Shown here in pieces: positions 1 to 64,000 of a stretch of DNA of 64,000 bases. The DNA comes from Cladochytrium replicatum. Its lineage: Eukaryota > Chytridiomycota > Chytridiomycetes > Cladochytriales > Cladochytriaceae. The first letter of the stretch is position 1, and each line of letters begins with the position of its first letter. A program made the position numbers and the translations under genes. The stretch covers positions 1-64,000 of the forward strand of contig JAHLKD010000024.1 of NCBI GenBank assembly GCA_025526935.1, written 5' to 3'. Below the pieces are notes generated by a model that was given only the letters and a program-made list of their open reading frames with translations, did no database searches and was not told where the DNA came from.

Positions 1-1884
1 CAAAAGAGGCCTATGCACAGTAATACGCTGCTTTAATATCTAAGAAAGTAACACAATAATAGAGCAGAGCAGTGCGGGAAGCCTGTCGAAGGGTAGCAGC
101 TAATGCAAAAACACACTCAACACCTGAACGATGGCCTGGAAACCAGCTTGGGCGGGATCAAGTTTACCAACATGAGCTACAAGCATAGGAAGCAGGGTAC
201 GCTCAAAGATTTTCTATCAACATTGGTTAAAGTAATGGGGCGGTACTGACTAATATCACCTATGGAACCCTTATTCTTCCAAACAGGTAACAACAAGCCA
301 GCATTTCCAGGCAGAGGGCGACAAAACCTGAACGGAAAATAGCGTTTGAAGTGAACAAAAAGGATAGGCAACATCAGAAGCTAACCGCTTAAATAACTCA
401 GCTGGAATATGGTTGGGCCAGGAGCGAGTTGTTTGGGGAAAGAACAAATAGCACAAACAAAGTCACTAACACTAACTGACACAGAATCATTCAGCGCATG
501 TAGACGAATGTGTTCTGCACTGGCAGAGGATTGTGCAAACTGAGTCTGATAAACGGAGGCAAAGTGATTGCGATAATGAGATAAAGAGGCAGGATCAGAC
601 AATAAACCACTTGCAGCTGAGCGCCGTTGATGACACCTACGCGCGGTGGAAAGAACTTTGCTAACCTCGGTTAAAGAACTAGGAGAAGAACTAAACATAT
701 TGTCGCCAGAAGCCTCTCGAGCTTGCTGAGAAGAGACCAAGTACGAAAAGCTTTGACACGCTCACGCGATAGCCGTCACGCTCCAAGCGGCAATACTCAA
801 CTAAACCAGGATCAGGATCATCACAGGAAGAAACAGCTAAATAGTGCTTATGAGCAAGTAAGTAGCTCCGTCGCAAGGCCACTAAATGCGGCGGCAACAA
901 TGGCAGGGCAGGGCGACGGCGAACTAAACTGGGGGGTCCAATGACACAAGCAGCACACGAAGTAACAAAGGACAAAATAATATCCAATGCAGAGTCAATA
1001 CATCCCTGTGCAACATCCACAGACATTTGGGCAAAGGCGGGAGCTTCTAAAATTGGACTGAGCGCAGCATTGACATCAGCAAGGGTGGGATCAAAAAACA
1101 AATGTCCCACATCCTCCATTGCTTGAAAGACAGCAGGGGGGGTGCAGTAGAGGGAGCGCTGGCATTGGGAGGAGCAAAAGAAAAAACAGCTGTTACCGGA
1201 AAATGGTCAGAAGCCCAAGGCATAAACTCGCCGTCGGCTAGACGACTATGAACTATGTAAGAAATAGGATCCCATTGAAGCAGAGGATTGACAAACAACA
1301 AATCGATAATGGAGTCACCATTGCGAGAAGAAAATGTGGGGTTATGACAGGAAGGGTGCTTAACTAGAGAGAAACTAGCGGCAGAAATAAATTGCTCAAA
1401 CAACCTACCCCTATGATTTGAAGAATGATCACCAGTAGCTAAAAAACGGGCATTGAAATCGCCCAACAAAAGAATAGGGCACGGAGACGACGGGACATGT
1501 TGAGGAAGTGAAGCAATAAACTCTCAAGGAAGGGGTCCTGAGCAATACCACACGGAGGCAAATAATACCCTCCAACCAAAAGCCCACGAAATGTAAACCA
1601 TAGAGAGGTGCCACCATAACTAGAAACGAGACGGAAATCAGAAGCTCTACAAAGACTGCGATTGATCAGACTCCCACACCACAGCCGTCGTGTACCCGAT
1701 GACCCAGGAGAAAAACGAGTGTCAAAATCAAATCTGGAGAAGGCAGCGGGTCTAAAGGAAAAAGGTGTGTTTCAGTAGGAGCAGAAAAAACAATGTGATT
1801 TGTGCGCATAAAACGAAACAGTGAATCAAGAACTCCAAAGCTCAAATTGCGACAATTGAAGGTACCAACTCGAACACTAATCAT
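1..1884 (-). pseudogene. Degenerate LINE ORF2 (endonuclease and start of reverse transcriptase)
   Basis: This is a broken non-LTR retrotransposon ORF2 on the minus strand. The apurinic-like endonuclease begins near 1884 with an RVGTFNCRNLSFG motif and continues with GDFNAR (about 1450), NGDSIIDLLFVN (about 1300) and ASDHFPVTAVF (about 1215), matching the same blocks of the intact LINE at 10143-13454. Near 240-300 a reverse-transcriptase block (VWKNKGSIGDISQYRPITL) is readable. The frame is interrupted repeatedly, so no full protein can be made. The element runs off the left edge. Its ORF1 lies on the far side of hAT copy 1 (7526-8355). The sequence differs clearly from the intact LINE, so it is an older or sister lineage. 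Confidence 0.85.
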
Positions 1885-2214
1885 TGACGAAGATGGGCTA
1901 AGGTTCGGCGGGTCCGGGTCGGGTCCGGGTTTCAGTGGCGACCCGCACCAAACCCTTTGGGTGGGTCGTTGTTTGTCTGGGGACCCTGCCGGGTCACTGA
2001 CGGGTACAAAGGGAATACCCGGACCCGAAGTGGTTGAAACCCGTACCCGACCCTGACCCGCCGGGTTTTTGCTGCCCAGGAGAGGATTGATTGAATTTGA
2101 GTTAGACCACGGATATTACATGAACACTTTTGTCTGTGTGGACAGTGTTATTTTAGAAACACTATCGTAAAAAGAAACAAACTCCACTGAGCAATCACAA
2201 GTTGATAGGTGGAA

Positions 2215-3111
2215 CAGCCCAAATCAGCTTCTGTATCTGGTTCATATCGTCAGAGTCCCATCCACCACTGGTTACGTCCTTCGCCAACCCAGTCCTGATG
2301 AACCGATCAATGTCGTCATTGAAGCATGAAATCCTTGGCTAAACCTGTCTTCCAAGGTTTCCAATCCACCTCAGGGAGCGTTATGGACGAAAGATGCCCG
2401 ATGTATTGCCGTCCAGAACCTTAGCCACTCAGAAGGATATGCATCCACTAATGCCCCTGAACATGCGATAGATAGTGGCAGACGTACTTAGCGAATTATT
2501 GTGCCGTATCCCAGTCTTCGAGCAAAATGTGCACCCTAAGAAGAGTAAGGCTGCTCCGAGAACTGCTACTTGAAGTTGATATTCGGCTGACGGGTCGTCT
2601 GATCAACAAATATGGGCCGTAAAAACCTCATTTCGGGAGAGGACTTCGTAGTTTTACATTGACGTACTTGATTGCTGGTGGAAGGAGACGGCAATTTAAG
2701 GTCATAAATCACCTCATTGATCTATGCATCTGGAAGCAGATACCTGGATGACCTCTTTCACCCAAAGGATAGCCGTACGGACGATGCTGCTGCAGGCTAA
2801 GCAATGCAAGGGAACTCGTGGAGAACTGGTTCGATGTACCTTCGGAATTCTACCAATCCCCCTTGATAGCCGACGATCTGCGTATTAGGCCGCCTGTTGA
2901 TGTTGGCCGCCGCAGGTGCTGCAGCTTCTGAATGACCAGCCTGTCGTTTCAGAGCAGCAAGCTCTCCTCCAGGGCGGTCACACGTGATTTCCATTGTGAA
3001 ATCTCCTGGGACAGTTGCCTGCTTCTCCCTTTCCATTGCGGCGGTGATCTCCCTGAATCTTGCTAGCTCTTCGTGCTCGCCGTGCTGAATCAATGCACCC
3101 GCCCTGCCCAA
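2215..3111 (-). pseudogene. hAT accessory ORF, degraded copy
   Basis: This is the copy-1 counterpart of the accessory ORF that is open in hAT copy 2 (24799-25638). It starts at a methionine at 3111, right at the edge of the repeat array, with MGRAGALIQHGEHEELARF upstream of the EREKQAT block shared with copy 2. Copy 2 lacks this N-terminal segment. Short indels break the frame after the coiled-coil part; the remaining DNA down to about 2215 still aligns with copy 2 by eye. No known domain is recognised. Confidence 0.6.
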
Positions 3112-3120
3112 TTCATCACT

Positions 3121-3925
3121 TTCTTAACTCATTGACGGTACTTGAGTGATCTCTATCAAGTACAACTAACATCTCTATCAATGTTACTAGCAATAAAATT
3201 ATGTCCACGGACACTTTCTCAACTCATTGACGGTACTTCAGTGATCTCTATCAAGTACAGCTAACCTCTCTATCAATGTTACTAGCAATAAGATTCTGTC
3301 CACCCGGACACTTTCTTAACTCATTGACGGTACTTGAGTGATCTCTATCAAGTACAAACTAACATCTCTATCAATGTTACTAGCAATAAGATTCTGTCCA
3401 CCCGGACACTTTCTCAACTCATTGACGTACTTCAGTTATCTCTACCCAATACAGCTAACCTCTCTATCAATGTTACTAGCAATACGATTCTGTCCACCCG
3501 GACACTTTCTCAACTCATTGACGGTACTTCAGTAATCTCTATCAGGTACAGCTAACCTCTCTACAAATACTACTAGCAATAGGATTCTGTCCACCCGGAC
3601 ACTTTCTCAACTCATTGACGGTACTTCAGTGATCTCTACCCAATACAACTAACCTCTCTATCAATGTTACTAGCAATAGGATTCTGTCCACCCGGACACT
3701 TTCTCAACTCATTGACGGTACTTCAGTGATCTCTATCAAGTACAGCTAACCTCTCTAATAATGTTACTAGCAATAAGATTCTGTCCACCCGGACACTTTC
3801 TCAACTCATTGACGGTACTTCACTGATACTTCACTGATCTCGATCAAGTACAACCAACCTCTCTACAAATACTACTTGTAATAGGATTCTGTCCAGGCGG
3901 TCGCTTTCTCAACTCCTGGACGGTA
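3121..3925. repeat. hAT copy 1 subterminal repeat array, transposase 3' side
   Basis: Roughly eight tandem units of about 100 bp. Each contains a version of CTGTCCACCCGGACACTTTC (arms TGTCC and GGACA separated by four bases), then TCAACTCATTGACGGTACTTCA, then a less conserved stretch with CTATCAATGTTACTAGCAAT. Inverted-repeat motifs of this kind at hAT ends are typical transposase-binding sites; that role is inference here. Several small open frames within the array are artefacts of the repeat. Confidence 0.85.
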
Positions 3926-3961
3926 CTTCAACAGATGAACAGTCTAAACAACAATTTATAT

Positions 3962-6396
3962 TTAAAAGAGTGGGTTATCATCAGTTGCTTCCAACTCTAA
4001 TACCACATCAAAATCCTCGCCAAAATTATGCACCTTTACAAAATCCTCACTAACATCACTTTTTGAATCTAGGGAATCATTTTTGAACGGTTCTTCAGCA
4101 CTCAATTGATGCAACCAGTCATGACGGCACATCAACGCATTTATTGTTCTTGGAGCAAGGCGGTTGCGAGTTGCAGGTACCAAATCAACCCCGGCTGAAA
4201 ACTTTCGTTCGACTGGAGCGCTTGTTGCTGGTATTCCTAAATAGTCCATTGCCATCTGGCTTAGGGCTGGAAAGTTCACACTTCCAACGGTCTTCCACCA
4301 GTCCATAATATTGATTGGCTTCCCATCAGAATCAATACCGCGGAGTACCTGATCGCCAAGATAGCGATCCAGCTCATCTTTTTCCTCAGGAATCTCTTCT
4401 TGCCAGATGAAAACGGATCTAATGGCTCTCAAGCGTTCAGCGTCCGTTTTTTTCTGTCTATCACCGGAAGCTCCGCTCGAATCGTGTCGACGTTCTGGCG
4501 TGTTTCCAAAAACATCGGCACCACTGTTCTTGATTTTCCGTGACTTATACGATTCCTCCCAGACTTTCCGCACTAGGGTGACCTGATCCCTTCCTACATC
4601 TTTCTCCCAAGCCTTTGAAAATCGATAATATTGATCCTTAAAACGAGGATCGAGTACCGTAGCAACTGCTAAACACGGGCTCTTAGCGATTGAGTAATAT
4701 ATTCTCAGCTTATCTAGTGCATTTCGAAATGCTTTGGTGAAAGTTTCATCTAATTCTGCATCCTCTAGGTCCTCCAGTTGATCGATAAGATCGTTGTAAA
4801 ATGGAATAACAAGCGGAAGTGTTGGATATCTAGACCCTTCGATTGCCTTTGATATAACCTCGAAAACACTCAAACCATCCCGGATCTTCTGTAGGACCTC
4901 CCATTGCTTTGGATTTATTGACCAATCTTTCAAAGAATCTTCAATCCAGCATATTTTGTCCATTGCCTCTCGTAGCTGTAAGGCTCGTTTGACCATATAG
5001 AACGTGCTATTCCAGCGAGTTGTCACATCGATAATTGGTAATAGAGGAACCAGTTTCACAAATCGGCACGAATCAATAAATGAGCTTCGTCGTTTTGGGG
5101 AAGACCGGATTCCTCTGACTAGCCGTCGAAGAAGGTTTATGACATTAACGCCGGAGTTATCGTCATTTGCGACTGTGTCCCCTGCGGGCGCGAATGTATC
5201 GATAAAATCCTTTGCTGCAAGATTGATAATGTGTGCCATACACCGCATGTGTTGAGTTTCTGCAGACCACGCAATATCCCTATCTTCCAAGAGCGTCTCC
5301 AGCTTAGCACTCATGGTAAAGTTGTTTGAACCGTTGTCGGTTGTAATGCACAATAAGCGTTCACCCGATAGCATGCCAAATTCATCCAGACACTTGACAA
5401 GCTGACTAGCCATGGCGACGCCTTCATGCTTTCCAACCATCGGAATCATCTGCAGCAGCAAGTCCTGCGGCTCCCATTCTTTCGTGATGAAGTGGGCAGT
5501 AATTCCAAGAAAAGAAATCTGGTTCTTCGATGTCCAACAGTCAGCTGTTATTGATACTTTTGAAGGCGAACCAACAATCAGACCTTTAATGAGCTCCTTC
5601 TGCCTATCGTAAAGATCCATCTCCTTTTGCTTCACTGCTTTTGCCGTCTTTGGTGTATAGTTTGGCTGAAAAGTCTTCAGCATGCTGACAAAGAACTCGT
5701 TCTCCACAACAGTAAAAGCCTGATTGTCTGCAGCAATCCAGTCCAAAATCGACCGCCACGCTACGTCTGGATTGAACACAAAGTTTTGCTCCTTCTCCTG
5801 CGAGCCGAAATTCAATGTCTGTTGTCCCTTGGGGACGATATCCAACAGTCCAAGCGACCTGGCAATACTTCCATGGTGGTTTTTCAGATGCCAGAGGAAG
5901 TTTTTTGTTGATCCCGTCTTATCGACCTTCTGGCTCCACTTGCATTTCGCAACCAAACATGTTCTCAGACCATTATCAACCTTATAGTAATCCTTCGCTA
6001 TGCCGCCTCGACTACCTCTACAGTCCGACATGCTATCAACATCTGCGTCTGATGAAAGCATTGATGGTTGAACTGATCCAGCTGCAGGCTCCTGTCGCAC
6101 TGAAGAGTCAGCAAAACTAACGTCGGCAGGAAGCTGTGGTGCATGCTGAGAAGCCGGGCCCAACTCGCTGGAGTCATTGGAAGAAGATGTGGAGCTCGGC
6201 TCTCGAGCGCTGTTGTTGCCACCGTGTCCTGATACACGTCTGCGTTGTCCTGCATGATGTTCCCCTCGCTGGACGCCTCTGAAATTTGGGGGGCTGGCAG
6301 ACTTCGCTTCCGTGTGTCAAGCGGATGACTGTCCACTAGTCTTTGGCTTGCGTCGGACGCTGCCTTACGCTTTGGTTTAACAAAGGCGGCGTCCAT
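3962..6396 (-). pseudogene. hAT transposase (BED zinc finger), copy 1, N-terminal frameshift
   Basis: This is a BED-type hAT transposase. The open part (6163 to 3962, 733 residues) has a BED zinc finger (CLVAKCKW ... FLWHLKNHH), the RNase-H-like core with ITADCWTS and ITTDNGSNN carrying the two expected aspartates, a TTRWNSTFYMV block, and the C-terminal hAT dimerisation region ATSAPVERKFSAG ... RNRLAPRTINALMC. The natural start appears to be at 6396 (MDAAFVKPKRKAASDAS, a basic nuclear-localisation-like N-terminus), but one base is missing in an A-run near 6245 relative to copies 2 and 3, so this part is out of frame. It is the best-preserved copy: the two TGA codons found in copies 2 and 3 are CGA here. 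Translation from an internal methionine could still give a nearly complete protein. Confidence 0.9.
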
Positions 6397-6520
6397 TTTT
6401 GCTGTGGTGTGGCTGGAACGTTACCGACTCTAATGTCCAGGTGCACAGAAAGCACAGCTCTCGAGGTCTGTCGTGGTAGAAATTGTTTGTTACAGAACTT
6501 CCGTTGTGACTTCTTGGAAA

Positions 6521-7320
6521 GTGTCCGGGTGGACAGAATCGTATTGCTAGTAACATTGATAGAGGTTAGTTGTACTGGGTAGAGATAACTGAAGTACGTC
6601 AATGAGTTGAGAAAGTGTCCGGGTGGACAGAATCCTATTGCTAGTAACATTGATAGAGAGGTTAGCTGTATTGGGTAGAGATAACTGAAGTACGTCAATG
6701 AGTTGAGAAAGTGTCCGGGTGGACAGAATCGTATTGCTAGTAACATTGATAGAGAGGTTAGCTGTATTGGGTAGAGATAACTGAAGTACGTCAATGAGTT
6801 GAGAAAGTGTCCGGGTGGACAGAATCTTATTGCTAGTAACATTGATAGAGATGTTAGTTTGTACTTGATAGAGATCACTCAAGTACCGTCAATGAGTTAA
6901 GAAAGTGTCCGGGTGGACAGAATCTTATTGCTAGTAACATTGATAGAGAGGTTAGCTGTACTTGATAGAGATCACTGAAGTACCGTCAATGAGTTGAGAA
7001 AGTGTCCGGGTGGACATAATTTTATTGCTAGTAACATTGATAGAGATGTTAGTTGTACTTGATAGAGATCACTCAAGTACCGTCAATGAGTTAAGAAAGT
7101 GTCCGGGTGGACAGAATCTTATTGCTAGTAACTATGATAGAGAGGTTAGTTGTATTGGTGTAGAGAGATAACTGAAGTACGTCAATGAGACTTGAGAAAA
7201 GTTGTCCGGGGTGGACAGAAAATAACATGCCTCGATGTCCGTTGGTGATGGCAAAATTGTTTTGATACATACAAAAACTTATATTGCGTCTTCTTGGAAA
7301 GTGTCCGCGTGACAGAAAAG
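6521..7320. repeat. hAT copy 1 subterminal repeat array, transposase 5' side
   Basis: Seven units spaced 94-98 bp begin with GTGTCCGGGTGGACAGAAT at 6521, 6615, 6711, 6807, 6905, 7002 and 7099, with degenerate versions up to about 7310. The array is the inverted counterpart of 3121-3925 and lies between the transposase start and the GGGTC-rich terminus, so it also forms the promoter-side region of the transposase. Confidence 0.85.
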
Positions 7321-7525
7321 AACAATAGCTTCGTTGTTAGATTCTCTATCACATCGGGTTTTACTCGGGTCTGACTTTTGACCCGAGTAAGGGGTTTTCC
7401 TACTGGACCCGATACCCGACCCGGATCCGACCCGAAATTTTCATGAAAACCCGGCACTCGGGTCGGGTACATTTAGTCAATGGACCCGACCCGACCCGAA
7501 AGACCCTAAAACCCGCCGATCCTTA

Positions 7526-8355
7526 AGATTGGGCTGAGCGAGGCTGACGCGCAATCCCGCGGGTCACTGTCCAGCACAGATTTCAGTGAGCAATCATGGG
7601 AGCTGACCAACGGACATACCAGGAAAATAGCAGGAATCAGTAACTGAACTGAGGATATAGTGGCATATCTCTATGTGGACAACTTCCCTGACCCGCAGCC
7701 TCCTCTCTGCTACAAAGGAAGAGTAGAGGCTCCGGCGAAGAAAGTCAGGGTTTGATTCGTCAGTTGGAAGCTTCCTGGGTGGGAGAAGTGCGCACAGGAT
7801 AGCAATTGGCGGTTGAGCCGAATACAGATAAAGGAAGCAAATGTTGCCGACGCAACAGAAACTGAGTTGGCGGAGACCACGCACCACATCATCGCCCAAG
7901 AGGGCCCTCAGCATGGTCCGCACAAAGCCGAGCCACTGTCTCATGATGTCCTTGATGTACACAGTGGTCAATCATCCACACGGGCCTGAAGATCAGCAGG
8001 TGGGGAGACCAGCAGCGGAGAGGTCGGAGGATAGAATACGACAGGCCGAGGGCCACGAAGGCTGACATTCGAAGTGGGGTCACGACCAGCAAGGGCAGTC
8101 CTGACAGCTTCTGTACGAGATTCAGCACTCAGTGTGGGGAGACTCTCAAGTACACGGGCACGGGCATTGGCAGCAGCAGCGGCATAAGTGCGTGGACCAC
8201 GATGTCCACGTGGGGCAGGTCGACTAGACGGGGGGCGAGGGCCAGGAGCACCAGAGTTCCCAAGATCGTCCTGAATTGAAGGAATACCATGCAGTTGTCT
8301 AGGGGGAAGGCACACAGCATCATCATGGCGGGACACAGGGGCAACCGGAGGTGAA
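7526..8355 (-). pseudogene. Degenerate LINE ORF1, partner of 1-1884
   Basis: The minus-strand reading from about 8336 aligns with ORF1 of the intact LINE. RTYAAAAANARARV corresponds to the SYAQVASASRP region. RTALAGRDPTSNVSLRGPRP followed by YPPTSPLLVSPP corresponds to RSVVAGVDPLSRRSLRPPRL followed by YPAESPILINPP. VRGLRQLSFCCVGNICFLYL corresponds to SRDIRHISFIGRNTAEFKI. Frame breaks occur near 7970. Its direction and position show that it belongs to the LINE whose ORF2 is at 1-1884; hAT copy 1 inserted between them. Confidence 0.75.
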
Positions 8356-8479
8356 TTTTTTTTTTTTTTTTTTTTTTGAACAATATTATTTATTTATTTG
8401 CACATACAATGCATAACAATAAACAACACCCAAAGTGCCTTACAAGATGGTCGTTCAGAAGCACATAGGGAAGCGCGCA
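8356..8479 (-). mobile_element. 5'-truncated LINE 3' end with poly(A)
   Basis: A T22 run (8356-8377) is the poly(A) tail read from the other strand. It is followed by about 100 bp that match the 3' UTR of the intact LINE (13576-13680), including the GCGCGCTTCCCTATGTGCT and TGTAAGGCACTTTGGGTG segments. This is a strongly 5'-truncated minus-strand insertion. A second T-rich run follows at about 8481-8512 and may be another tail, but I cannot assign it. Confidence 0.8.
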
Positions 8480-8715
8480 ATTTTTTTTATTTTATTTTTT
8501 TTTTTGAATGTTATAACATGTATTGACAATGCTTAATCAGTACATGTCACCCACGTGTACTTCAACCAAGATTTGGAATCTTCAGTACTTGGGGAGCCGT
8601 GCGAGCCGTAGGAAAGAGGAGCGAAGGCAATGGCGAATCGAAGGAGGTGTGGCGCGGTACTTGCACGTGACACGATATTGCGAGAGATATATTTCGTAGG
8701 AAATTCGAATCCAGT

Positions 8716-8786
8716 CCCCTATAGGATTCGAACCGCGGAGTTTAGCTTCGAAAAGTCGCATTCGTACCGACTGAGCCACTATGAGG
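8716..8786 (-). other. tRNA-like sequence (pseudo-tRNA or tRNA-derived element)
   Basis: The minus strand carries TGGCTCAGTCGGT, a good A box, and GGTTCGAATCC, a perfect B box, at tRNA spacing. CCTCATAG near the 5' end can pair with CTATAGGGG near the 3' end with one bulged base. The T stem and anticodon stem do not pair well, so a working tRNA is unlikely. It lies directly upstream of the intact LINE. A tRNA pseudogene and a SINE-like relic are both possible. Confidence 0.4.
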
Positions 8787-8792
8787 TCAAGT

Positions 8793-8867
8793 TACTCTCT
8801 CACCCTCTCACTCTCACTCTCTCACTCTCTCACTCTCTCACTCTCTCACTCTCTCTCTCTCTCTCTC
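8793..8867. repeat. CT-rich microsatellite at the LINE 5' end
   Basis: Runs of CTCTCA and CTCT units form a simple repeat immediately before the ORF1 start codon. It is either the 5' UTR of the LINE or the target sequence. Confidence 0.8.
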
Positions 8868-8873
8868 AAATCA

Positions 8874-10037
8874 ATGCCGCCTCCCAGCGCTCCGCCTGCG
8901 CAGCCGCCTGATGCGCCGCATGCCGCGCCGCCCGCCGCGCCGCCCGCCGCACCCGCCTCAAAAATTTTCATCGCTTCTGGCCGTGCTCGCTCCCGTGCTC
9001 CCTCTGTGTCCCACCCTCGCGCCCCTCAGGAAAACATTCCTGACTCTCAGCCCAGCAACTTTGATGGAGAAAATTTTCTGTGGGCAGATGAAGTGAATTC
9101 TCCTCGCGAATCACGTGACTCACGATCACGTGACCAAGCGTCATCCACTTCAGAACCGCCTCGAATTAGAGGAAGATCCCCCGCAAGTGTCGTAGATGTT
9201 CACATGAATGATACAGTCAAAATGTCACTTACCCTTGCTGATGCTGATCCCAAAGGGAAACGTCGAGCATCAAAATCACCCCCGACTCGCCGACCTGCCT
9301 CTCGTGCCAGGGTCGAGAAGAATGCCTCTGCAGCTGATCATGCTACCTCTCCCTTGCCTACTCCTCGTGACCGATTCTTGGATGCTCTGCATATGCTGGC
9401 CCCTGCTCAAACTTCTGGATCTCATCCATTAGTGATGTCTGCTTTCACTCGTGCAATGCAATTTCTCCCAGTATTGGAACCAGAGACTGAGGCTGCCTTC
9501 TTTGCTGCATTGACTATTGCTGTAGTTCCGTTGGTTGAAACTATCAGCTGCCCTCCTGCTGCTGTCTCTGCCGTGCCTTCCTATGCTCAAGTTGCGAGTG
9601 CTAGCCGACCGCCACCTGCCCCTGCTACTCGCAATCCTGGGCCTTTCAGCACTGCAAAATTTGCCTCTCGTGCATCAAATGCTATTGTTCGTATTGAAGC
9701 TGCCGAAGCAGATGCTCAACCCGCCCTTTATCGCTCAGTGGTTGCTGGAGTGGACCCCCTATCTCGCAGATCACTACGGCCACCCAGATTGGTGATTGAT
9801 TACCCGGCTGAGTCACCAATTTTGATCAATCCTCCTCAGCCTGTTCGTGATCGTGCTGCTGGTTTTGCTACTGTGAGGTTTAAGGAAATTAGTCGTCAGC
9901 CACTTAATCAGCTCCGCACTCTGATTAATCGAATTTCTGGAAACCCTCAATTTTCCCGTGACATTCGCCATATTAGTTTTATTGGGCGTAACACTGCTGA
10001 GTTTAAGATTTGCTCACCTCTTGCGAATTACTCATGA
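8874..10037 (+). CDS. LINE ORF1 protein (387 residues, likely truncated by a frameshift)
   Basis: This is the ORF1 product of the LINE, probably the RNA-binding/chaperone partner; no RRM or zinc knuckle is recognised. The start is taken at the ATG at 8874 (MPPPSAPPAQPP) because the upstream open frame is only microsatellite. The protein is proline/alanine-rich at the N-terminus, followed by a more globular part from about residue 230 (SYAQVASA, RSVVAGVDPLSRR, RDIRHISFIGRNTAEFKI). It stops at 10037, but the next frame continues as LRITHDPAVFHYLRSNLP to a TAA at 10141-10143. In the older LINE copy the matching residues stay in one frame, so a one-base shift near 10000-10030 probably truncates this copy. 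Confidence 0.8.
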   Translation: MPPPSAPPAQPPDAPHAAPPAAPPAAPASKIFIASGRARSRAPSVSHPRAPQENIPDSQPSNFDGENFLWADEVNSPRESRDSRSRDQASSTSEPPRIRGRSPASVVDVHMNDTVKMSLTLADADPKGKRRASKSPPTRRPASRARVEKNASAADHATSPLPTPRDRFLDALHMLAPAQTSGSHPLVMSAFTRAMQFLPVLEPETEAAFFAALTIAVVPLVETISCPPAAVSAVPSYAQVASASRPPPAPATRNPGPFSTAKFASRASNAIVRIEAAEADAQPALYRSVVAGVDPLSRRSLRPPRLVIDYPAESPILINPPQPVRDRAAGFATVRFKEISRQPLNQLRTLINRISGNPQFSRDIRHISFIGRNTAEFKICSPLANYS

Positions 10038-10142
10038 TCCTGCAGTTTTTCATTATCTTCGTTCTAATCTTCCTGCTGCAGACTTTGAAGCTACTGTTTC
10101 TTTAGCCCGTTCTTCGCGTTCTGAACCTACATCTCGCAATTA

Positions 10143-13100
10143 ATGTGGACTTTTCGTTCTGGAACCTTCAACTGTAGAGGTTTGCCTCTGGATTTTTCAG
10201 ATTTACTTGCTTGGCTTGTTACTCATCAGCTTGATTTTTTAGTTTTAACAGAAACTCATCAGTTAACTTTAGACAGTGTTTCTTCTGAGTATTTGTTGTT
10301 TGATTCTCGTCCTCCACCAGACGCTCCTTTGGCATCTGGTGTTGCTCTTCTTATTAACCCACATCGTTGCAGTACTTATCAATTTAGGTTGATTGCATCA
10401 GTTCCTTCTGGGTTTGGTTTGTGGTTTAGGTTTCGTCAGGTCGTGATTGGTGGATTTTATTTTCCCCCACGTTGGACTGCGGAAGACTGTTTGGGTGCAT
10501 TATCTGATTTTCCTCAATTTGTTTCGAATTCGGATACACCAGTAGTTTTGATGGGTGACTTCAATTTTAGAACTCAGAGCACTGGTGATCATGTTACTAA
10601 TGCCCGTGCCAGAGCACTTCTTCCTTTTTTTACAGCCCACTCACTTTCATTGGTTGTCCCAGCTTCTTCTTCAGCTCGTCGCCCAACTTTTCGTTCCCAC
10701 TTAGGGAGTTCAATTATTGATTTGTTTTTTGCTTCTACTTATGTGACAGCTTCCTCTTATTTAGTGCATGATCAACCCCAGTCTATGGCTCCCCATCCTT
10801 CAGACCATTTTGCAGTGACCTGTTCATTTTCTTTAGCTGGCCCAGATCCTCAGGCCACTGTGCCTCCTCCTCTACCTTCTTGGAATCTCCCATTGTTAAA
10901 GGATGAAGTTATTCGTAAGTCGCACAGAGAAACTGCTAAGATTCTGCTTCCTCTTACATCAGAGGCGCTAACAGCAGCATTGGAACCACTTCAGGTCCCT
11001 GTGGGGACTTCTCTTTCTCGTGCAGTGGCCCAGGGAGCAATTGATTCTGCATTTCAAATTATAGTTGATTTTGTTGAGGCAACAGCAGTTCTGACATTGG
11101 GACCACCAACACCTCGTCGTAGAGCACCAGCGACCACTCCTTTGCCCCCTGAGATTGCTTTGTTGCGTAGTAAGGCTCGTTCAGCATTCCGTGACTATTA
11201 TTCCATCTTTCACCACAATTCTTCTGACCCTCTTCTTCCTTTTCTAAGAACTCGCCAACGTGATAGTCACAAAGCATTCAAATCAGCTCTGAGATCACAC
11301 AGGCGTAAGACAAAAGCAAATTTTTTTGATGACCCTAGTTCTTCATCAGTGCCTTCTCTTCTGAAACATGTGTCTCATGCTCGGCGCTGCGCTAACTTTC
11401 GTACTTCAGCTAATGGTTTAGATTTTGATCCTCAGTCTTTAGCCAAATATTCTGATCATTTTGCTAGTGTCTACAATGCTCAAGCTGCTGACCCAGTTTC
11501 ACCTTCAATTGTTCTGTGTGATTTTCAGCTGCCATTGGATGTTGAAGCTTTTGTTCTAGCTATTAGGGACTGCCCTTTGGAGTCTGCCCCGGGTCATGAT
11601 CGTCTGCCTGCAGAACTTTATCGCCCAATTTCAGCTATTCTTGCTCCATTGTTCTTGCAACTTTCTCAGTCCATTTTTCGCAGTAGTCTTACACCCACTT
11701 CATGGAATCTTGGGCTTTTGCACCCAGTTTGGAAGCAACGTGGTACACTTGGTGATATTACTAATTATCGCCCCATTACTCTTTCGTGTGTTGCCCGAAA
11801 AAATTTTGAGCGAGCTTTGTTGCCACATCTTTATTCTGCTATCACGTCTCAACGCCCACTTGATGCTGCCCAAGCGGGATTTCAGTCACACCGCTCGGGA
11901 ATGGAATGTGTTTTTGGTCTTCAGGCATGTATCTCCCGTGCGTCTAATGCCAAGGTTCCTTGGGTTGCTGGTTTTTTAGATATTCAAGCAGCTTATGACA
12001 CCACAAATCGTGCAATTCTTTGGGCTGAGCTTCTTTCTAGGGGAGTACCGTTGCCATTTGTTTTTGTTTTGAAGTCTCTGTTTGATTTTTGTTCTTCCAG
12101 AGTGGTTGTTGCAAATTGTTTTTCAGATGCTTTTGATTTGTTTAGAGGTTTGTTTCAAGGTTCTGTTCTCAGTCCACTTCTCTATATCACTTTTCTTGAT
12201 CCTCTACCTGGGCTCCTCCGACCATTTGCCCCACCTATAACACTCTTTCATCCTGCCAAACCACGATATAATTCTTTTTTATTTGCAGATGATTTGGCCT
12301 TGTTTGCAATTACTTTGGATGCTATGCAGGTTCTTCTCTCTGTTTGTGACCAGTTTGCCCAAGCTCGTGGTTTTTCTTTTGCTCCTTTGAAGTCTGTGAT
12401 TCTCACAAAAATTCCTATTCCTGCTCATTCGCCTTTGCTTCTTCATGGTCAACCTCTGCCTGTCAAGCCTTCATTTCGTTATCTGGGTTGCTTTTTTGGA
12501 GATACTGGATTTGATGTTTCACTGACTATTTCCCATCGACTTGCCAAAGCGCGCGCAGCTTCTTTTGCTTTGCTTTCTTTTTCAAGGATGTTTGGTTCTC
12601 ATTCTCTGGTTGTGGTTCGTCATTTGTTTTTGTCTTTTATTCGACCTACGCTTGAATTTGGTTTATATTTTATTCTTCCCTCTGTTGCTGTTTGCAAACC
12701 AGTTCGGACTTTTATTCACCAATGTTTGTGTCGATTTCTTCGCCTTTCATTTTCCACTTCAATTGCTGGGGTTTTACTGTTTTTTAAGTTTCCTGACCTT
12801 CAGTTTCGGCTTCAATATCTGCAGTTTCAGATGTTTCAACGTTGGCTGGATGATGATGCCCCTGATATGGTTCACTCTATGTTGTCATTCTTTCTTCACC
12901 AGGGAAAGCACTTTCGTTGTTCTCCTGTCCCTTTCAACAATCACTTCCTCTTCCCGGCTGCAAATGTTGTAGTTCCCAAACCTTCTGATGTTATCGCAAA
13001 TCACTTTCACCAAGTAGCCTCATCTGCCTATGGTTCTATAGCTGCTAGCTTTGCTCCCCTTGCATCTGCACACCCTCATGCGCTAGCAATTGCTCCTCCA

Positions 13101-13454
13101 TGCTTCCCTATTTCGTCAATCTTGAGGCTTCTGCAGTATCGCCTTGGACGTTTGTTTTATCACCCCCGCAAGCAGTGTTGTCACTGCCGCACTGCAACTC
13201 TCTCTAGATCTCATGTTTCAGAATGTTTGCGTCTTGACCTATTGTTGCCTCCTGTTCCTGTTCCTGTTTTACAACTTCCGCTTGACGTTGCAATTGATGG
13301 CCTTCGTCCACTTCGCATTGTCAACCCAGTGAATCTTGCACCGTGGTATCTAGTTTTTCGTTGTCTCCATAAGATTTGGCTTCACTGTATGGGTCTGCCA
13401 TTAGAAGTTTCTCCTCCAGACTCCCTCTTTGGCCCTGCATTTGTGGATCTTTAA
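10143..13454 (+). CDS. LINE ORF2: endonuclease and reverse transcriptase
   Basis: A 1103-residue polyprotein that nicks target DNA and copies the element's RNA. The endonuclease/exonuclease/phosphatase domain fills about residues 1-235: GTFNCRG, LTETHQ with the catalytic glutamate, MGDFNFR, SSIIDLFFA and SDHFAVT. The reverse transcriptase follows at about 480-800: PGHDRLPAELY, GDITNYRPITLSCV, AGFLDIQAAYD, LFQGSVLSPLLY and the catalytic FADD in FLFADDLALFA. Near the C-terminus QCCHCRTATLSRSHVSEC fits a CX2CX8HX3C zinc knuckle. No frame break is seen and all catalytic motifs are present. The ATG overlaps the stop of the extended ORF1 frame as TAATG. Confidence 0.95.
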   Translation: MWTFRSGTFNCRGLPLDFSDLLAWLVTHQLDFLVLTETHQLTLDSVSSEYLLFDSRPPPDAPLASGVALLINPHRCSTYQFRLIASVPSGFGLWFRFRQVVIGGFYFPPRWTAEDCLGALSDFPQFVSNSDTPVVLMGDFNFRTQSTGDHVTNARARALLPFFTAHSLSLVVPASSSARRPTFRSHLGSSIIDLFFASTYVTASSYLVHDQPQSMAPHPSDHFAVTCSFSLAGPDPQATVPPPLPSWNLPLLKDEVIRKSHRETAKILLPLTSEALTAALEPLQVPVGTSLSRAVAQGAIDSAFQIIVDFVEATAVLTLGPPTPRRRAPATTPLPPEIALLRSKARSAFRDYYSIFHHNSSDPLLPFLRTRQRDSHKAFKSALRSHRRKTKANFFDDPSSSSVPSLLKHVSHARRCANFRTSANGLDFDPQSLAKYSDHFASVYNAQAADPVSPSIVLCDFQLPLDVEAFVLAIRDCPLESAPGHDRLPAELYRPISAILAPLFLQLSQSIFRSSLTPTSWNLGLLHPVWKQRGTLGDITNYRPITLSCVARKNFERALLPHLYSAITSQRPLDAAQAGFQSHRSGMECVFGLQACISRASNAKVPWVAGFLDIQAAYDTTNRAILWAELLSRGVPLPFVFVLKSLFDFCSSRVVVANCFSDAFDLFRGLFQGSVLSPLLYITFLDPLPGLLRPFAPPITLFHPAKPRYNSFLFADDLALFAITLDAMQVLLSVCDQFAQARGFSFAPLKSVILTKIPIPAHSPLLLHGQPLPVKPSFRYLGCFFGDTGFDVSLTISHRLAKARAASFALLSFSRMFGSHSLVVVRHLFLSFIRPTLEFGLYFILPSVAVCKPVRTFIHQCLCRFLRLSFSTSIAGVLLFFKFPDLQFRLQYLQFQMFQRWLDDDAPDMVHSMLSFFLHQGKHFRCSPVPFNNHFLFPAANVVVPKPSDVIANHFHQVASSAYGSIAASFAPLASAHPHALAIAPPCFPISSILRLLQYRLGRLFYHPRKQCCHCRTATLSRSHVSECLRLDLLLPPVPVPVLQLPLDVAIDGLRPLRIVNPVNLAPWYLVFRCLHKIWLHCMGLPLEVSPPDSLFGPAFVDL

Positions 13455-13698
13455 CGTTTTCTTTTCTCATTATTTATTACTCACCTGTTTTTTTGGCACC
13501 TTAGCAGTATCTGACGGGTAGCCACAGGTTTGAGTTTACATTCTCTGTTTTGCTTTGTTGCTTTTCCTTATGCTGCGCGCGCTTCCCTATGTGCTGGTCC
13601 ATGACCATCTTGTAAGGCACTTTGGGTGTTGTTTTTTGTTATGCATTGTATGTGCAAAATAAATAATAATATTGTTAAAAAAAAAAAAAAAAAAAGGA

Positions 13699-13772
13699 GC
13701 GTCCTTAGCTCAGCTGGGAGTAGCGTAAGACTGAAGATCTTAAGGTCCCCGGTTCAATCCCGGGAGGGCGCA
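13699..13772 (+). tRNA. tRNA-Phe (GAA)
   Basis: A 74-nt cloverleaf without intron. The acceptor stem pairs GCGTCCT with AGGGCGC (one G-T). The anticodon stem TAAGA/TCTTA closes the loop CTGAAGA, anticodon GAA. The T arm has CCCGG-TTCAATC-CCGGG. The A box (TAGCTCAGCTGGG) and B box (GGTTCAATCCC) are intact, and a T5 run at 13780-13784 can terminate Pol III. The D stem has three pairs and one mismatch. A LINE poly(A) tail ends 3 bp upstream. Confidence 0.93.
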
Positions 13773-14093
13773 AACACAATTTTTCCCGTGCGGATCCACC
13801 GTTAAAGCTAGATTTGGCCAGGTGTGACCAATTTTGGATTGCTGCGAAAAGAAAGTCGAAGTGCCACTCCAGGAACTGCTACCATAGTTGCGAATTTGGC
13901 GGCGAACGTTTTCTAAAACCTGATTGGTTCTCAGTCTTTGAGATAATGCACACATATATTATTGACGGACATACACAGTATACACAAGATTTACGGCTAT
14001 ATTTCGTAGACACAGAACTTATTATCACCATCAAAAAAAGAAGTTGTCCGAGTTTTACTAATTCTTTAAGCTGCAGAACTAACCCCTCCCCCC
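13773..14093. other. Spacer between tRNA genes, no gene seen
   Basis: Apart from the T5 terminator just after tRNA-Phe and a C-rich run at about 14086-14097, I see no coding exon, repeat or RNA gene. Confidence 0.5.
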
Positions 14094-14155
14094 CCCCTCT
14101 CGCCGGGAATCGAACGGTGAAAGTGAGAAATCCTAGCCATTGGACCACAAAGGGA
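14094..14155 (-). pseudogene. tRNA-Glu (TTC) pseudogene with internal deletion
   Basis: The minus strand reads like tRNA-Glu: TCCCTTT pairs with AGAGGGG as the acceptor stem, TGGTCCAATGGCTAGGAT is the D arm, CTTTCAC is an anticodon loop with TTC, and GTTCGATTCCCGG is the T loop and 3' T stem. The 3' half of the anticodon stem, the variable loop and most of the 5' T stem are missing, so only about 62 nt remain. It cannot fold as a normal tRNA. Confidence 0.7.
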
Positions 14156-14298
14156 CGTTGTTTAAATGAAAAAGAAAAATAAAATAAGGAAGCATTGAGT
14201 TTGCCCTCCGTTCGCCATGCTGATCTGCCTCGAACCCGCTCCAGCCGTCGTCGGATCTCCCTGTTCGCCCGGCTGATTAAAAAAGCGAGCGTCAGAAA

Positions 14299-14301
<3 letters not shown>

Positions 14302-14343
<42 letters not shown>
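14302..14343. repeat. (TC)n microsatellite
   Basis: An uninterrupted TC/GA dinucleotide run of about 42 bp. On the minus strand it directly follows the coiled-coil exon of the MYCBP homologue and, read in that frame, encodes an Arg-Glu repeat. Confidence 0.95.
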
Positions 14344-14344
<1 letters not shown>

Positions 14345-14347
<3 letters not shown>

Positions 14348-14791
14348 ATCTCATCGAGTCTCGCCTCCACCTCCTGCACCTTCCGCTTTAGCTCCTCGTT
14401 TTCCCATGTGAGCGCGTCAACGTCGAGGTCCGCTCCCCCAAGAAATTGCTTTATGAAACTATTCGAAAAGGAATCAGGGACGTGTGTGTGTACGTGTTCT
14501 TGGATTGTCGTTGTAGTTTTGACCTACTCGGGGATTCCCGGGTTTCTCTGGCTCTTCATGGAGACCAACGAGGACTTTGAAAATAATGAGAATCAAGAGA
14601 ATGGACTGAACGAAACGGGGGAGAATGAAACCTTTGGTCAATGCATCGATGATCCCGTTACGTTCGAGGTATTTCCTAAAGTCTTCCTTCTTTTGGTCGA
14701 CTGCCTGCACAGCAAGTTTTAGACTTTAGTTCGAGCAAAGAACCGAAATCGTGTTTGCGCATGCGCTAGATGAGACGAAGCGGGTAGCCAT
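14345..14791 (-). CDS. MYCBP: C-Myc-binding protein homologue (MYCBP / AMY-1), multi-exon
   Basis: A small coiled-coil protein; animal MYCBP binds c-Myc and AKAPs and is also an axonemal-associated protein. Proposed exons: 14791-14777 (MATRF), 14704-14632 (AVDQKKEDFRKYLERNG ... ALTK), 14574-14528 (VLVGLHEEPEKPGNPR) and from 14448 downwards (QFLGGADLDVDALTWENE, then EELKRKVQEVEARLDEI). These follow the family order KREQFRRYLE..G.LD.LTK, VLVALYEEPEKP, then a C-terminal coiled coil. Introns are 57-79 nt with GT-AG ends. An upstream FIK in the last exon would align better but needs another splice choice. The 3' end is uncertain: the frame runs on through a GA microsatellite into an Arg-Glu tract without a clear stop until 13879. 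Confidence 0.72.
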
Positions 14792-15418
14792 TTCAGGCAA
14801 ACGGGCGACTGTTACAGACTTGAGGTGGTTAACTTTACTAACTACCGAGTAAAAGAAGAAACAGTTCTACACACTGTGCCATCGAATATCAAAAATAATG
14901 GTGTTCGTCGTTGCAAGAGATGCGTATTTTAATTACGAATAGCGTACTGTTTGAAATTTGTGCTCGATTTGCTACGTCAACATCATCAGAAATGAATTGC
15001 CCTCCTTTTCTGAATAAGCAAATAGCATTTCAAAGGGATCAAACCGCCATGCAATGAGCTGATTGGCAAGTTGAAACGCTTTCCGTTTTGATGTCGAAAT
15101 TTTATTCTTCACGTCTGTTGATTTCCCAGCCCAACGAGCTCGTGGAAGCTGATAACTGGAAACCCGGTCCTCTGTTTTCCACCAGCCAGCGCCCGCGCCC
15201 GATTGACGGCAAACCACTTTCGTACCCACCGAAAAACCCAACTCTCCAGTCAATCCGTCCAGCAGCGGCGAAGTCATTGCGTGGCCTTGGGAGTTCACCA
15301 ACATCTTAAACACTCTCATTCATACGGCGCGCAACAAACCTGATAAAACACCTTATCTAAGTAAGCGAGAGCAGGGTTCCACTCTCCAGGCGCTTTCCAA
15401 ACCCCGTCCACATTCTCG
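14792..15418. other. Divergent promoter region between MYCBP and the Sel1 gene
   Basis: A minus-strand open frame of 115 codons (15319-14972) and a plus-strand frame of 73 codons overlap here. Neither resembles a family I know and no splice-supported gene emerges. The segment most likely holds the promoters of the two divergent neighbours. Confidence 0.4.
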
Positions 15419-16918
15419 ATGGAGAGCCGCTACTCGACCGTTTCCGATTCCTCAACCCTCGTTAACGGCAAGGACGCCCAACAGCCACCACCGAACAAAA
15501 AGATGGACGACGCAAACGTCGCCGATGAAGAGGCTATTGCGCCATTCACGCCAGATGAGCTGCCCACGTACTTATTTGCTGCCGCGGGCGGCGACGCGGA
15601 AGCACAGCTCCTTGTCGGCTGGGCGTACCAGAACGGCGTAGGCGGTGTTGAGCGTGACAAGGGGCTGGCTGCAATGTGGTACGGGAAGGCTGCAGAGCTT
15701 GGAAATCCAAAGGGGATGTTCAATATTGGGATTTGCTATGCGAACGGGTTTGGGGTAAATCAGAACTATGCGCTCGCTATCGAGTGGTACGCAAAGGCAG
15801 CAGAAATGGGGCACACAGATGCGCTGTTAACGCTTGGATGGAGCTACGAAAACGGATCTGGTGTTGACGTGGACCCAGATAAGGCAGTTTATTACTACAA
15901 GAAGGCGGCAGAGTCCGGGAATGGAACAGCACAATTTAATTTGGCGGTAAGTGAGAGTCTGGAAACATCTCCTGATGTTTGGATTTTGATGGTTTTGTTT
16001 TTGCAGGTTTGTTATGAAGAAGGTTTTGGAGTCGAAGAAGATCCAGTGAAAGCAATGTACTGGTACGAGAGGGCAGCAGAGCAGGGTGACTCGGGAGCAG
16101 CTTTCCTACTGGGAGTTGCATATGAGAACGGGATGGGAGTGGATCGGGACCCAGCACGGGCAATCTTCTGGTACGAAAAGGCAGCAGAAGCGGGCGATGC
16201 CGGTGCGATGTTCATTCTTGGCGTCGCATACGAGAGTGGATTTGGTGTTGAAGCGGACTCTCAACGGGCGTTTATGTGGTTCAAACGAGCTGCAGAGAAC
16301 GGATATGTATATGCGAACATCGACCAATTCGACGACCCTGAAGACGGCGTGGCACCAAACGATGATTATGCAGACGACACACAACTACAAATGGACGAGG
16401 ACTTGGACTCGTTCCCGTCTCCAGTACCAATGAACTCAAGCTCGGACGGCGCAAGCAGCCATATTTCAATTCAATCAGTGAAGCAACCGAGAAGAATGAG
16501 CAGCTCGAGCTGGAGGGCCAGCATCTCTATACCAACAATCAACGGACTGGCAAGTGGACCTGTCACACCTGTTTCGCTTTCCGATGACTCTGCATTCTTC
16601 GGGACATCGCCAGGCTCCAACCCACCGTTCTCGCCGATACAACCGCGCCGCATGAGCAGTGCAGTATGGGGTGGAACTTTGGGAGGTCTCTCGGGACTCG
16701 CAGAGAACGAAGACGACGAGGCGGATGACACGGTGTCTGAGATGAGGACGCCGCGTTTCACTTTGAGCAGACGGCCGAGTTTGCTCTTGTCTCAGCCGGC
16801 AAGTCTTGCGGGCACGGCGACAGATGATACCCTCAGCATTGCGGAGAGTGTTGCATCATCGAAGCGGTGGAGTGGTACCGCACGGCGTCCCAGCAAGGCG
16901 CTCCTCACAATGATTTAA
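15419..16918 (+). CDS. Sel1-repeat (TPR-like) protein, 479 residues
   Basis: Two exons: 15419-15946 and 16007-16918, with a 60-nt intron (GTAAGT ... TTTTGCAG) that is in frame and stop-free. After an acidic N-terminus of about 50 residues come six Sel1 repeats (about residues 55-285) of the form AxxxLGxxYExGxGVxxDxxKAxxWYxKAAExGx. Splicing restores the repeat AQFNLAV/CYEEGFGVEEDP exactly. The last 190 residues are Ser/Pro-rich and disordered (several PRRMSS motifs, possible phosphorylation sites). No signal peptide, membrane segment or CAAX box is seen, so it is a cytosolic scaffold or adaptor. Similar fungal proteins regulate chitin synthase or the cell cycle, but nothing here fixes the partner. 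Confidence 0.9.
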   Translation: MESRYSTVSDSSTLVNGKDAQQPPPNKKMDDANVADEEAIAPFTPDELPTYLFAAAGGDAEAQLLVGWAYQNGVGGVERDKGLAAMWYGKAAELGNPKGMFNIGICYANGFGVNQNYALAIEWYAKAAEMGHTDALLTLGWSYENGSGVDVDPDKAVYYYKKAAESGNGTAQFNLAVSESLETSPDVWILMVLFLQVCYEEGFGVEEDPVKAMYWYERAAEQGDSGAAFLLGVAYENGMGVDRDPARAIFWYEKAAEAGDAGAMFILGVAYESGFGVEADSQRAFMWFKRAAENGYVYANIDQFDDPEDGVAPNDDYADDTQLQMDEDLDSFPSPVPMNSSSDGASSHISIQSVKQPRRMSSSSWRASISIPTINGLASGPVTPVSLSDDSAFFGTSPGSNPPFSPIQPRRMSSAVWGGTLGGLSGLAENEDDEADDTVSEMRTPRFTLSRRPSLLLSQPASLAGTATDDTLSIAESVASSKRWSGTARRPSKALLTMI

Positions 16919-17482
16919 TTCTCTCGCCTTCTCGTTATCTACGTCACATCTTGCTTCAAATTCTTCCCAACACTTTTCATTTTGCCACCCCGTTTCGTAT
17001 TAGTAAAGTTTATTCCCTTCGTTTTTCGCTAGTGCTTGCGTTGTACTGCACGTTATTTCTTTTGCTTTCTTGAATTATCGTTTTATATCTACGGGTCGCA
17101 ATTTGCTTACATTCTCGATTTTCCTTTATGCGGATGTTTCGTGGTTCATTTCCAATCTCGTAGGGATGTTGAATTCTTTTTACTGCACACTGTGCAGGTA
17201 TCTACAGACATTTTGGCTGTTATCCTGTCATTTCCTAGGAATGACAGACTGGCTCTCAACGAATTCTGCATGCAACTCATCAGTCTTCCCACTTCCCGTG
17301 TACAGTAGTGTGACAAAGGTAGAGCAATTTGTTTTGAGCTTTATATTACACGGTGACTGGGGCACCAGTTTGACAAACTACTAGTGAGCACACAACGTTC
17401 AGACTATGAAGAGACATCCAAATTGAAAGTTTGCGAATGTTTTTACAAAACGTGTTAACTCGCAGCTTGCCGTGTACATAGG
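16919..17482. other. Convergent intergenic region, no gene seen
   Basis: This lies between the 3' ends of the Sel1 gene and PAF1. It is T-rich at the left and has no conserved open frame; it should hold the two 3' UTRs. Confidence 0.6.
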
Positions 17483-19431
17483 TCAATCGTCATCATCCCC
17501 CATTACATCGTCATAACTATCCCCAGCAAGTGCTCTTGGTGCCGGCTCTTTCTCTTCACCACCTTGAAGCTTCCTGAACTCTCTCTCCAGATCCTCGTCC
17601 TCGCTCCCGTCTTCGTCCATCCTCGAAGCACCGTTCCCCACCTCCAATCCTTCACCATCCTCTTCTGAGTCCCCGTTCTCCAGATCCTCGAGCGTATCAT
17701 TGGGGAGCAGGTACTGGAGCTTTTCCTTGCGGCGCTCCTTTTCATCGGCAGTTGCTCCACGCAGAGTAGTGACAATGTGTGTGGGTCGATCATCAACCTC
17801 GCGGAGGGCGTCCTGCACCCTCTTTGCCTACAATTTTGGGATAAAATTCCGTTTTCAGGCCAAGAAAATTGTGGTGGCCGGCAATAGAAAGTGACTTACG
17901 AGAGCACGCTTGCGTTTAAGTACGACACGACCGTGAAGCTCTGAGTAGAACGCACCTCTTTCTTCGTGCAGCTCGAAGAAGAGCTTTAGACCCTTATCGT
18001 GTTGCTGTAGCACATACTCGCCAGCAGCGTAGTAGTCGCATTGCTATGCATTGAAATTTTAAAAGAGCAGTTATGAAACACGAAAAGATAAAGTGAAGTG
18101 GGTATACCTCTTTCTGTTTTCTGTCACCTTCCAGTACATTCAAAGTGTTCGGAGTTGGGACAAAGTACAGCAAGTTGGTGTTCTTCGCATCTCGCGGATC
18201 CAATGTTGTCATCAGCAAAGAGTTTTCCTTTTGCTTTTCCTTGAGCACTTCGCGCTTCAGCTTGCCCTTCTCCCCTGAAGGCCACTTCCCTTTCACGTCT
18301 AACACGTCCGACTCTGGTCCAATCTTCCTCTCGTCCATCTTTCCTTCATCCGTTACCACGACATTCTGCATTGGGTCCTGGTCCTGGAACTCCACCACGG
18401 TCCAGCTGTGTTGGAACGAGTAAAATTGCGGGAATATCGGGAACATCTCCTTCGCTTCGACATTCTTGTTGGTGGGGTGACGGAGGTCCTGAAGTGATGA
18501 GACGTGCGCGAACGTTGCCTCAATAGCTGCAATCTGCTCGTCAATGGTGGTAGGAATCGGAGGAGGTTCCGGGTTTACTGCTGCAGAAGAAGACGATGAA
18601 GATACAGCAGGTTTACGTAAGTTGGACGCAGAAGTGTTCGTTGCCTGAGCGGTCTTTGTAATTGCTTTTCCGGGGCTGTTCGGTGCCACAGTGACTCCTT
18701 GACCTGTTCGCCTATAGAAAAAGTGAAATCGTTTGAAATTATACATAATCTAGATCTCTCGCTTACGATCTGGAGGCACCCAAAAGCCACGATGGTGGAG
18801 GCTTGAGTTCCGGCTTAACTTCCACCATTTGTCCCGTTATCCCGTTCGTTTGTCGTTTTGCTGATGCAGCGGCCATCATGTGGTTTGCTTCCAAGATACG
18901 AAGATCATCTGGGTGCAAATTGCTTCGATCTACCGGTACCATTGGCTCTAAAACCCAGTTTAGAAATCAGAATCCGTTCCCGTCGCGCCCATTTCGTCCC
19001 AGCACGCAAATCCTCCGAACAATCATGTCTCAATAAAGTTAAACAGACGCACACCTCCGTGTTTTCTTAGCGATCTTTCGATGACTCCCAAGTGCAAAAG
19101 GTCAATCTCGAAACCGGTACCATCGCCTCTTCCTCGGACATCAATCTTTCTCCTTTTGTGGAACGGATGCTCTTCTTCAAATCGATAGAGCCGATCGGGC
19201 TGAAGTGGAGGTACTGGCAATAGTTTTGGTTCGAATGGCAGAGGTGGGAGATCGTTAAGGTAACGAACTTTGCAAGCGAAGTGGTCAGCCGGTTTTCGAC
19301 TCCTTTAAGAACATTACACATATATTATGAAATTGATTCAGTTCATCCGTTGATACCATAGTTTGGACATACCCAGCAACCCCGCTTGCAGTTCCGTTGC
19401 TAATGCTGTGGCCAGATGTTTGCCTTGACAT
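17483..19431 (-). CDS. PAF1: RNA polymerase II-associated factor 1 (Paf1 complex subunit), 526 residues
   Basis: Core subunit of the Paf1 complex, which travels with RNA polymerase II and supports histone modification and elongation. Six exons close in frame: 19431-19373, 19302-19055, 18947-18767, 18711-18108, 18043-17900 and 17827-17483; introns are short GT-AG. Family signatures in order: FACKVRYLNDLPPLPFEPKL near the N-terminus; RKIDVRGRGDGTGFEIDLL; EPMVPVDRSNLHPDD; TIDEQIAAIEATF; EMFPIFPQFYSF; LLYFVPTPNTLN; CDYYAAGEYVLQQ; and FELHEERGAFYSELHGRVVLKRKR. The C-terminus is a long acidic tail (DEDGSEDEDLEREF ... VMGDDDD), as is usual in the family. It is transcribed convergently with the Sel1 gene. 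Confidence 0.93.
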
Positions 19432-21287
19432 GGTGAAGAGTCACGTGGAAATGCACACCGCGGTTTGAGGTCGGACGCTGGAGCAAACAAGCGAACTACT
19501 ACTCTTCCGTTTTCGACTATGTGGACTAAGCGAAATATACTGCCGGCTCAATTTACCCCAACCACTTCAGTCGGCACTCGGAGTTAGATGTGTCGTTTAT
19601 GCTTCAAATCCTAAAATTCAGAATTGACTTCTGAAAGAAACCGTTGACTCTGATCTGGCTACAGTGCATCCACCGTCGATGAACTACTTGAAATACTAGC
19701 GTAGCACCTCTCAATCCCGCACCAATAACCTTCCTCCGCAACCCGGTTGCAAAACCTATCTCACCCCGATACATCAATTTCCCCAAAATTCGTCACGCTT
19801 GACGAGGACTCCGTTTATTTCTGGCTTGGGAACGAGAGGTTTGCGGACTTGAGGCGCTGCTGAGGACTTCTTGGCGATCGAAAACCTCAATCTAGGTAGA
19901 ATGGTGCTGGAACCAGGCCGTGTGCGATCATTTGCGCAGCAATGGGCTAAATCGAGCGAGGAGGCACTCCCGTGCCATCGGTTGCACGTTTGCGCAAACT
20001 GGACCGGAGTGATAAGTTGGTGATGGCGCAGGTCGGCGTGTCATTAAATCAACAGCTTGGTGGACTTCTCCACCATGCGTCATATCCACGAGAAATCAAT
20101 GAAATTGGGGCACAGGGGTTGTGGTTGACGATGACGATCCGTTCTTGTTGCCACCTGGACTCTCGATTTGGAATGTGTAGAATCATCTGTTCTGATGTGA
20201 CTGACTCCTTGAGCCACTTCTTGGGACCATCAAATTGTATTGAGTAGCCAATCGAATCTGGGGTCTCAAAACAATTCTTTGCTGCCTTGATGAGACGAAT
20301 GAGAACACGTACGCCTTGCTCGAACTCGTGAGAGACTTTGCGATGGTTGTGGAAGAAATTTATGACGCATCCAAGTGCGGATATCGGAGCCTTCAAAGAT
20401 CAAGGGCTCACTTCCAGGGTAAAGGAGCGGGATGTTGCATCGAAGGGGCGTTGCGGTGGAATTCTTGAGGCTCGTATTGGTTCAGCAGTAAATTATTAAA
20501 CATGATGATGAGAGTTATCTTCGGACTCAGTACATATGATGTTTGATGTGTTTCCTGAAACATGAGAAATTGGGCAAGGGAATTCCGCCCTCCTTTATTT
20601 GGTGCCACCGATGAAAAAATGACATCGATGATGCTGTAGAGCGCTTTGTCTGGTTTCATAATGATGCATAACGGAAAGTGAGCGTGCGGGTGGGCCAATC
20701 CAGGTGCTTGGGTCTTGGCAAGCTGGCTGTGGATCGGATTTGCGGCCAATTTTCGGATCATATATGATGGTAGAACACGTGTGTCACGTCAAACGCAAGG
20801 ATTAAAGTTTCTCGGCATCGAGCTCTGCGAATTCGTCCCCGCACAGCGCACTGCACAATTATCGTGGATTAACTAGGATGTCCAGCAACCCAGAGTCCCG
20901 TTTCTGTTAAATACTGGGAGCGTTTTACCGTCGGCCCAACCCATTTGCAGCTTCTAGGCTCAAAATAGCTCTGTCAACTCGCATTTCCATTTCACCTCGC
21001 TTTCGCTCCGCACTCACACCATAGTCCTGGTGCCGAATCTCGATATCGATCCACTAAGCCAACAGCTCTTGCCTACAATTGGCTCGGCAGTCCCCAACAT
21101 CGCCCGCCCTTTTATTTACACCACACCAGCTGGCTGGCTTTATCAATCTCTCGCACATATCCTGTCTCCCGAAATTGTCGAACCCATCGGTGAACCCCCT
21201 TGAACTACGAAGCTCATTTGGTTCATTCTACGATCATTCATCGCACTTTGCATATCAGCCCAATTATCGATTGTTCGGATTGTGCGT
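19432..21287. other. Long upstream region with unassigned minus-strand open frames
   Basis: Minus-strand frames of 117 codons (20761-20408) and 115 codons (20396-20049) look protein-like in composition but match nothing I know. A third frame through the same DNA reads RCNIPLLYPGSEPLIFEGSD. This could be a decayed gene or a retroelement gag-like remnant. I cannot join these with convincing splice sites. The right part should hold the promoter of the zinc-finger gene. Confidence 0.35.
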
Positions 21288-23306
21288 CGTAAGTGAAACA
21301 GTTCGCGAAGCAATTTATTGTCCTCACACTGCGTTTAGGTGACCATGTTCTGTGATCCCCACTTTGAAGCGATTAGAAGTGCCAATAACGTTCTAGGCTC
21401 TGCCCTAAACCACGGCGCTCCAATCATAGTCGACAACGATCTAGTAGCATCACTTCTCCTATTCCCATCAACAATCCGATCTGCTGCAGTCGAACAAGCA
21501 CTATCCGGCTCCAACAACTTTCACAAGATTTCTAATGACTCATACAAAGCCCTCTACGCGAACACCAAATCAGAATGGCAGTTGCGCAACACCAATGTAC
21601 CACACCACCCTTACCGGCGGCAAAATGTACAGAATAGCGGGAATGTCATATCCTCTGTACGGAGCTTACAACGTCCTCTGGATACCGACCTTGGTGGTCT
21701 TTCGCATACAGTCATGCCTCAGTACGTGATCGACCAAAAGCCTCCGACAATTACGGACACACCTTTTGTTCTCAGTGAATTGAATGCTCCTAGCGTTCAA
21801 TGTATTCAGCCGAGCTTGACACAGAGTGGAAGTCCTCGCACAGTTCCTTCTGTCACAAACGGGTCGTCTGTGCAGGTATTGTCAGGATCCCCCATTCAGA
21901 TCAGTCAGACTCTGGTCGTACCCGTCGGTCTTATGGGGCAGGCACCTTTGCTTACACCAAGTACAAAACCAGCCGACATGATGTCGCTAGGTACTCAACT
22001 CAATATCCCGACGATGGGAACTTCAGTTTCCGTTACAAACCCTCTTCCCCTCTCGTCGTTTGTGAAAGGTTTTGAACTACCAGTTCCGACTGTGACCTCA
22101 GTGCCAATGTCGAGAATGACTTCTTTCATTACGCCAAATGTCTCTCCTCTATCAACAACCTTCGGTGATTCGGCAGATCTCTTCCCGGCATCGTTAGGTG
22201 GTTCATCCACATTTAGATTAGGTGCCCTTGACTTCAACAGCTTGATGCTCTCAGTTGGAGGAAATCAGCCTGGGTTTTCATTCTTCCCGCCGATGGAGAC
22301 TCCTGCGACTAATGTGTTGCCCTCAGACCCAGTGATCACCGTAACACTGAATGGCGGATTACCATCACCGCTCACAACGGACATTGATTTGGCTAACTTG
22401 ACCGCATTTACCGGTAGTTTGAGTGCGTTGGACGGCTATGTCACAGCCGTGCCTATGGGCAACGTCTCTCCGCCTGATGTTGGTAATGTCGAACTCACAA
22501 CAGTCGAACCTGTCGGCGCGGAGCAAGCACTATCACCACAAGCACCAACCTTTACCAAATGCTCTCCTCCTCCCCAAGAGCGCAACGCCGTTGAACGGAG
22601 CCCAGAGCGACATCGCGAGAGCTCGGAATGCAGCGAGTTCGTATTCGTAGATGAAGATGAGACCGAGTCCACGGACAGTGGCAGCGATTTCGAGTTCCCG
22701 TCGAAATCGGGATCATCTCGCCGTGGTCGTCAAGCGGCGGGCCGTCGGTCAGGGCATAAGCAGAGTGCTCTAGATCATCGCCGATCGAGCATTGTTAGCA
22801 CCGTATCGGAGATAAGCTGTGTAAGCTCATGCGACAGCGAGTACAGTGTGGCCGAAAGCACCAGAGGCCAACAACGACGACAGGCCAATCCTAAGCGCAA
22901 CCAGCAGCAGGAGGACTGTGATTCGGACAAGCGCAGGCACTGGAGCTGTGAGCAATGTGGAAAGCGTTTCACTCGCAAGTTCAATCTCGGTCAACACATG
23001 AGAATCCACAGTGGTATGTCCTGCTCGTCGATTTTACAAAAGCGCATTACTAAATGAGGCTATCGTGTAGGCCGAAAACCGTACGTCTGCCAAGTTGAAA
23101 ATTGCGGTATGGCTTTTGTTCGCGACTACGACCGAAAGAGGCACCACATCAGCGTCCATGATCTGGACAAGCCATTCAAGTGCACCCATTGCGATCTACA
23201 GTTTCCGAGGTGGGCGTCAATAATATTGATCATCCCAAAGTTTCCTGAGCATTTTGTATTGCAGGACGCCTACCATCGTCACCTGATGAAAGTCGGCTTG
23301 ATGTGA
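21288..23306 (+). CDS. C2H2 zinc-finger protein (likely transcription factor)
   Basis: The coding start is placed at the ATG at 21345, just after a probable 5'-UTR intron (GTAAGT at about 21289 to TTTAG at 21338). The first 530 residues are Ser/Thr/Pro-rich without known domains. An acidic patch (EFVFVDEDETESTDSGSD) and a basic Arg-rich stretch follow. C-terminal fingers: CEQCGKRFTRKFNLGQHMRIH, then after a 57-nt intron (23014-23070) CQVENCGMAFVRDYDRKRHH, then CTHCDLQFPR. A last intron (23210-23264, 55 nt) precedes DAYHRHLMKVGLM. That final junction is one codon position off a perfect third finger, so its boundary or one base is uncertain. A nuclear DNA-binding role is inferred from the fingers; target genes are unknown. 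Confidence 0.8.
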
Positions 23307-24422
23307 TTCTTTCTGTTAGTGTTAAATCGTTTCTTTTTTTGAGTATCTTGTTCTAAGTATTTCATCTGTTTCTATTTTATTGCTTTCGTTGTACATCCAT
23401 AATTTTCAGCACATTAGCGGCAGACCTTATACTTGACTTTAACCAGATGGTAAAACCTTCTGATGAAGTACTTTGCACTCCGTACTTCCGAGGCTGATAC
23501 TTTCCTAAGCTGACCTCAAGTTTCTAAAACTTTATGCACCTTAATCCCATTCAGAGATCCCTTATACATCACAATTTCAATGATTTTTTGGAGTAACTAT
23601 CCCTCACTCTCTCTACTTCTTCACAAGATTTTTGGGGATTCTACACGGTTTAAAGCACTAGCGAAAGCACACCATGCCCAATATTTATGAGAACGGACCC
23701 TGATGGATGTACGGAACACTGCACTTTCACTTTTTTGGTCGAGCATTCTGTGGAAACAGCTTCATCCCCTTTTCTTACATCGGTAATAATAGCGTAGTAT
23801 TAAGCTCCTCTTCTAAGGTCAATCATCAGTTCGGCAGAAGAATATTGCACAACAAGATTTTGCCGGAAATATTTTCACTTTTCTTCGAATGTTGGGGAAC
23901 AGATTCCTGATGACTCAACCCCTCCACATTTTGAATCTTGACGGTAGAGAATCGCTAATCAATTGTTAGTATGATCAAGGATATCAATAGGGTCTGAAAA
24001 CTCCTCTATCTTTGTTTGAACAATATTATTTATTAATTGCACATCAAATCGTTCTTTTAGAAAAACAAAATCATTTACCCTATTGTATTTCCCATGGTAT
24101 TCTGCCACCGCCTGCAGAGGGAAACTGTTTTCACCAAAATCACCCAGGTGCTGCCTGACCTCTGCAGGGGCCAGTGACCCAAGTGAGATTTGAATGTGTG
24201 CCGTCCAGGTTAAGAAACCATTCTCAATCCCACCGGGCAAACTGGCCTCTGAAGCAAGGTAAACCTTTGACTGGCTGATAAATTCTGTGTATCCTTGAAG
24301 GGCTCACTCATTATTTTATGCGATTGGTTTTTCTCTTGGGCTTGAGAGTTTTTTACACTATTGATTGATTTATGTTTTGGGCAGCCATGCTATTCTATTC
24401 TCTTTATTGTCATTGTTTAATG
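23307..24422. other. Intergenic region with LINE tail relic
   Basis: Positions 24018-24044 read GAACAATATTATTTATTAATT, matching the extreme 3' UTR of the LINE on the minus strand without a preserved tail. A minus-strand frame of 93 codons (24240-23959) overlaps it and is not recognised. Otherwise I see nothing. Confidence 0.5.
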
Positions 24423-24505
24423 TTCTACTTATGTGACAGCTTCTTCTTATTTAGTGCATGATCAACCCCAGTCTATGGCTCCCCATCATTCAGACCATTT
24501 TGCAG
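24423..24505 (+). mobile_element. LINE fragment, left part (interrupted by hAT copy 2)
   Basis: This matches the LINE ORF2 segment at 10733-10815 almost base for base (endonuclease SDHF region). It continues on the other side of hAT copy 2 at 29872-29921. It ends with the target duplication TTTTGCAG (24498-24505). Confidence 0.9.
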
Positions 24506-24798
24506 TAAGGTTCGGCGGGTCCGGGTTGGGTCCGCGTTTCAGTGGCGACCCGCACCAAACCCTTTGGGTCGGGTCGTGTTTGTCTGGGGACCCGCCGGGT
24601 CACTGACGGGTACAAAGGGAATACCCGGACCCGAAGTGATTGAAACCCGTACCCGACCCTGACCCGCCAGGTTTTTGCTGCCCAGGAGAGGATTGATTGA
24701 ATTTTGAGTTAGACCACGGATACTAACCCTAACACTTTGTGTTTGTGTGGACAGTGTGTATTCTAGAAACACTATCGTAAAAAGAAACAAAACTCCAA

Positions 24799-25638
24799 TC
24801 ACAAGTTGATAGGTGGAACAGCCCAAATCAGCTTCTGTATCTGGTTCATATCGTCAGAGTCCCAACCACCACTGGTTACGTCCTTCGCCAACCCAGTCCT
24901 GATGAACCGATCAATGTCGTCATTTGAAAGCATGAAATCCTTGGCTAAACCTGTCTTCCAAGGTTTCCAATCCACCTCAGGGAGCGTTATGGACGAAAGA
25001 TGCCCGATGTATGCCGTCCAGAACCTTAGCCACTCAGAAGGATATGCATCCACTAATGCCCTGAACATGTGATAGATAGTGGCAGACATACTTAGCGAAT
25101 TATTGTGCCGTATCCAGTTTCCGAGCAAAATGTGCACCCTGAGCAGAGTAAGGCTGCTCCAAGCACTGCTACTTGAAGTTGATAATCGGCTTGAGCAGTC
25201 GTCTGATTCAACAAATATGGGCCGTAAGAACTCATTTCGGGAGAGGACTTCGTAGTTAACGTTAACGTACTTGATTGATGGTAGAAGAGACGGCAATTTA
25301 AGGTCATAAATAACGTCATTGATCTTATGCATCTGGAAGCAGATACCCTGGATGACCTCTTTCACCAAAAGGATAGCTGTACGACGGTGCTGCTGCAGGC
25401 TAAGCAATGCAAGGGAACTCGTTGGAGAACTGGTTTGATGTACCTTCGGAATTCTACCAATCCCCTTGATAGCTGACAATATGCTTATTGGGCTGCCTGT
25501 TGATGTTGGCGCCGCAGGTGCTGCAGCTTCTGAATGACCAGCCTGTCGTTTCAGAGCAGCAAGCTCTCCCTCCAGGGCGGTCACACGTGATTTCCATTGT
25601 GAAATCTCCTGGGAAGTTGCCTGCTTCTCCCTTTCCAT
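24799..25638 (-). CDS. hAT accessory ORF, 279 residues, unknown function
   Basis: An open frame downstream of the transposase in the same orientation, inside the terminal inverted repeats. Residues 1-40 form a coiled coil (ISQWKSRVTALEGELAALKR), followed by an Ala/Pro linker and a region without known domains that contains LPSLLPSIKYVNVNYEVLS, NEFLRPIFVESDD and SSITLPEVDWKPWKTG. It contains no transposase, nuclease or helicase motif that I recognise. The matching DNA is present but frame-broken in copy 1 (2215-3111) and absent from truncated copy 3. Copy 1 has a longer N-terminus; here the repeat array begins right after the EITAAMER codons, so the true start may be lost. It may be a transposition cofactor, a captured host gene or a relic of another element. 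Confidence 0.6.
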   Translation of the reverse strand: MEREKQATSQEISQWKSRVTALEGELAALKRQAGHSEAAAPAAPTSTGSPISILSAIKGIGRIPKVHQTSSPTSSLALLSLQQHRRTAILLVKEVIQGICFQMHKINDVIYDLKLPSLLPSIKYVNVNYEVLSRNEFLRPIFVESDDCSSRLSTSSSSAWSSLTLLRVHILLGNWIRHNNSLSMSATIYHMFRALVDAYPSEWLRFWTAYIGHLSSITLPEVDWKPWKTGLAKDFMLSNDDIDRFIRTGLAKDVTSGGWDSDDMNQIQKLIWAVPPINL

Positions 25639-25667
25639 TGCAGCGGTGATCTCCCTGAATCTTGCTC

Positions 25668-26870
25668 AACTCATTGACGGTACTTCAGTGATCTCTATCA
25701 AGTACAGCTAACCTCTCTATCAATGTTACTAGCAATAAGATTCTGTCCACCCGGACACTTTCTCAACTCATTGACGGTACTTCACTGATACTTCACTGAT
25801 CTCGATCAAGTACAACCAACCTCTCTACAAATACTACTCGCAATAGGATTCTGTCCACCCGGACACTTTCTCAACTCATTGACGGTACTTCACTGATACT
25901 TCACTGATCTCGATCAAGTACAACCAACCTCTCTACAAATACTACTCGCAATAGGATTCTGTCCACCCGGACACTTTCTCAACTCATTGACGGTACTTCA
26001 CTGATACTTCACTGATCTCGATCAAGTACAACCAACCTCTCTACAAATACTACTCGCAATAGGATTCTGTCCAGGCGGTCACTTTCTACAAATACTACTC
26101 GCAATAGGATTCTGTCCACCCGGACACTTTCTCAACTCATTGACGGTACTTCACTGATACTTCACTGATCTCGATCAAGTACAACCAACCTCTCTACAAA
26201 TACTACTCGCAATAGGATTCTGTCCAGGCGGTCACTTTCTACAAATACTACTCGCAATAGGATTCTGTCCACCCGGACACTTTCTCAACTCATTGACGGT
26301 ACTTCACTGATACTTCACTGATCTCGATCAAGTACAACCAACCTCTCTACAAATACTACTCGCAATAGGATTCTGTCCACCCGGACACTTTCTCAACTCA
26401 TTGACGGTACTTCACTGATACTTCACTGATCTCGATCAAGTACAACCAACCTCTCTACAAATACTACTCGCAATAGGATTCTGTCCACCCGGACACTTTC
26501 TCAACTCATTGACGGTACTTCACTGATACTTCACTGATCTCGATCAAGTACAACCAACCTCTCTACAAATACTACTCGCAATAGGATTCTGTCCAGGCGG
26601 TCACTTTCTACAAATACTACTCGCAATAGGATTCTGTCCACCCGGACACTTTCTCAACTCATTGACGGTACTTCACTGATACTTCACTGATCTCGATCAA
26701 GTACAACCAACCTCTCTACAAATACTACTCGCAATAGGATTCTGTCCAGGCGGTCACTTTCTACAAATACTACTCGCAATAGGATTCTGTCCAGGCGGTC
26801 ACTTTCTACAAATACTACTCGCAATAGGATTCTGTCCAGGCGGTCACTTTCTCAACTCCTGGACGGTACT
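25668..26870. repeat. Expanded hAT subterminal array (copy 2)
   Basis: Tandem units of about 107 bp (CTCAACTCATTGACGGTACT, a duplicated TTCACTGA, GATCTCGATCAAGTACAACC, ATACTACTCGCAATAGGATT, CTGTCCACCCGGACACTT) are interspersed with a 45-bp short unit holding the variant TGTCCAGGCGGTCA. Units are almost identical to each other, more so than in copies 1 and 3, which points to recent local expansion. Confidence 0.9.
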
Positions 26871-26898
26871 TCAACAGAGGAACAGTCTAAACAACAAT

Positions 26899-29331
26899 TT
26901 AAAATAGTGGGTTATCATCAGTTGCTTCCAACCCTAATACCACATCAAAATCCTCGCCAAAATTATGCACCTTTACAAAATCCTCACTAACATCACTTTT
27001 TGAATCTAGGGAATCATTTTTGAACGGTTCTTCAGCACTCAATTGATGGAACCAGTCATGACGGCACATCAACGCATTTATTGTTCTTGGAGCAAGGCGG
27101 TTGCGAGTTGCAGGTACCAAATCAACCCTGGCTGAAAACTTTCGTTCGACTGGAGCACTTGTTGCTGGTATTCCTAAATAGTCCATTGCCATCTGGCTTA
27201 GGGCTGGAAAGTTCACACTTCCAACAGTCTTCCACCAGTCCATAATATTGATTGGCTTCCCATCAGAATCAATACCGCGTACTACCTGATCGCCAAGATA
27301 GTGATCCAGCTCATCTTTTTCCTCAGGAATCTCTTCTTGCCAGATGAAAACGGATCTAATGGCTCTCAAGCATTCAGCGTCCGTTTTTTTCTGTCTATCA
27401 CCGGAAGCTCCGCTCGAATCGTGTCGACGTTCTGGTGTGTTTCCAAAAACATCGGCACCACTGTTCTTGATTTTCCGTGACTTATACAATTCCTCCCAGA
27501 CTTTCCGCACTAGGGTGACCTGATCCCTTCCTACATCTTTCTCCCAAGCCCTTGAAAATCGATAATATTGATCATTAAAACGAGGATCGAGTACCGTAGC
27601 AACTGCTAAACACGGGCTCTTAGCGATTGAGTAATATATTCTCAGCTTATCTAGTGCATTTCGAAATGCTTTGGTGAAAGTTTCATCCAATTCTGCATCC
27701 TCTAGGTCTTCCAGTTGATCGATAAGATCGTTGTAAAATGGAATAACAAGCAGAAGTGTTGGATATCTAGACCCCTAGATTGCCTTTGATATAACCTCGA
27801 AAACACTCAAACCATCCCGGATCTTCTGTAGGACCTCCCATTGCTTTGGATTTATTGACCAATCTTTCAAAGAATCTTCAATCCAGCATATTTTGTCCAT
27901 CGCCTCTCGTAGCTGTAAGGCTCGTTTGACCATATAGAACGTGCTATTCCAGCGAGTTGTCACATCGATAATTGGCAATAGAGGAACCAGTTTCACAAAT
28001 CGGCACAAATCAATAAATGAGCTTCGTCGTTTTGGGGAAGACCAGATTCCTCTGACTAGCCGTCGAAGAAGGTTTATGACATTAACGCCGGAGTTATCGT
28101 CATTTGCGACTGTGTCCCCTGCAGGCGCGAATGTATCGATAAAATCCTTTGCTGCAAGATTGATAATGTGTGCCATACACCGCATGTGTTGAGTTTCTGC
28201 AGACCACGCAATATCCCTATCTTCCAAGAGCGTCTCCAGCTTAGCACTCATGGTAAAGTTGTTTGAACCGTTGTCGGTTGTAATGCACAATAAGCGTTCA
28301 CCCGATAGCATGCCAAATTCATCCAGACACTTGACAAGCTGACTAGCCATGGCGACGCCTTCATGCTTTCCAACCATCGGAATCATCTGCAGCAGCAAGT
28401 CCTGCGGCTCCCATTCTTTCGTGATGAAGTGGGCAGTAATTCCAAGAAAAGAAATCTGGTTCTTCGATGTCCAACAGTCAGCTGTTATTGATACTTTTGA
28501 AGGCGAACCAACAATCAGACCTTTAACCAGCTCCTTCTGCCTATCGTAAAGATCCATCTCCTTTTGCTTCACTGCTTTTGCCGTCTTTGGTGTATAGTTT
28601 GGCTGAAAAGTCTTCAGCATGCTGACAAACTCGTTCTCCACAACAGTAAAAGCCTGATTGTCTGCAGCAATCCAGTCCAAAATCGACCGCCACGCTACGT
28701 CTGGATTGAACACAAAGTTTTGCTCCTTCTCCTGCGAGCCAAAATTCAATGTCTGTTGTCCCTTGGGGACGATGTCCAACAGTCCAAGCGACCTGGCAAT
28801 ACTTCCATGGTGGTTTTTCAGATGCCGGAGGAAGTTTTTTGTTGATCCCGTCTTATCTACCTTCTGGCTCCACTTGCATTTCGCAACCAAACATGTTCTC
28901 AGACCATTATCAACCTTATAGTAATCCTTCGCTATGCCGCCTCGACTACCTCTACAGTCCGACATGCTATCAACATCTGCATCTGATGAAAGCATTGATG
29001 GTTGAACTGATCCAGCTGCAGGCTCCTGTCACACTGAAGAGTCAGCAAAACTAACGTCGGCAGGAAGCTCTGGTGCATGCTGAGAAGCCAGGCCCAACTC
29101 TCTGGAGTCATTGGAAGAAGATGTGGAGCTTGGCTCTCAAGCGCTGTTGTTGCCACCGTGTCCTGATACACGTCTGCGTTTGTCCTGCATGCAGTTCCCC
29201 TCGCTGGACGCCTCTGAAATTTTGGGGGCTGGCAGACTTTGCTTCTGTGTGTCAAGCGGATGACTGTCCACCAGTCTTTGGCTTGCGTCGGACGCTGCCT
29301 TACGCTTTGGTTTAACAAAGGCGGCGTCCAT
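26899..29331 (-). pseudogene. hAT transposase, copy 2, three nonsense codons
   Basis: The same protein as in copy 1, with BED finger, RNase-H-like core and C-terminal hAT dimerisation block all readable. The N-terminal start at 29331 is in frame with the main ORF, but TGA codons interrupt at 29139-29137 and in the SSV-TGA-QEP segment near 29033; both are CGA in copy 1. A TAG at 27777-27775 replaces a glutamate codon after EVISKAI. The remaining frames (28995-27775 and 27690-26899) are otherwise near identical to copies 1 and 3. Confidence 0.9.
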
Positions 29332-29871
29332 TTTTGCTGTGGTGTGGCTGGAACGTTACCGACTCTAAGTGTCCAGGTGCACAGAAAGCACAGCTCTCGA
29401 GGTCTGTCGTGGTAGAAATTGTTTGTTACAGAACTTCCGTTGTGACTTCTTGGAAAGTGTCCGGGTGGACAGAATCGTATTGCTAGTAACATTGATAGAG
29501 GTTAGTTGTATTGGGTAGAGATAACTGAAGTACCGTCAATGAATTGAGAAAGTGTCCAGGTGGACAGAAAATACATGCCTCGATGTCTGTTGTGATGCAA
29601 AATTGTTTGATACATACAAAACTTATATTGCGTCTTCTTGGAAAGTGTCCGAGTGGACAGAAAGAACAATAGCTTCGTTTTAGCTTCTCTATCACATCGG
29701 GTTTTATTCGGGTCTGATTTTTGACCCGAGAAGGGTTTTCCTACTGGACCCGATACCCGACCCGGATCGGACCCGAAAATTTTCCATGAAAACCCGGCAC
29801 TCAGGTCGGTTGGTCAATGGACCCGGACCCGACCCGAAAGACCCTAAAACCCGCCGATCCTTATTTTGCAG

Positions 29872-29921
29872 TGACTTGTTCATTTTCTTTAGCTGGCCCA
29901 GATCCTCAGGCCACTGTGCCT
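29872..29921 (+). mobile_element. LINE fragment, right part
   Basis: This continues the LINE ORF2 match from 24505 (LINE 10816-10865). It ends where the hAT deletion derivative begins. Confidence 0.85.
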
Positions 29922-30426
29922 GGGTTGTGTTCGGGTCCATTGACAAAATGTACCTGACCTGATAGGCGGGTTTTCAGGAAAGCTTTTTCAGGTCGGATCT
30001 GTGTCGGGTATCAGGTCCAGAAGCAAAACCCTTGTCGGGTAGAGCTTTAGACCCGTGTAAAACCCAATCTCATAAGAAAAGATAGAAGGAAGCAATTTGT
30101 ATTTTCTGTCCACCCGGACACTTTCCAAGATGACAATCGACGTTTTGTTACAAATTTTTTCGATCCACAACAGACCTCGAGAGCTGCACTTTCTGTCCAC
30201 GCGGACACTTTCCAAGAAGACGCAATTGCGATTTTGTTTTACCTTCTTCTAGCTCAAGTTAAAACGCAAAACAGACAGGGTCAGGGTCGGGTACAGGTTT
30301 CGATAACAGCATGTCCAGGTTTGGCGCTGTTACCCACAGTGAGCCCTGGACATACACGACCCAACATTAGGGTTTTTTTTGGGTTGACTTTCTAACCCAG
30401 ACCCAACCCAGACCTGCCGAACCTTA
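29922..30426. mobile_element. Non-autonomous hAT deletion derivative (MITE-like)
   Basis: About 500 bp. The left side is a diverged version of the GGGTC-rich transposase-5' end (TCGGGTCCATTGAC ... CGGGTATCAGGTCC), with the outermost bases lost. The middle has two TGTCC-N4-GGACA palindromes (about 30108 and 30196). The right side ends CTGCCGAACCTTA, the opposite family terminus. No coding sequence is left. It abuts the LINE fragment; no clean target duplication remains. Confidence 0.75.
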
Positions 30427-31119
30427 TTACTAACTAGTGCTTCAATCAGACAATGCATTCTTTGTTCCTAAACGGGGACAATGCATTCTTTGTTCCCGTT
30501 TAGGGAACAAAGAATACCTGTGGACTGATGCAATGTGTTATGTGTCTGGTTGTTAAAGTGAGTAGTAATAGAGTCCTGTGACTGTCATAATCCAACAGAT
30601 CTAGAGAGAGTTGCACAACACTGCTTGTGGGGGTGATATAACAATCGTCCAGATGATATTGCAGAAGCCACAAGATCGCCGAAATAGGGAAGCATGGAGG
30701 AGCAATTGCTAGCACATGTGGTAGTTCGGTGCAAAGGGGGAAGCTAGCAACTATAGCAACATAGGCAGATGAGGCTATTTATTGAAATTGATTTGAAATA
30801 GCATCAGAAAATTGGGAACTACAACATTTGCAGCCTGGAAGAGGAAGGGATTGTTGAAAGGAACATGATAACATTTTTTGGAACATCAACACTGTCAGCC
30901 CCCAAAAAAGGGGGAGATTTCCTTTCTCTGACCATCTGGATCTGCTGGACAGCAAATAGCACTTGGTCCGCATAGCCTGTTTAACCGACTACTCTTCTGC
31001 CGAACTCTAACCCTCAAAAAAAGAAGTAACATCAATTTCCAAAGCTTACGCTTGCACTCACTTCGCGTTTCTTACCGACTTGATCCACAGAGTCGCGTTC
31101 GTAAGATCCTCCAACATCT
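30427..31119 (-). mobile_element. Degenerate LINE ORF2 C-terminal fragment and spacer
   Basis: At about 30600-30890 the minus strand encodes LAIAPPCFPISAILWLLQYH and LPGCKCCSSQFSDAISNQFQ, matching the LINE ORF2 C-terminal region (LAIAPPCFPISSILRLLQYR and the sequence before it). The frame is broken. A short inverted repeat of TTCTTTGTTCC lies at about 30466-30515. The rest, to 31119, is unassigned. Confidence 0.7.
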
Positions 31120-31741
31120 TCAAAAGCTCCTCTGCCGAGGAAGTTTGGGGGGTTCAGCACAGAGTTTGGGGACCGTGATGAGGGAGGTGAGTTGGGAGCA
31201 TTCGTCGTAAAGCAGAAGAGGGCGTAATGGGTGGCCTTGAATTCCGGAGGGTTCCCAGGACATCAGCAGATCCCACCACTGTTTTGAGAGTATTAAAAGA
31301 ATGATTTTATTGCGTAGATGTGTGGTTGTGTATGTGTGTGGCTGTCCTTGGGGCATTGCTATGAGCATGGAGACAAGGAACTGGGAGCTTCCATAGTTTT
31401 CTTCGACTAGCAGTATGAGTGCTGCAATGCGGCATTCGTTGTTTACACCGTTGACAAAGTTGTCAAGTAGAACTTTTGGAACGAGTCGAGTTTCTCCAAG
31501 AGACTCAGGAGATTGTTGATTGTTCCTAAACGTTAGAAGAGTCAATTTGCAAGATTGGCATTGGTGTCAGCACCTACCCCCCTTCGCTTGGGTCTTCGAT
31601 TCCTTTAAGTATTTGTCGTAGTTGCAAGTACAAGTGATAGTTAGGAACTGGATGTAGGCACTTATCAATACGCTGAGGGCCCGAGTGCGAAAATAATTCC
31701 AGATCCGAGTCGTTCAATCCATGAGAGTTCCCTGAAAGCAT
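31120..31741 (-). CDS. Hypothetical two-exon protein, 189 residues
   Basis: Start at the ATG at 31741 (MLSGNSHGLNDSDLELFSH). Exon 1 is 31741-31578; a 52-nt intron (GTAGGT, branch-like CTAAC, TTTAG) leads to exon 2, 31525-31120. The frame closes across the junction. The sequence includes YHLYLQLRQILKGIEDPSE and RLVPKVLLDNFVNGVNNECR, then a hydrophobic stretch IAALILLVEE. A further possible upstream exon begins at 31917 (MRSSGPLFVG) with its own GT-AG intron, in a frame that is harder to join. I do not recognise the family. Confidence 0.4.
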
Positions 31742-32976
31742 CTTTCAGCACCTAAGATGTAAAAAAAGGTTTGTGAGAGACCAGCGCTGGTGGTAGTAAC
31801 ATTACCGCCGGATGGCTGCCTCTGACATTCTTGTGGTCCCCATTTTGAAGGTGAGGATTTTGTTACCGACAATGGGTGGTTTTTGAGACCGACAAAGAGG
31901 GGGCCCGAGCTCCGCATGTCCCACGTGTAAGCAATGCAGGCTCTGACATGGTTCTGCTTTGGAGCAGATTCCTCTGGGCTGATAGCCTTCCTAATGAGCT
32001 GAACTAGCTACTCCTCTGACCTTTAGGATTAAGACTGGCCGTACCAACAACGAGTTATGAGGGCTGTAGGGATCGGACATTTTGAATGTTGGCGAGGTGA
32101 ATCTTGTGAATCTTGTTTGGATGGGAGTTTTCTCAAAACAAAAAACGAGATCTCCACAAAAATAACCCTCTCACTTACTTATTCTCTTAATCTATCGTAG
32201 CGACTCACGCCGATATCATCGACCGAGCTGAGAACAAACTCGCTGTTTTTTATTTTGTTTTCATTTGCTCAGCTCTGCAATGACAAATTTTCCTGATCAG
32301 CTGACCCGCCATATTTACCAGGTGCTGATTGGCTCTTAACAACGAACCTCTTTGGAAAGTGAGAGGGAGAGTCTGTGGAGAAAAGGTATCATGTGCAATG
32401 AAATATTGCAGAGCATGCGTGAGCATGAATTTGAGCTGCGGTTGGAGTGGCAAGGCAAAAGTTTTATGGCCCTCCCCTGTGGGGACACCGGTTGAGCTTG
32501 TTGACAAACTCTCGCATTAACATTTCTTTCCAGTTTGGTCACAACTACGAAGCAAGCAAATATCACAGGACATCTTAATTTTCCTGCGAAGCAAGTCATA
32601 CCAAGACATCTTGTGATCTTGACAGGTTCCGGTGTGAACTGTTCGACTAAAAATCAACCGTTCCGACACCTATTAAACGTTGTGCAAGCTTGCTGTACAT
32701 TTGCCTCTGTCGATTACGTAAGTAACTTGTTTCGACTGAATGATCTCAGCACTGACGAGAATCGGTTATCAGTTCAATTGGGATCCTCTCCAATCGATCG
32801 GCAGCACCATTGCCAATCCCGGATGTTTCAGTAGAGCACCTGATTTTCCAGATCACCTCTTCTGGTGAAGGACTCACATATTCAGAGCGGTGACAACATC
32901 CCTCTGTCACATTTTAGCCCCTTCCTTACGTCTCGTAAATATAGATTCGTGGAGTGGTTATCAGTTTCGACACACT
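31742..32976. other. Region upstream of the F-box gene
   Basis: The left edge may hold an extra exon of the hypothetical gene (31917-31800). Small overlapping frames at 32250-32830 show no family resemblance. The right part should contain the F-box gene promoter. Confidence 0.4.
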
Positions 32977-35544
32977 ATGAAGGAACAGAATGACTTGAGG
33001 GAGCGTATGGAACATATTCTCGCCTGCGAGTCACCAACGATACGGAGGGCGGTGGTTCATGCGTCTCAGACCACCATTAAGGGGAGAATGGAAACGGCCA
33101 CGGCCAATGATGAGGACGAAACAATCCTTTCCCCAGAAACCATTCACTTTGGCCACCACCAGCAGGATCTCGACTCAAGTTACACGGAAGATTTTCTTCG
33201 ACAATCTGATATCACAACAAGAATGGATGATTCATTTCGGGGGGAATATTCACTGCAGGAAGAGGATCCAGATGAACTGCACTCGATTGCAATTAAGGGT
33301 ATCTGTGAAGTCGAGCAGCAAGATGCTTCGCTCACGTGCGAGAAACAAAGTATTCATGCAAGCGGGTGAGTGAATTTTCAAGAACTTTATTCAAAGTTCT
33401 GGACCTAATGCATTCTGTACAGTTTCATGACCAATGGATCGGACTCTGCGACTACGTTGATAGGAATTGTTCAATCTGTTCGCAAAGAAAAGAATGTTCG
33501 GATATCTCAAGGCAGTCAAGTCAATCACACAAGCACGTACCAGGCCTTAAACGAGCACGCAGCAATTCCCAACGTCAAACATGGCGATTTGCCGAACTGT
33601 CGAGGAAACCCGTTGTTGGTCCCCGAAATTGTCCATGACATTCTCGTCTATCTGAAGGAGGTTAACTGCCTCTACCCGTGCCTATTTGTGAATCGTAAGC
33701 GAGTTTAAGGATGTGCTGTACCACACTCTCTCAACATACTGTCGCTCTCACCAGGTGTTTGGAAGCTGCAAGCGACAAAAATCATCTGGAAACATATCAA
33801 GTTCGATTCTTCGCACGAGTTCCGTCGATTCTCCGCTCTGTTCACACCAAAAGTTCAACGATCTACCATTAGCTCTCAACTCAGTGATGTTCGTGACGGT
33901 GTCATGCGCCGCTACTCGATTCTCCGCCACGAGGGAGTCCTCCCTCTAATCTACACTCTACGGACCGATGCCTGTCTTCTTCGGGAGATGATGAACAAGC
34001 GAATCCATGGGGACCAATCTGACAGTGTGATTGTTGGTGGCCCAAGCCTGTACAGTACAACAGGGGTCTCGAGCGTTCAGCGAGCACTCGTGCAGATGGC
34101 TGAGGAGTATGACGATTTATCGTACGGCCTGTATGACACCACGGATATGTACGATGCCAGCCTTGACCACAACTCGGACCCGCTATGCACAACGGAGCGC
34201 CAGATTCTCGGTGACGCAATGCTGGCATCCAGCACGCCACTTTCAATGAGGAGAATGTTTTTGCAGGAGCGCCTTCGCTTTCATATGATCTCTGCAAAGG
34301 AGAAGGAGCTGCGGGGAGTCCGATTTAGAGACTTGCACAAAGCAGGAAGGTTCGCACTCGCTGGAGGGGTAATCGAAGTTGATGAGAACTGTTTCAAAGC
34401 ATCTAATGTTGAGGCGGCGAGAAATGTGGGAGGCAATATGGGTGATCATGGAAGTGATTGTGCCAACAACTTGCTGATGAGTTGCGTTCGCAATCCGATT
34501 TGGGGAAGCTCATCAGCACCATCGAACTCGAGACAAAAGCCGCCAAGTAAGACGATGACCAACACCGTGATCAACGCCGCGAAGTATTGCGCATCGCAAG
34601 CGCCGCAGATTTTTAGAGACATTTTGTACACTCCGTCGGCCAATCCGATGCATTCTCTGGAAGAATACAGCTTGTTTATGACGGATTTGATCTGCCACGA
34701 TCTACCGACAATCACGGACGATCTTCTGATTCCAGTGCTGAGAGCAGCGATAAACCTTCAGCGATTGGAGCTGTATAACTGCAATCAAATCACAGATGCG
34801 TCTCTTCTGGTCGCAGCCGAAAATGCTTCATCTCAACTTACGCATCTGCGAATCCCAGGGCTTACTGCAGTAACAGATGTATCCTTGAATGCTTTTGCTG
34901 TTCACGCGCACAAGATCAGGGTTCTGGACCTCCGTTCCTGCACCGGGGTCAGTGAAAGTGGGATCGTCAACCTCATAAAGTCCTTGGCGGTATCTTCTTT
35001 CACTCAACCAGTCCCCACACCGAAACAAGAACATTATATCCGGACCACACCAAGAGTGCGTGGAGACTCACCTCCAGACTCACTGCACTCTCGACCGATC
35101 AACATCTCCTCCCTTCGCTATCTCAATATCGGAAGGCCACCAAACTCCCCTCGCGCAATTTCAGACCGCACGCTCAAAGCCATCGCAGCATTTGCTCCAC
35201 AGCTCACCCACCTCGGACTCTCTGGCGCACACATATCGGACACTGTGTTCGTTGATGCTTTCGCGACGTCCAACTTGAAGCTCTCGCTTGAGAAACTCAT
35301 TATTAGCAACACACCGTTAACATCTGCCGCAATACATCCGCTCGTCAATATCATGCAGACAGCGCTCCCTCCTCCTGCACCAACAATGTTAAAGAAGAGC
35401 TGTTCTCCCCTCCCTCGCCGACCCCGATATTTTCACTTCATTGAGGCGATCAACATGAAAAACTTTGACGTAAAGCAACTGCTGTACTGCTCCACCTATG
35501 TCAACTGGACTGCCAAGCAATTGTTGCTCTACAGGACTGGATAA
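32977..35544 (+). CDS. F-box and leucine-rich-repeat protein, about 816 residues
   Basis: Three exons: 32977-33365, 33423-33694, 33755-35544, with introns of 57 and 60 nt; all phases close. The F-box is split by intron 2: GNPLLVPEIVHDILVYLKEV, CLYPCLFVNR/VWKLQATKIIWKHI. LRRs of the AMN1/FBXL type lie in the C-terminal half: AINLQRLELYNCNQITDASL, QLTHLRIPGLTAVTDVSLN, IRVLDLRSCTGVSESGI, LRYLNIG, LTHLGLSGAHISD and LEKLIISNTPLT. The N-terminal 170 residues are acidic and disordered. F-box proteins recruit substrates to SCF ubiquitin ligases through Skp1; the LRRs would bind the substrate, which cannot be named. The start is the first ATG of a supported exon; an upstream exon is not excluded. Confidence 0.85.
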
Positions 35545-35784
35545 TTGCACACTCAACTGAATCCTGAACCAAAGATTTTTGCGCGATACTTGAATCAATA
35601 TATTTATGTTAATACCAGCAGCGGTGCTACTCCGGAGCTTTCGAATTCCAACCCTTTTCTATTGAGAATATCACCAGTTCAACGCGGATCCAACTCTCGC
35701 GGTCCACCATCAGCGGCTCCCGCTACAGTCCATCCAACATCCAACAGCAAAATGGCAAAGCGTTTGTCCGGAGGCATGTAGACG

Positions 35785-36200
35785 GCCGCGTTCAGAATTC
35801 CCGGCACATTCGAGCTTATCACACTCCCTCAACGCATGGACGTGCTCTTCAACAAGTGGTTGACGTTCATCTGCCCCGAGTGTTCAACGAGACCTGCTGA
35901 TCTGGCGTTGTGTTTGATCTGCGGGCAGTTTGTATTCTTCCAGTCATTCTGTTGCTCCAAACAAGGCGAAGGGCAGTGCAATTCACACATGATCAGGTAA
36001 GTTGGATTTTTACATTCTTTTCGTGGTGCGGTTGCTGATCTCTGTTTGTTTAGCTGCGGTGGATCTGTAGGTGTATATCTGAGCCTTCGGCAATGCACAG
36101 TATTGTTGCTCCACTGTCGGCGGAAAGAAGATTCAATGCTGCTTCCGCAGCGGACCGTACCTTGATCCGCACAGAGAGATTGACATTGGTTTGTGGTGAG
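35785..36200 (+). pseudogene. Orphan UBR1-type ubiquitin-ligase C-terminal fragment
   Basis: The sequence reads FELITLPQRMDVLFNKW, FICPECSTRPADLALCLICG, FCCSKQGEGQCNSHMI then, after a GTAAGT-TTTAG intron (35997-36053), SCGGSVGVYLSLRQCTVLLLH. This is the C-terminal Zn-binding cap of N-recognin E3 ligases (UBR1/UBR2: CxxC, ALCLLCG, CC, C..H, CGG.GLFL). The expected GPYLDPHREIDIGLW follows at about 36140-36195, but in another frame, so a small indel intervenes. The other 1,500 or more residues of a UBR1 protein are not upstream; the F-box gene ends 240 bp away. It is a fragment left by rearrangement, or the last exon of a gene displaced elsewhere. Confidence 0.7.
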
Positions 36201-38082
36201 TGTTTTCGGCAGCCGGTTGGGGCTCCACGTTTAATTAATCAATGACAACAAGCAAGGAAGGACTACGATATGGGTGATTGGCCAACACCGTGAAGTTAAA
36301 ATATGTTGGATTAAACAAGACTGGGACTGTTGTAATACGCACCTTCTTTTCTTGATCTCAAGCCAATATGATTTTAGCGACGTTCCTTGCCTGAATAGAT
36401 AGTCTCCGTCGCACATAATTCGGTCCGGACTCAATGGAAGCTCTTTGAACTCACGAACACATAATCATCAGATTTGTTAGAGCCTGTGTTCGATTGCCTG
36501 CTCCTGTCCGCTTTTGCAACATCAATTATTACATGGGACAGTATTTCAACAGTGCTGATAGAATCGCGCACAGCTATAGTTTTGAATACTTTTTACGAGT
36601 GACGGTGTTTCTTCAACTGAACCCACGGTCAATGTTGTTACACCAGCAGATTATGTTTCCGTGTTTGTATTCTTGAGCGTTTCACCAGCGCACGTCATGC
36701 ACCAACCCGCGATCAACCTCGACAGGAATGGATCATCCATAGTCCTTCGAGAACACACAACGGAGATGCTGGCCAGGTTCAAGTACACCAAAAGCGACTC
36801 GAACTCCTTGTCGTACACCGGTGCTTTGCCGTGTTGGATTATGCACCTTACAGTCCTCTACTACAGTCACTTTAACAACCATTCACAAAACACCGTCACT
36901 GCGACATGACAGATAGACTGGAGATATGCAGGAATTCTCAATGCAGGATGCCAAGAGTAGTTTATAATTTTTAAGCTGATAAAAATTGTTTATTCAGGAA
37001 GAGTAATATGGTTTTATGATGGTGAGAACTTCTAATTACATGTCTTCTATGATTTACCGCATATGGTAATATTCCTTTTTTTTGTGTCATTTCAGTCTGA
37101 TTAAAGCATTACTTAGTAATGAACAGTAATTTTTACTTGTAGGGAACAGTAGATTTGTAATCAAGCTGTATGTTTATAAAGGTACGCAAAGATGATTGAA
37201 TGGCGTGTATGAGTCTCAGGATCAACTCTACTCAATATGTTTGAACGGTGTATACCCTACTCCGGCTATGCCAGTTCACTTCAGTATTCAGCATTCAGTA
37301 TTCAACATGCCGTAGTGCTCCGCCAACATTGTAGTGTTTCTGTCTTGGAAAAATCCTGCGATACCGCCAGGAGGTACTACATGGAAGCCCATGTACAGAA
37401 GGGCCACCATTCCCAAGTACGTGAGGCTGATGTTTCGGAAGGTAGCTCGACAACGGCACAATGGAGCTGACCCAATACCTTAACCTCTCGTCCATGCACA
37501 AAGCATGAACTCCATCATTCCATTGAGAATATCATCTGTCGTCTCTGGAAGAGTCTCCTAAATCGGGGCGTTCTCCATTGCCACCTCGCTCTCCTCTCGT
37601 AGCCAATTGCAAAGTTCAAAGTCGGAGCAAGACCAAAGTCGACCAGCATCTTCTTTGCGACTGCCAATACTTGGGGACTCTACAATCCCTTACAAATCTT
37701 TGTCGCAATCGAGGCAACTTGGTGGATGACAACCTTTGCGATCTCCATCACCCACATGATGGCAATCAAAGGAAATGAATCACCACAGGCAGCTACCCAT
37801 AGCTCCAACCTTGACCTCCATCCACAGCTCTCATCATCTGCTTTGTCCTTCCCTTCCTGTTGCTTGTGTAGTGCCTCAAAAGTGACATCAGGTTCCTGCA
37901 ATAGCAAGAAACACCTTTAAATCAACATGTGGGCACTTTCCCTGATAATGCAAAATATCTGTCAATGCATTCCATCAGGTTCTGGAAAGTCAAGTCCTCT
38001 CATTTGACAACACCCCGCAGATCTGCATGCAGTCACCGCTTGTCCGGTGATTCAAATAGCTCGATAAGCCATTGAAATGATT
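36201..38082. other. Gene-poor region, nothing assigned
   Basis: Only short frames are seen. The plus strand at about 37610-37780 reads LYNPLQIFVAIEATWWMTTF, hydrophobic and exon-like, but no family is recognised and it is not extended by clear splice sites. The right edge abuts hAT copy 3. Confidence 0.4.
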
Positions 38083-38620
38083 TAAGGATCGGCGGGTTTT
38101 AGGGTCTTTCGGGTCGGGTCCGGGTCCATTGACCAAATGTACCCGACCCGAGTGCTGGGTTTTCATGGAAAATTTTCGGGTCGGATCCGGGTCGGGTATC
38201 GGGTCCAGTAGGAAAACCCTTCTCGGGTCAAAAGTCAGACCCGAGTAAAACCCGATGTGATAGAGCAGCTAAAACGAAGCTATTGTTCTTTCTGTCCACT
38301 CGGACACTTTCCAAGAAGACGCAATATAAGTTTTGTATGTATCAAACAATTTTGCATCACAACAGACATCGAGGCATGTATTTTCTGTCCACCTGGACAC
38401 TTTCTCAATTCATTGACGGTACTTCAGTTATCTCTACCCAATACAACTAACCTCTATCAATGTTACTAGCAATACGATTCTGTCCACCCGGACACTTTCC
38501 AAGAAGTCACAACGGAAGTTCTGTAACAAACAATTTCTACCACGACAGACCTCGAGAGCTGTGCTTTCTGTGCACCTGGACACTTAGAGTCGGTAACGTT
38601 CCAGCCACACCACAGCAAAA

Positions 38621-41051
38621 ATGGACGCCGCCTTTGTTAAACCAAAGCGTAAGGCAGCGTCCGACGCAAGCCAAAGACTGGTGGACAGTCATCCGCTTGA
38701 CACACAGAAGCAAAGTCTGCCAGCCCCCCAAATTTCAGAGGCGTCCAGCGAGGGGAACTGCATGCAGGACAAACGCAGACGTGTATCAGGACACGGTGGC
38801 AACAACAGCGCTTGAGAGCCAAGCTCCACATCTTCTTCCAATGACTCCAGCGAGTTGGGCCTGGCTTCTCAGCATGCACCAGAGCTTCCTGCCGACGTTA
38901 GTTTTGCTGACTCTTCAGTGTGACAGGAGCCTGCAGCTGGATCAGTTCAACCATCAATGCTTTCATCAGATGCAGATGTTGATAGCATGTCGGACTGTAG
39001 AGGTAGTCGAGGCGGCATAGCGAAGGATTACTATAAGGTTGATAATGGTCTGAGAACATGTTTGGTTGCGAAATGCAAGTGGAGCCAGAAGGTAGATAAG
39101 ACGGGATCAACAAAAAACTTCCTCCGGCATCTGAAAAACCACCATGGAAGTATTGCCAGGTCGCTTGGACTGTTGGACATCGTCCCCAAGGGACAACAGA
39201 CATTGAATTTTGGCTCGCAGGAGAAGGAGCAAAACTTTGTGTTCAATCCAGACGTAGCGTGGCGGTCGATTTTGGACTGGATTGCTGCAGACAATCAGGC
39301 TTTTACTGTTGTGGAGAACGAGTTTGTCAGCATGCTGAAGACTTTTCAGCCAAACTATACACCAAAGACGGCAAAAGCAGTGAAGCAAAAGGAGATGGAT
39401 CTTTACGATAGGCAGAAGGAGCTGGTTAAAGGTCTGATTGTTGGTTCGCCTTCAAAAGTATCAATAACAGCTGACTGTTGGACATCGAAGAACCAGATTT
39501 CTTTTCTTGGAATTACTGCCCACTTCATCACGAAAGAATGGGAGCCGCAGGACTTGCTGCTGCAGATGATTCCGATGGTTGGAAAGCATGAAGGCGTCGC
39601 CATGGCTAGTCAGCTTGTCAAGTGTCTGGATGAATTTGGCATGCTATCGGGTGAACGCTTATTGTGCATTACAACCGACAACGGTTCAAACAACTTTACC
39701 ATGAGTGCTAAGCTGGAGACGCTCTTGGAAGATAGGGATATTGCGTGGTCTGCAGAAACTCAACACATGCGGTGTATGGCACACATTATCAATCTTGCAG
39801 CAAAGGATTTTATCGATACATTCGCGCCTGCAGGGGACACAGTCGCAAATGACGATAACTCCGGCGTTAATGTCATAAACCTTCTTCGACGGCTAGTCAG
39901 AGGAATCCGGTCTTCCCCAAAACGACGAAGCTCATTTATTGATTTGTGCCGATTTGTGAAACTGGTTCCTCTATTGCCAATTATCGATGTGACAACTCGC
40001 TGGAATAGCACGTTCTATATGGTCAAACGAGCCTTACAGCTACGAGAGGCGATGGACAAAATATACTGGATTGAAGATTCTTTGAAAGATTGGTCAATAA
40101 ATCCAAAGCAATGGGAGGTCCTACAGAAGATCCGGGATGGTTTGAGTGTTTTCGAGGTTATATCAAAGGCAATCGAGGGGTCTAGATATCCAACACTTCC
40201 GCTTGTTATTCCATTTTACAACGATCTTATCGATCAACTGGAAGACCTAGAGGATGCAGAATTGGATGAAACTTTCACCAAAGCATTTCGAAATGCACTA
40301 GATAAGCTGAGAATATGTTACTCAATCGCTAAGAGCCCGTGTTTAGCAGTTGCTACGGTACTATCCTCGTTTTAATGATCAATATTATCGATTTTCAAAG
40401 GCTTGGGAGAAAGATGTAGGAAGGGATCAGGTCACCCTAGTGCGGAAAGTCTGGGAGGAATCGTATAAGTCACGGAAAATCAAGAACAGTGGTGCCGATG
40501 TTTTTGGAAACACACCAGAACGTCGACACGATTCGAGCGGAGCTTCCGGTGATAGACAGAAAAAAACGGACGCTGAATGCTTGAGAGCCATTAGATCCGT
40601 TTTCATCTGGCAAGAAGAGATTCCTGAGGAAAAAGATGAGCTGGATCACTATCTTGGCGATCAGGTAGTACGCGGTATTGATTCTGATGGGAAGCCAATC
40701 AATATTATGGACTGGTGGAAGACTGTTGGAAGTGTGAACTTTCCAGCCCTAAGCCAGATGGCAATGGACTATTTAGGAATACCAGCAACAAGCGCTCCAG
40801 TCGAACGAAAGTTTTCAGCCGGGGTTGATTTGGTACCTGCAACTCGCAACCGCCTTGCTCCAAGAACAATAAATGCGTTGATGTGCCGTCATGACTGGTT
40901 GCATCAATTGAGTGCTGAAGAACCGTTCAAAAATGATTCCCTAGATTCAAAAAGTGATGTTAGTGAGGATTTTGTAAAGGTGCATAATTTTGGCGAGGAT
41001 TTTGATGTGGTATTAGAGTTGGAAGCAACTGATGATAACCCACTCTTTTAA
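38621..41051 (+). pseudogene. hAT transposase, copy 3, two nonsense codons and a frameshift
   Basis: The start at 38621 is in frame with the main ORF. TGA codons interrupt at 38813-38815 and 38921-38923, the same two as in copy 2. The long open part from 38957 runs through the BED finger and RNase-H-like core to 40375, where two bases are missing in the LDPRF codons (GTACTATCC here, GTACTCGATCC in copies 1 and 2). The C-terminal part, including the hAT dimerisation block ATSAPVERKFSAG, continues to 41051 in the shifted frame. Confidence 0.9.
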
Positions 41052-41082
41052 ATATAAATTGTTGTTTAGACTGTTCATCTGT

Positions 41083-42078
41083 TGAAGTACCGTCCAGGAG
41101 TTGAGAAAGCGACCACCTGGACAGAATCCTATTGCGAGTAGTATTTGTAGAGAGGTTGGTTGTACTTGATCGAGATCAGTGAAGTATCAGTGAAGTACCG
41201 TCAATGAGTTGAGAAAGTGTCCGGGTGGACAGAATTGTATTGCTAGTAACATTGATAGAGAGGTTAGCTGTACTTGATAGAGATCACTGAAGTACCGTCA
41301 ATGAGTTGAGAAAGTGTCCGGGTGGACAGAATTGTATTGCTAGTAACATTGATAGAGAGGTTAGCTGTACTTGATAGAGATCACTGAAGTACCGTCAATG
41401 AGTTGAGAAAGTGTCCGGGTGGACAGAATCTTATTGCTAGTAACATTGATAGAGAGGTTAGCTGTACCTGATAGAAATTACTGAAGTACCATCAATGAGT
41501 TGAGAAAGTGTCCGGGTGGACAGAATTTTATTGCTAGTAACATTGATAGAGATGTTAGTTGTACTTGATAGAGATCACTCAAGTACCGTCAATGAGTTAA
41601 GAAAGCGTCTGGGTGGACAGAATCTTATTGCTAGTAACATTGATAGAGATGTTAGTTGTACTTGATAGAGATCACTCAAGTACCGTCAATGAGTTAAGAA
41701 AGTGTCCGGGTGGACAGAATCTTATTGCTAGTAACATTGATAGAGAGGTTAGTTGTATTGGGTAGAGATAACTGAAGTACGTCAATGAGTTGAGAAAGTG
41801 TCCGGGTGGGACAGAATTGTATTGCTAGTAACATTGATAGAGAGGTTAGCTGTACTTGATAGAGATCACTGAAGTACCGTCAATGAGTTGAGAAAGTGTC
41901 CGGGTGGAGAGAATCTTATTGCTAGTAACATTGATAGAGAGGTTAGTTGTACTTGATAGAGATCACTCAAGTACCGTCAATGAGTTAAGAAAGTGTCCGG
42001 GTGGACAGAATCTTATTGCTAGTAACATTGATAGAGAGGTTAGTTGTACTTGATAGAGATCACTGAAGTACCGTCAAT
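41083..42078. repeat. hAT copy 3 subterminal repeat array
   Basis: About ten units of about 97-100 bp built on GTGTCCGGGTGGACAGAAT plus TATTGCTAGTAACATTGATA and GTACCGTCAATGAGTTGAGA. One palindrome carries an extra G (TGTCCGGGTGGGACAG, about 41799). The array is cut off after GTCAAT at 42078. Confidence 0.85.
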
Positions 42079-42616
42079 TCCAGACACCTGACAGCCATGA
42101 AAAAAGCCCGAAGAGATTGTTCAACGCCAGTGAGATAGACTGACATATGCATGGTACCCCACACAAGATATCTTTGAAAAGCATGGTCAGCAAAAGAACA
42201 ATGATCCCAGTTAGACCAAGAAGACATACCATATACCATATTACCAATGATAACAAAGGCAAGTGGGCAACAGTTGCCACCTACTGTGCCTGCCAAACGC
42301 TATCTTACAACGATACTTCCAGTAGTTGGCGAAACAATAGGTGAATGGTGGTGCGTGGATCTGGGAAGATGGGGGCGGATCCCGGCTATTTACATAAAAT
42401 TGGATAGAGTTATGAGTTGGCTGGTGATTGTAGCCCCACCGTCTAAAATTCACATATTGCATTTCCAGCTAAATGAAAAAAAATGGATGAGGTTTTATTA
42501 TTAATGTGGCACTGCCCACAGCCAGGCTTTACCGACTGGATAAAGAACGCAAATCAAGCTACCCAATATGGACAAAATATACTCAAAAATGATTCTTATA
42601 ACCTTTAAGAGGAATC
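42079..42616. other. Diverged repeat copy A, unassigned
   Basis: This segment aligns by eye with 45110-45380. Shared blocks include ATATCTTTGAAAA, GAGCAAAAGAA/ATGATCC, AGTTGG-GAAACAATAG and GGCTATTTA, in the same order. Minus-strand frames here are hydrophobic and not recognised. It could be a solo LTR or a small gene family. Confidence 0.45.
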
Positions 42617-42621
42617 ACGAG

Positions 42622-43097
42622 TGTTAAAAACCAAGGGCTTCTCCTGGCAGCGGTAGGGCGTCTTTAGCTGTACTGTAGCTAGCACAACAGCTCCAGGTTC
42701 CGTCTCTTGGCCCAGTACCTGTTCTCCCAGGTGTGTATATGCCTAATACTCCGACAGGCTGTACACTACACCCAAGCTGGTCAGGCAACCAGGGAATGCT
42801 GTGGTCAAAGACATTGGTCACATCAACTCCTATATTCAAGTGAACAGTGCGTGTGGGCATACCTGTGGTCAAAGACATTGGTCACATCAACTCAAAGGAC
42901 CAAGCCACACCACATTCCCCACTAAATGCCAAGATCACTCCACACAGGACCTGCCAAACATGGATATAAATACATGAAATACAAGTCCATAAATAAGAAT
43001 GAAGAGGGATTGACAAAAAAACTCTCAGGTCAAAGAGAAAAAAGACAACCCAAAGGATAACCCATTAGCAAACAGTCTGATATGCTAGTTTTTAACA
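42622..43097 (-). repeat. LTR (3' LTR of the minus-strand element)
   Basis: 476 bp, TG...CA ends with an inverted GTTAAAAAC. It contains a tandem repeat of TGTGGTCAAAGACATTGGTC about 57 bp apart and a TATAAATA motif near 42963. It appears identical to 44500-44975. Confidence 0.93.
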
Positions 43098-44477
43098 GAT
43101 GCCGCCTCGAAGACGATACACTGGGTCACCGTGTATCGCTCGTCAAAAAAGACAAAAAAGAAAACATACGATAGAGAAACAGAAGGAATGTGTGTGGAGT
43201 TCACAACTAAACTTACACAACCCCCAATCCAATATGACTGACTTCGAAATTTAGAAAGGACCAAAGGGATAGAGTACTCTGCTCGTACCATTTCAGGCAT
43301 TCTAGATCAAAGATCAAGGTAGACCACAATGGGCCCATAACATACGAAACCCCAGTGTGGTGGAATCGCAAGCAAAAGCGCAGGTGCAAAGCTAAACAAC
43401 AATGCAAGTGCAGAAGCGGTGAACGAGACTAACTAGCAACGTTCTAATGGTAAGTGTCAAGGAACTGAGAGTGCAAGCTGATGAATGCAAAAATCAGGGA
43501 TCCTCCATGACAAAACCCAAAGACAAAAGAGTGGAAGCTTGTGCACTAGCAACACCAGCTACGATAGGGGTATATAACACAAAAAATCCAGATTCAACTG
43601 GCGCAGGTGGTTTCTTCAAAAGCCGTTGACACATGTTGGTCTGTAACAGATCGAAAGGAAACCTCTTCATGGTATGCTGTGTCCAGAAACCAAGGTGATG
43701 TCTATGTGAAGACAACCGTGGGAAACAAAACGCGTCACGTGCTGCGCCACATGCCCGAATTTGATGGAAACTCGTCAACGTGAAGTAGACCCCAATCTCC
43801 AAGCCCAGAAAAGTCCCGCAAACTTCATGTATCCGCGTTGCGCGCGATGCATCCACAGGCAATGGAGGTGCCATCTCAAGAAACAATGGAGTTGTTGAAG
43901 GAAACAAAGTTCATGATGCATGCATACGGACATGTCACCATAACTCTGCAGGCAGCCAACGAAACCGAGCGAGCAATACACGAATCGATTCGCAATGCGT
44001 AGGCGATGGTTTTGATAGGCACTTGCCGTGGTCCAGCGAGAACTGACGGATCAAAGCTGAAAGCTTCGAAATGCTGTAGCTCCATGAATCCTCCGCCAAA
44101 TGACGCGAGCTGGGCACCAATCAATCCGGCTTGATGAGACGGTTCTTCTGAGGTACTGTTCGCGACGATCAGACAAGAATTGGCGAAATCAAAAATCGAA
44201 GACCTCTGGAGCAGACCAAAGGTAGTGAAGTTGGTCAAAAGGCTCAGGAGCAAAGATAGCAACATCAGAAAGCGAGGAAAGCGATGGTCTGTCGGAATTC
44301 CTCTCAAAAAAGTGTGCCAGAGTCCCCAGAGCAAAAAGAAGGTTGAAACCACCAGGGATGCTCGAGATACATAAGGAGCAAAACCCGTTCGCGTAGGAGG
44401 TGAGAATCGATCCTGAGAATCCTCCGTATCTGTAGTTCCATGTGTCGGTCCACACCGACTGAGACAAGAAGGTAATA

Positions 44478-44497
44478 GATCCTGGATGAAACCACCA
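44478..44497 (-). other. Primer-binding site of the LTR element
   Basis: The plus strand GATCCTGGATGAAACCACCA has the layout of a tRNA 3' end: T-loop GATC, invariant C61, acceptor TGAAACC, A73 and CCA. The minus strand is therefore a PBS, two bases inside the LTR. An acceptor stem GGTTTCA would fit tRNA-Gln; the tRNA assignment is tentative. Confidence 0.65.
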
Positions 44498-44499
44498 CC

Positions 44500-44975
44500 T
44501 GTTAAAAACCAAGGGCTTCTCCTGGCAGCGGTAGGGCGTCTTTAGCTGTACTGTAGCTAGCACAACAGCTCCAGGTTCCGTCTCTTGGCCCAGTACCTGT
44601 TCTCCCAGGTGTGTATATGCCTAATACTCCGACAGGCTGTACACTACACCCAAGCTGGTCAGGCAACCAGGGAATGCTGTGGTCAAAGACATTGGTCACA
44701 TCAACTCCTATATTCAAGTGAACAGTGCGTGTGGGCATACCTGTGGTCAAAGACATTGGTCACATCAACTCAAAGGACCAAGCCACACCACATTCCCCAC
44801 TAAATGCCAAGATCACTCCACACAGGACCTGCCAAACATGGATATAAATACATGAAATACAAGTCCATAAATAAGAATGAAGAGGGATTGACAAAAAAAC
44901 TCTCAGGTCAAAGAGAAAAAAGACAACCCAAAGGATAACCCATTAGCAAACAGTCTGATATGCTAGTTTTTAACA
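44500..44975 (-). repeat. LTR (5' LTR of the minus-strand element)
   Basis: 476 bp, offset by exactly 1878 bp from the other LTR along its whole length with no difference seen by eye. Confidence 0.93.
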
Positions 44976-44980
44976 ACGAG

Positions 44981-46745
44981 TATAGCCCACAATAGCTTGA
45001 CTTGTTTGGTTGGCATTGGCAAACATCAATATCTACCAACATAAATAAATATAATCAGTCATGGATAGCTCAGCACAAATCACAGTGTAACACATACCGG
45101 ATAAAAGCCAGGAGAAAAATTCTCTCAACACCCCCGAAAGAACGCGAAGAGAACTCCAGACACTGCTAGCCAGGATCCCAAGAAAAAATATCTTTGAAAA
45201 AGTGTGGTGAGCAAAAGAATAATGATCCAACTAAGAAAAACTAACCGTATACCATACCGTTAACAATGGCAATGGGTGCAAATCCCAGAAGTTGGGGAAA
45301 CAATAGATGATTGTTTGTGCGGGTTGGGAAAGGTGTGTGATCTGGGATTGAGAGAGGAGAAAAGGCGGCTATTTATACAAAGATGGGTGGTGTGCCCAAA
45401 AAAATGGGGGCATGCCCAAACCCCCTTTAAAATGGGCTGAGTGAAGGAGTCATTGAGCCTATTGTTATTAGGCTCACCTTGGCTGGCTTGAACCTGTCTG
45501 GGCAATATTCCCCATTTGGGACTGTGTTGACGGATCGATTGATCGCCACCAATTCCGGGCATTGATCTCGAGGGCGTACAGAACGCTAAAGGAAAACTCG
45601 GCAAGAAAGTATTCAACCACCTGTGAGTGCATTTTGCATACTCCTGAGGCGGATGAAAATGCAAGGGAGACGGCCGTCAGGAAAGCATGATCGGGTTGGG
45701 AGCACATTCTTGGTGTTTTTTTCGGCACCGGATAGTTTATTTTTTTTTCAATATCATTATATCGTTGGACACGGATTGAGTTGCTCACACAGTAATTCAA
45801 CAAAAATGTGGAGAATCTCCAGTGTTGCTTGTCGAACAGCTATAGGTTTGCTGAATAACAACAAATAAAACTCCAGGACACAGGTGGGATACAGTGCCCA
45901 TAATGAGTTGTCGCGACATTTGAAGTGAAAGTTGACGATGAAAGTGGGCGAGTCTGGTGATGGAGGGGTAGGAGGTGGGTGTGGAGCTGGAGAATCCGGC
46001 GGAGACAAGAGATTGGATTGGTAGGTGTGTTTTCTTTAAATGTCGCTTGCGGTTTGAAGTGCCAGGTTTTGATTTTAACCCAAAAGCAAAGCAAACCAAA
46101 AGTTTATCGGTTAAACGTTGTTGTGCTTTGTTTTTGCGGCAACTTGAATATGGGGTATGCTTCAACAAATTGCATAGCTGCTGCCAAGTCGAGCATCAGA
46201 ACTCAACTGATCAATTCTCGGTTTTAGCTCCAAACTGATTTTCTAATTTCGTTGACACTGACTATTCTTTCAAGGTGCAGATCCAAGACTACAAAATGTC
46301 AAACCCAGTGAGAGATGACCGACACTTAAAAAAAAGGAGCAAGAGGATTCAAAAAAAACACCATCCCATTCTTTCAGAAGTGAACAAGAAATAAAGTAAA
46401 ACGAAAAACACAAAACGCTGGGACTCTCATCACCATCCCGAAACTACCATTCAACCAAACTCATCAAGAACTTCCTGAACTCTTCTCCAAACCATCAATG
46501 AAAAACAAACGAAACTTAATCGACGAATTGAAGTTCAAAAATTAAAAAATAAAAAAACTAGTGTTGGTACTTAAATAAAATTAATCAAAAGAAATTGCCC
46601 CAAAACCGTTCTCCCCAGCTAGGGAACCCAATTTGAGTTTGTGTTTCCTTACAATTAAAGTGGGTGCACATACTACGACAACAAAAAGGAGACAATTGAA
46701 GGGAAAACCATATAATTAAAAAATCCTCAAAAATCATCTCCCTTT
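44981..46745. other. Diverged repeat copy B and unassigned sequence
   Basis: 45110-45380 is the partner of copy A (42079-42616). On its minus strand TATAAATAGCC (about 45368-45378) is a plausible TATA box. A minus-strand frame of 109 codons (45803-45474) reads VVEYFLAEFSFSVLYALEIN and is not recognised. From 46240 to 46745 the DNA is A-rich and looks like a 3' flanking region. Confidence 0.4.
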
Positions 46746-48475
46746 TCACCAAATCTCCTCACCATCCAACTGCTCCTCCCACTCCCCGATATCCTCCACG
46801 CTCTCCCCCCTCCCAACCCTCGCCCCAAACATCGCCCGCCGATCCCACGCAAGGTTCTCCTTCATGCTCTCCGACATCTCCATCCTCCTGAAATCGTCTC
46901 TGCCCACCAGGGCCTTTGTAGCCGGCCCCATCTGAACTTGCTGCTGCATTAGTGCTGGAGGCTGCGGAGGCAGGATGCCGCTGTTGCTCCTCAGGGCCAG
47001 TGAGAGCGCGGACCGGTTGCGTACGAGCGCCGTCGTGGAGGGCGGCGAGTTTAAGGCGGCGAGGGTGAGCTTGGCGAACATGGGGTCCGGTCGTGCGCGG
47101 GGGGAGAGGACGTCGGATCCGTTTTCCGAGTCGGAGAACTCGGAGTCGAATTCCGAGTCTGAGTTGTCGAATTCCGAGTCGTCGTCGTCTTCGTAGCTAA
47201 AGGTTGCGCGTGGGGGTTGAGGTGGTTGAGGTGGTTGTTGGTACATTTGGAGCCGTGCGAGGGCGTGCTGTTGGGTAGCGTTGAGGGCTGGGAGCTTTTG
47301 GAGATGGGACATCAGGAGTTGTCGTTGTGCTGGGTTGAGTTGGGCAATATATTCTGGAGGCAAGATGGGTTGTGGGGGTTGTTGAGGTACTGGAGCGACA
47401 GGGACAAAAGCGACATTTGATTCATAGACAGGTGCTTGTGGTTGATGTTGCTGTTGTTGTTGTTGTGGGTACATAGGCGGCTGTTGATGATTCTGATGTG
47501 GGTACCATTGTTGTTGCATCTGTTGCTGCTGGTGCTGTCGCTGGAGAATCTGTTGTTGCTGCAGAAGAAGAATGTTTTGTTGTTGCTGGTGGAGAACATT
47601 CTGCTGGTGTTGTCGCTGCTGCTGCAGCTGAATCTGTTCCTGTGTCGGAGGTGCATTTCTGCCCGCTTCCATCATCGCTTGTGCTGCCGCTCGCCGGCCC
47701 CCGTCGTCGGAGGACGATTCCGAAATGTAGAATTTGACTTTTCGCTGGTCGCGGGAGGGTGAACCGGGTGAGTGGGCAGGCGAGTGTGCGGCGTCAAACT
47801 CGACACGCATGATTGGGGCAGGTCGGTTCGGAGAAGTACGAAGCGGCTCGGGAGTGACTACATTTTCGTCATCGGCGAGTGCAGTCATGCGGGGAGTGCG
47901 ACGGAGAGCGGAGGGTAGGAGCAGGGTAGTACTAGATCCTGACGAGGAGGAAGCAGTTGACCCTGACGGAGTTAGGAGTGGCGGTGGGGTGATTGTGACT
48001 GGCGTGGGACGAGCGTCTGGTTCGAACACGCTTACTACCACATTTGCAGTGGTGGATGCTGCAGGGTCGACAGATGCAGTGAGCGAGGATATCTCGAAAG
48101 AAGCGAGAATCTTGTTCACGGAGGAGGGAGAAACCGAGCAGGAGTGGGTGTTGTTGAATGGAACGACGGTTGTATTTGACAAGGAGAGGTTTGCGGGAGT
48201 GGTAGTGATATTTGAAAGGTGGACGGAACGGTACCATAATCTCCAGCTCAAGTTTTCTAGTCTGCGTCCGTTCTCGAGATTGTCTTTGCACTTTGTAAAG
48301 ACTGCAAAATGAGAGGGTGGAGAGGTTGAATGCAGTTGAGTATTAATACATAGAGAAGATGACCATAGCGCTTACCACCCCAGATAGCCGAGATGTCGTC
48401 ATGGTTGAGCGAGTCTAGTTTCGACAGGTTGTCGATAGCAAAGGTCAGCACCGGAGCAGGCAGCGCTGGCGGCAT
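46746..48475 (-). CDS. AreA-like-domain (DUF1752) protein, Q-rich, about 551 residues
   Basis: Two exons, 48475-48376 and 48301-46746, with a 74-nt intron. The junction rebuilds the fungal domain found at the N-terminus of AreA-type GATA regulators: FAIDNLSKLDSLNHDDISAI then WGVFTKCKDNLENGRRLENL and SWRLWYR. Beyond it the protein is low complexity: Ser/Thr/Pro-rich, then a glutamine-rich stretch (about residues 230-330), then an acidic Ser/Asp run. No GATA zinc finger is present, so it is a relative of AreA-domain proteins that lack the finger and are linked to nutrient signalling; that role is inference. The start is the ATG at 48475; an upstream in-frame ATG at 48607 would add a hydrophobic leader that overlaps a possible intron. 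Confidence 0.78.
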
Positions 48476-49205
48476 GGGATACAGAAGAGAAGGGAGTCGG
48501 TCTAATATTAACAATAATGATGACAATATTGTTATTGGTAGCGACAACAATACTCGGAATACTTGCGGGTCAGCAGACAGACAGCGGACCGAGATGGTGA
48601 CCGGCATGTGAAAATTAGTGTTTTGCTACCGGACTGTCACATGTCCGCGGCCGGTTGCGTGCGTGCACGAAAATCTTAAACAGTCAGTTGATAAGTTATG
48701 GATATCCCACCGGGCACCTCGTCCCTTGGTCTGCTCATCAATCGAACTGCGTACAGTAGATATGATTCAGGCGCTGGGCTAGCCAGTTTTAGTCCAAAGC
48801 AATCGACTTGTAGCACATGAACATTTCAGGCAGACTGCTCAAGATAATCCAAAATAATCCCGCATCTACTTCTTCTCGCTGAACCACGGCAAGAACGACA
48901 TTCAGTTTCGGCTGGGATGAGCTCTTCTAATTTAATAATGTCCAAGAACATTCGGCAGGGAGCGGCCGATGGTCATCCAACTGTACAGAACTCTCTCAAA
49001 TTTCAAATCTATTCCAAAAACAACGATTGCTAGTCGGGGGTACCGGCAAACCGACACTTCCTTCTCCACATCACATAGCACAGACACACTTGATGAAAAA
49101 ACTGGGTCATCCGCACACACCAAAACACCCACCATTGCAAAAACAAGCTACTTTTGGTTGCACCACCTTCGCGAACGCTCCTCATACAATGGAACTCACC
49201 AGCGC
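48476..49205. other. Intergenic region between the AreA-like and coiled-coil genes
   Basis: The left part includes a possible upstream exon of the AreA-like gene (to 48607). Plus-strand frames from 48969 are the reverse of the coiled-coil gene's tail. Nothing else is seen. Confidence 0.45.
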
Positions 49206-52200
49206 CTACACCTCCCGCGTATACTTTTGCCTGATCGCACTCCTCACAGTCTCACTCCGTCCACTACGCTCTCCGACGCGCCCGACACCGGGCCCGCCAT
49301 TATACCCCCACTCATCTCCGGCCCCACGACCGACACCAGCAGGCCTCACATCCTGCGCCGAAGAGGGTCTCACAACACCAGCTCCAGCTCCTGGACCGCC
49401 GCTCCTCCCCGCACCAAGCGTAGCCCGATGCTTCATCAACAGTCGCCTCGTGCTATCGCTGAGCGATCCCAGCCCTTCATCCCCGCGATACCGCTCGCGT
49501 GGCGGCGAAGTCGACCTCGGCGACCCCGGCCCGCCCCCGCCCAGTCGCGGCCTTGCGCCATCGATCGGCGCGGACATCAGCGGCATCTCGTACGTCGATG
49601 CACCGAGCCCACGGGTGCGGGAGTACCCCTGCTCGCTTCCAGAGGCAACAGACACACCGCTCGCGCGTCGGGTTCGCGTCGGGTCCTCGCGATACGATGA
49701 TGCTCCGCCGCCTTGGTTCCGCGACTGGCTAGCGTCCTCGTCAGAACTCTCACCGTAACCGGTCCCGCGACGACCATAGCTGATCGGGATCTCGACTCCT
49801 GGACGAATGCCGCCAATGCGCGGGCTGCCGGGGACACTCGCAAAATTAGGCGCGACTCGAGACGCTGAGCTCTCGCGTATACGCCTGGGTTGCTGGCGCG
49901 GGCTGGGACTCGTGCTTCGTGTCCCGGCTCCAACTGCATCGTAATGTGGGACGACTGGTTCCGAGGCCGCCTTCGTGCTACACATGTTCTGTCAGTAACT
50001 GAACTCCAAAGATTTGATGGGCAATCAAAAAACTCACTTGAGCAAAGTCATCACCACATTCATCAACGCATTGTAATTCGGATCCACAGATCCTACAGCT
50101 CCAGCCCCCTCAACACCAGCTCCGTAAGCGATCCCTGCATCCGATGCGCTATTCTCCCACCTCTTCACAGACGGCGTCTTCCTCCGCCCCCCATCCTCAC
50201 CGTCCCAACTTACACCCGGACTCCTCAACCCGCCTTCCTTCTCCTTGCCCATCCTCCGCATCTCCGACATCAGCGCAGCCTGGTTCTCAAGGATCGCTTT
50301 GCGCATCTTCGAGTCCTCGCTCGTCATCTCCCGGATCCGCTGCTCGAGCGCTTGCACCCGGTCTTCGACTTCCGATCGCGACGACATGGCGCCAGGTGAA
50401 GTCGGCCCAAGGTTCATGGGGTCGTAGTTGTAGAGGTCTGTGCGTAGACTTGGCGGTGCGGCTGTTGTAGCTGTAGGTGCCACGGTGGTGAGTGGACGCT
50501 GGGCGCCGCCACGGCTCATAGAGGGCTGGTATATGATCGGCTGGTGGTGGAACTGTTGTGGTATGGAGGAGAGTGGGGTCGGGACTGGAACGGCTGCGGG
50601 ATACGCTTTCGTCCTTCTTTCGTGCTCAAGGAGCTCGGTGAGCTGTGTCAGTGTCGTCAGGTACTCCCGGTTGCTTTTCTCGAGTTCGGCGACACGCAAT
50701 TGAAGTCCTAAATCAGGCAGTCCGAGGTTCACTGCTGTTGGAAGGGTCGTGGTCGTCGATTCAATGGGCTTTGTCAGTGTCGCGGTCTCGATCGACCCGA
50801 CTTGCAATCGAGCTTCACGCTCGGCAAGAGCAAGTTTCTCGCGCTCGACTTCCCCGCGGGTGGCTTCGAGTTTTCCGAGAATTTCTTTCTGATACTCGGT
50901 CCACTTGGCTTTCGCTTCAGCAAGCGATTTCTCACCATCTGCAATCGAGCGCTGTTGCGAAGCAATTTGGTCATAAAGTTTCTGAACCCGAGCTTCACGC
51001 TCTGCCAAGGAAGCCGTGAGCGTGTCGAGATCCCGCTGCCGGGCGTCAAGTTGCGAGGCAAGTGTAGAGACTTCAATATTTCGAGCGGTGAGCGCAGATT
51101 GGGCTGAGGCGTCCACCGATGCCTGTGTTCGACGATCGTCTTCAATTTGCTGCATCATTTTAGCATGCCTTTGTGTATCCTGATGAGACGATTGCAGACT
51201 TTTAGACGCAAAGTAAATTTGCAAAGGTGGTCTAGATACCTGTTCAATCGAATCTGCGCGGGCTCGCAACTGAGCTTCATCTCGCTTTAGCTCCTCTCGT
51301 TTCCGGTCAATTCCTGCCTGTACTTCCTCAAGATGCTCCAGTGTCGCACGAACTTGCTTTTCTCTCGCGCCAACAGCAGCCTCTCTGCTTCTCACCTCAA
51401 TCTCCAACCTTGCCCTCTCCTCTGCCCTCGCAGCTGCCTCCCTCTCAGCCTCCTGTTTCAAATTTTCAATTTCCGCTTCCCTCCTTGCAATCATCTTTTC
51501 AGCCTCCGATTCTCTCGCGTCCAAATCTCGAAGACGCCTCTCAATCTCATCGCGTTGCCTCTCAACCTCTTGCCCTTGTCTCAGTACTCGATCCTCGACT
51601 TCTCGCATTTTCGACTCGGCTTCCGCCGCAGCATGCTCGACCTCACGCAATCGCTTGCGCTCCTCTGCTACTTTCGCAAGCTCGGATTCGAGGATTGCGC
51701 GCTGTTCATCCAAATACGATCGATCTGCTGCGCTCGCGTCAGCACTTGCCTCTCTAGCCTCTAGAGCACGCGTGCGTACTCTAAGTGCTTCGGTTAGATC
51801 CTCGACATCCGCTTCTCGCACTTCTACTTTGCGCAGGTGCGCGGAAACAGTCGCCTCCCGACTCGCGACATCGACTTCCCGTCGCAACACCTCCGACTCG
51901 CGCTCTTTCACAACCGCATCGAGCTCGGACACGCCTCTCGCAAGATCGGCCAGCTCGGCTTTTTTCTCCGCGAGCTTGCGCTCGAGCTCATCCACCACGC
52001 GCTCTCGTTCATCAACGTCGTGCTCTCGCAACGCCACGTCGCGCTCCCGCGCTTCGATCCTCGCCAGGCGGCGTTTCGCGGCCGCTTCTCGATCGGCGAC
52101 CTCAATATCTCGAGCATTCAACTCCCTCTCCCTCTCGTCGACTTTTGCGTTTGTGAATGGTTTCACCTCTCCCTCCTCTGCTTCTTCCGCAGTTGGTTCC

Positions 52201-53359
52201 AGAGGCAAAAATTCTGAAGACCCGACGTCCGCCAAAATACCCTCCGTAACGGACTCTCTTTCCACATTTTCGGTCGTCGAGTTGGTCGAGTCGACCGCTG
52301 GTGGTTTGACCGACTGGTTGATCGACAATCTTCGCTGAAACTCTCTCTCCAGAGGTTCGGGTCCTGCGAGCGAGGGCATACTCACCGCATCACCTCGTCT
52401 TGGCGACCCCGGCCTCGGGAACAGTTTCGTAGGCGATGGCGTTCGTCTGCTCAGCGCCACTGGGATCTGCGACGTCGGTGTCGTAGCCCTTGCGGACAAT
52501 ATCGGCGACGTCGCGTTCGAAATCGTGTTCAGTGCTGGGAACGAGGCGGACACAGCGTCTTTGGCTGCACTCAGAAGCCCAAAGAGACCAATATTGCCTA
52601 CCGCGCTGTTTGATGGCGCGGGGGCTTTGGGTGCGGGTTCCGGGGGGGGCCCGAGACTTGTGGTGGACACGCCCGATGAAAGCACGGAGAAGGCGTCGCT
52701 AAGAGATCCACGGGAGTCTTCCACGCCGGGGCCGCCAAAAAGAAGCGAGGCTGGAGGTACATTGATGACGGGTTTGTTGGATGGAATCGAGAGCGATGGT
52801 GCGGATGCGGTCACGGAGGACTTACGCTGTGTTGGGGCGGGATAAAGTCCGCTCTGTGCGGCTCCACCTGTTCCTCCGAAAAGTGGATCGGAGAATTTGG
52901 AGCCGCTAGCTCCGAAAAGCAGCGAAGCAGGAACCCCGGTGTTGACTGTTGGCTGTGGTGGTGGTTTCTGCGAGTTCGTTGTTGGCTTTACTGTATGATA
53001 AGAACAACATAATTAGAGCAGAAAATTCATGAACGTACAGCGCGAGGCGGTTCCAAAATGTTCAAGAGCGGTGTTGGTGCTGCAGATGCCCTAGGAGATA
53101 TAGGAGGTGTGCTCTCAGTGCTCGTCCAGCCAGGTTGCAGCGACGACTCCGAGGAGGAAGGAGGTAGAGAGCCAGCAGAGACCAGGAATCCGCTGCCGGA
53201 GGCCGAATCAGCTTGGCTTGTGGATCGCTGCTGTAGTTTTTTGTCCTTGAATCTCTGGAGCTTCTTCCTGGCAAGGGCGACCTTCTCCGCTCTAGCGGCA
53301 ACTTCGTCTTCGTCAGTTGATAGCGAGCCAGCAGGATTAATGGCAGAGTGATCCTGCAT
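49206..53359 (-). CDS. Large coiled-coil protein, golgin-like N-terminus
   Basis: Exons proposed: 53359-53039, 52985-51240, 51179-50038, and a tail from about 49988 to 49206. The N-terminus carries EKVALARKKLQRFKDKK, a basic amphipathic motif like that at the start of GM130-type golgins. Next come two similar PASLLFG segments and Ser/Pro-rich spacers. A coiled coil of roughly 500 residues has heptads and many DVxxREHDVDERER-type repeats; a second coiled-coil patch (VQALEQRIREMTSED) lies near the end. The 51239-51180 intron is 60 nt, in frame and stop-free. The last junction is uncertain: the conservative donor gives a phase that does not match the Ser/Gly/Arg-rich 259-codon frame (MCSTKAASEPVVPHY). 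A structural or tethering role at the Golgi or a centrosome-like site is possible; I cannot choose. Confidence 0.7.
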
Positions 53360-53929
53360 GGATGGCCAAATGTGCCGGAGGGGAGTGTTCCAACAATATT
53401 TAGTAGTTGTGACAAATTAATTCGTTGCCAGTAATTATTGGATGTGCGACCTCAGCACCAAAAATCAGATCACAGCAAACTTGCCCCAAACCTCAGTACG
53501 TCCCGCTTCGAAGTGTGAGTGCGGTAGATTAGCCGCTGTTTCTACCCTCTTTCGGTCTCCATTTGATTAATCGAACCATTTGGTGTCGGCCTAGTTGTGT
53601 TTCCCCGCTCAACGAGCGGAATGATCGATGTTTCGAAGGGCTTTTTAATGGAGATATGTTCTCCCTCATTCTCCCATGCTTTTGCAGTATGATGTCCTCA
53701 TTGCTTAACACCCTCTCAAAATGTTTTCCAGTGTTTCGGTGTAGATGACAAGTGTTGACTTGACAAAAAGGCCTCCCAATTTGTTGAGAAACATAAAATT
53801 AACATTATAACCAGAAAATCGATGAGCTATTATAATGTTTTCCGGTTAGCCTCGAACTCCACTCTCGATGATCAAGAACCAGCGGGACATAACTGCAAAC
53901 AAACAACAGACCTCACAAAACTTCTCAAA
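53360..53929. other. Intergenic, no gene seen
   Basis: This lies between the coiled-coil gene start and the Lifeguard gene end. Only short overlapping frames without family resemblance. Confidence 0.55.
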
Positions 53930-54909
53930 TTAGTTCCTGTTGTTCAGGATGCGCAAGAGGGACAAGAAGAGATTCACTAATAAAAAGGATCAGACAAACA
54001 AACCCAAATTCGCTCAATGATTCACTCACAGATGTCGAGGTACAGCTCAATCGCTCCAATGATGTACTCCTCGGGGCTCAGACGGTTGAATATCATGTGC
54101 GTATCGTACACAATGTATCCACAGAACAGCACCGCAATGAAGTAGCTCAGCCCCATGTACAGCGCCGAGCTGAACGGCAAGAACCACGAGATGATGATCG
54201 CACTGAAAAGGGCCCAGACAGCTCCCGACAGGAACGGCGCCATGTAGTCAAAGTCCCACTTCGACTGGACGGTGAAGAAGGTTAGGCCGATGAAAAGGGA
54301 GAAGGTAAGGAGGACGGCTTGGAGGACCACGATGGAGTCGTAGAAACTGACTGTCATGCCGATACCATAGGCTTCAAAGACTGTGAAGAGAGTGAGGAGG
54401 TAGAGGTTCAACGGGTGGGTGCGGCGGTAGATGATGAGGGGGATCAAGGTGCCGATGACGCCGACGAACGAGAGGATGAGGGACCATGTGCTTTTTGAGA
54501 AGTTATTAATCCATAAATTTCGACATTGTGAAGACAGAAATGAAACGTACTTAGCCTGAGCCCACTCTTTGACGGGTGGTGAGTACATCATGATAGACGC
54601 AACGATCGAAGTCAGAGCGAGCTGGCCGGCGAGAATAGCGTAGACTTTGCGGACAAAGTTCATGCGCACATTGCGCTCCGATTCGGCGACGTTGGTTGCG
54701 AACTTGCTGCAGAAACAATTTGAAAAGTCAGCCATGGCGGAAGAAAGGTGGGCATATCCCTACTCGAAGTCATCCTCGTCAGCGAAATCACGGGGGATCT
54801 GGTAGGCAGGTGGCTGCGATGTAGTTGGAATAGCGTCGTAGCCTGGAGCGTACGTCGTGCCAACGCCGTCGTCGTCAGCGGATAGTCGTGGTTGGGCAAC
54901 TTTGGACAT
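53930..54909 (-). CDS. Lifeguard / Bax-inhibitor-1 family membrane protein, 269 residues
   Basis: A seven-helix membrane protein of the TMBIM family (ER/Golgi/vacuole calcium-leak and anti-stress proteins). Four exons close in frame: 54909-54764, 54706-54551, 54490-54030 and 53976-53930, introns 49-60 nt. The cytosolic N-terminus is Pro/Asp-rich (PAYQIPRDFADEDDFD). Family signatures: ERNVRMNFVRKVYAILAGQL, NTWSLILSFVGVIGTL, NLYLLTLFTVFEAYGIG, FFTVQSKWDFDYMAPFL, YIVYDTHMIF and ELYLDILNLFLSLLRIL ending NNRN. The aspartates of the di-aspartyl pH sensor region (YDTHMI and LYLDI) are present. Confidence 0.94.
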
Positions 54910-55757
54910 TCTGAGGGGCTGTGCACGGGAGCCACAAACACGATTTTGCAGGAAACGGTGGGAGAAAATATGAAACGGACCGGAATCTGGGGGATGATCA
55001 GGATTACGGTGACCGCAATTGCATGCAGTGCGGTCGTCATGGCAGCTGGGGACACACAACACACAACGACTCCTGTAGAATCTACTCGAGAAGCATTCCC
55101 CATGTATCCACCACCAACCGTGATGGATCTCGCCATAATCACACCAACTGTGACCAGCATCCAGCCCACGACAGAGCCATTCTTTTCCATAAGAAATGAA
55201 ATTTTTGAACATCACGGATTCTGATCTTCGTGGACGGCGAAAGCGGCCGCCGTGCCTTCAGTACCAACAAACACCCGGGAACGAATCATCACCTCTTGAC
55301 TCTCAGATATCAGCCAGGAGGAGACATCTGCATGGTGCAAGGAACCATCGCTATCGCCATTATCGGATCAAAAGAGCTACTACCGCGCGTCGGAATTCTC
55401 AAGTTATAAGTCAGTCACCTGCGGAGTTCCAACGATCGGAGATGGGCGACAATGGGATAATGATTTCATCAGATCATTCACTTTGGAGACCTGCTTAAAG
55501 GAAACGAGTGGAGATCACGCTTCACTTGAAGAACGGTACAGATGTTTGCCTACTTCGTGCTTGCGTTCTGATAACTGACAGGATTCTGGCCATAAAACAG
55601 TGAGAGGTGTTCGACGGAATTCCAGTGGGATCTTATGGGGCACCGAAAGAGCATGGTGACGGATGCTAGTTTGTTGTTTTATTCGCTGCCATAAACAATA
55701 TGGAGCAACTTTCGTGATTCTGGGCATTAAGTCCGCTCACATCATAGAACTTTCCAT
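54910..55757. other. Intergenic region, no supported gene
   Basis: A minus-strand frame upstream of the Lifeguard start (55190-54910) is hydrophobic but has no family match and overlaps the likely promoter. The 55190-55757 stretch shows nothing. Confidence 0.5.
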
Positions 55758-56600
55758 TTACGGAACGTTGTGACCTTTGCTGGCCACCCACACGGCGTAC
55801 CACTCCTCCGTAGTCAAGTTACCGCTGATCTCAAACGCCTTCGTAGCTTCCACAATCCGCTCGATCTTGTTCGTCCCGAGCACCGGGAAGCAGTTGGCGG
55901 GATGACGCAAGATCCACGCATAAGCCATTTGGTCGATGCTGGCATCCCACTTTTCGCCAAGCTTTGCAAGCACGGCACGGACTCGCTGCACCTGGGGGTC
56001 GGTGGAGGAGGCATCGTGAAGCCTTCCACCGCCCAGAGGAGACCACGCCATGATCGCCATGGTTCGCTCCTGATACTATAATGAGATCACGAGATACCAT
56101 ACGTTGGAAAGAGAACTATACCTGGCAGAGCTCAACAGTGCCGTCGTGGAGGTGATCCATGTACAGAGGGCATACCTCGATCTGGTTGATCACGAGGAGA
56201 GCTGAGTTTCGACTGTAGCAAGTTAGGGCAGGAAGTTGGAAACTCCCATATGGCGGACTTTTCTCGGAGCTTCTCAAAAGCCCGTGCGGTCTACACAATG
56301 ACGACCTTCATTTAAAACAATATCTTTGCAATACTCCACCAATGCATACCGCATCAGCATCCATCAGAGGGTCTGGGCTACAAAATAAATGTCGGACAAT
56401 GCAAAGCTACACGAATAAAACCTGTAGCCACCGATAGATCAAGACGCAATGAAAGTACGTCGTACCGACCTCCTGCAGACTCTCCTCGACCCTCTGAATA
56501 ACGTTCTCCTCGCCCGTGTAGTACACAGGTACCAAACCATGAGCTGGCAGTGATCGAGCTGAAGTCGGACGCAGTAGAAACACAGACTCTACCAAACCCA
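55758..56600 (-). pseudogene. Aldo-keto reductase (YdhF type), N-terminus missing and frames broken
   Basis: The NADPH-dependent oxidoreductase family is recognised from TGEENVIQRVEESLQEVG (to 56432), PDPLMDADA (exon 56377-56350), TARAFEKLREK (from 56290), MGVSNF, LVINQIEVCPLYMDHLHDGT, and a last exon (56069-55758) with MAWSPLGGGRL, SIDQMAYAWILRHPA, VLGTNKIERI and EEWYAVWVASKG. Introns are short GT-AG. Between EKLREK and LVINQIE the reading needs three frame changes (for example LLQSKLSSP to LVINQIE). The first 90 or so residues with the catalytic Asp/Tyr (DHADIYG) are not found upstream. It is a decayed gene, or intact with assembly errors. Confidence 0.65.
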
Positions 56601-57410
56601 CCTAAACCCCCAACAAGTACGTCGCCTTTTTCCAATTTTGCACGGTAAGAATTGGCAGGCACCGCAGCGGCTAGCGCGCCATACGTTGCAGTTGGGTTCA
56701 TCGCCGAATCTCTTGGTGTAATGGCCACAGCACCATTTGTCCAACCTGCCATCGCTCGATGGGCACTGAATCAAGCGGAGGAGGCAAGACCACATCTCGA
56801 ATTTCTATATCCCTTGGTCAACCCGCACAAGGAGATGCATGGACGTATTTTGTCGTTGGTTGCTGAGGAATCTGAACGAACGCAGCTCGAGTTGGCGTTG
56901 CTAGACACAGATCGGAAGTCTTAGGAGGCTATTCGGTTGAGCGGGTAGTATATTTCGGCGGCATGATGCCTGGACCGAGTGTGCTGAGCCATAGTCCCTT
57001 CAAAATTGGTGAATTCTCTATCGCAGTGCGTAGCGCTTGGCTAACTTGGTCGTTGTCATCCTTACAGTTAAACGGCCGAGATAGATCAAGGTATCTAATG
57101 CAGGATCAGACAGAGCGCACACAAAATTACACACTGACTCCCCATACTGCCGGTTCCCAAAAGACTGCAACGCACTCTCTAAGTAGTTCCAGCGAATCAA
57201 AGATAGTCCGAAAGACGTCATCCGACGAAGAACGAGTTGATGATCTCTATGGTATGAGATTCCTTCAGGAATGCATCCCGATGTGTTTCTGCAACAGCAG
57301 TGTCTGTCGCGTGTCTCATCCTTAGCTCGATATCATCATCTGGATAGGTAGCTATAAGCAGCGGCTTCGCTCTCAAATCCCCATATGAAATAGAAAGCCA
57401 TTAAATATTA
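56601..57410. other. Unassigned region
   Basis: Both strands have frames of 90-125 codons (plus 56652-56924 and 56963-57325; minus 56752-56378) that overlap one another and are not recognised. A GTATGAG donor-like site follows DDLYG at about 57252, so part may belong to the weak plus-strand gene further right. Confidence 0.35.
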
Positions 57411-57837
57411 ATGAAACGAATATGGAATGCAACTCATTGCGAGTTTGAACCAGCCATGCTCAATGCTTTGAGTGTAGGGCAACCAGAGCCGAGCGCGGCA
57501 AGGGCGGCAATGCTCAGTCGTTACATCGAACAACTTTCGAGACGCTCGATCGTCGGGAATATGCCGCAACAGTGAGAATCAAATGTGATGCATCCATCTT
57601 TGGCAATTCTTTTCCGGAAGAGAGCATAATCGCCCGAATGAACGTGCTGAAGCTCGAACAGCTTGCAGGCAAATACTCTAATTACCAAGTCGGAGACATA
57701 TCTCCCGAAGAGAACAGAAAAGAGCTGCTTTATAAAGTGTCCGAATCACCTAATTTATCAAAGTTGTTGGCGTATTATCTGAGCTGTTTTGAATTGGGTG
57801 CCATCAACTTTGGATTGAGCTTGTTTCCTGAATGATG
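57411..57837 (+). CDS. Possible hypothetical gene, two exons
   Basis: A plus-strand stretch reads RIWNATHCEFEPAMLNALSV and SAARAAMLSRYIEQLSRRSI up to a GTGAGA donor at about 57570. After a possible acceptor (GGAAG at about 57620) it continues as RMNVLKLEQLAGKYSNYQVG and LLYKVSESPNLSKLLAYYLS to a stop at 57833-57835. Composition is protein-like and helical, but no family is recognised and the 5' end is not defined. It could equally be a chance pair of frames. Confidence 0.3.
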
Positions 57838-58521
57838 ATTCTTTGAGACCTATTTCAAATTTCAGCGGGTAAGAAAAGGGCGTGCGTTCTCGATTGGGTC
57901 TCAATACAGCGAGAACAAAGAACTCTGTCGAAAGTGGGACGCCGATGTAGCCAAAGATCGACAGTAATTGCCAAAATGCCAATATGTGAAGCAGCTGCTT
58001 TCCCTACAGATCAATGTCCTGAACAAACGAAACGCGTTGCTCTAATAACAGGACACGTGAATTCTACACTGTATCTCAGCTGAGGTGAACCAGTTGGCCC
58101 AGGAACGGCAAGGGCTACACGCAGGGCCGCTTCTATGGAGATCACCACGACGACCGCGATGATGCGCGGCAAGAAATGTTTCAAACCAGGCATGACTGAT
58201 GCGGGCTTCAATCTAAGTGGCATCGGCATACCGGATGCTCTTTGATGCCCCGCTTGTTCTTGCTTTGCTTTAAGTGCTTCCTTGACCAGATATGGACACA
58301 TTTGCAGTGATATAAGAGCGTCATCCCCATCAACAATCGAAGGGAGAGATCTTTCTGGTCTTAAATACCTCCTTAGAGCACAGGCTTGGAAAGAAAGAAT
58401 GAAGAAACCTCTGTGTCGTGACTCGATCTGTGCTGTACGTGTTGTGTGTTGTCCCCGAAACAAAGGCCATTTGCTGACATCCGAGCCTCACCGCGGCCAG
58501 AAACAAAGAGTTGAAGTCATG
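57838..58521. other. Intergenic, no supported gene
   Basis: A minus-strand frame of 150 codons (58463-58011) has one hydrophobic segment (IIAVVVVISIEAALRVALA) but no family match. Nothing else is seen. Confidence 0.4.
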
Positions 58522-59631
58522 TTACAGCTTTGCACGGAATCGCTTACGACCCCAATCTAGAATTCCAATCACCATAGCGGCACGAGCTACAATTGTCAGC
58601 CCAACTGCAGTGGCAACAATTGTGCCATGCCCAGACCCGTTGAACATCTCTTCAGATCTTCCCATCAAATCCGCAACCTTTACCGCCATCCGAGCATATA
58701 CATTCAAATCCCAGTGTGAAAAACGAGGAATAAGAATATCTCCCAACGGCTTTGAGCCAAGGAAATCCGCACACATCCACAACGTCAAACCCCATAAAAT
58801 GAGTCCTGGATCTCCAGGCAGCACTACTCCTTGATGTTGAAGATCCCCAAAACCAGGAGTGATGGGCATCGCCATGGCCGACGCGGAAGTCGGCTTTTGC
58901 AACACTGAAAGTGGCACCCAATGGGCAGAGTCGACCTCATTAGGTGCTAGTTGGAGTATCGGGGTCGTTGGTGATGTAAGCAAGAATATGTGTGTCGATA
59001 GCACCGACCATCTGCCCGCCGTGTTTCTTTTTCGAATCTCACGATCCGAAAGTGCTCCGACATAAATTACGTCGCTTCTATTGCAAACTGTGAGTATGCT
59101 ACCGTGGAAGAAAGACACGACTAAACTTAGTAAGGTCCAGCCCGATTTCCTCCAAACTTTCCCGAACAGCCGCATCATAGTCTGTCTCTTTCGGCGTCCG
59201 CGTTGATTTGTCAATATTTACGTTTCCACCAGGAAACGCAACCTGTCTTAAGTATAAACGATATCCCCTTTGACAATTAACCCCGAACATACGTGTCCAG
59301 ACCATCGATCGCCTTCGCGTTGAGCCCGATGGATGAACAGGATCTCCGGAGTGCCATTAGCAACCCATTCCTCTGAACAATATGTGAGATGAGTCCATTA
59401 GTTCGGGGAAGAAGAGACACACGAACGAGAAAAGTAACCCTTCAAGGCAGTCGTGGTCGGAACTTCGTGGGTTTCAAGTGGGGTGTGGGGTTCGGGTTGC
59501 TCCGCAGGCACCACTCGGAGAACCAGAGCGGTTGCAGAGCGACGTGGTGCTTCCGGCGTCGACTCAATGCGGATGCGTGATGCGGTACGGTCGTGCGCAC
59601 GAAATACTATTTCCCTGAAACTTGAGGACAT
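58522..59631 (-). CDS. Nudix hydrolase with C-terminal membrane segment, 318 residues
   Basis: Hydrolyses nucleoside-diphosphate-linked substrates; the VAFPGG lead-in is typical of the coenzyme-A/8-oxo-dGTP diphosphatase branch. Four exons close in frame: 59631-59427, 59372-59293, 59242-59127 and 59077-58522, introns about 49-54 nt. Motifs: ATALVLRVVP, EILFIHRAQREGDRWSGHVAFPGG, then the Nudix core RESLEEIGLDL (catalytic REx2EE). The gap between the glycines and the RE box is longer than the usual GX5E, so the first helix may be unusual. The C-terminus has a hydrophobic helix IVATAVGLTIVARAAMVIGIL followed by basic residues, suggesting membrane anchoring. Substrate unknown. Confidence 0.85.
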
Positions 59632-59833
59632 TATTGGCAAGGATAAATGGTCAACCGAGATCGTGTGATTGGAAAGCGGAGTGCAATAAATTCAGGGGTG
59701 AAGAGTGTGCTTATCTCCGTGTGGACAGCCATTCTCTAAGAATACAATCCGCCTATCTTACAGTAAAACGGTCCTGTGTTGATTGTGATCCAGACTTTCT
59801 GCCTTCGTGGGTCGCCCCACAGCCATAATTTGT

Positions 59834-62464
59834 ATGCGACTTTTGTTAAGGGCGTTTCGACCTCCTTCGCCAAAGCTGTCCTACTTAACCCCTGCAATCC
59901 AAACTGCATATATCTCGGTCTTAACTTCCCCTGCAATGTCACCCCCAGCTGCAGAATCATCCGCTCCGCATGGCACCTCCAAAGTGTCCACCGCAGCGAA
60001 ACTCGCAAAGCTACGCAGCGTCATGGAGCGTGTAGGTGTCCATGCCTACATCGTTCCGAGCGAGGATGCGCATCAGGTAGATTAAAGCAGTTGTTAGATC
60101 AATATTCTTTTCATCAACTGCTTATCCGCAGAGCGAGTACATTGCACCCTGCGACATGAGGAGAGCGTACATTTCAAATTTCAACGGCTCTGCTGGTAGT
60201 CTTGTCGTCCTACTTTATTTGATCTTGTTTTAAGATATTCGGTGCTCCCTAAAGGTTTGGCTGTTATCACTGGAGGTGCTGCCGCGCTGTGGACAGATGG
60301 ACGTTACTTCCTGCAGGCGTCGAACCAGCTGGATTCCAACTGGCTTTTGATGAAGTCTGGACTTCCTGACGTTCCGACCAAAGAGGAGTGGCTGAACAAA
60401 GTTCTGTCCCCCGCTTCGACCGTTGGGATCGACCCGACTTTGATCACCGTGTGTATGTGGAAAGATAGTGGATCCGGTCCGATTCTTAATCGTTGAAATC
60501 ATCGCTTCTCAGCTGCTGCTCGTGCGCTTTCGGATTCACTTAACGCTGGCGGCCACAAGTTCCTGACACTCCCCAACAACTTGATCGACGAGGTTTGGGC
60601 GGAAGAACGTCCGGCGATGCCATGCAACCCTGTGGCCATCCTTCCTGACTCGTATGCCGGGAAATCGGTTGGAGAAAAGATCAAGGAACTCAAAGAAAAA
60701 ATCGAAAAGAAGAACACTTGGGGCTTTGTTATAACTGCGCTTGACGACATTGCATGTGTGGATCTCAGTTTCCAAAGCGTAGTTGTTTTTGAACGTCTCA
60801 ATTAGGGCTCTTCAACCTCCGCGGTTCGGACATCGCATTCAATCCCGTCTTCTTTGCATACGCAATTGTCACTGCTGGTTCCGATGCGGGGACCCCGGCA
60901 GCGACTCTCTTTTTGGACGTTAACAAGCTCTCTGAAGAAGTGCTAGCTCACTTGAAGTGCTACAATGTGGAGCTGTTGCCGTACGGTGACATCTTTGCCC
61001 ATGTGACGAAGCTTTCCGAAGCAAACCCGGGAAAGGTACTCTAAAACGATACTGACTAATATCTGAAATAAATGAACGGGTCCCTAAATTTGCAGAAAGT
61101 GTGGATTGACACTCGATGCAGTCTTGCACTGCAGGAATCCATTGGAGACTCGGTATGTTGCTTATCGGTGTACCTAAAACCGCTTATGTCCTCCCTCAGA
61201 GCCGCTACGAAGAGGGCCGCTCTCCAATCATGTCTGCGAAGGCAGTAAAGAACCCTGCGGAGGTTGAAGGTTTCAGGCGATGCCACATTCGCGACGCTGC
61301 TGCCTTGGTAAGTTGGATGATGAGTGCTACTCGTTCTCTTTCTGATCTTCTATTTGATGCAGTCCAACTTCTTCGCCTGGATGGAAGAAGAGCTCGTTAA
61401 CAAGAAGAGGGCGGATATCTCTGAATGCGATGCCGCGGATGTCGCATTTCGGTTCAGGAGGTACTTTGAATTTATCTTTTACGCATTGTTACCATGCTCA
61501 TGCCTTTCGCTTAGTGAGCAAGCCGATTTTGTCGGCCTCAGCTTCGACACAATTTCTTCCACCGGACCCAACGGTGCAATCATCCACTACAGTCCCAAAC
61601 CCGAGTCATGCGCGATCATTCGTGCTGACCAGATGTACCTCATCGACTCTGGCGGACAATACAAGTGAGTACGAGTTCCAGCATTCGTTCTACCCCACTG
61701 ATCATTCGAACATTAGGGATGGCACAACTGACGTAACTCGCACATATCACTTCGGAACGCCCAGAGACGAAGAGCGCGATGCCTTCACTCGCGTGCTGAA
61801 GGGTCATATTGCCATCGACATGGTTGTTTTCCCTAAGGGTACGACGGGATACCTCCTCGATCCTTTTGCACGCCATGCGCTTTGGAGTGCTGGGTTGGAC
61901 TACCTTCACGGCACTGGCCACGGAGTCGGACACTACTTGAATGTCCACGAAGGTGAGCCTTCCAGAGTGCTTCACATGCTGTTTGTGAACTTGTAAGATT
62001 AGGTCCGCAGGGTATCGGAACACGAATCGCATTTAATGACACTCCTCTTGAACCCGGCATGGTGATCTCGAACGGTAATTTCCCAGCCATTGTTGATGCA
62101 ATAAATAACAGGGAGATTTCTTCATCAGAGCCTGGTTACTACAAAGACGGGGGTTTCGGTATTCGCATCGAAAATGTCGTTGTGGTGAAACCTGTCACCA
62201 CTGCCAACAACTTTGCAGGAAAGCAATTCTATGGCTTTGAGCACTTTACTCTCGTGAGTATATAGGTAGGACAACGAACTTTATGCTGATTCCTGTTTTT
62301 AGGTTCCCATTCAGACCAAGCTCATCAAGAAGGAGCTGATGACCGACGCCGAGGTTGCGTGGGTGAACCGTTACCATGCTGAGTGCTGGGAAAAAGTTTC
62401 AAAGCTCCTTACCCCTAGCTCTCCTGGCTACATCTGGCTTCAGCGTGAGACTCAACCCTTGTGA
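59834..62464 (+). CDS. Aminopeptidase P (Xaa-Pro aminopeptidase), 13 exons
   Basis: Removes N-terminal residues preceding proline; the XPNPEP1-like cytosolic family is about 620 residues. From the ATG at 59936 the protein is 627 residues; an in-frame upstream ATG at 59834 adds [20 protein letters not shown], a mitochondrial-presequence-like leader. Exon starts: 59834, 60132, 60255, 60513, 60806, 61096, 61200, 61363, 61515, 61717, 62003, 62129, 62303; every phase closes. The N-terminal creatinase folds include [17 protein letters not shown] and [11 protein letters not shown]. Metal ligands of the pita-bread domain are present: [18 protein letters not shown] (two Asp), [15 protein letters not shown] (His), VISNEPGYY (Glu) and [12 protein letters not shown] (Glu). 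AATAAA at 62575-62580 is a likely poly(A) signal. Confidence 0.95.
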
Positions 62465-62633
62465 TGAAGTATTGGTGGACATTGCGACAGAAAGACTATC
62501 CATTTCCCGTTCCGTTTAATTTGATTCTTAAATGGCCTTTTGTTGTGTCAACCTGTTGTTGTGTCAACTTGTTCAATAAAGGCTATCGAATCTTTCACAT
62601 TTTACCTTTTGACGTATCTCAAAGACTTTCGCA

Positions 62634-62909
62634 ATGCTCACCTGTGTTACCCAGCCCATAGCGCGCATCGTATTCGTCACCGGCAACGCACAGAAGCTCA
62701 AAAAGTCAAAGACAACCTCTTCAGCTCCGCAACACAGTCAACCGACGGCTCTGATCCCTCTCGCGTGCAGTACATGCAAGATGGACCTAGACGAGCTTCA
62801 AGCTAGCACATCCACCGGAATCTCCATTCGGAAATGCGCCAAAGCAGCCGATGCGATCTCTAAAAGTGACACCCTCAGCAGCCTACTTCCCATCGCTACA
62901 GGGACTTGA
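62634..62909 (+). pseudogene. ITPA: ITPase (inosine triphosphate pyrophosphatase) N-terminal fragment
   Basis: ARIVFVTGNAQKLK is the nucleotide-binding N-terminus of ITPA/HAM1, and KMDLDELQASTSTGISIRK, then CAKAADAI, matches the following IDLxELQG..EEI...KC..AA segment. Between them the expected EVQ.IL helix is replaced by unrelated Ser/Gln-rich residues. The rest of the enzyme (EDTSL, SxGW, HR motifs) is absent before the stop at 62909. The intact family is about 190 residues; only the first third remains, so it is a truncated copy wedged between the aminopeptidase and the next gene. Confidence 0.6.
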
Positions 62910-62972
62910 AAGCTTTGAAAGAGCACTAGGGCATTTTAGTAATACAACCAAACAGAGTAACTGTGGCTTGAG

Positions 62973-64000
62973 ATGTTCCCACAGTCCAGTCCAGTTGAAG
63001 ATGTGCTGGTCGCAGAGAAGAACAAGCAGCCATCGCCGGGAGAACTTCTTGCTAGTATATCCCTCGATGAATGCACCCTCTCAGACTCAGGGCGTGTGCA
63101 TCTTCGCGCACTCTCGAATATCGCAAGAGCGTTGATAGCGAAACAAGAGGGGAACTTTGGGGAGCCACGGCAGGTTCCTTTCACCAGGTTTCTTCCGGTT
63201 CTCCTTTGATGGCTCTCTGTCGCTCAAATTCAAATTCAGCCTTGTGACAGCGCTCATGGGATTGTTGAACAAGCATGAGCACTTGAGCGACGACAAGTCG
63301 GCGCTCGAACAAATGATTACCAAAATCACAAAGAGCAACGCTCAGCTTCGGAGCGACCTCCTTCGTTTCCAAACCGAGTAAGCACAGAATCTTGGAGCAA
63401 GGATGGCTTTATATAACCTTGCGATTCCATGATAGCATCAAGAAGCCAGTCCTGGATCAACTTCCACAGCAAGCGCACGAACGGGATCGATGGACACGAT
63501 TCTCGGGTGTGCTAGAGCAGAAACGTCGCGAATATGAATCACGGCACGAGGATCTACTGGTGGGCTGCATTTTACTTTCATTGGTTTGAACTCATCGGTT
63601 GTCGCACGCATTGTATCAGAATGCACTCGCTGAACTCACGCCCATCCCACAGTCTCCCGCAACCCCATCACCTTTCCTAGCAACACCGCAATGCCGTCGC
63701 GGAATCATGGAAGAAGAAGGACCCATCGATGTGTCCAGTCTTTGGGAGAGACTAAAGAGGCTTGACGAATCCGTTGCTAAGCTTGAGAACATGGAGCGAG
63801 AGCTTGCTGGGTTCGAAGGGTTGCCGCCTGTGAGTCGTAGATGCCCATATCACATTCCACACTGATCACTTAATGGTTGCTCACAAGTAGAATCTGAAAC
63901 TTGCACGCTTGCAATTGGCAGAGAAGCAGCAGCAGCTAGTAAGCCTATACCAATTTCGATCATGCGCTCCACTTGCTAATGGACAAGTGTGTTTAGAAAA
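62973..64000 (+). CDS. Probable augmin complex subunit (HAUS1-like), runs off the edge
   Basis: Exons: 62973-63187, 63240-63377, 63436-63559, 63620-63829, 63891-63938; then an intron to the window end. It starts MFPQSSPVEDVLVAEKNKQP and is helical and coiled-coil throughout: LVTALMGLLNKHEHLSDDKS, LEQMITKITKSNAQLRSDLL, RFSGVLEQKRREYESRHEDL, SSLWERLKRLDESVAKLENM, then LPPNLKLARLQLAEKQQQL. The last block resembles the HAUS1 C-terminus (SEKLARLKQQTIPLKKKL, then LMPNPSLAQVKIEEAKREL). Augmin seeds microtubules on spindle microtubules. The similarity is short and any other long coiled-coil protein remains possible. Confidence 0.5.

Follow-up and report, generated by a model that had tools for sequence, protein, structure and literature searches.

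What is one to make of a transposon that seems to carry, besides its transposase, a second protein gene and long arrays of palindromes, and do these extra parts really belong to it? The question is raised by 64,000 nucleotides at the start of contig JAHLKD010000024.1 of the chytrid Cladochytrium replicatum (the window, by which we mean that whole stretch at its full length). The short answer is that this is a hAT cut-and-paste family, multi-copy and recently amplified, with one part order common to the mapped copies and with the second gene, ORF2, as a resident; a transposase, a second protein gene and long palindrome arrays together are an unusual arrangement for this class of transposon. The relevant parts of the window are as follows.

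1899–7525, minus strand (that of the transposase): hAT family copy 1 (5627 bp), with its T-end on the left and its A-end on the right, delimited by TIRs and flanks
1899–2160, no strand: GGGTC-rich T-end of copy 1 (inner limit placed by eye; density of the motif taken from L061)
2198–3118, minus: copy 1 ORF2 remnant, the 3' part, with indels (97.1% across an alignment of 929 columns with 18 gap characters)
3117–3930, no strand: array 3' of the transposase gene in copy 1, a tandem repeat of period 97
3965–6396, minus: copy 1 hAT transposase, one gap character against the reference, open for 784 codons (3965–6316)
6517–7220, no strand: array 5' of the transposase gene in copy 1, in the opposite orientation to its partner array at 3117–3930
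7320–7525, no strand: GGGTC-rich A-end of copy 1 (inner limit placed by eye; terminal TIR with A at position 6)
24506–29863, minus: copy 2, 5358 bp, with a perfect 8-bp duplication, delimited by TIRs and flanks
24802–25666, minus: copy 2 ORF2, the C-terminal part (codons about 272–560; 288 of 560 codons open)
25681–26852, no strand: copy 2 array, 108-bp units with 45-bp sub-repeats
26902–29331, minus: transposase of copy 2, interrupted by stops and gaps
29458–29659, no strand: A-side palindromes of copy 2, limited to three units
29920–30426, plus: diverged miniature relative with two palindromes, lacking the A-end TIR
38083–42078, plus: copy 3, the A-end half only, lacking T-end and ORF2 and ending within an array
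38293–38582, no strand: copy 3 A-side palindromes
38621–41048, plus: copy 3 transposase, broken
41085–42078, no strand: array 3' of the copy 3 transposase, with roughly nine 97-bp units

The initial annotation had proposed inverted repeats with GGGTC-rich outer ends, and both are borne out. Exact matches to the 15-bp repeat, TAAGGNTCGGCGGGT, stand at 1899 (+), 7511 (-), 24506 (+), 29849 (-) and 38083 (+), and a site with one mismatch at 30412 (-) brings the window to six at two mismatches or fewer (0.15 expected, shuffle maximum 2); across the 50.5 Mb genome there are 460 exact copies and none of the reversed-pattern control, the short terminal inverted repeats of a hAT element thus being present. 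GGGTC occurs nine times in 205 bp and 11 times in 303 bp at the two ends of our reference copy, L061 (shuffled means 1.5 and 1.4). Among 30 facing pairs of neighbouring TIRs, drawn from the first 100 TIRs listed, position 6 reads A/T in 24, A/C in one and A/A or T/T in five. The 8-bp target duplications claimed for copies 1 and 2 fared unevenly, since that of copy 2 is perfect (TTTTGCAG at 24498–24505 and 29864–29871) but the flanks of copy 1 at 1891–1898 and 7526–7533, AGATGGGC and AGATTGGG, differ by two mismatches. Twelve elements were read at both ends, and seven of these have perfect 8-bp duplications, one has a duplication with two mismatches and four have none; once two miniature relatives are set aside, six of 10 are perfect.

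The hAT dimerisation domain (PF05699) is found in a full-length transposase at E 6.8e-20 (71.1 bits against a cut-off of 21.4) and recurs in all three large window copies; of the architecture they were said to share, copy 3 has neither ORF2 nor T-end. The best match among PDB sequences is Hermes (E 6.1e-12); of the blocks that would hold the RNase H-like D-D-E catalytic residues, the C-terminal ER-FS block is well covered by the alignment and the first-D block weakly. The second D (TTDN) is read by eye only, as is a C-x4-C ... H-x4-H pattern at residues 147–175, a candidate for an N-terminal BED zinc finger. The full-length copies fetched are 99.5–99.9% identical to the reference, a figure that rests on the best-scoring copies, and singletons in young copies have an N/S ratio of 1.00, that is, no selection signal. 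For both the transposase and ORF2, single-protein searches of viral contigs, which reach close relatives only, returned no homologues.

How, then, are the parts arranged? In L061, which is 6,723 bp long and flanked by a perfect 8-bp target duplication, a GGGTC-rich A-end is followed by nine palindrome units, the hAT transposase (811 codons), an inverted array, a further three units in forward orientation, ORF2 (560 codons) and a GGGTC-rich T-end. The transposase does have an array on either side, as annotated, though the two run in opposite orientations, and since ORF2 separates the second of them from the T-end, that one is not subterminal in the strict sense.

Does ORF2 belong inside the element? 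It had been placed downstream of the transposase, and genome-wide this is where it lies, although the window itself holds only 3' parts of it (copies 1 and 2). A T-end TIR follows ORF2 by about 300 bp in every one of the 30 copies fetched, which were ranked by ORF2 similarity (23 exact, seven with up to four edits), and ORF2 is found at four of five further T-ends taken from the TIR list, one of these with an inverted segment, the remaining T-end retaining only about 17 bp of it. Just over half of the exact transposase starts (52 of 95; controls 1 and 0) are followed on their own strand by an exact ORF2 start. In L067, T-end and ORF2 occur together though the copy is only 92% like the reference over both, which argues that ORF2 is not one recent capture. 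The alternative, chance insertions of independent elements in one ancestral copy, finds no support genome-wide, where ORF2 and the arrays both travel with the family: of the 56 exact palindromes on contig C1, 54 fall no more than 2.5 kb from a TIR or ORF start of the family, a zone that makes up at most 6.3% of the contig.

The arrays themselves agree well with the palindromic units of 97–107 bp first described, their main periods in the window being 97 and 108 bp and TGTCC-N4-GGACA sites at one mismatch or fewer numbering 47 against 2.1 expected (shuffle maximum 6). They run to about 0.8–1.4 kb in the whole copies mapped, and the sites are asymmetric, many on the A side and a single degenerate one at the T-end. 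The element at 29920–30426, annotated as a deletion derivative of the family, proved to be something else: it is 78% like the A-side of the hAT family, against 85% and 81% for the respective ends of a separate miniature family, a closer match that rules the derivative out and, on sequence grounds, assigns it to a different, older and diverged miniature family. Since that family has the palindromes and lacks both the 97-bp arrays and the genes, the palindromes probably came first.

Our explanation as a whole, to which we give a probability of roughly 0.6, is that of an ordered hAT family with a resident ORF2, palindromes bound by protein and ORF2 as an accessory factor. The palindromes would be putative sites for an element-encoded protein that binds them cooperatively and so finds its own ends, and the binder would most likely be the transposase, acting through an N-terminal zinc finger. 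The asymmetry of the sites fits Hermes, whose BED domains, in the portion of the account that we drew on, contact quasi-palindromic subterminal repeats at one end alone, the left (PMC10368747). The same account gives AAGT as the sequence bound by these domains (PMC10368747); AAGT occurs 22 times in 885 bp of array (shuffled mean 12.8, maximum 22), an enrichment that, in repeated sequence, is no more than suggestive. Three observations count against the binding reading: Pfam makes no BED finger call in the transposase, the palindromes of one miniature element (L063) are degenerate, and the arms of the palindrome, in type II units, show scarcely more conservation than the adjoining anchor sequence, a comparison made uninformative by the anchoring of the units on neighbouring spacer. 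Two more touch the explanation as a whole, namely the 43 of 95 transposase starts with no exact ORF2 start in register, and L004, an element with a perfect target duplication and no A-side palindrome. We rejected L004 as proof that the arrays are dispensable, because its junction is unique in the genome and the deletion may postdate the insertion.

With less confidence, we suggest that ORF2 may act on the same arrays, helping transposition or keeping the element expressed, a role that by analogy could resemble that of TnpA in CACTA elements or VANC in VANDAL elements. The fuller version, a two-component hAT lineage in which ORF2 would be an array-binding accessory or anti-silencing protein, coevolving with the 97-bp arrays, independent in origin from TnpA and VANC and convergent with them, is one we hold only tentatively. 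Might the arrays instead be chiefly regulatory, a promoter or anti-silencing device upstream of both genes and bound by ORF2, much as VANC binds tandem motif arrays in VANDAL? Forward units do lie immediately 5' of both the transposase and ORF2, but the palindrome is also retained in gene-less miniature elements, a sign that it serves transposition in cis, and we regard a mainly regulatory function as rather unlikely.

A cargo reading, in which ORF2 was captured from the host and rides along as a passenger without contributing to transposition, while the arrays bind transposase only, strikes us as less likely still. The protein has no convincing match among Pfam (none above cut-off), NCBIfam or PDB sequences, only weak coiled-coil-like ones, as a captured gene might; perfect target duplications also flank copies whose ORF2 is truncated at its 5' end (on C23, and window copy 2), but these could have been helped in trans or truncated after insertion. 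ORF2 is likewise open in two derivatives that lack a transposase and have perfect duplications, L004 (2213 bp) and L062 (2560 bp). The L062 junction falls inside array units and is seen at one further site, and recombination between direct array copies could thus delete the transposase to leave ORF2 alone; an element of nearly the same size, at C9:610651-613208, has no match to this junction within three mismatches. Against cargo, ORF2 is present within copies from 92% (L067) to 99.8% alike, and so has been resident through much of the family's visible life, and its N/S ratio between window copies 1 and 2 (0.58, P 0.095) equals that of the three window transposases (0.58, P 0.044). The frame is often intact, with no internal stop listed over the C-terminal 288 codons in 112 of 135 scored matches, and among 22 whole copies translated, 13 have no stop, five have one and four are frame-shifted. 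In L068, an older copy from the TIR list, 64 substitutions and one gap have created no stops, with 37 nonsynonymous changes against 46.8 expected (P 0.007), and over four older TIR-list copies pooled N/S is 0.74 of neutral (P 0.04). These comparisons show weak purifying selection; a singleton ratio of 0.56 was set aside, the loci having been chosen by protein similarity and so biased against amino-acid changes. On the other side of an accessory role are this weak selection (P 0.04), the lack of any recognisable DNA-binding domain in domain and sequence searches, and a poor predicted structure (mean pLDDT 40.5), a model too weak to interpret. The N-terminus of ORF2 is basic, and one long helix is predicted.

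The arrays gain and lose length in whole 97-bp units, and the spacing between transposase and ORF2 changes in 97-bp steps in 45 of 52 pairs. Such whole-unit changes, an A-side number that runs from 3 to 9 among mapped copies, the 45-bp sub-repeats of copy 2 and type II arms not clearly above their surroundings might all suggest a functionless selfish satellite born of slippage and unequal exchange, with inversion and length variation as by-products, but we think this improbable, given that one palindrome is common to two different spacer types and to gene-less miniatures with no 97-bp unit, and that two or three forward units are kept just 5' of ORF2 in 19 of 22 loci (those of the 30 where the ORF2 start was located).

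Where does such a family stand among known systems? TnpA binding is known from CACTA elements, VANDAL elements belong to the MULE transposase superfamily, and Foldback and Galileo carry long inverted arrays of tandem repeats; unlike these last two, the present family has a hAT transposase and arrays internal to distinct TIR ends. In the extracts of the literature that we drew on, hAT elements usually encode a single transposase, and CACTA elements combine a second ORF with complex subterminal repeat arrays (PMC4423477). With Hermes and Ac the family has in common, on the published portions consulted, the dimerisation domain, 8-bp duplications, palindromic subterminal repeats and unequal ends, but here there is a second conserved gene and the palindromes are multiplied into 97-bp arrays. 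Its second ORF and subterminal arrays recall CACTA (En/Spm), but with a hAT transposase, TAAGG ends and 8-bp rather than 3-bp duplications. An extra gene alongside tandem motif arrays recalls VANDAL, whose VANC product is described in part of one report as binding tandem motif arrays in noncoding regions, which expand by repeat formation (PMC5735166), but here the transposase is hAT and ORF2 is without a Pfam counterpart above cut-off. Among the matches listed, the titles and abstract openings of open-access papers describe no two-gene hAT element. A young, high-copy hAT family with a resident second gene and expanding arrays that resemble binding sites is a setting in which to study the contribution of a second protein, and it raises the question of whether transposons commonly gain stronger recognition or escape silencing through arrays that grow at palindromes, a question that natural array-length variants, together with ORF2-only and ORF2-less derivatives, make directly testable.

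The window (C24:1-64000) belongs to a genome of 50,508,147 bp in 198 contigs, and the three large copies that the initial annotation had recognised in it, with their terminal inverted repeats (TIRs) and arrays of TGTCC-N4-GGACA palindrome units, are genuine and lie far above chance expectation. By transposase, target duplication and TIR, this family is a hAT element. Domain matches elsewhere in the window mark one ORF each of the GATA_AreA, Sel1-repeat and LINE-like kinds; GATA_AreA being a fungal domain, the host is probably a fungus. A tRNA gene (13699-13772) lies 245 bp beyond the LINE-like element.

Other features of the window
8775-13772, + strand: LINE-like element whose second ORF encodes an endonuclease domain and a reverse transcriptase domain; the span includes the tRNA gene 3' of the element
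46749-48371, - strand: GATA_AreA-domain open frame, 541 codons, by domain match; principal pointer to a fungal host

Our reference full-length copy, L061 (C10:714317-721239), contains an element of 6,723 bp with ACAAGTAC at either flank, and its A-end (the two ends, A and T, are named by TIR position 6) opens with TAAGGATCGG.

Anatomy of L061
First ~205 bp: A-end, nine GGGTC motifs, both strands counted
206 to ~1070: forward palindrome array, nine units
1093-3549: transposase open frame, 811 codons
3606 to 4296: inverted array, eight units, one degenerate
From 4361: three forward units ahead of the second gene, ORF2
4651-6420: ORF2 open frame, 560 codons
Last part, 303 bp: T-end, eleven GGGTC motifs

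Eight copies were read from loci, namely L061 and seven assembled from overlapping loci; those on C31 and C165 were excluded because a search at up to three mismatches did not find one of their ends, and the remaining six were mapped alongside the three window copies. The order of parts is identical in all six, each with nine units in the A-side array, while unit number varies in the other two arrays, from 8 to 14 in the inverted one and from none to three in the forward one ahead of ORF2. ORF2 itself is fully open on C10 and C14, frameshifted through a single-base gap on C6 and C104, and truncated at its 5' end on C8 and C23. Among 30 pairs of facing TIRs, drawn from the first 100 of 460, position 6 reads A/T in 24, A/C in one and A/A or T/T in five.

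Does the second gene truly live in the element? Four tests bear on this. In the first, a T-end TIR stands at the canonical distance in all 30 fetched ORF2 loci (23 exact, 7 with up to 4 edits), although these loci were ranked by ORF2 similarity and so test solely for ORF2 occurring without a T-end. Conversely, four of five previously unfetched T-ends taken from the TIR list carry ORF2 (L067 with an inverted segment), and the fifth, L070, has about 17 bp of ORF2 and then array sequence. Among the best-scoring matches listed, a same-strand ORF2 lies downstream of the transposase 3' end in 52 of 68 cases, against controls of 0 (opposite strand) and 2 (upstream), and a later pattern search, judged by eye, found the ORF2 start in place at 7 of the 16 unpaired ends. 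The last test used exact transposase starts: among the first 100 matches in contig order for each gene, an exact ORF2 start follows in 52 of 95 (controls 1 and 0), leaving 43 of 95 transposase and 48 of 100 ORF2 starts unpaired; all three window copies are among these, as are two copies whose ORF2 is truncated at the 5' end. At up to two mismatches, the genome holds 274 ORF2 and 251 transposase starts. The second gene is a resident of the hAT family, and the palindrome arrays are associated with the family.

The arrays have their own regularity. The distance from transposase end to ORF2 end changes in whole 97-bp steps, with 45 of 52 distances no more than 6 bp off a grid anchored at the commonest one (mean vector length 0.87, versus at most 0.44 across 10,000 uniform draws). 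The genome contains 2,690 exact TGTCCACCCGGACA sites, against 0 for the reversed control; of the 56 on C1, 54 lie near family features. In the A-side array, the first and last units have the type I spacer and those between are type II units of 97 bp; common to both types are the palindrome and the CTTTC that follows it. A type I-like spacer also occurs in a diverged, gene-less miniature family (L063, L064; ~530-630 bp), whose ends are 76-78% like those of the hAT family and whose palindromes are degenerate in L063; the target duplication is perfect in L064 and absent from L063. Of 610 candidate A-end places of the miniature family in the genome, 40 were scored, among them the query itself; the other scored places are 79-86% alike. 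Window 29920-30426, with type I-like palindrome units, belongs to this older miniature family and not, as had been thought, to the deletion derivatives of the large copies. We infer that a few palindromes were the ancestral cis-acting state, with the type II arrays a later expansion at them.

Direct array copies flanking the transposase appear to offer a route to ORF2-only elements, of which two were read. L062 (2,560 bp, perfect duplication) lacks the transposase, its A-side units being fused to those ahead of an open ORF2 of 559 codons, and its junction has one further occurrence in the genome. L004 (2,213 bp, perfect duplication) joins 80 bp of A-end to a complete ORF2, without transposase or A-side palindrome, at a junction found once only in the genome.

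As to age, fetched full-length transposases are 99.5-99.9% identical to that of L061 (best-scoring copies only), and of the 12 elements for which both ends were read, 7 are flanked by perfect 8-bp duplications (6 of 10 leaving out two miniature relatives), with C8 and C23 possibly not independent. Older copies exist too: the transposases of window copies 2 and 3 are 98% alike, and over T-end and ORF2 L068 is 96% and L067 92% alike, while ORF2 pieces as low as 88%, their ends not seen, adjoin some newer copies. The family was therefore recently amplified and carried ORF2 through a longer past. C8:8080-13990 and C23:465000-470910, both 5911 bp, share the same truncated ORF2 and one flank, with a perfect duplication in C23 and none in C8; a segmental duplication, or an exchange from one copy to another, would be a likely cause. 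At C104:163470-170386 (L017, L032), a copy apparently sits inside the ORF2 leader of another; its target duplication, ACCGGGCC, is found in the leader of L061's ORF2 and its flank matches ORF2 at 91%. The left flank of C14:469475-476777 is array-like. At least one insertion of the family into one of its own copies has thus taken place. Internal inversions in adjoining parts of ORF2, of ~310 bp in L065 (C12:88245-91130) and ~190 bp in L067 (C2:202047-204097), are perhaps traces of faulty gap repair.

What might ORF2 do? Its last 288 codons are free of internal stops in 112 of 135 scored matches, and of 22 whole copies translated, 13 are stop-free, 5 have one stop and 4 are frame-shifted. Singletons in 26 copies aligned over 90% of length, from loci chosen by protein similarity, a choice that disfavours amino-acid changes, number 63 nonsynonymous and 44 synonymous (77.1 nonsynonymous expected). 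The distinct variants within L066-L069 number 102 and 53 (112.1 nonsynonymous expected; ratio 0.74, P 0.042), or a ratio of 0.72 (P 0.028) with the window copies added; the window copies by themselves give 0.58 for ORF2 (P 0.095) and 0.58 for the transposase (P 0.044). The best single case is L068, with 64 substitutions, no stop created and one gap (P 0.007). The signal of selection on ORF2 is real, though modest. Searches of Pfam and NCBIfam returned nothing above cut-off, and PDB sequences nothing below E 0.6; most of the weak matches resemble coiled coils. AlphaFold gave a model of low quality, with a mean pLDDT of 40.5, in which the better part, residues ~150-310, is helical; the N-terminus, MPRTTKKRALKQSR, is basic by eye. 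Where an ORF2 start was found, 19 of 22 loci have the same units ahead of it as precede the transposase.

Because ORF2 resides in the element, shows modest constraint and has the same units ahead of it as the transposase, and because PMC4423477 and PMC5735166 describe a second gene together with repeat arrays in other transposon superfamilies, we regard it with moderate confidence as a putative accessory factor that would act on the arrays. The organisation resembles that of CACTA and VANDAL elements, although the family is a member of neither; hAT elements usually encode one transposase only, according to PMC4423477, and among the open-access literature matches listed, no two-gene hAT was found. 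In Hermes, as PMC10368747 reports, a quasi-palindromic pair of subterminal repeats at the left end is bound via several BED domains and no BED domain is bound at the right, an asymmetry that agrees with the A-side clustering of palindromes here. Overall, this hAT family is real and was amplified recently; a second gene is resident in it, and palindrome arrays are associated with it.
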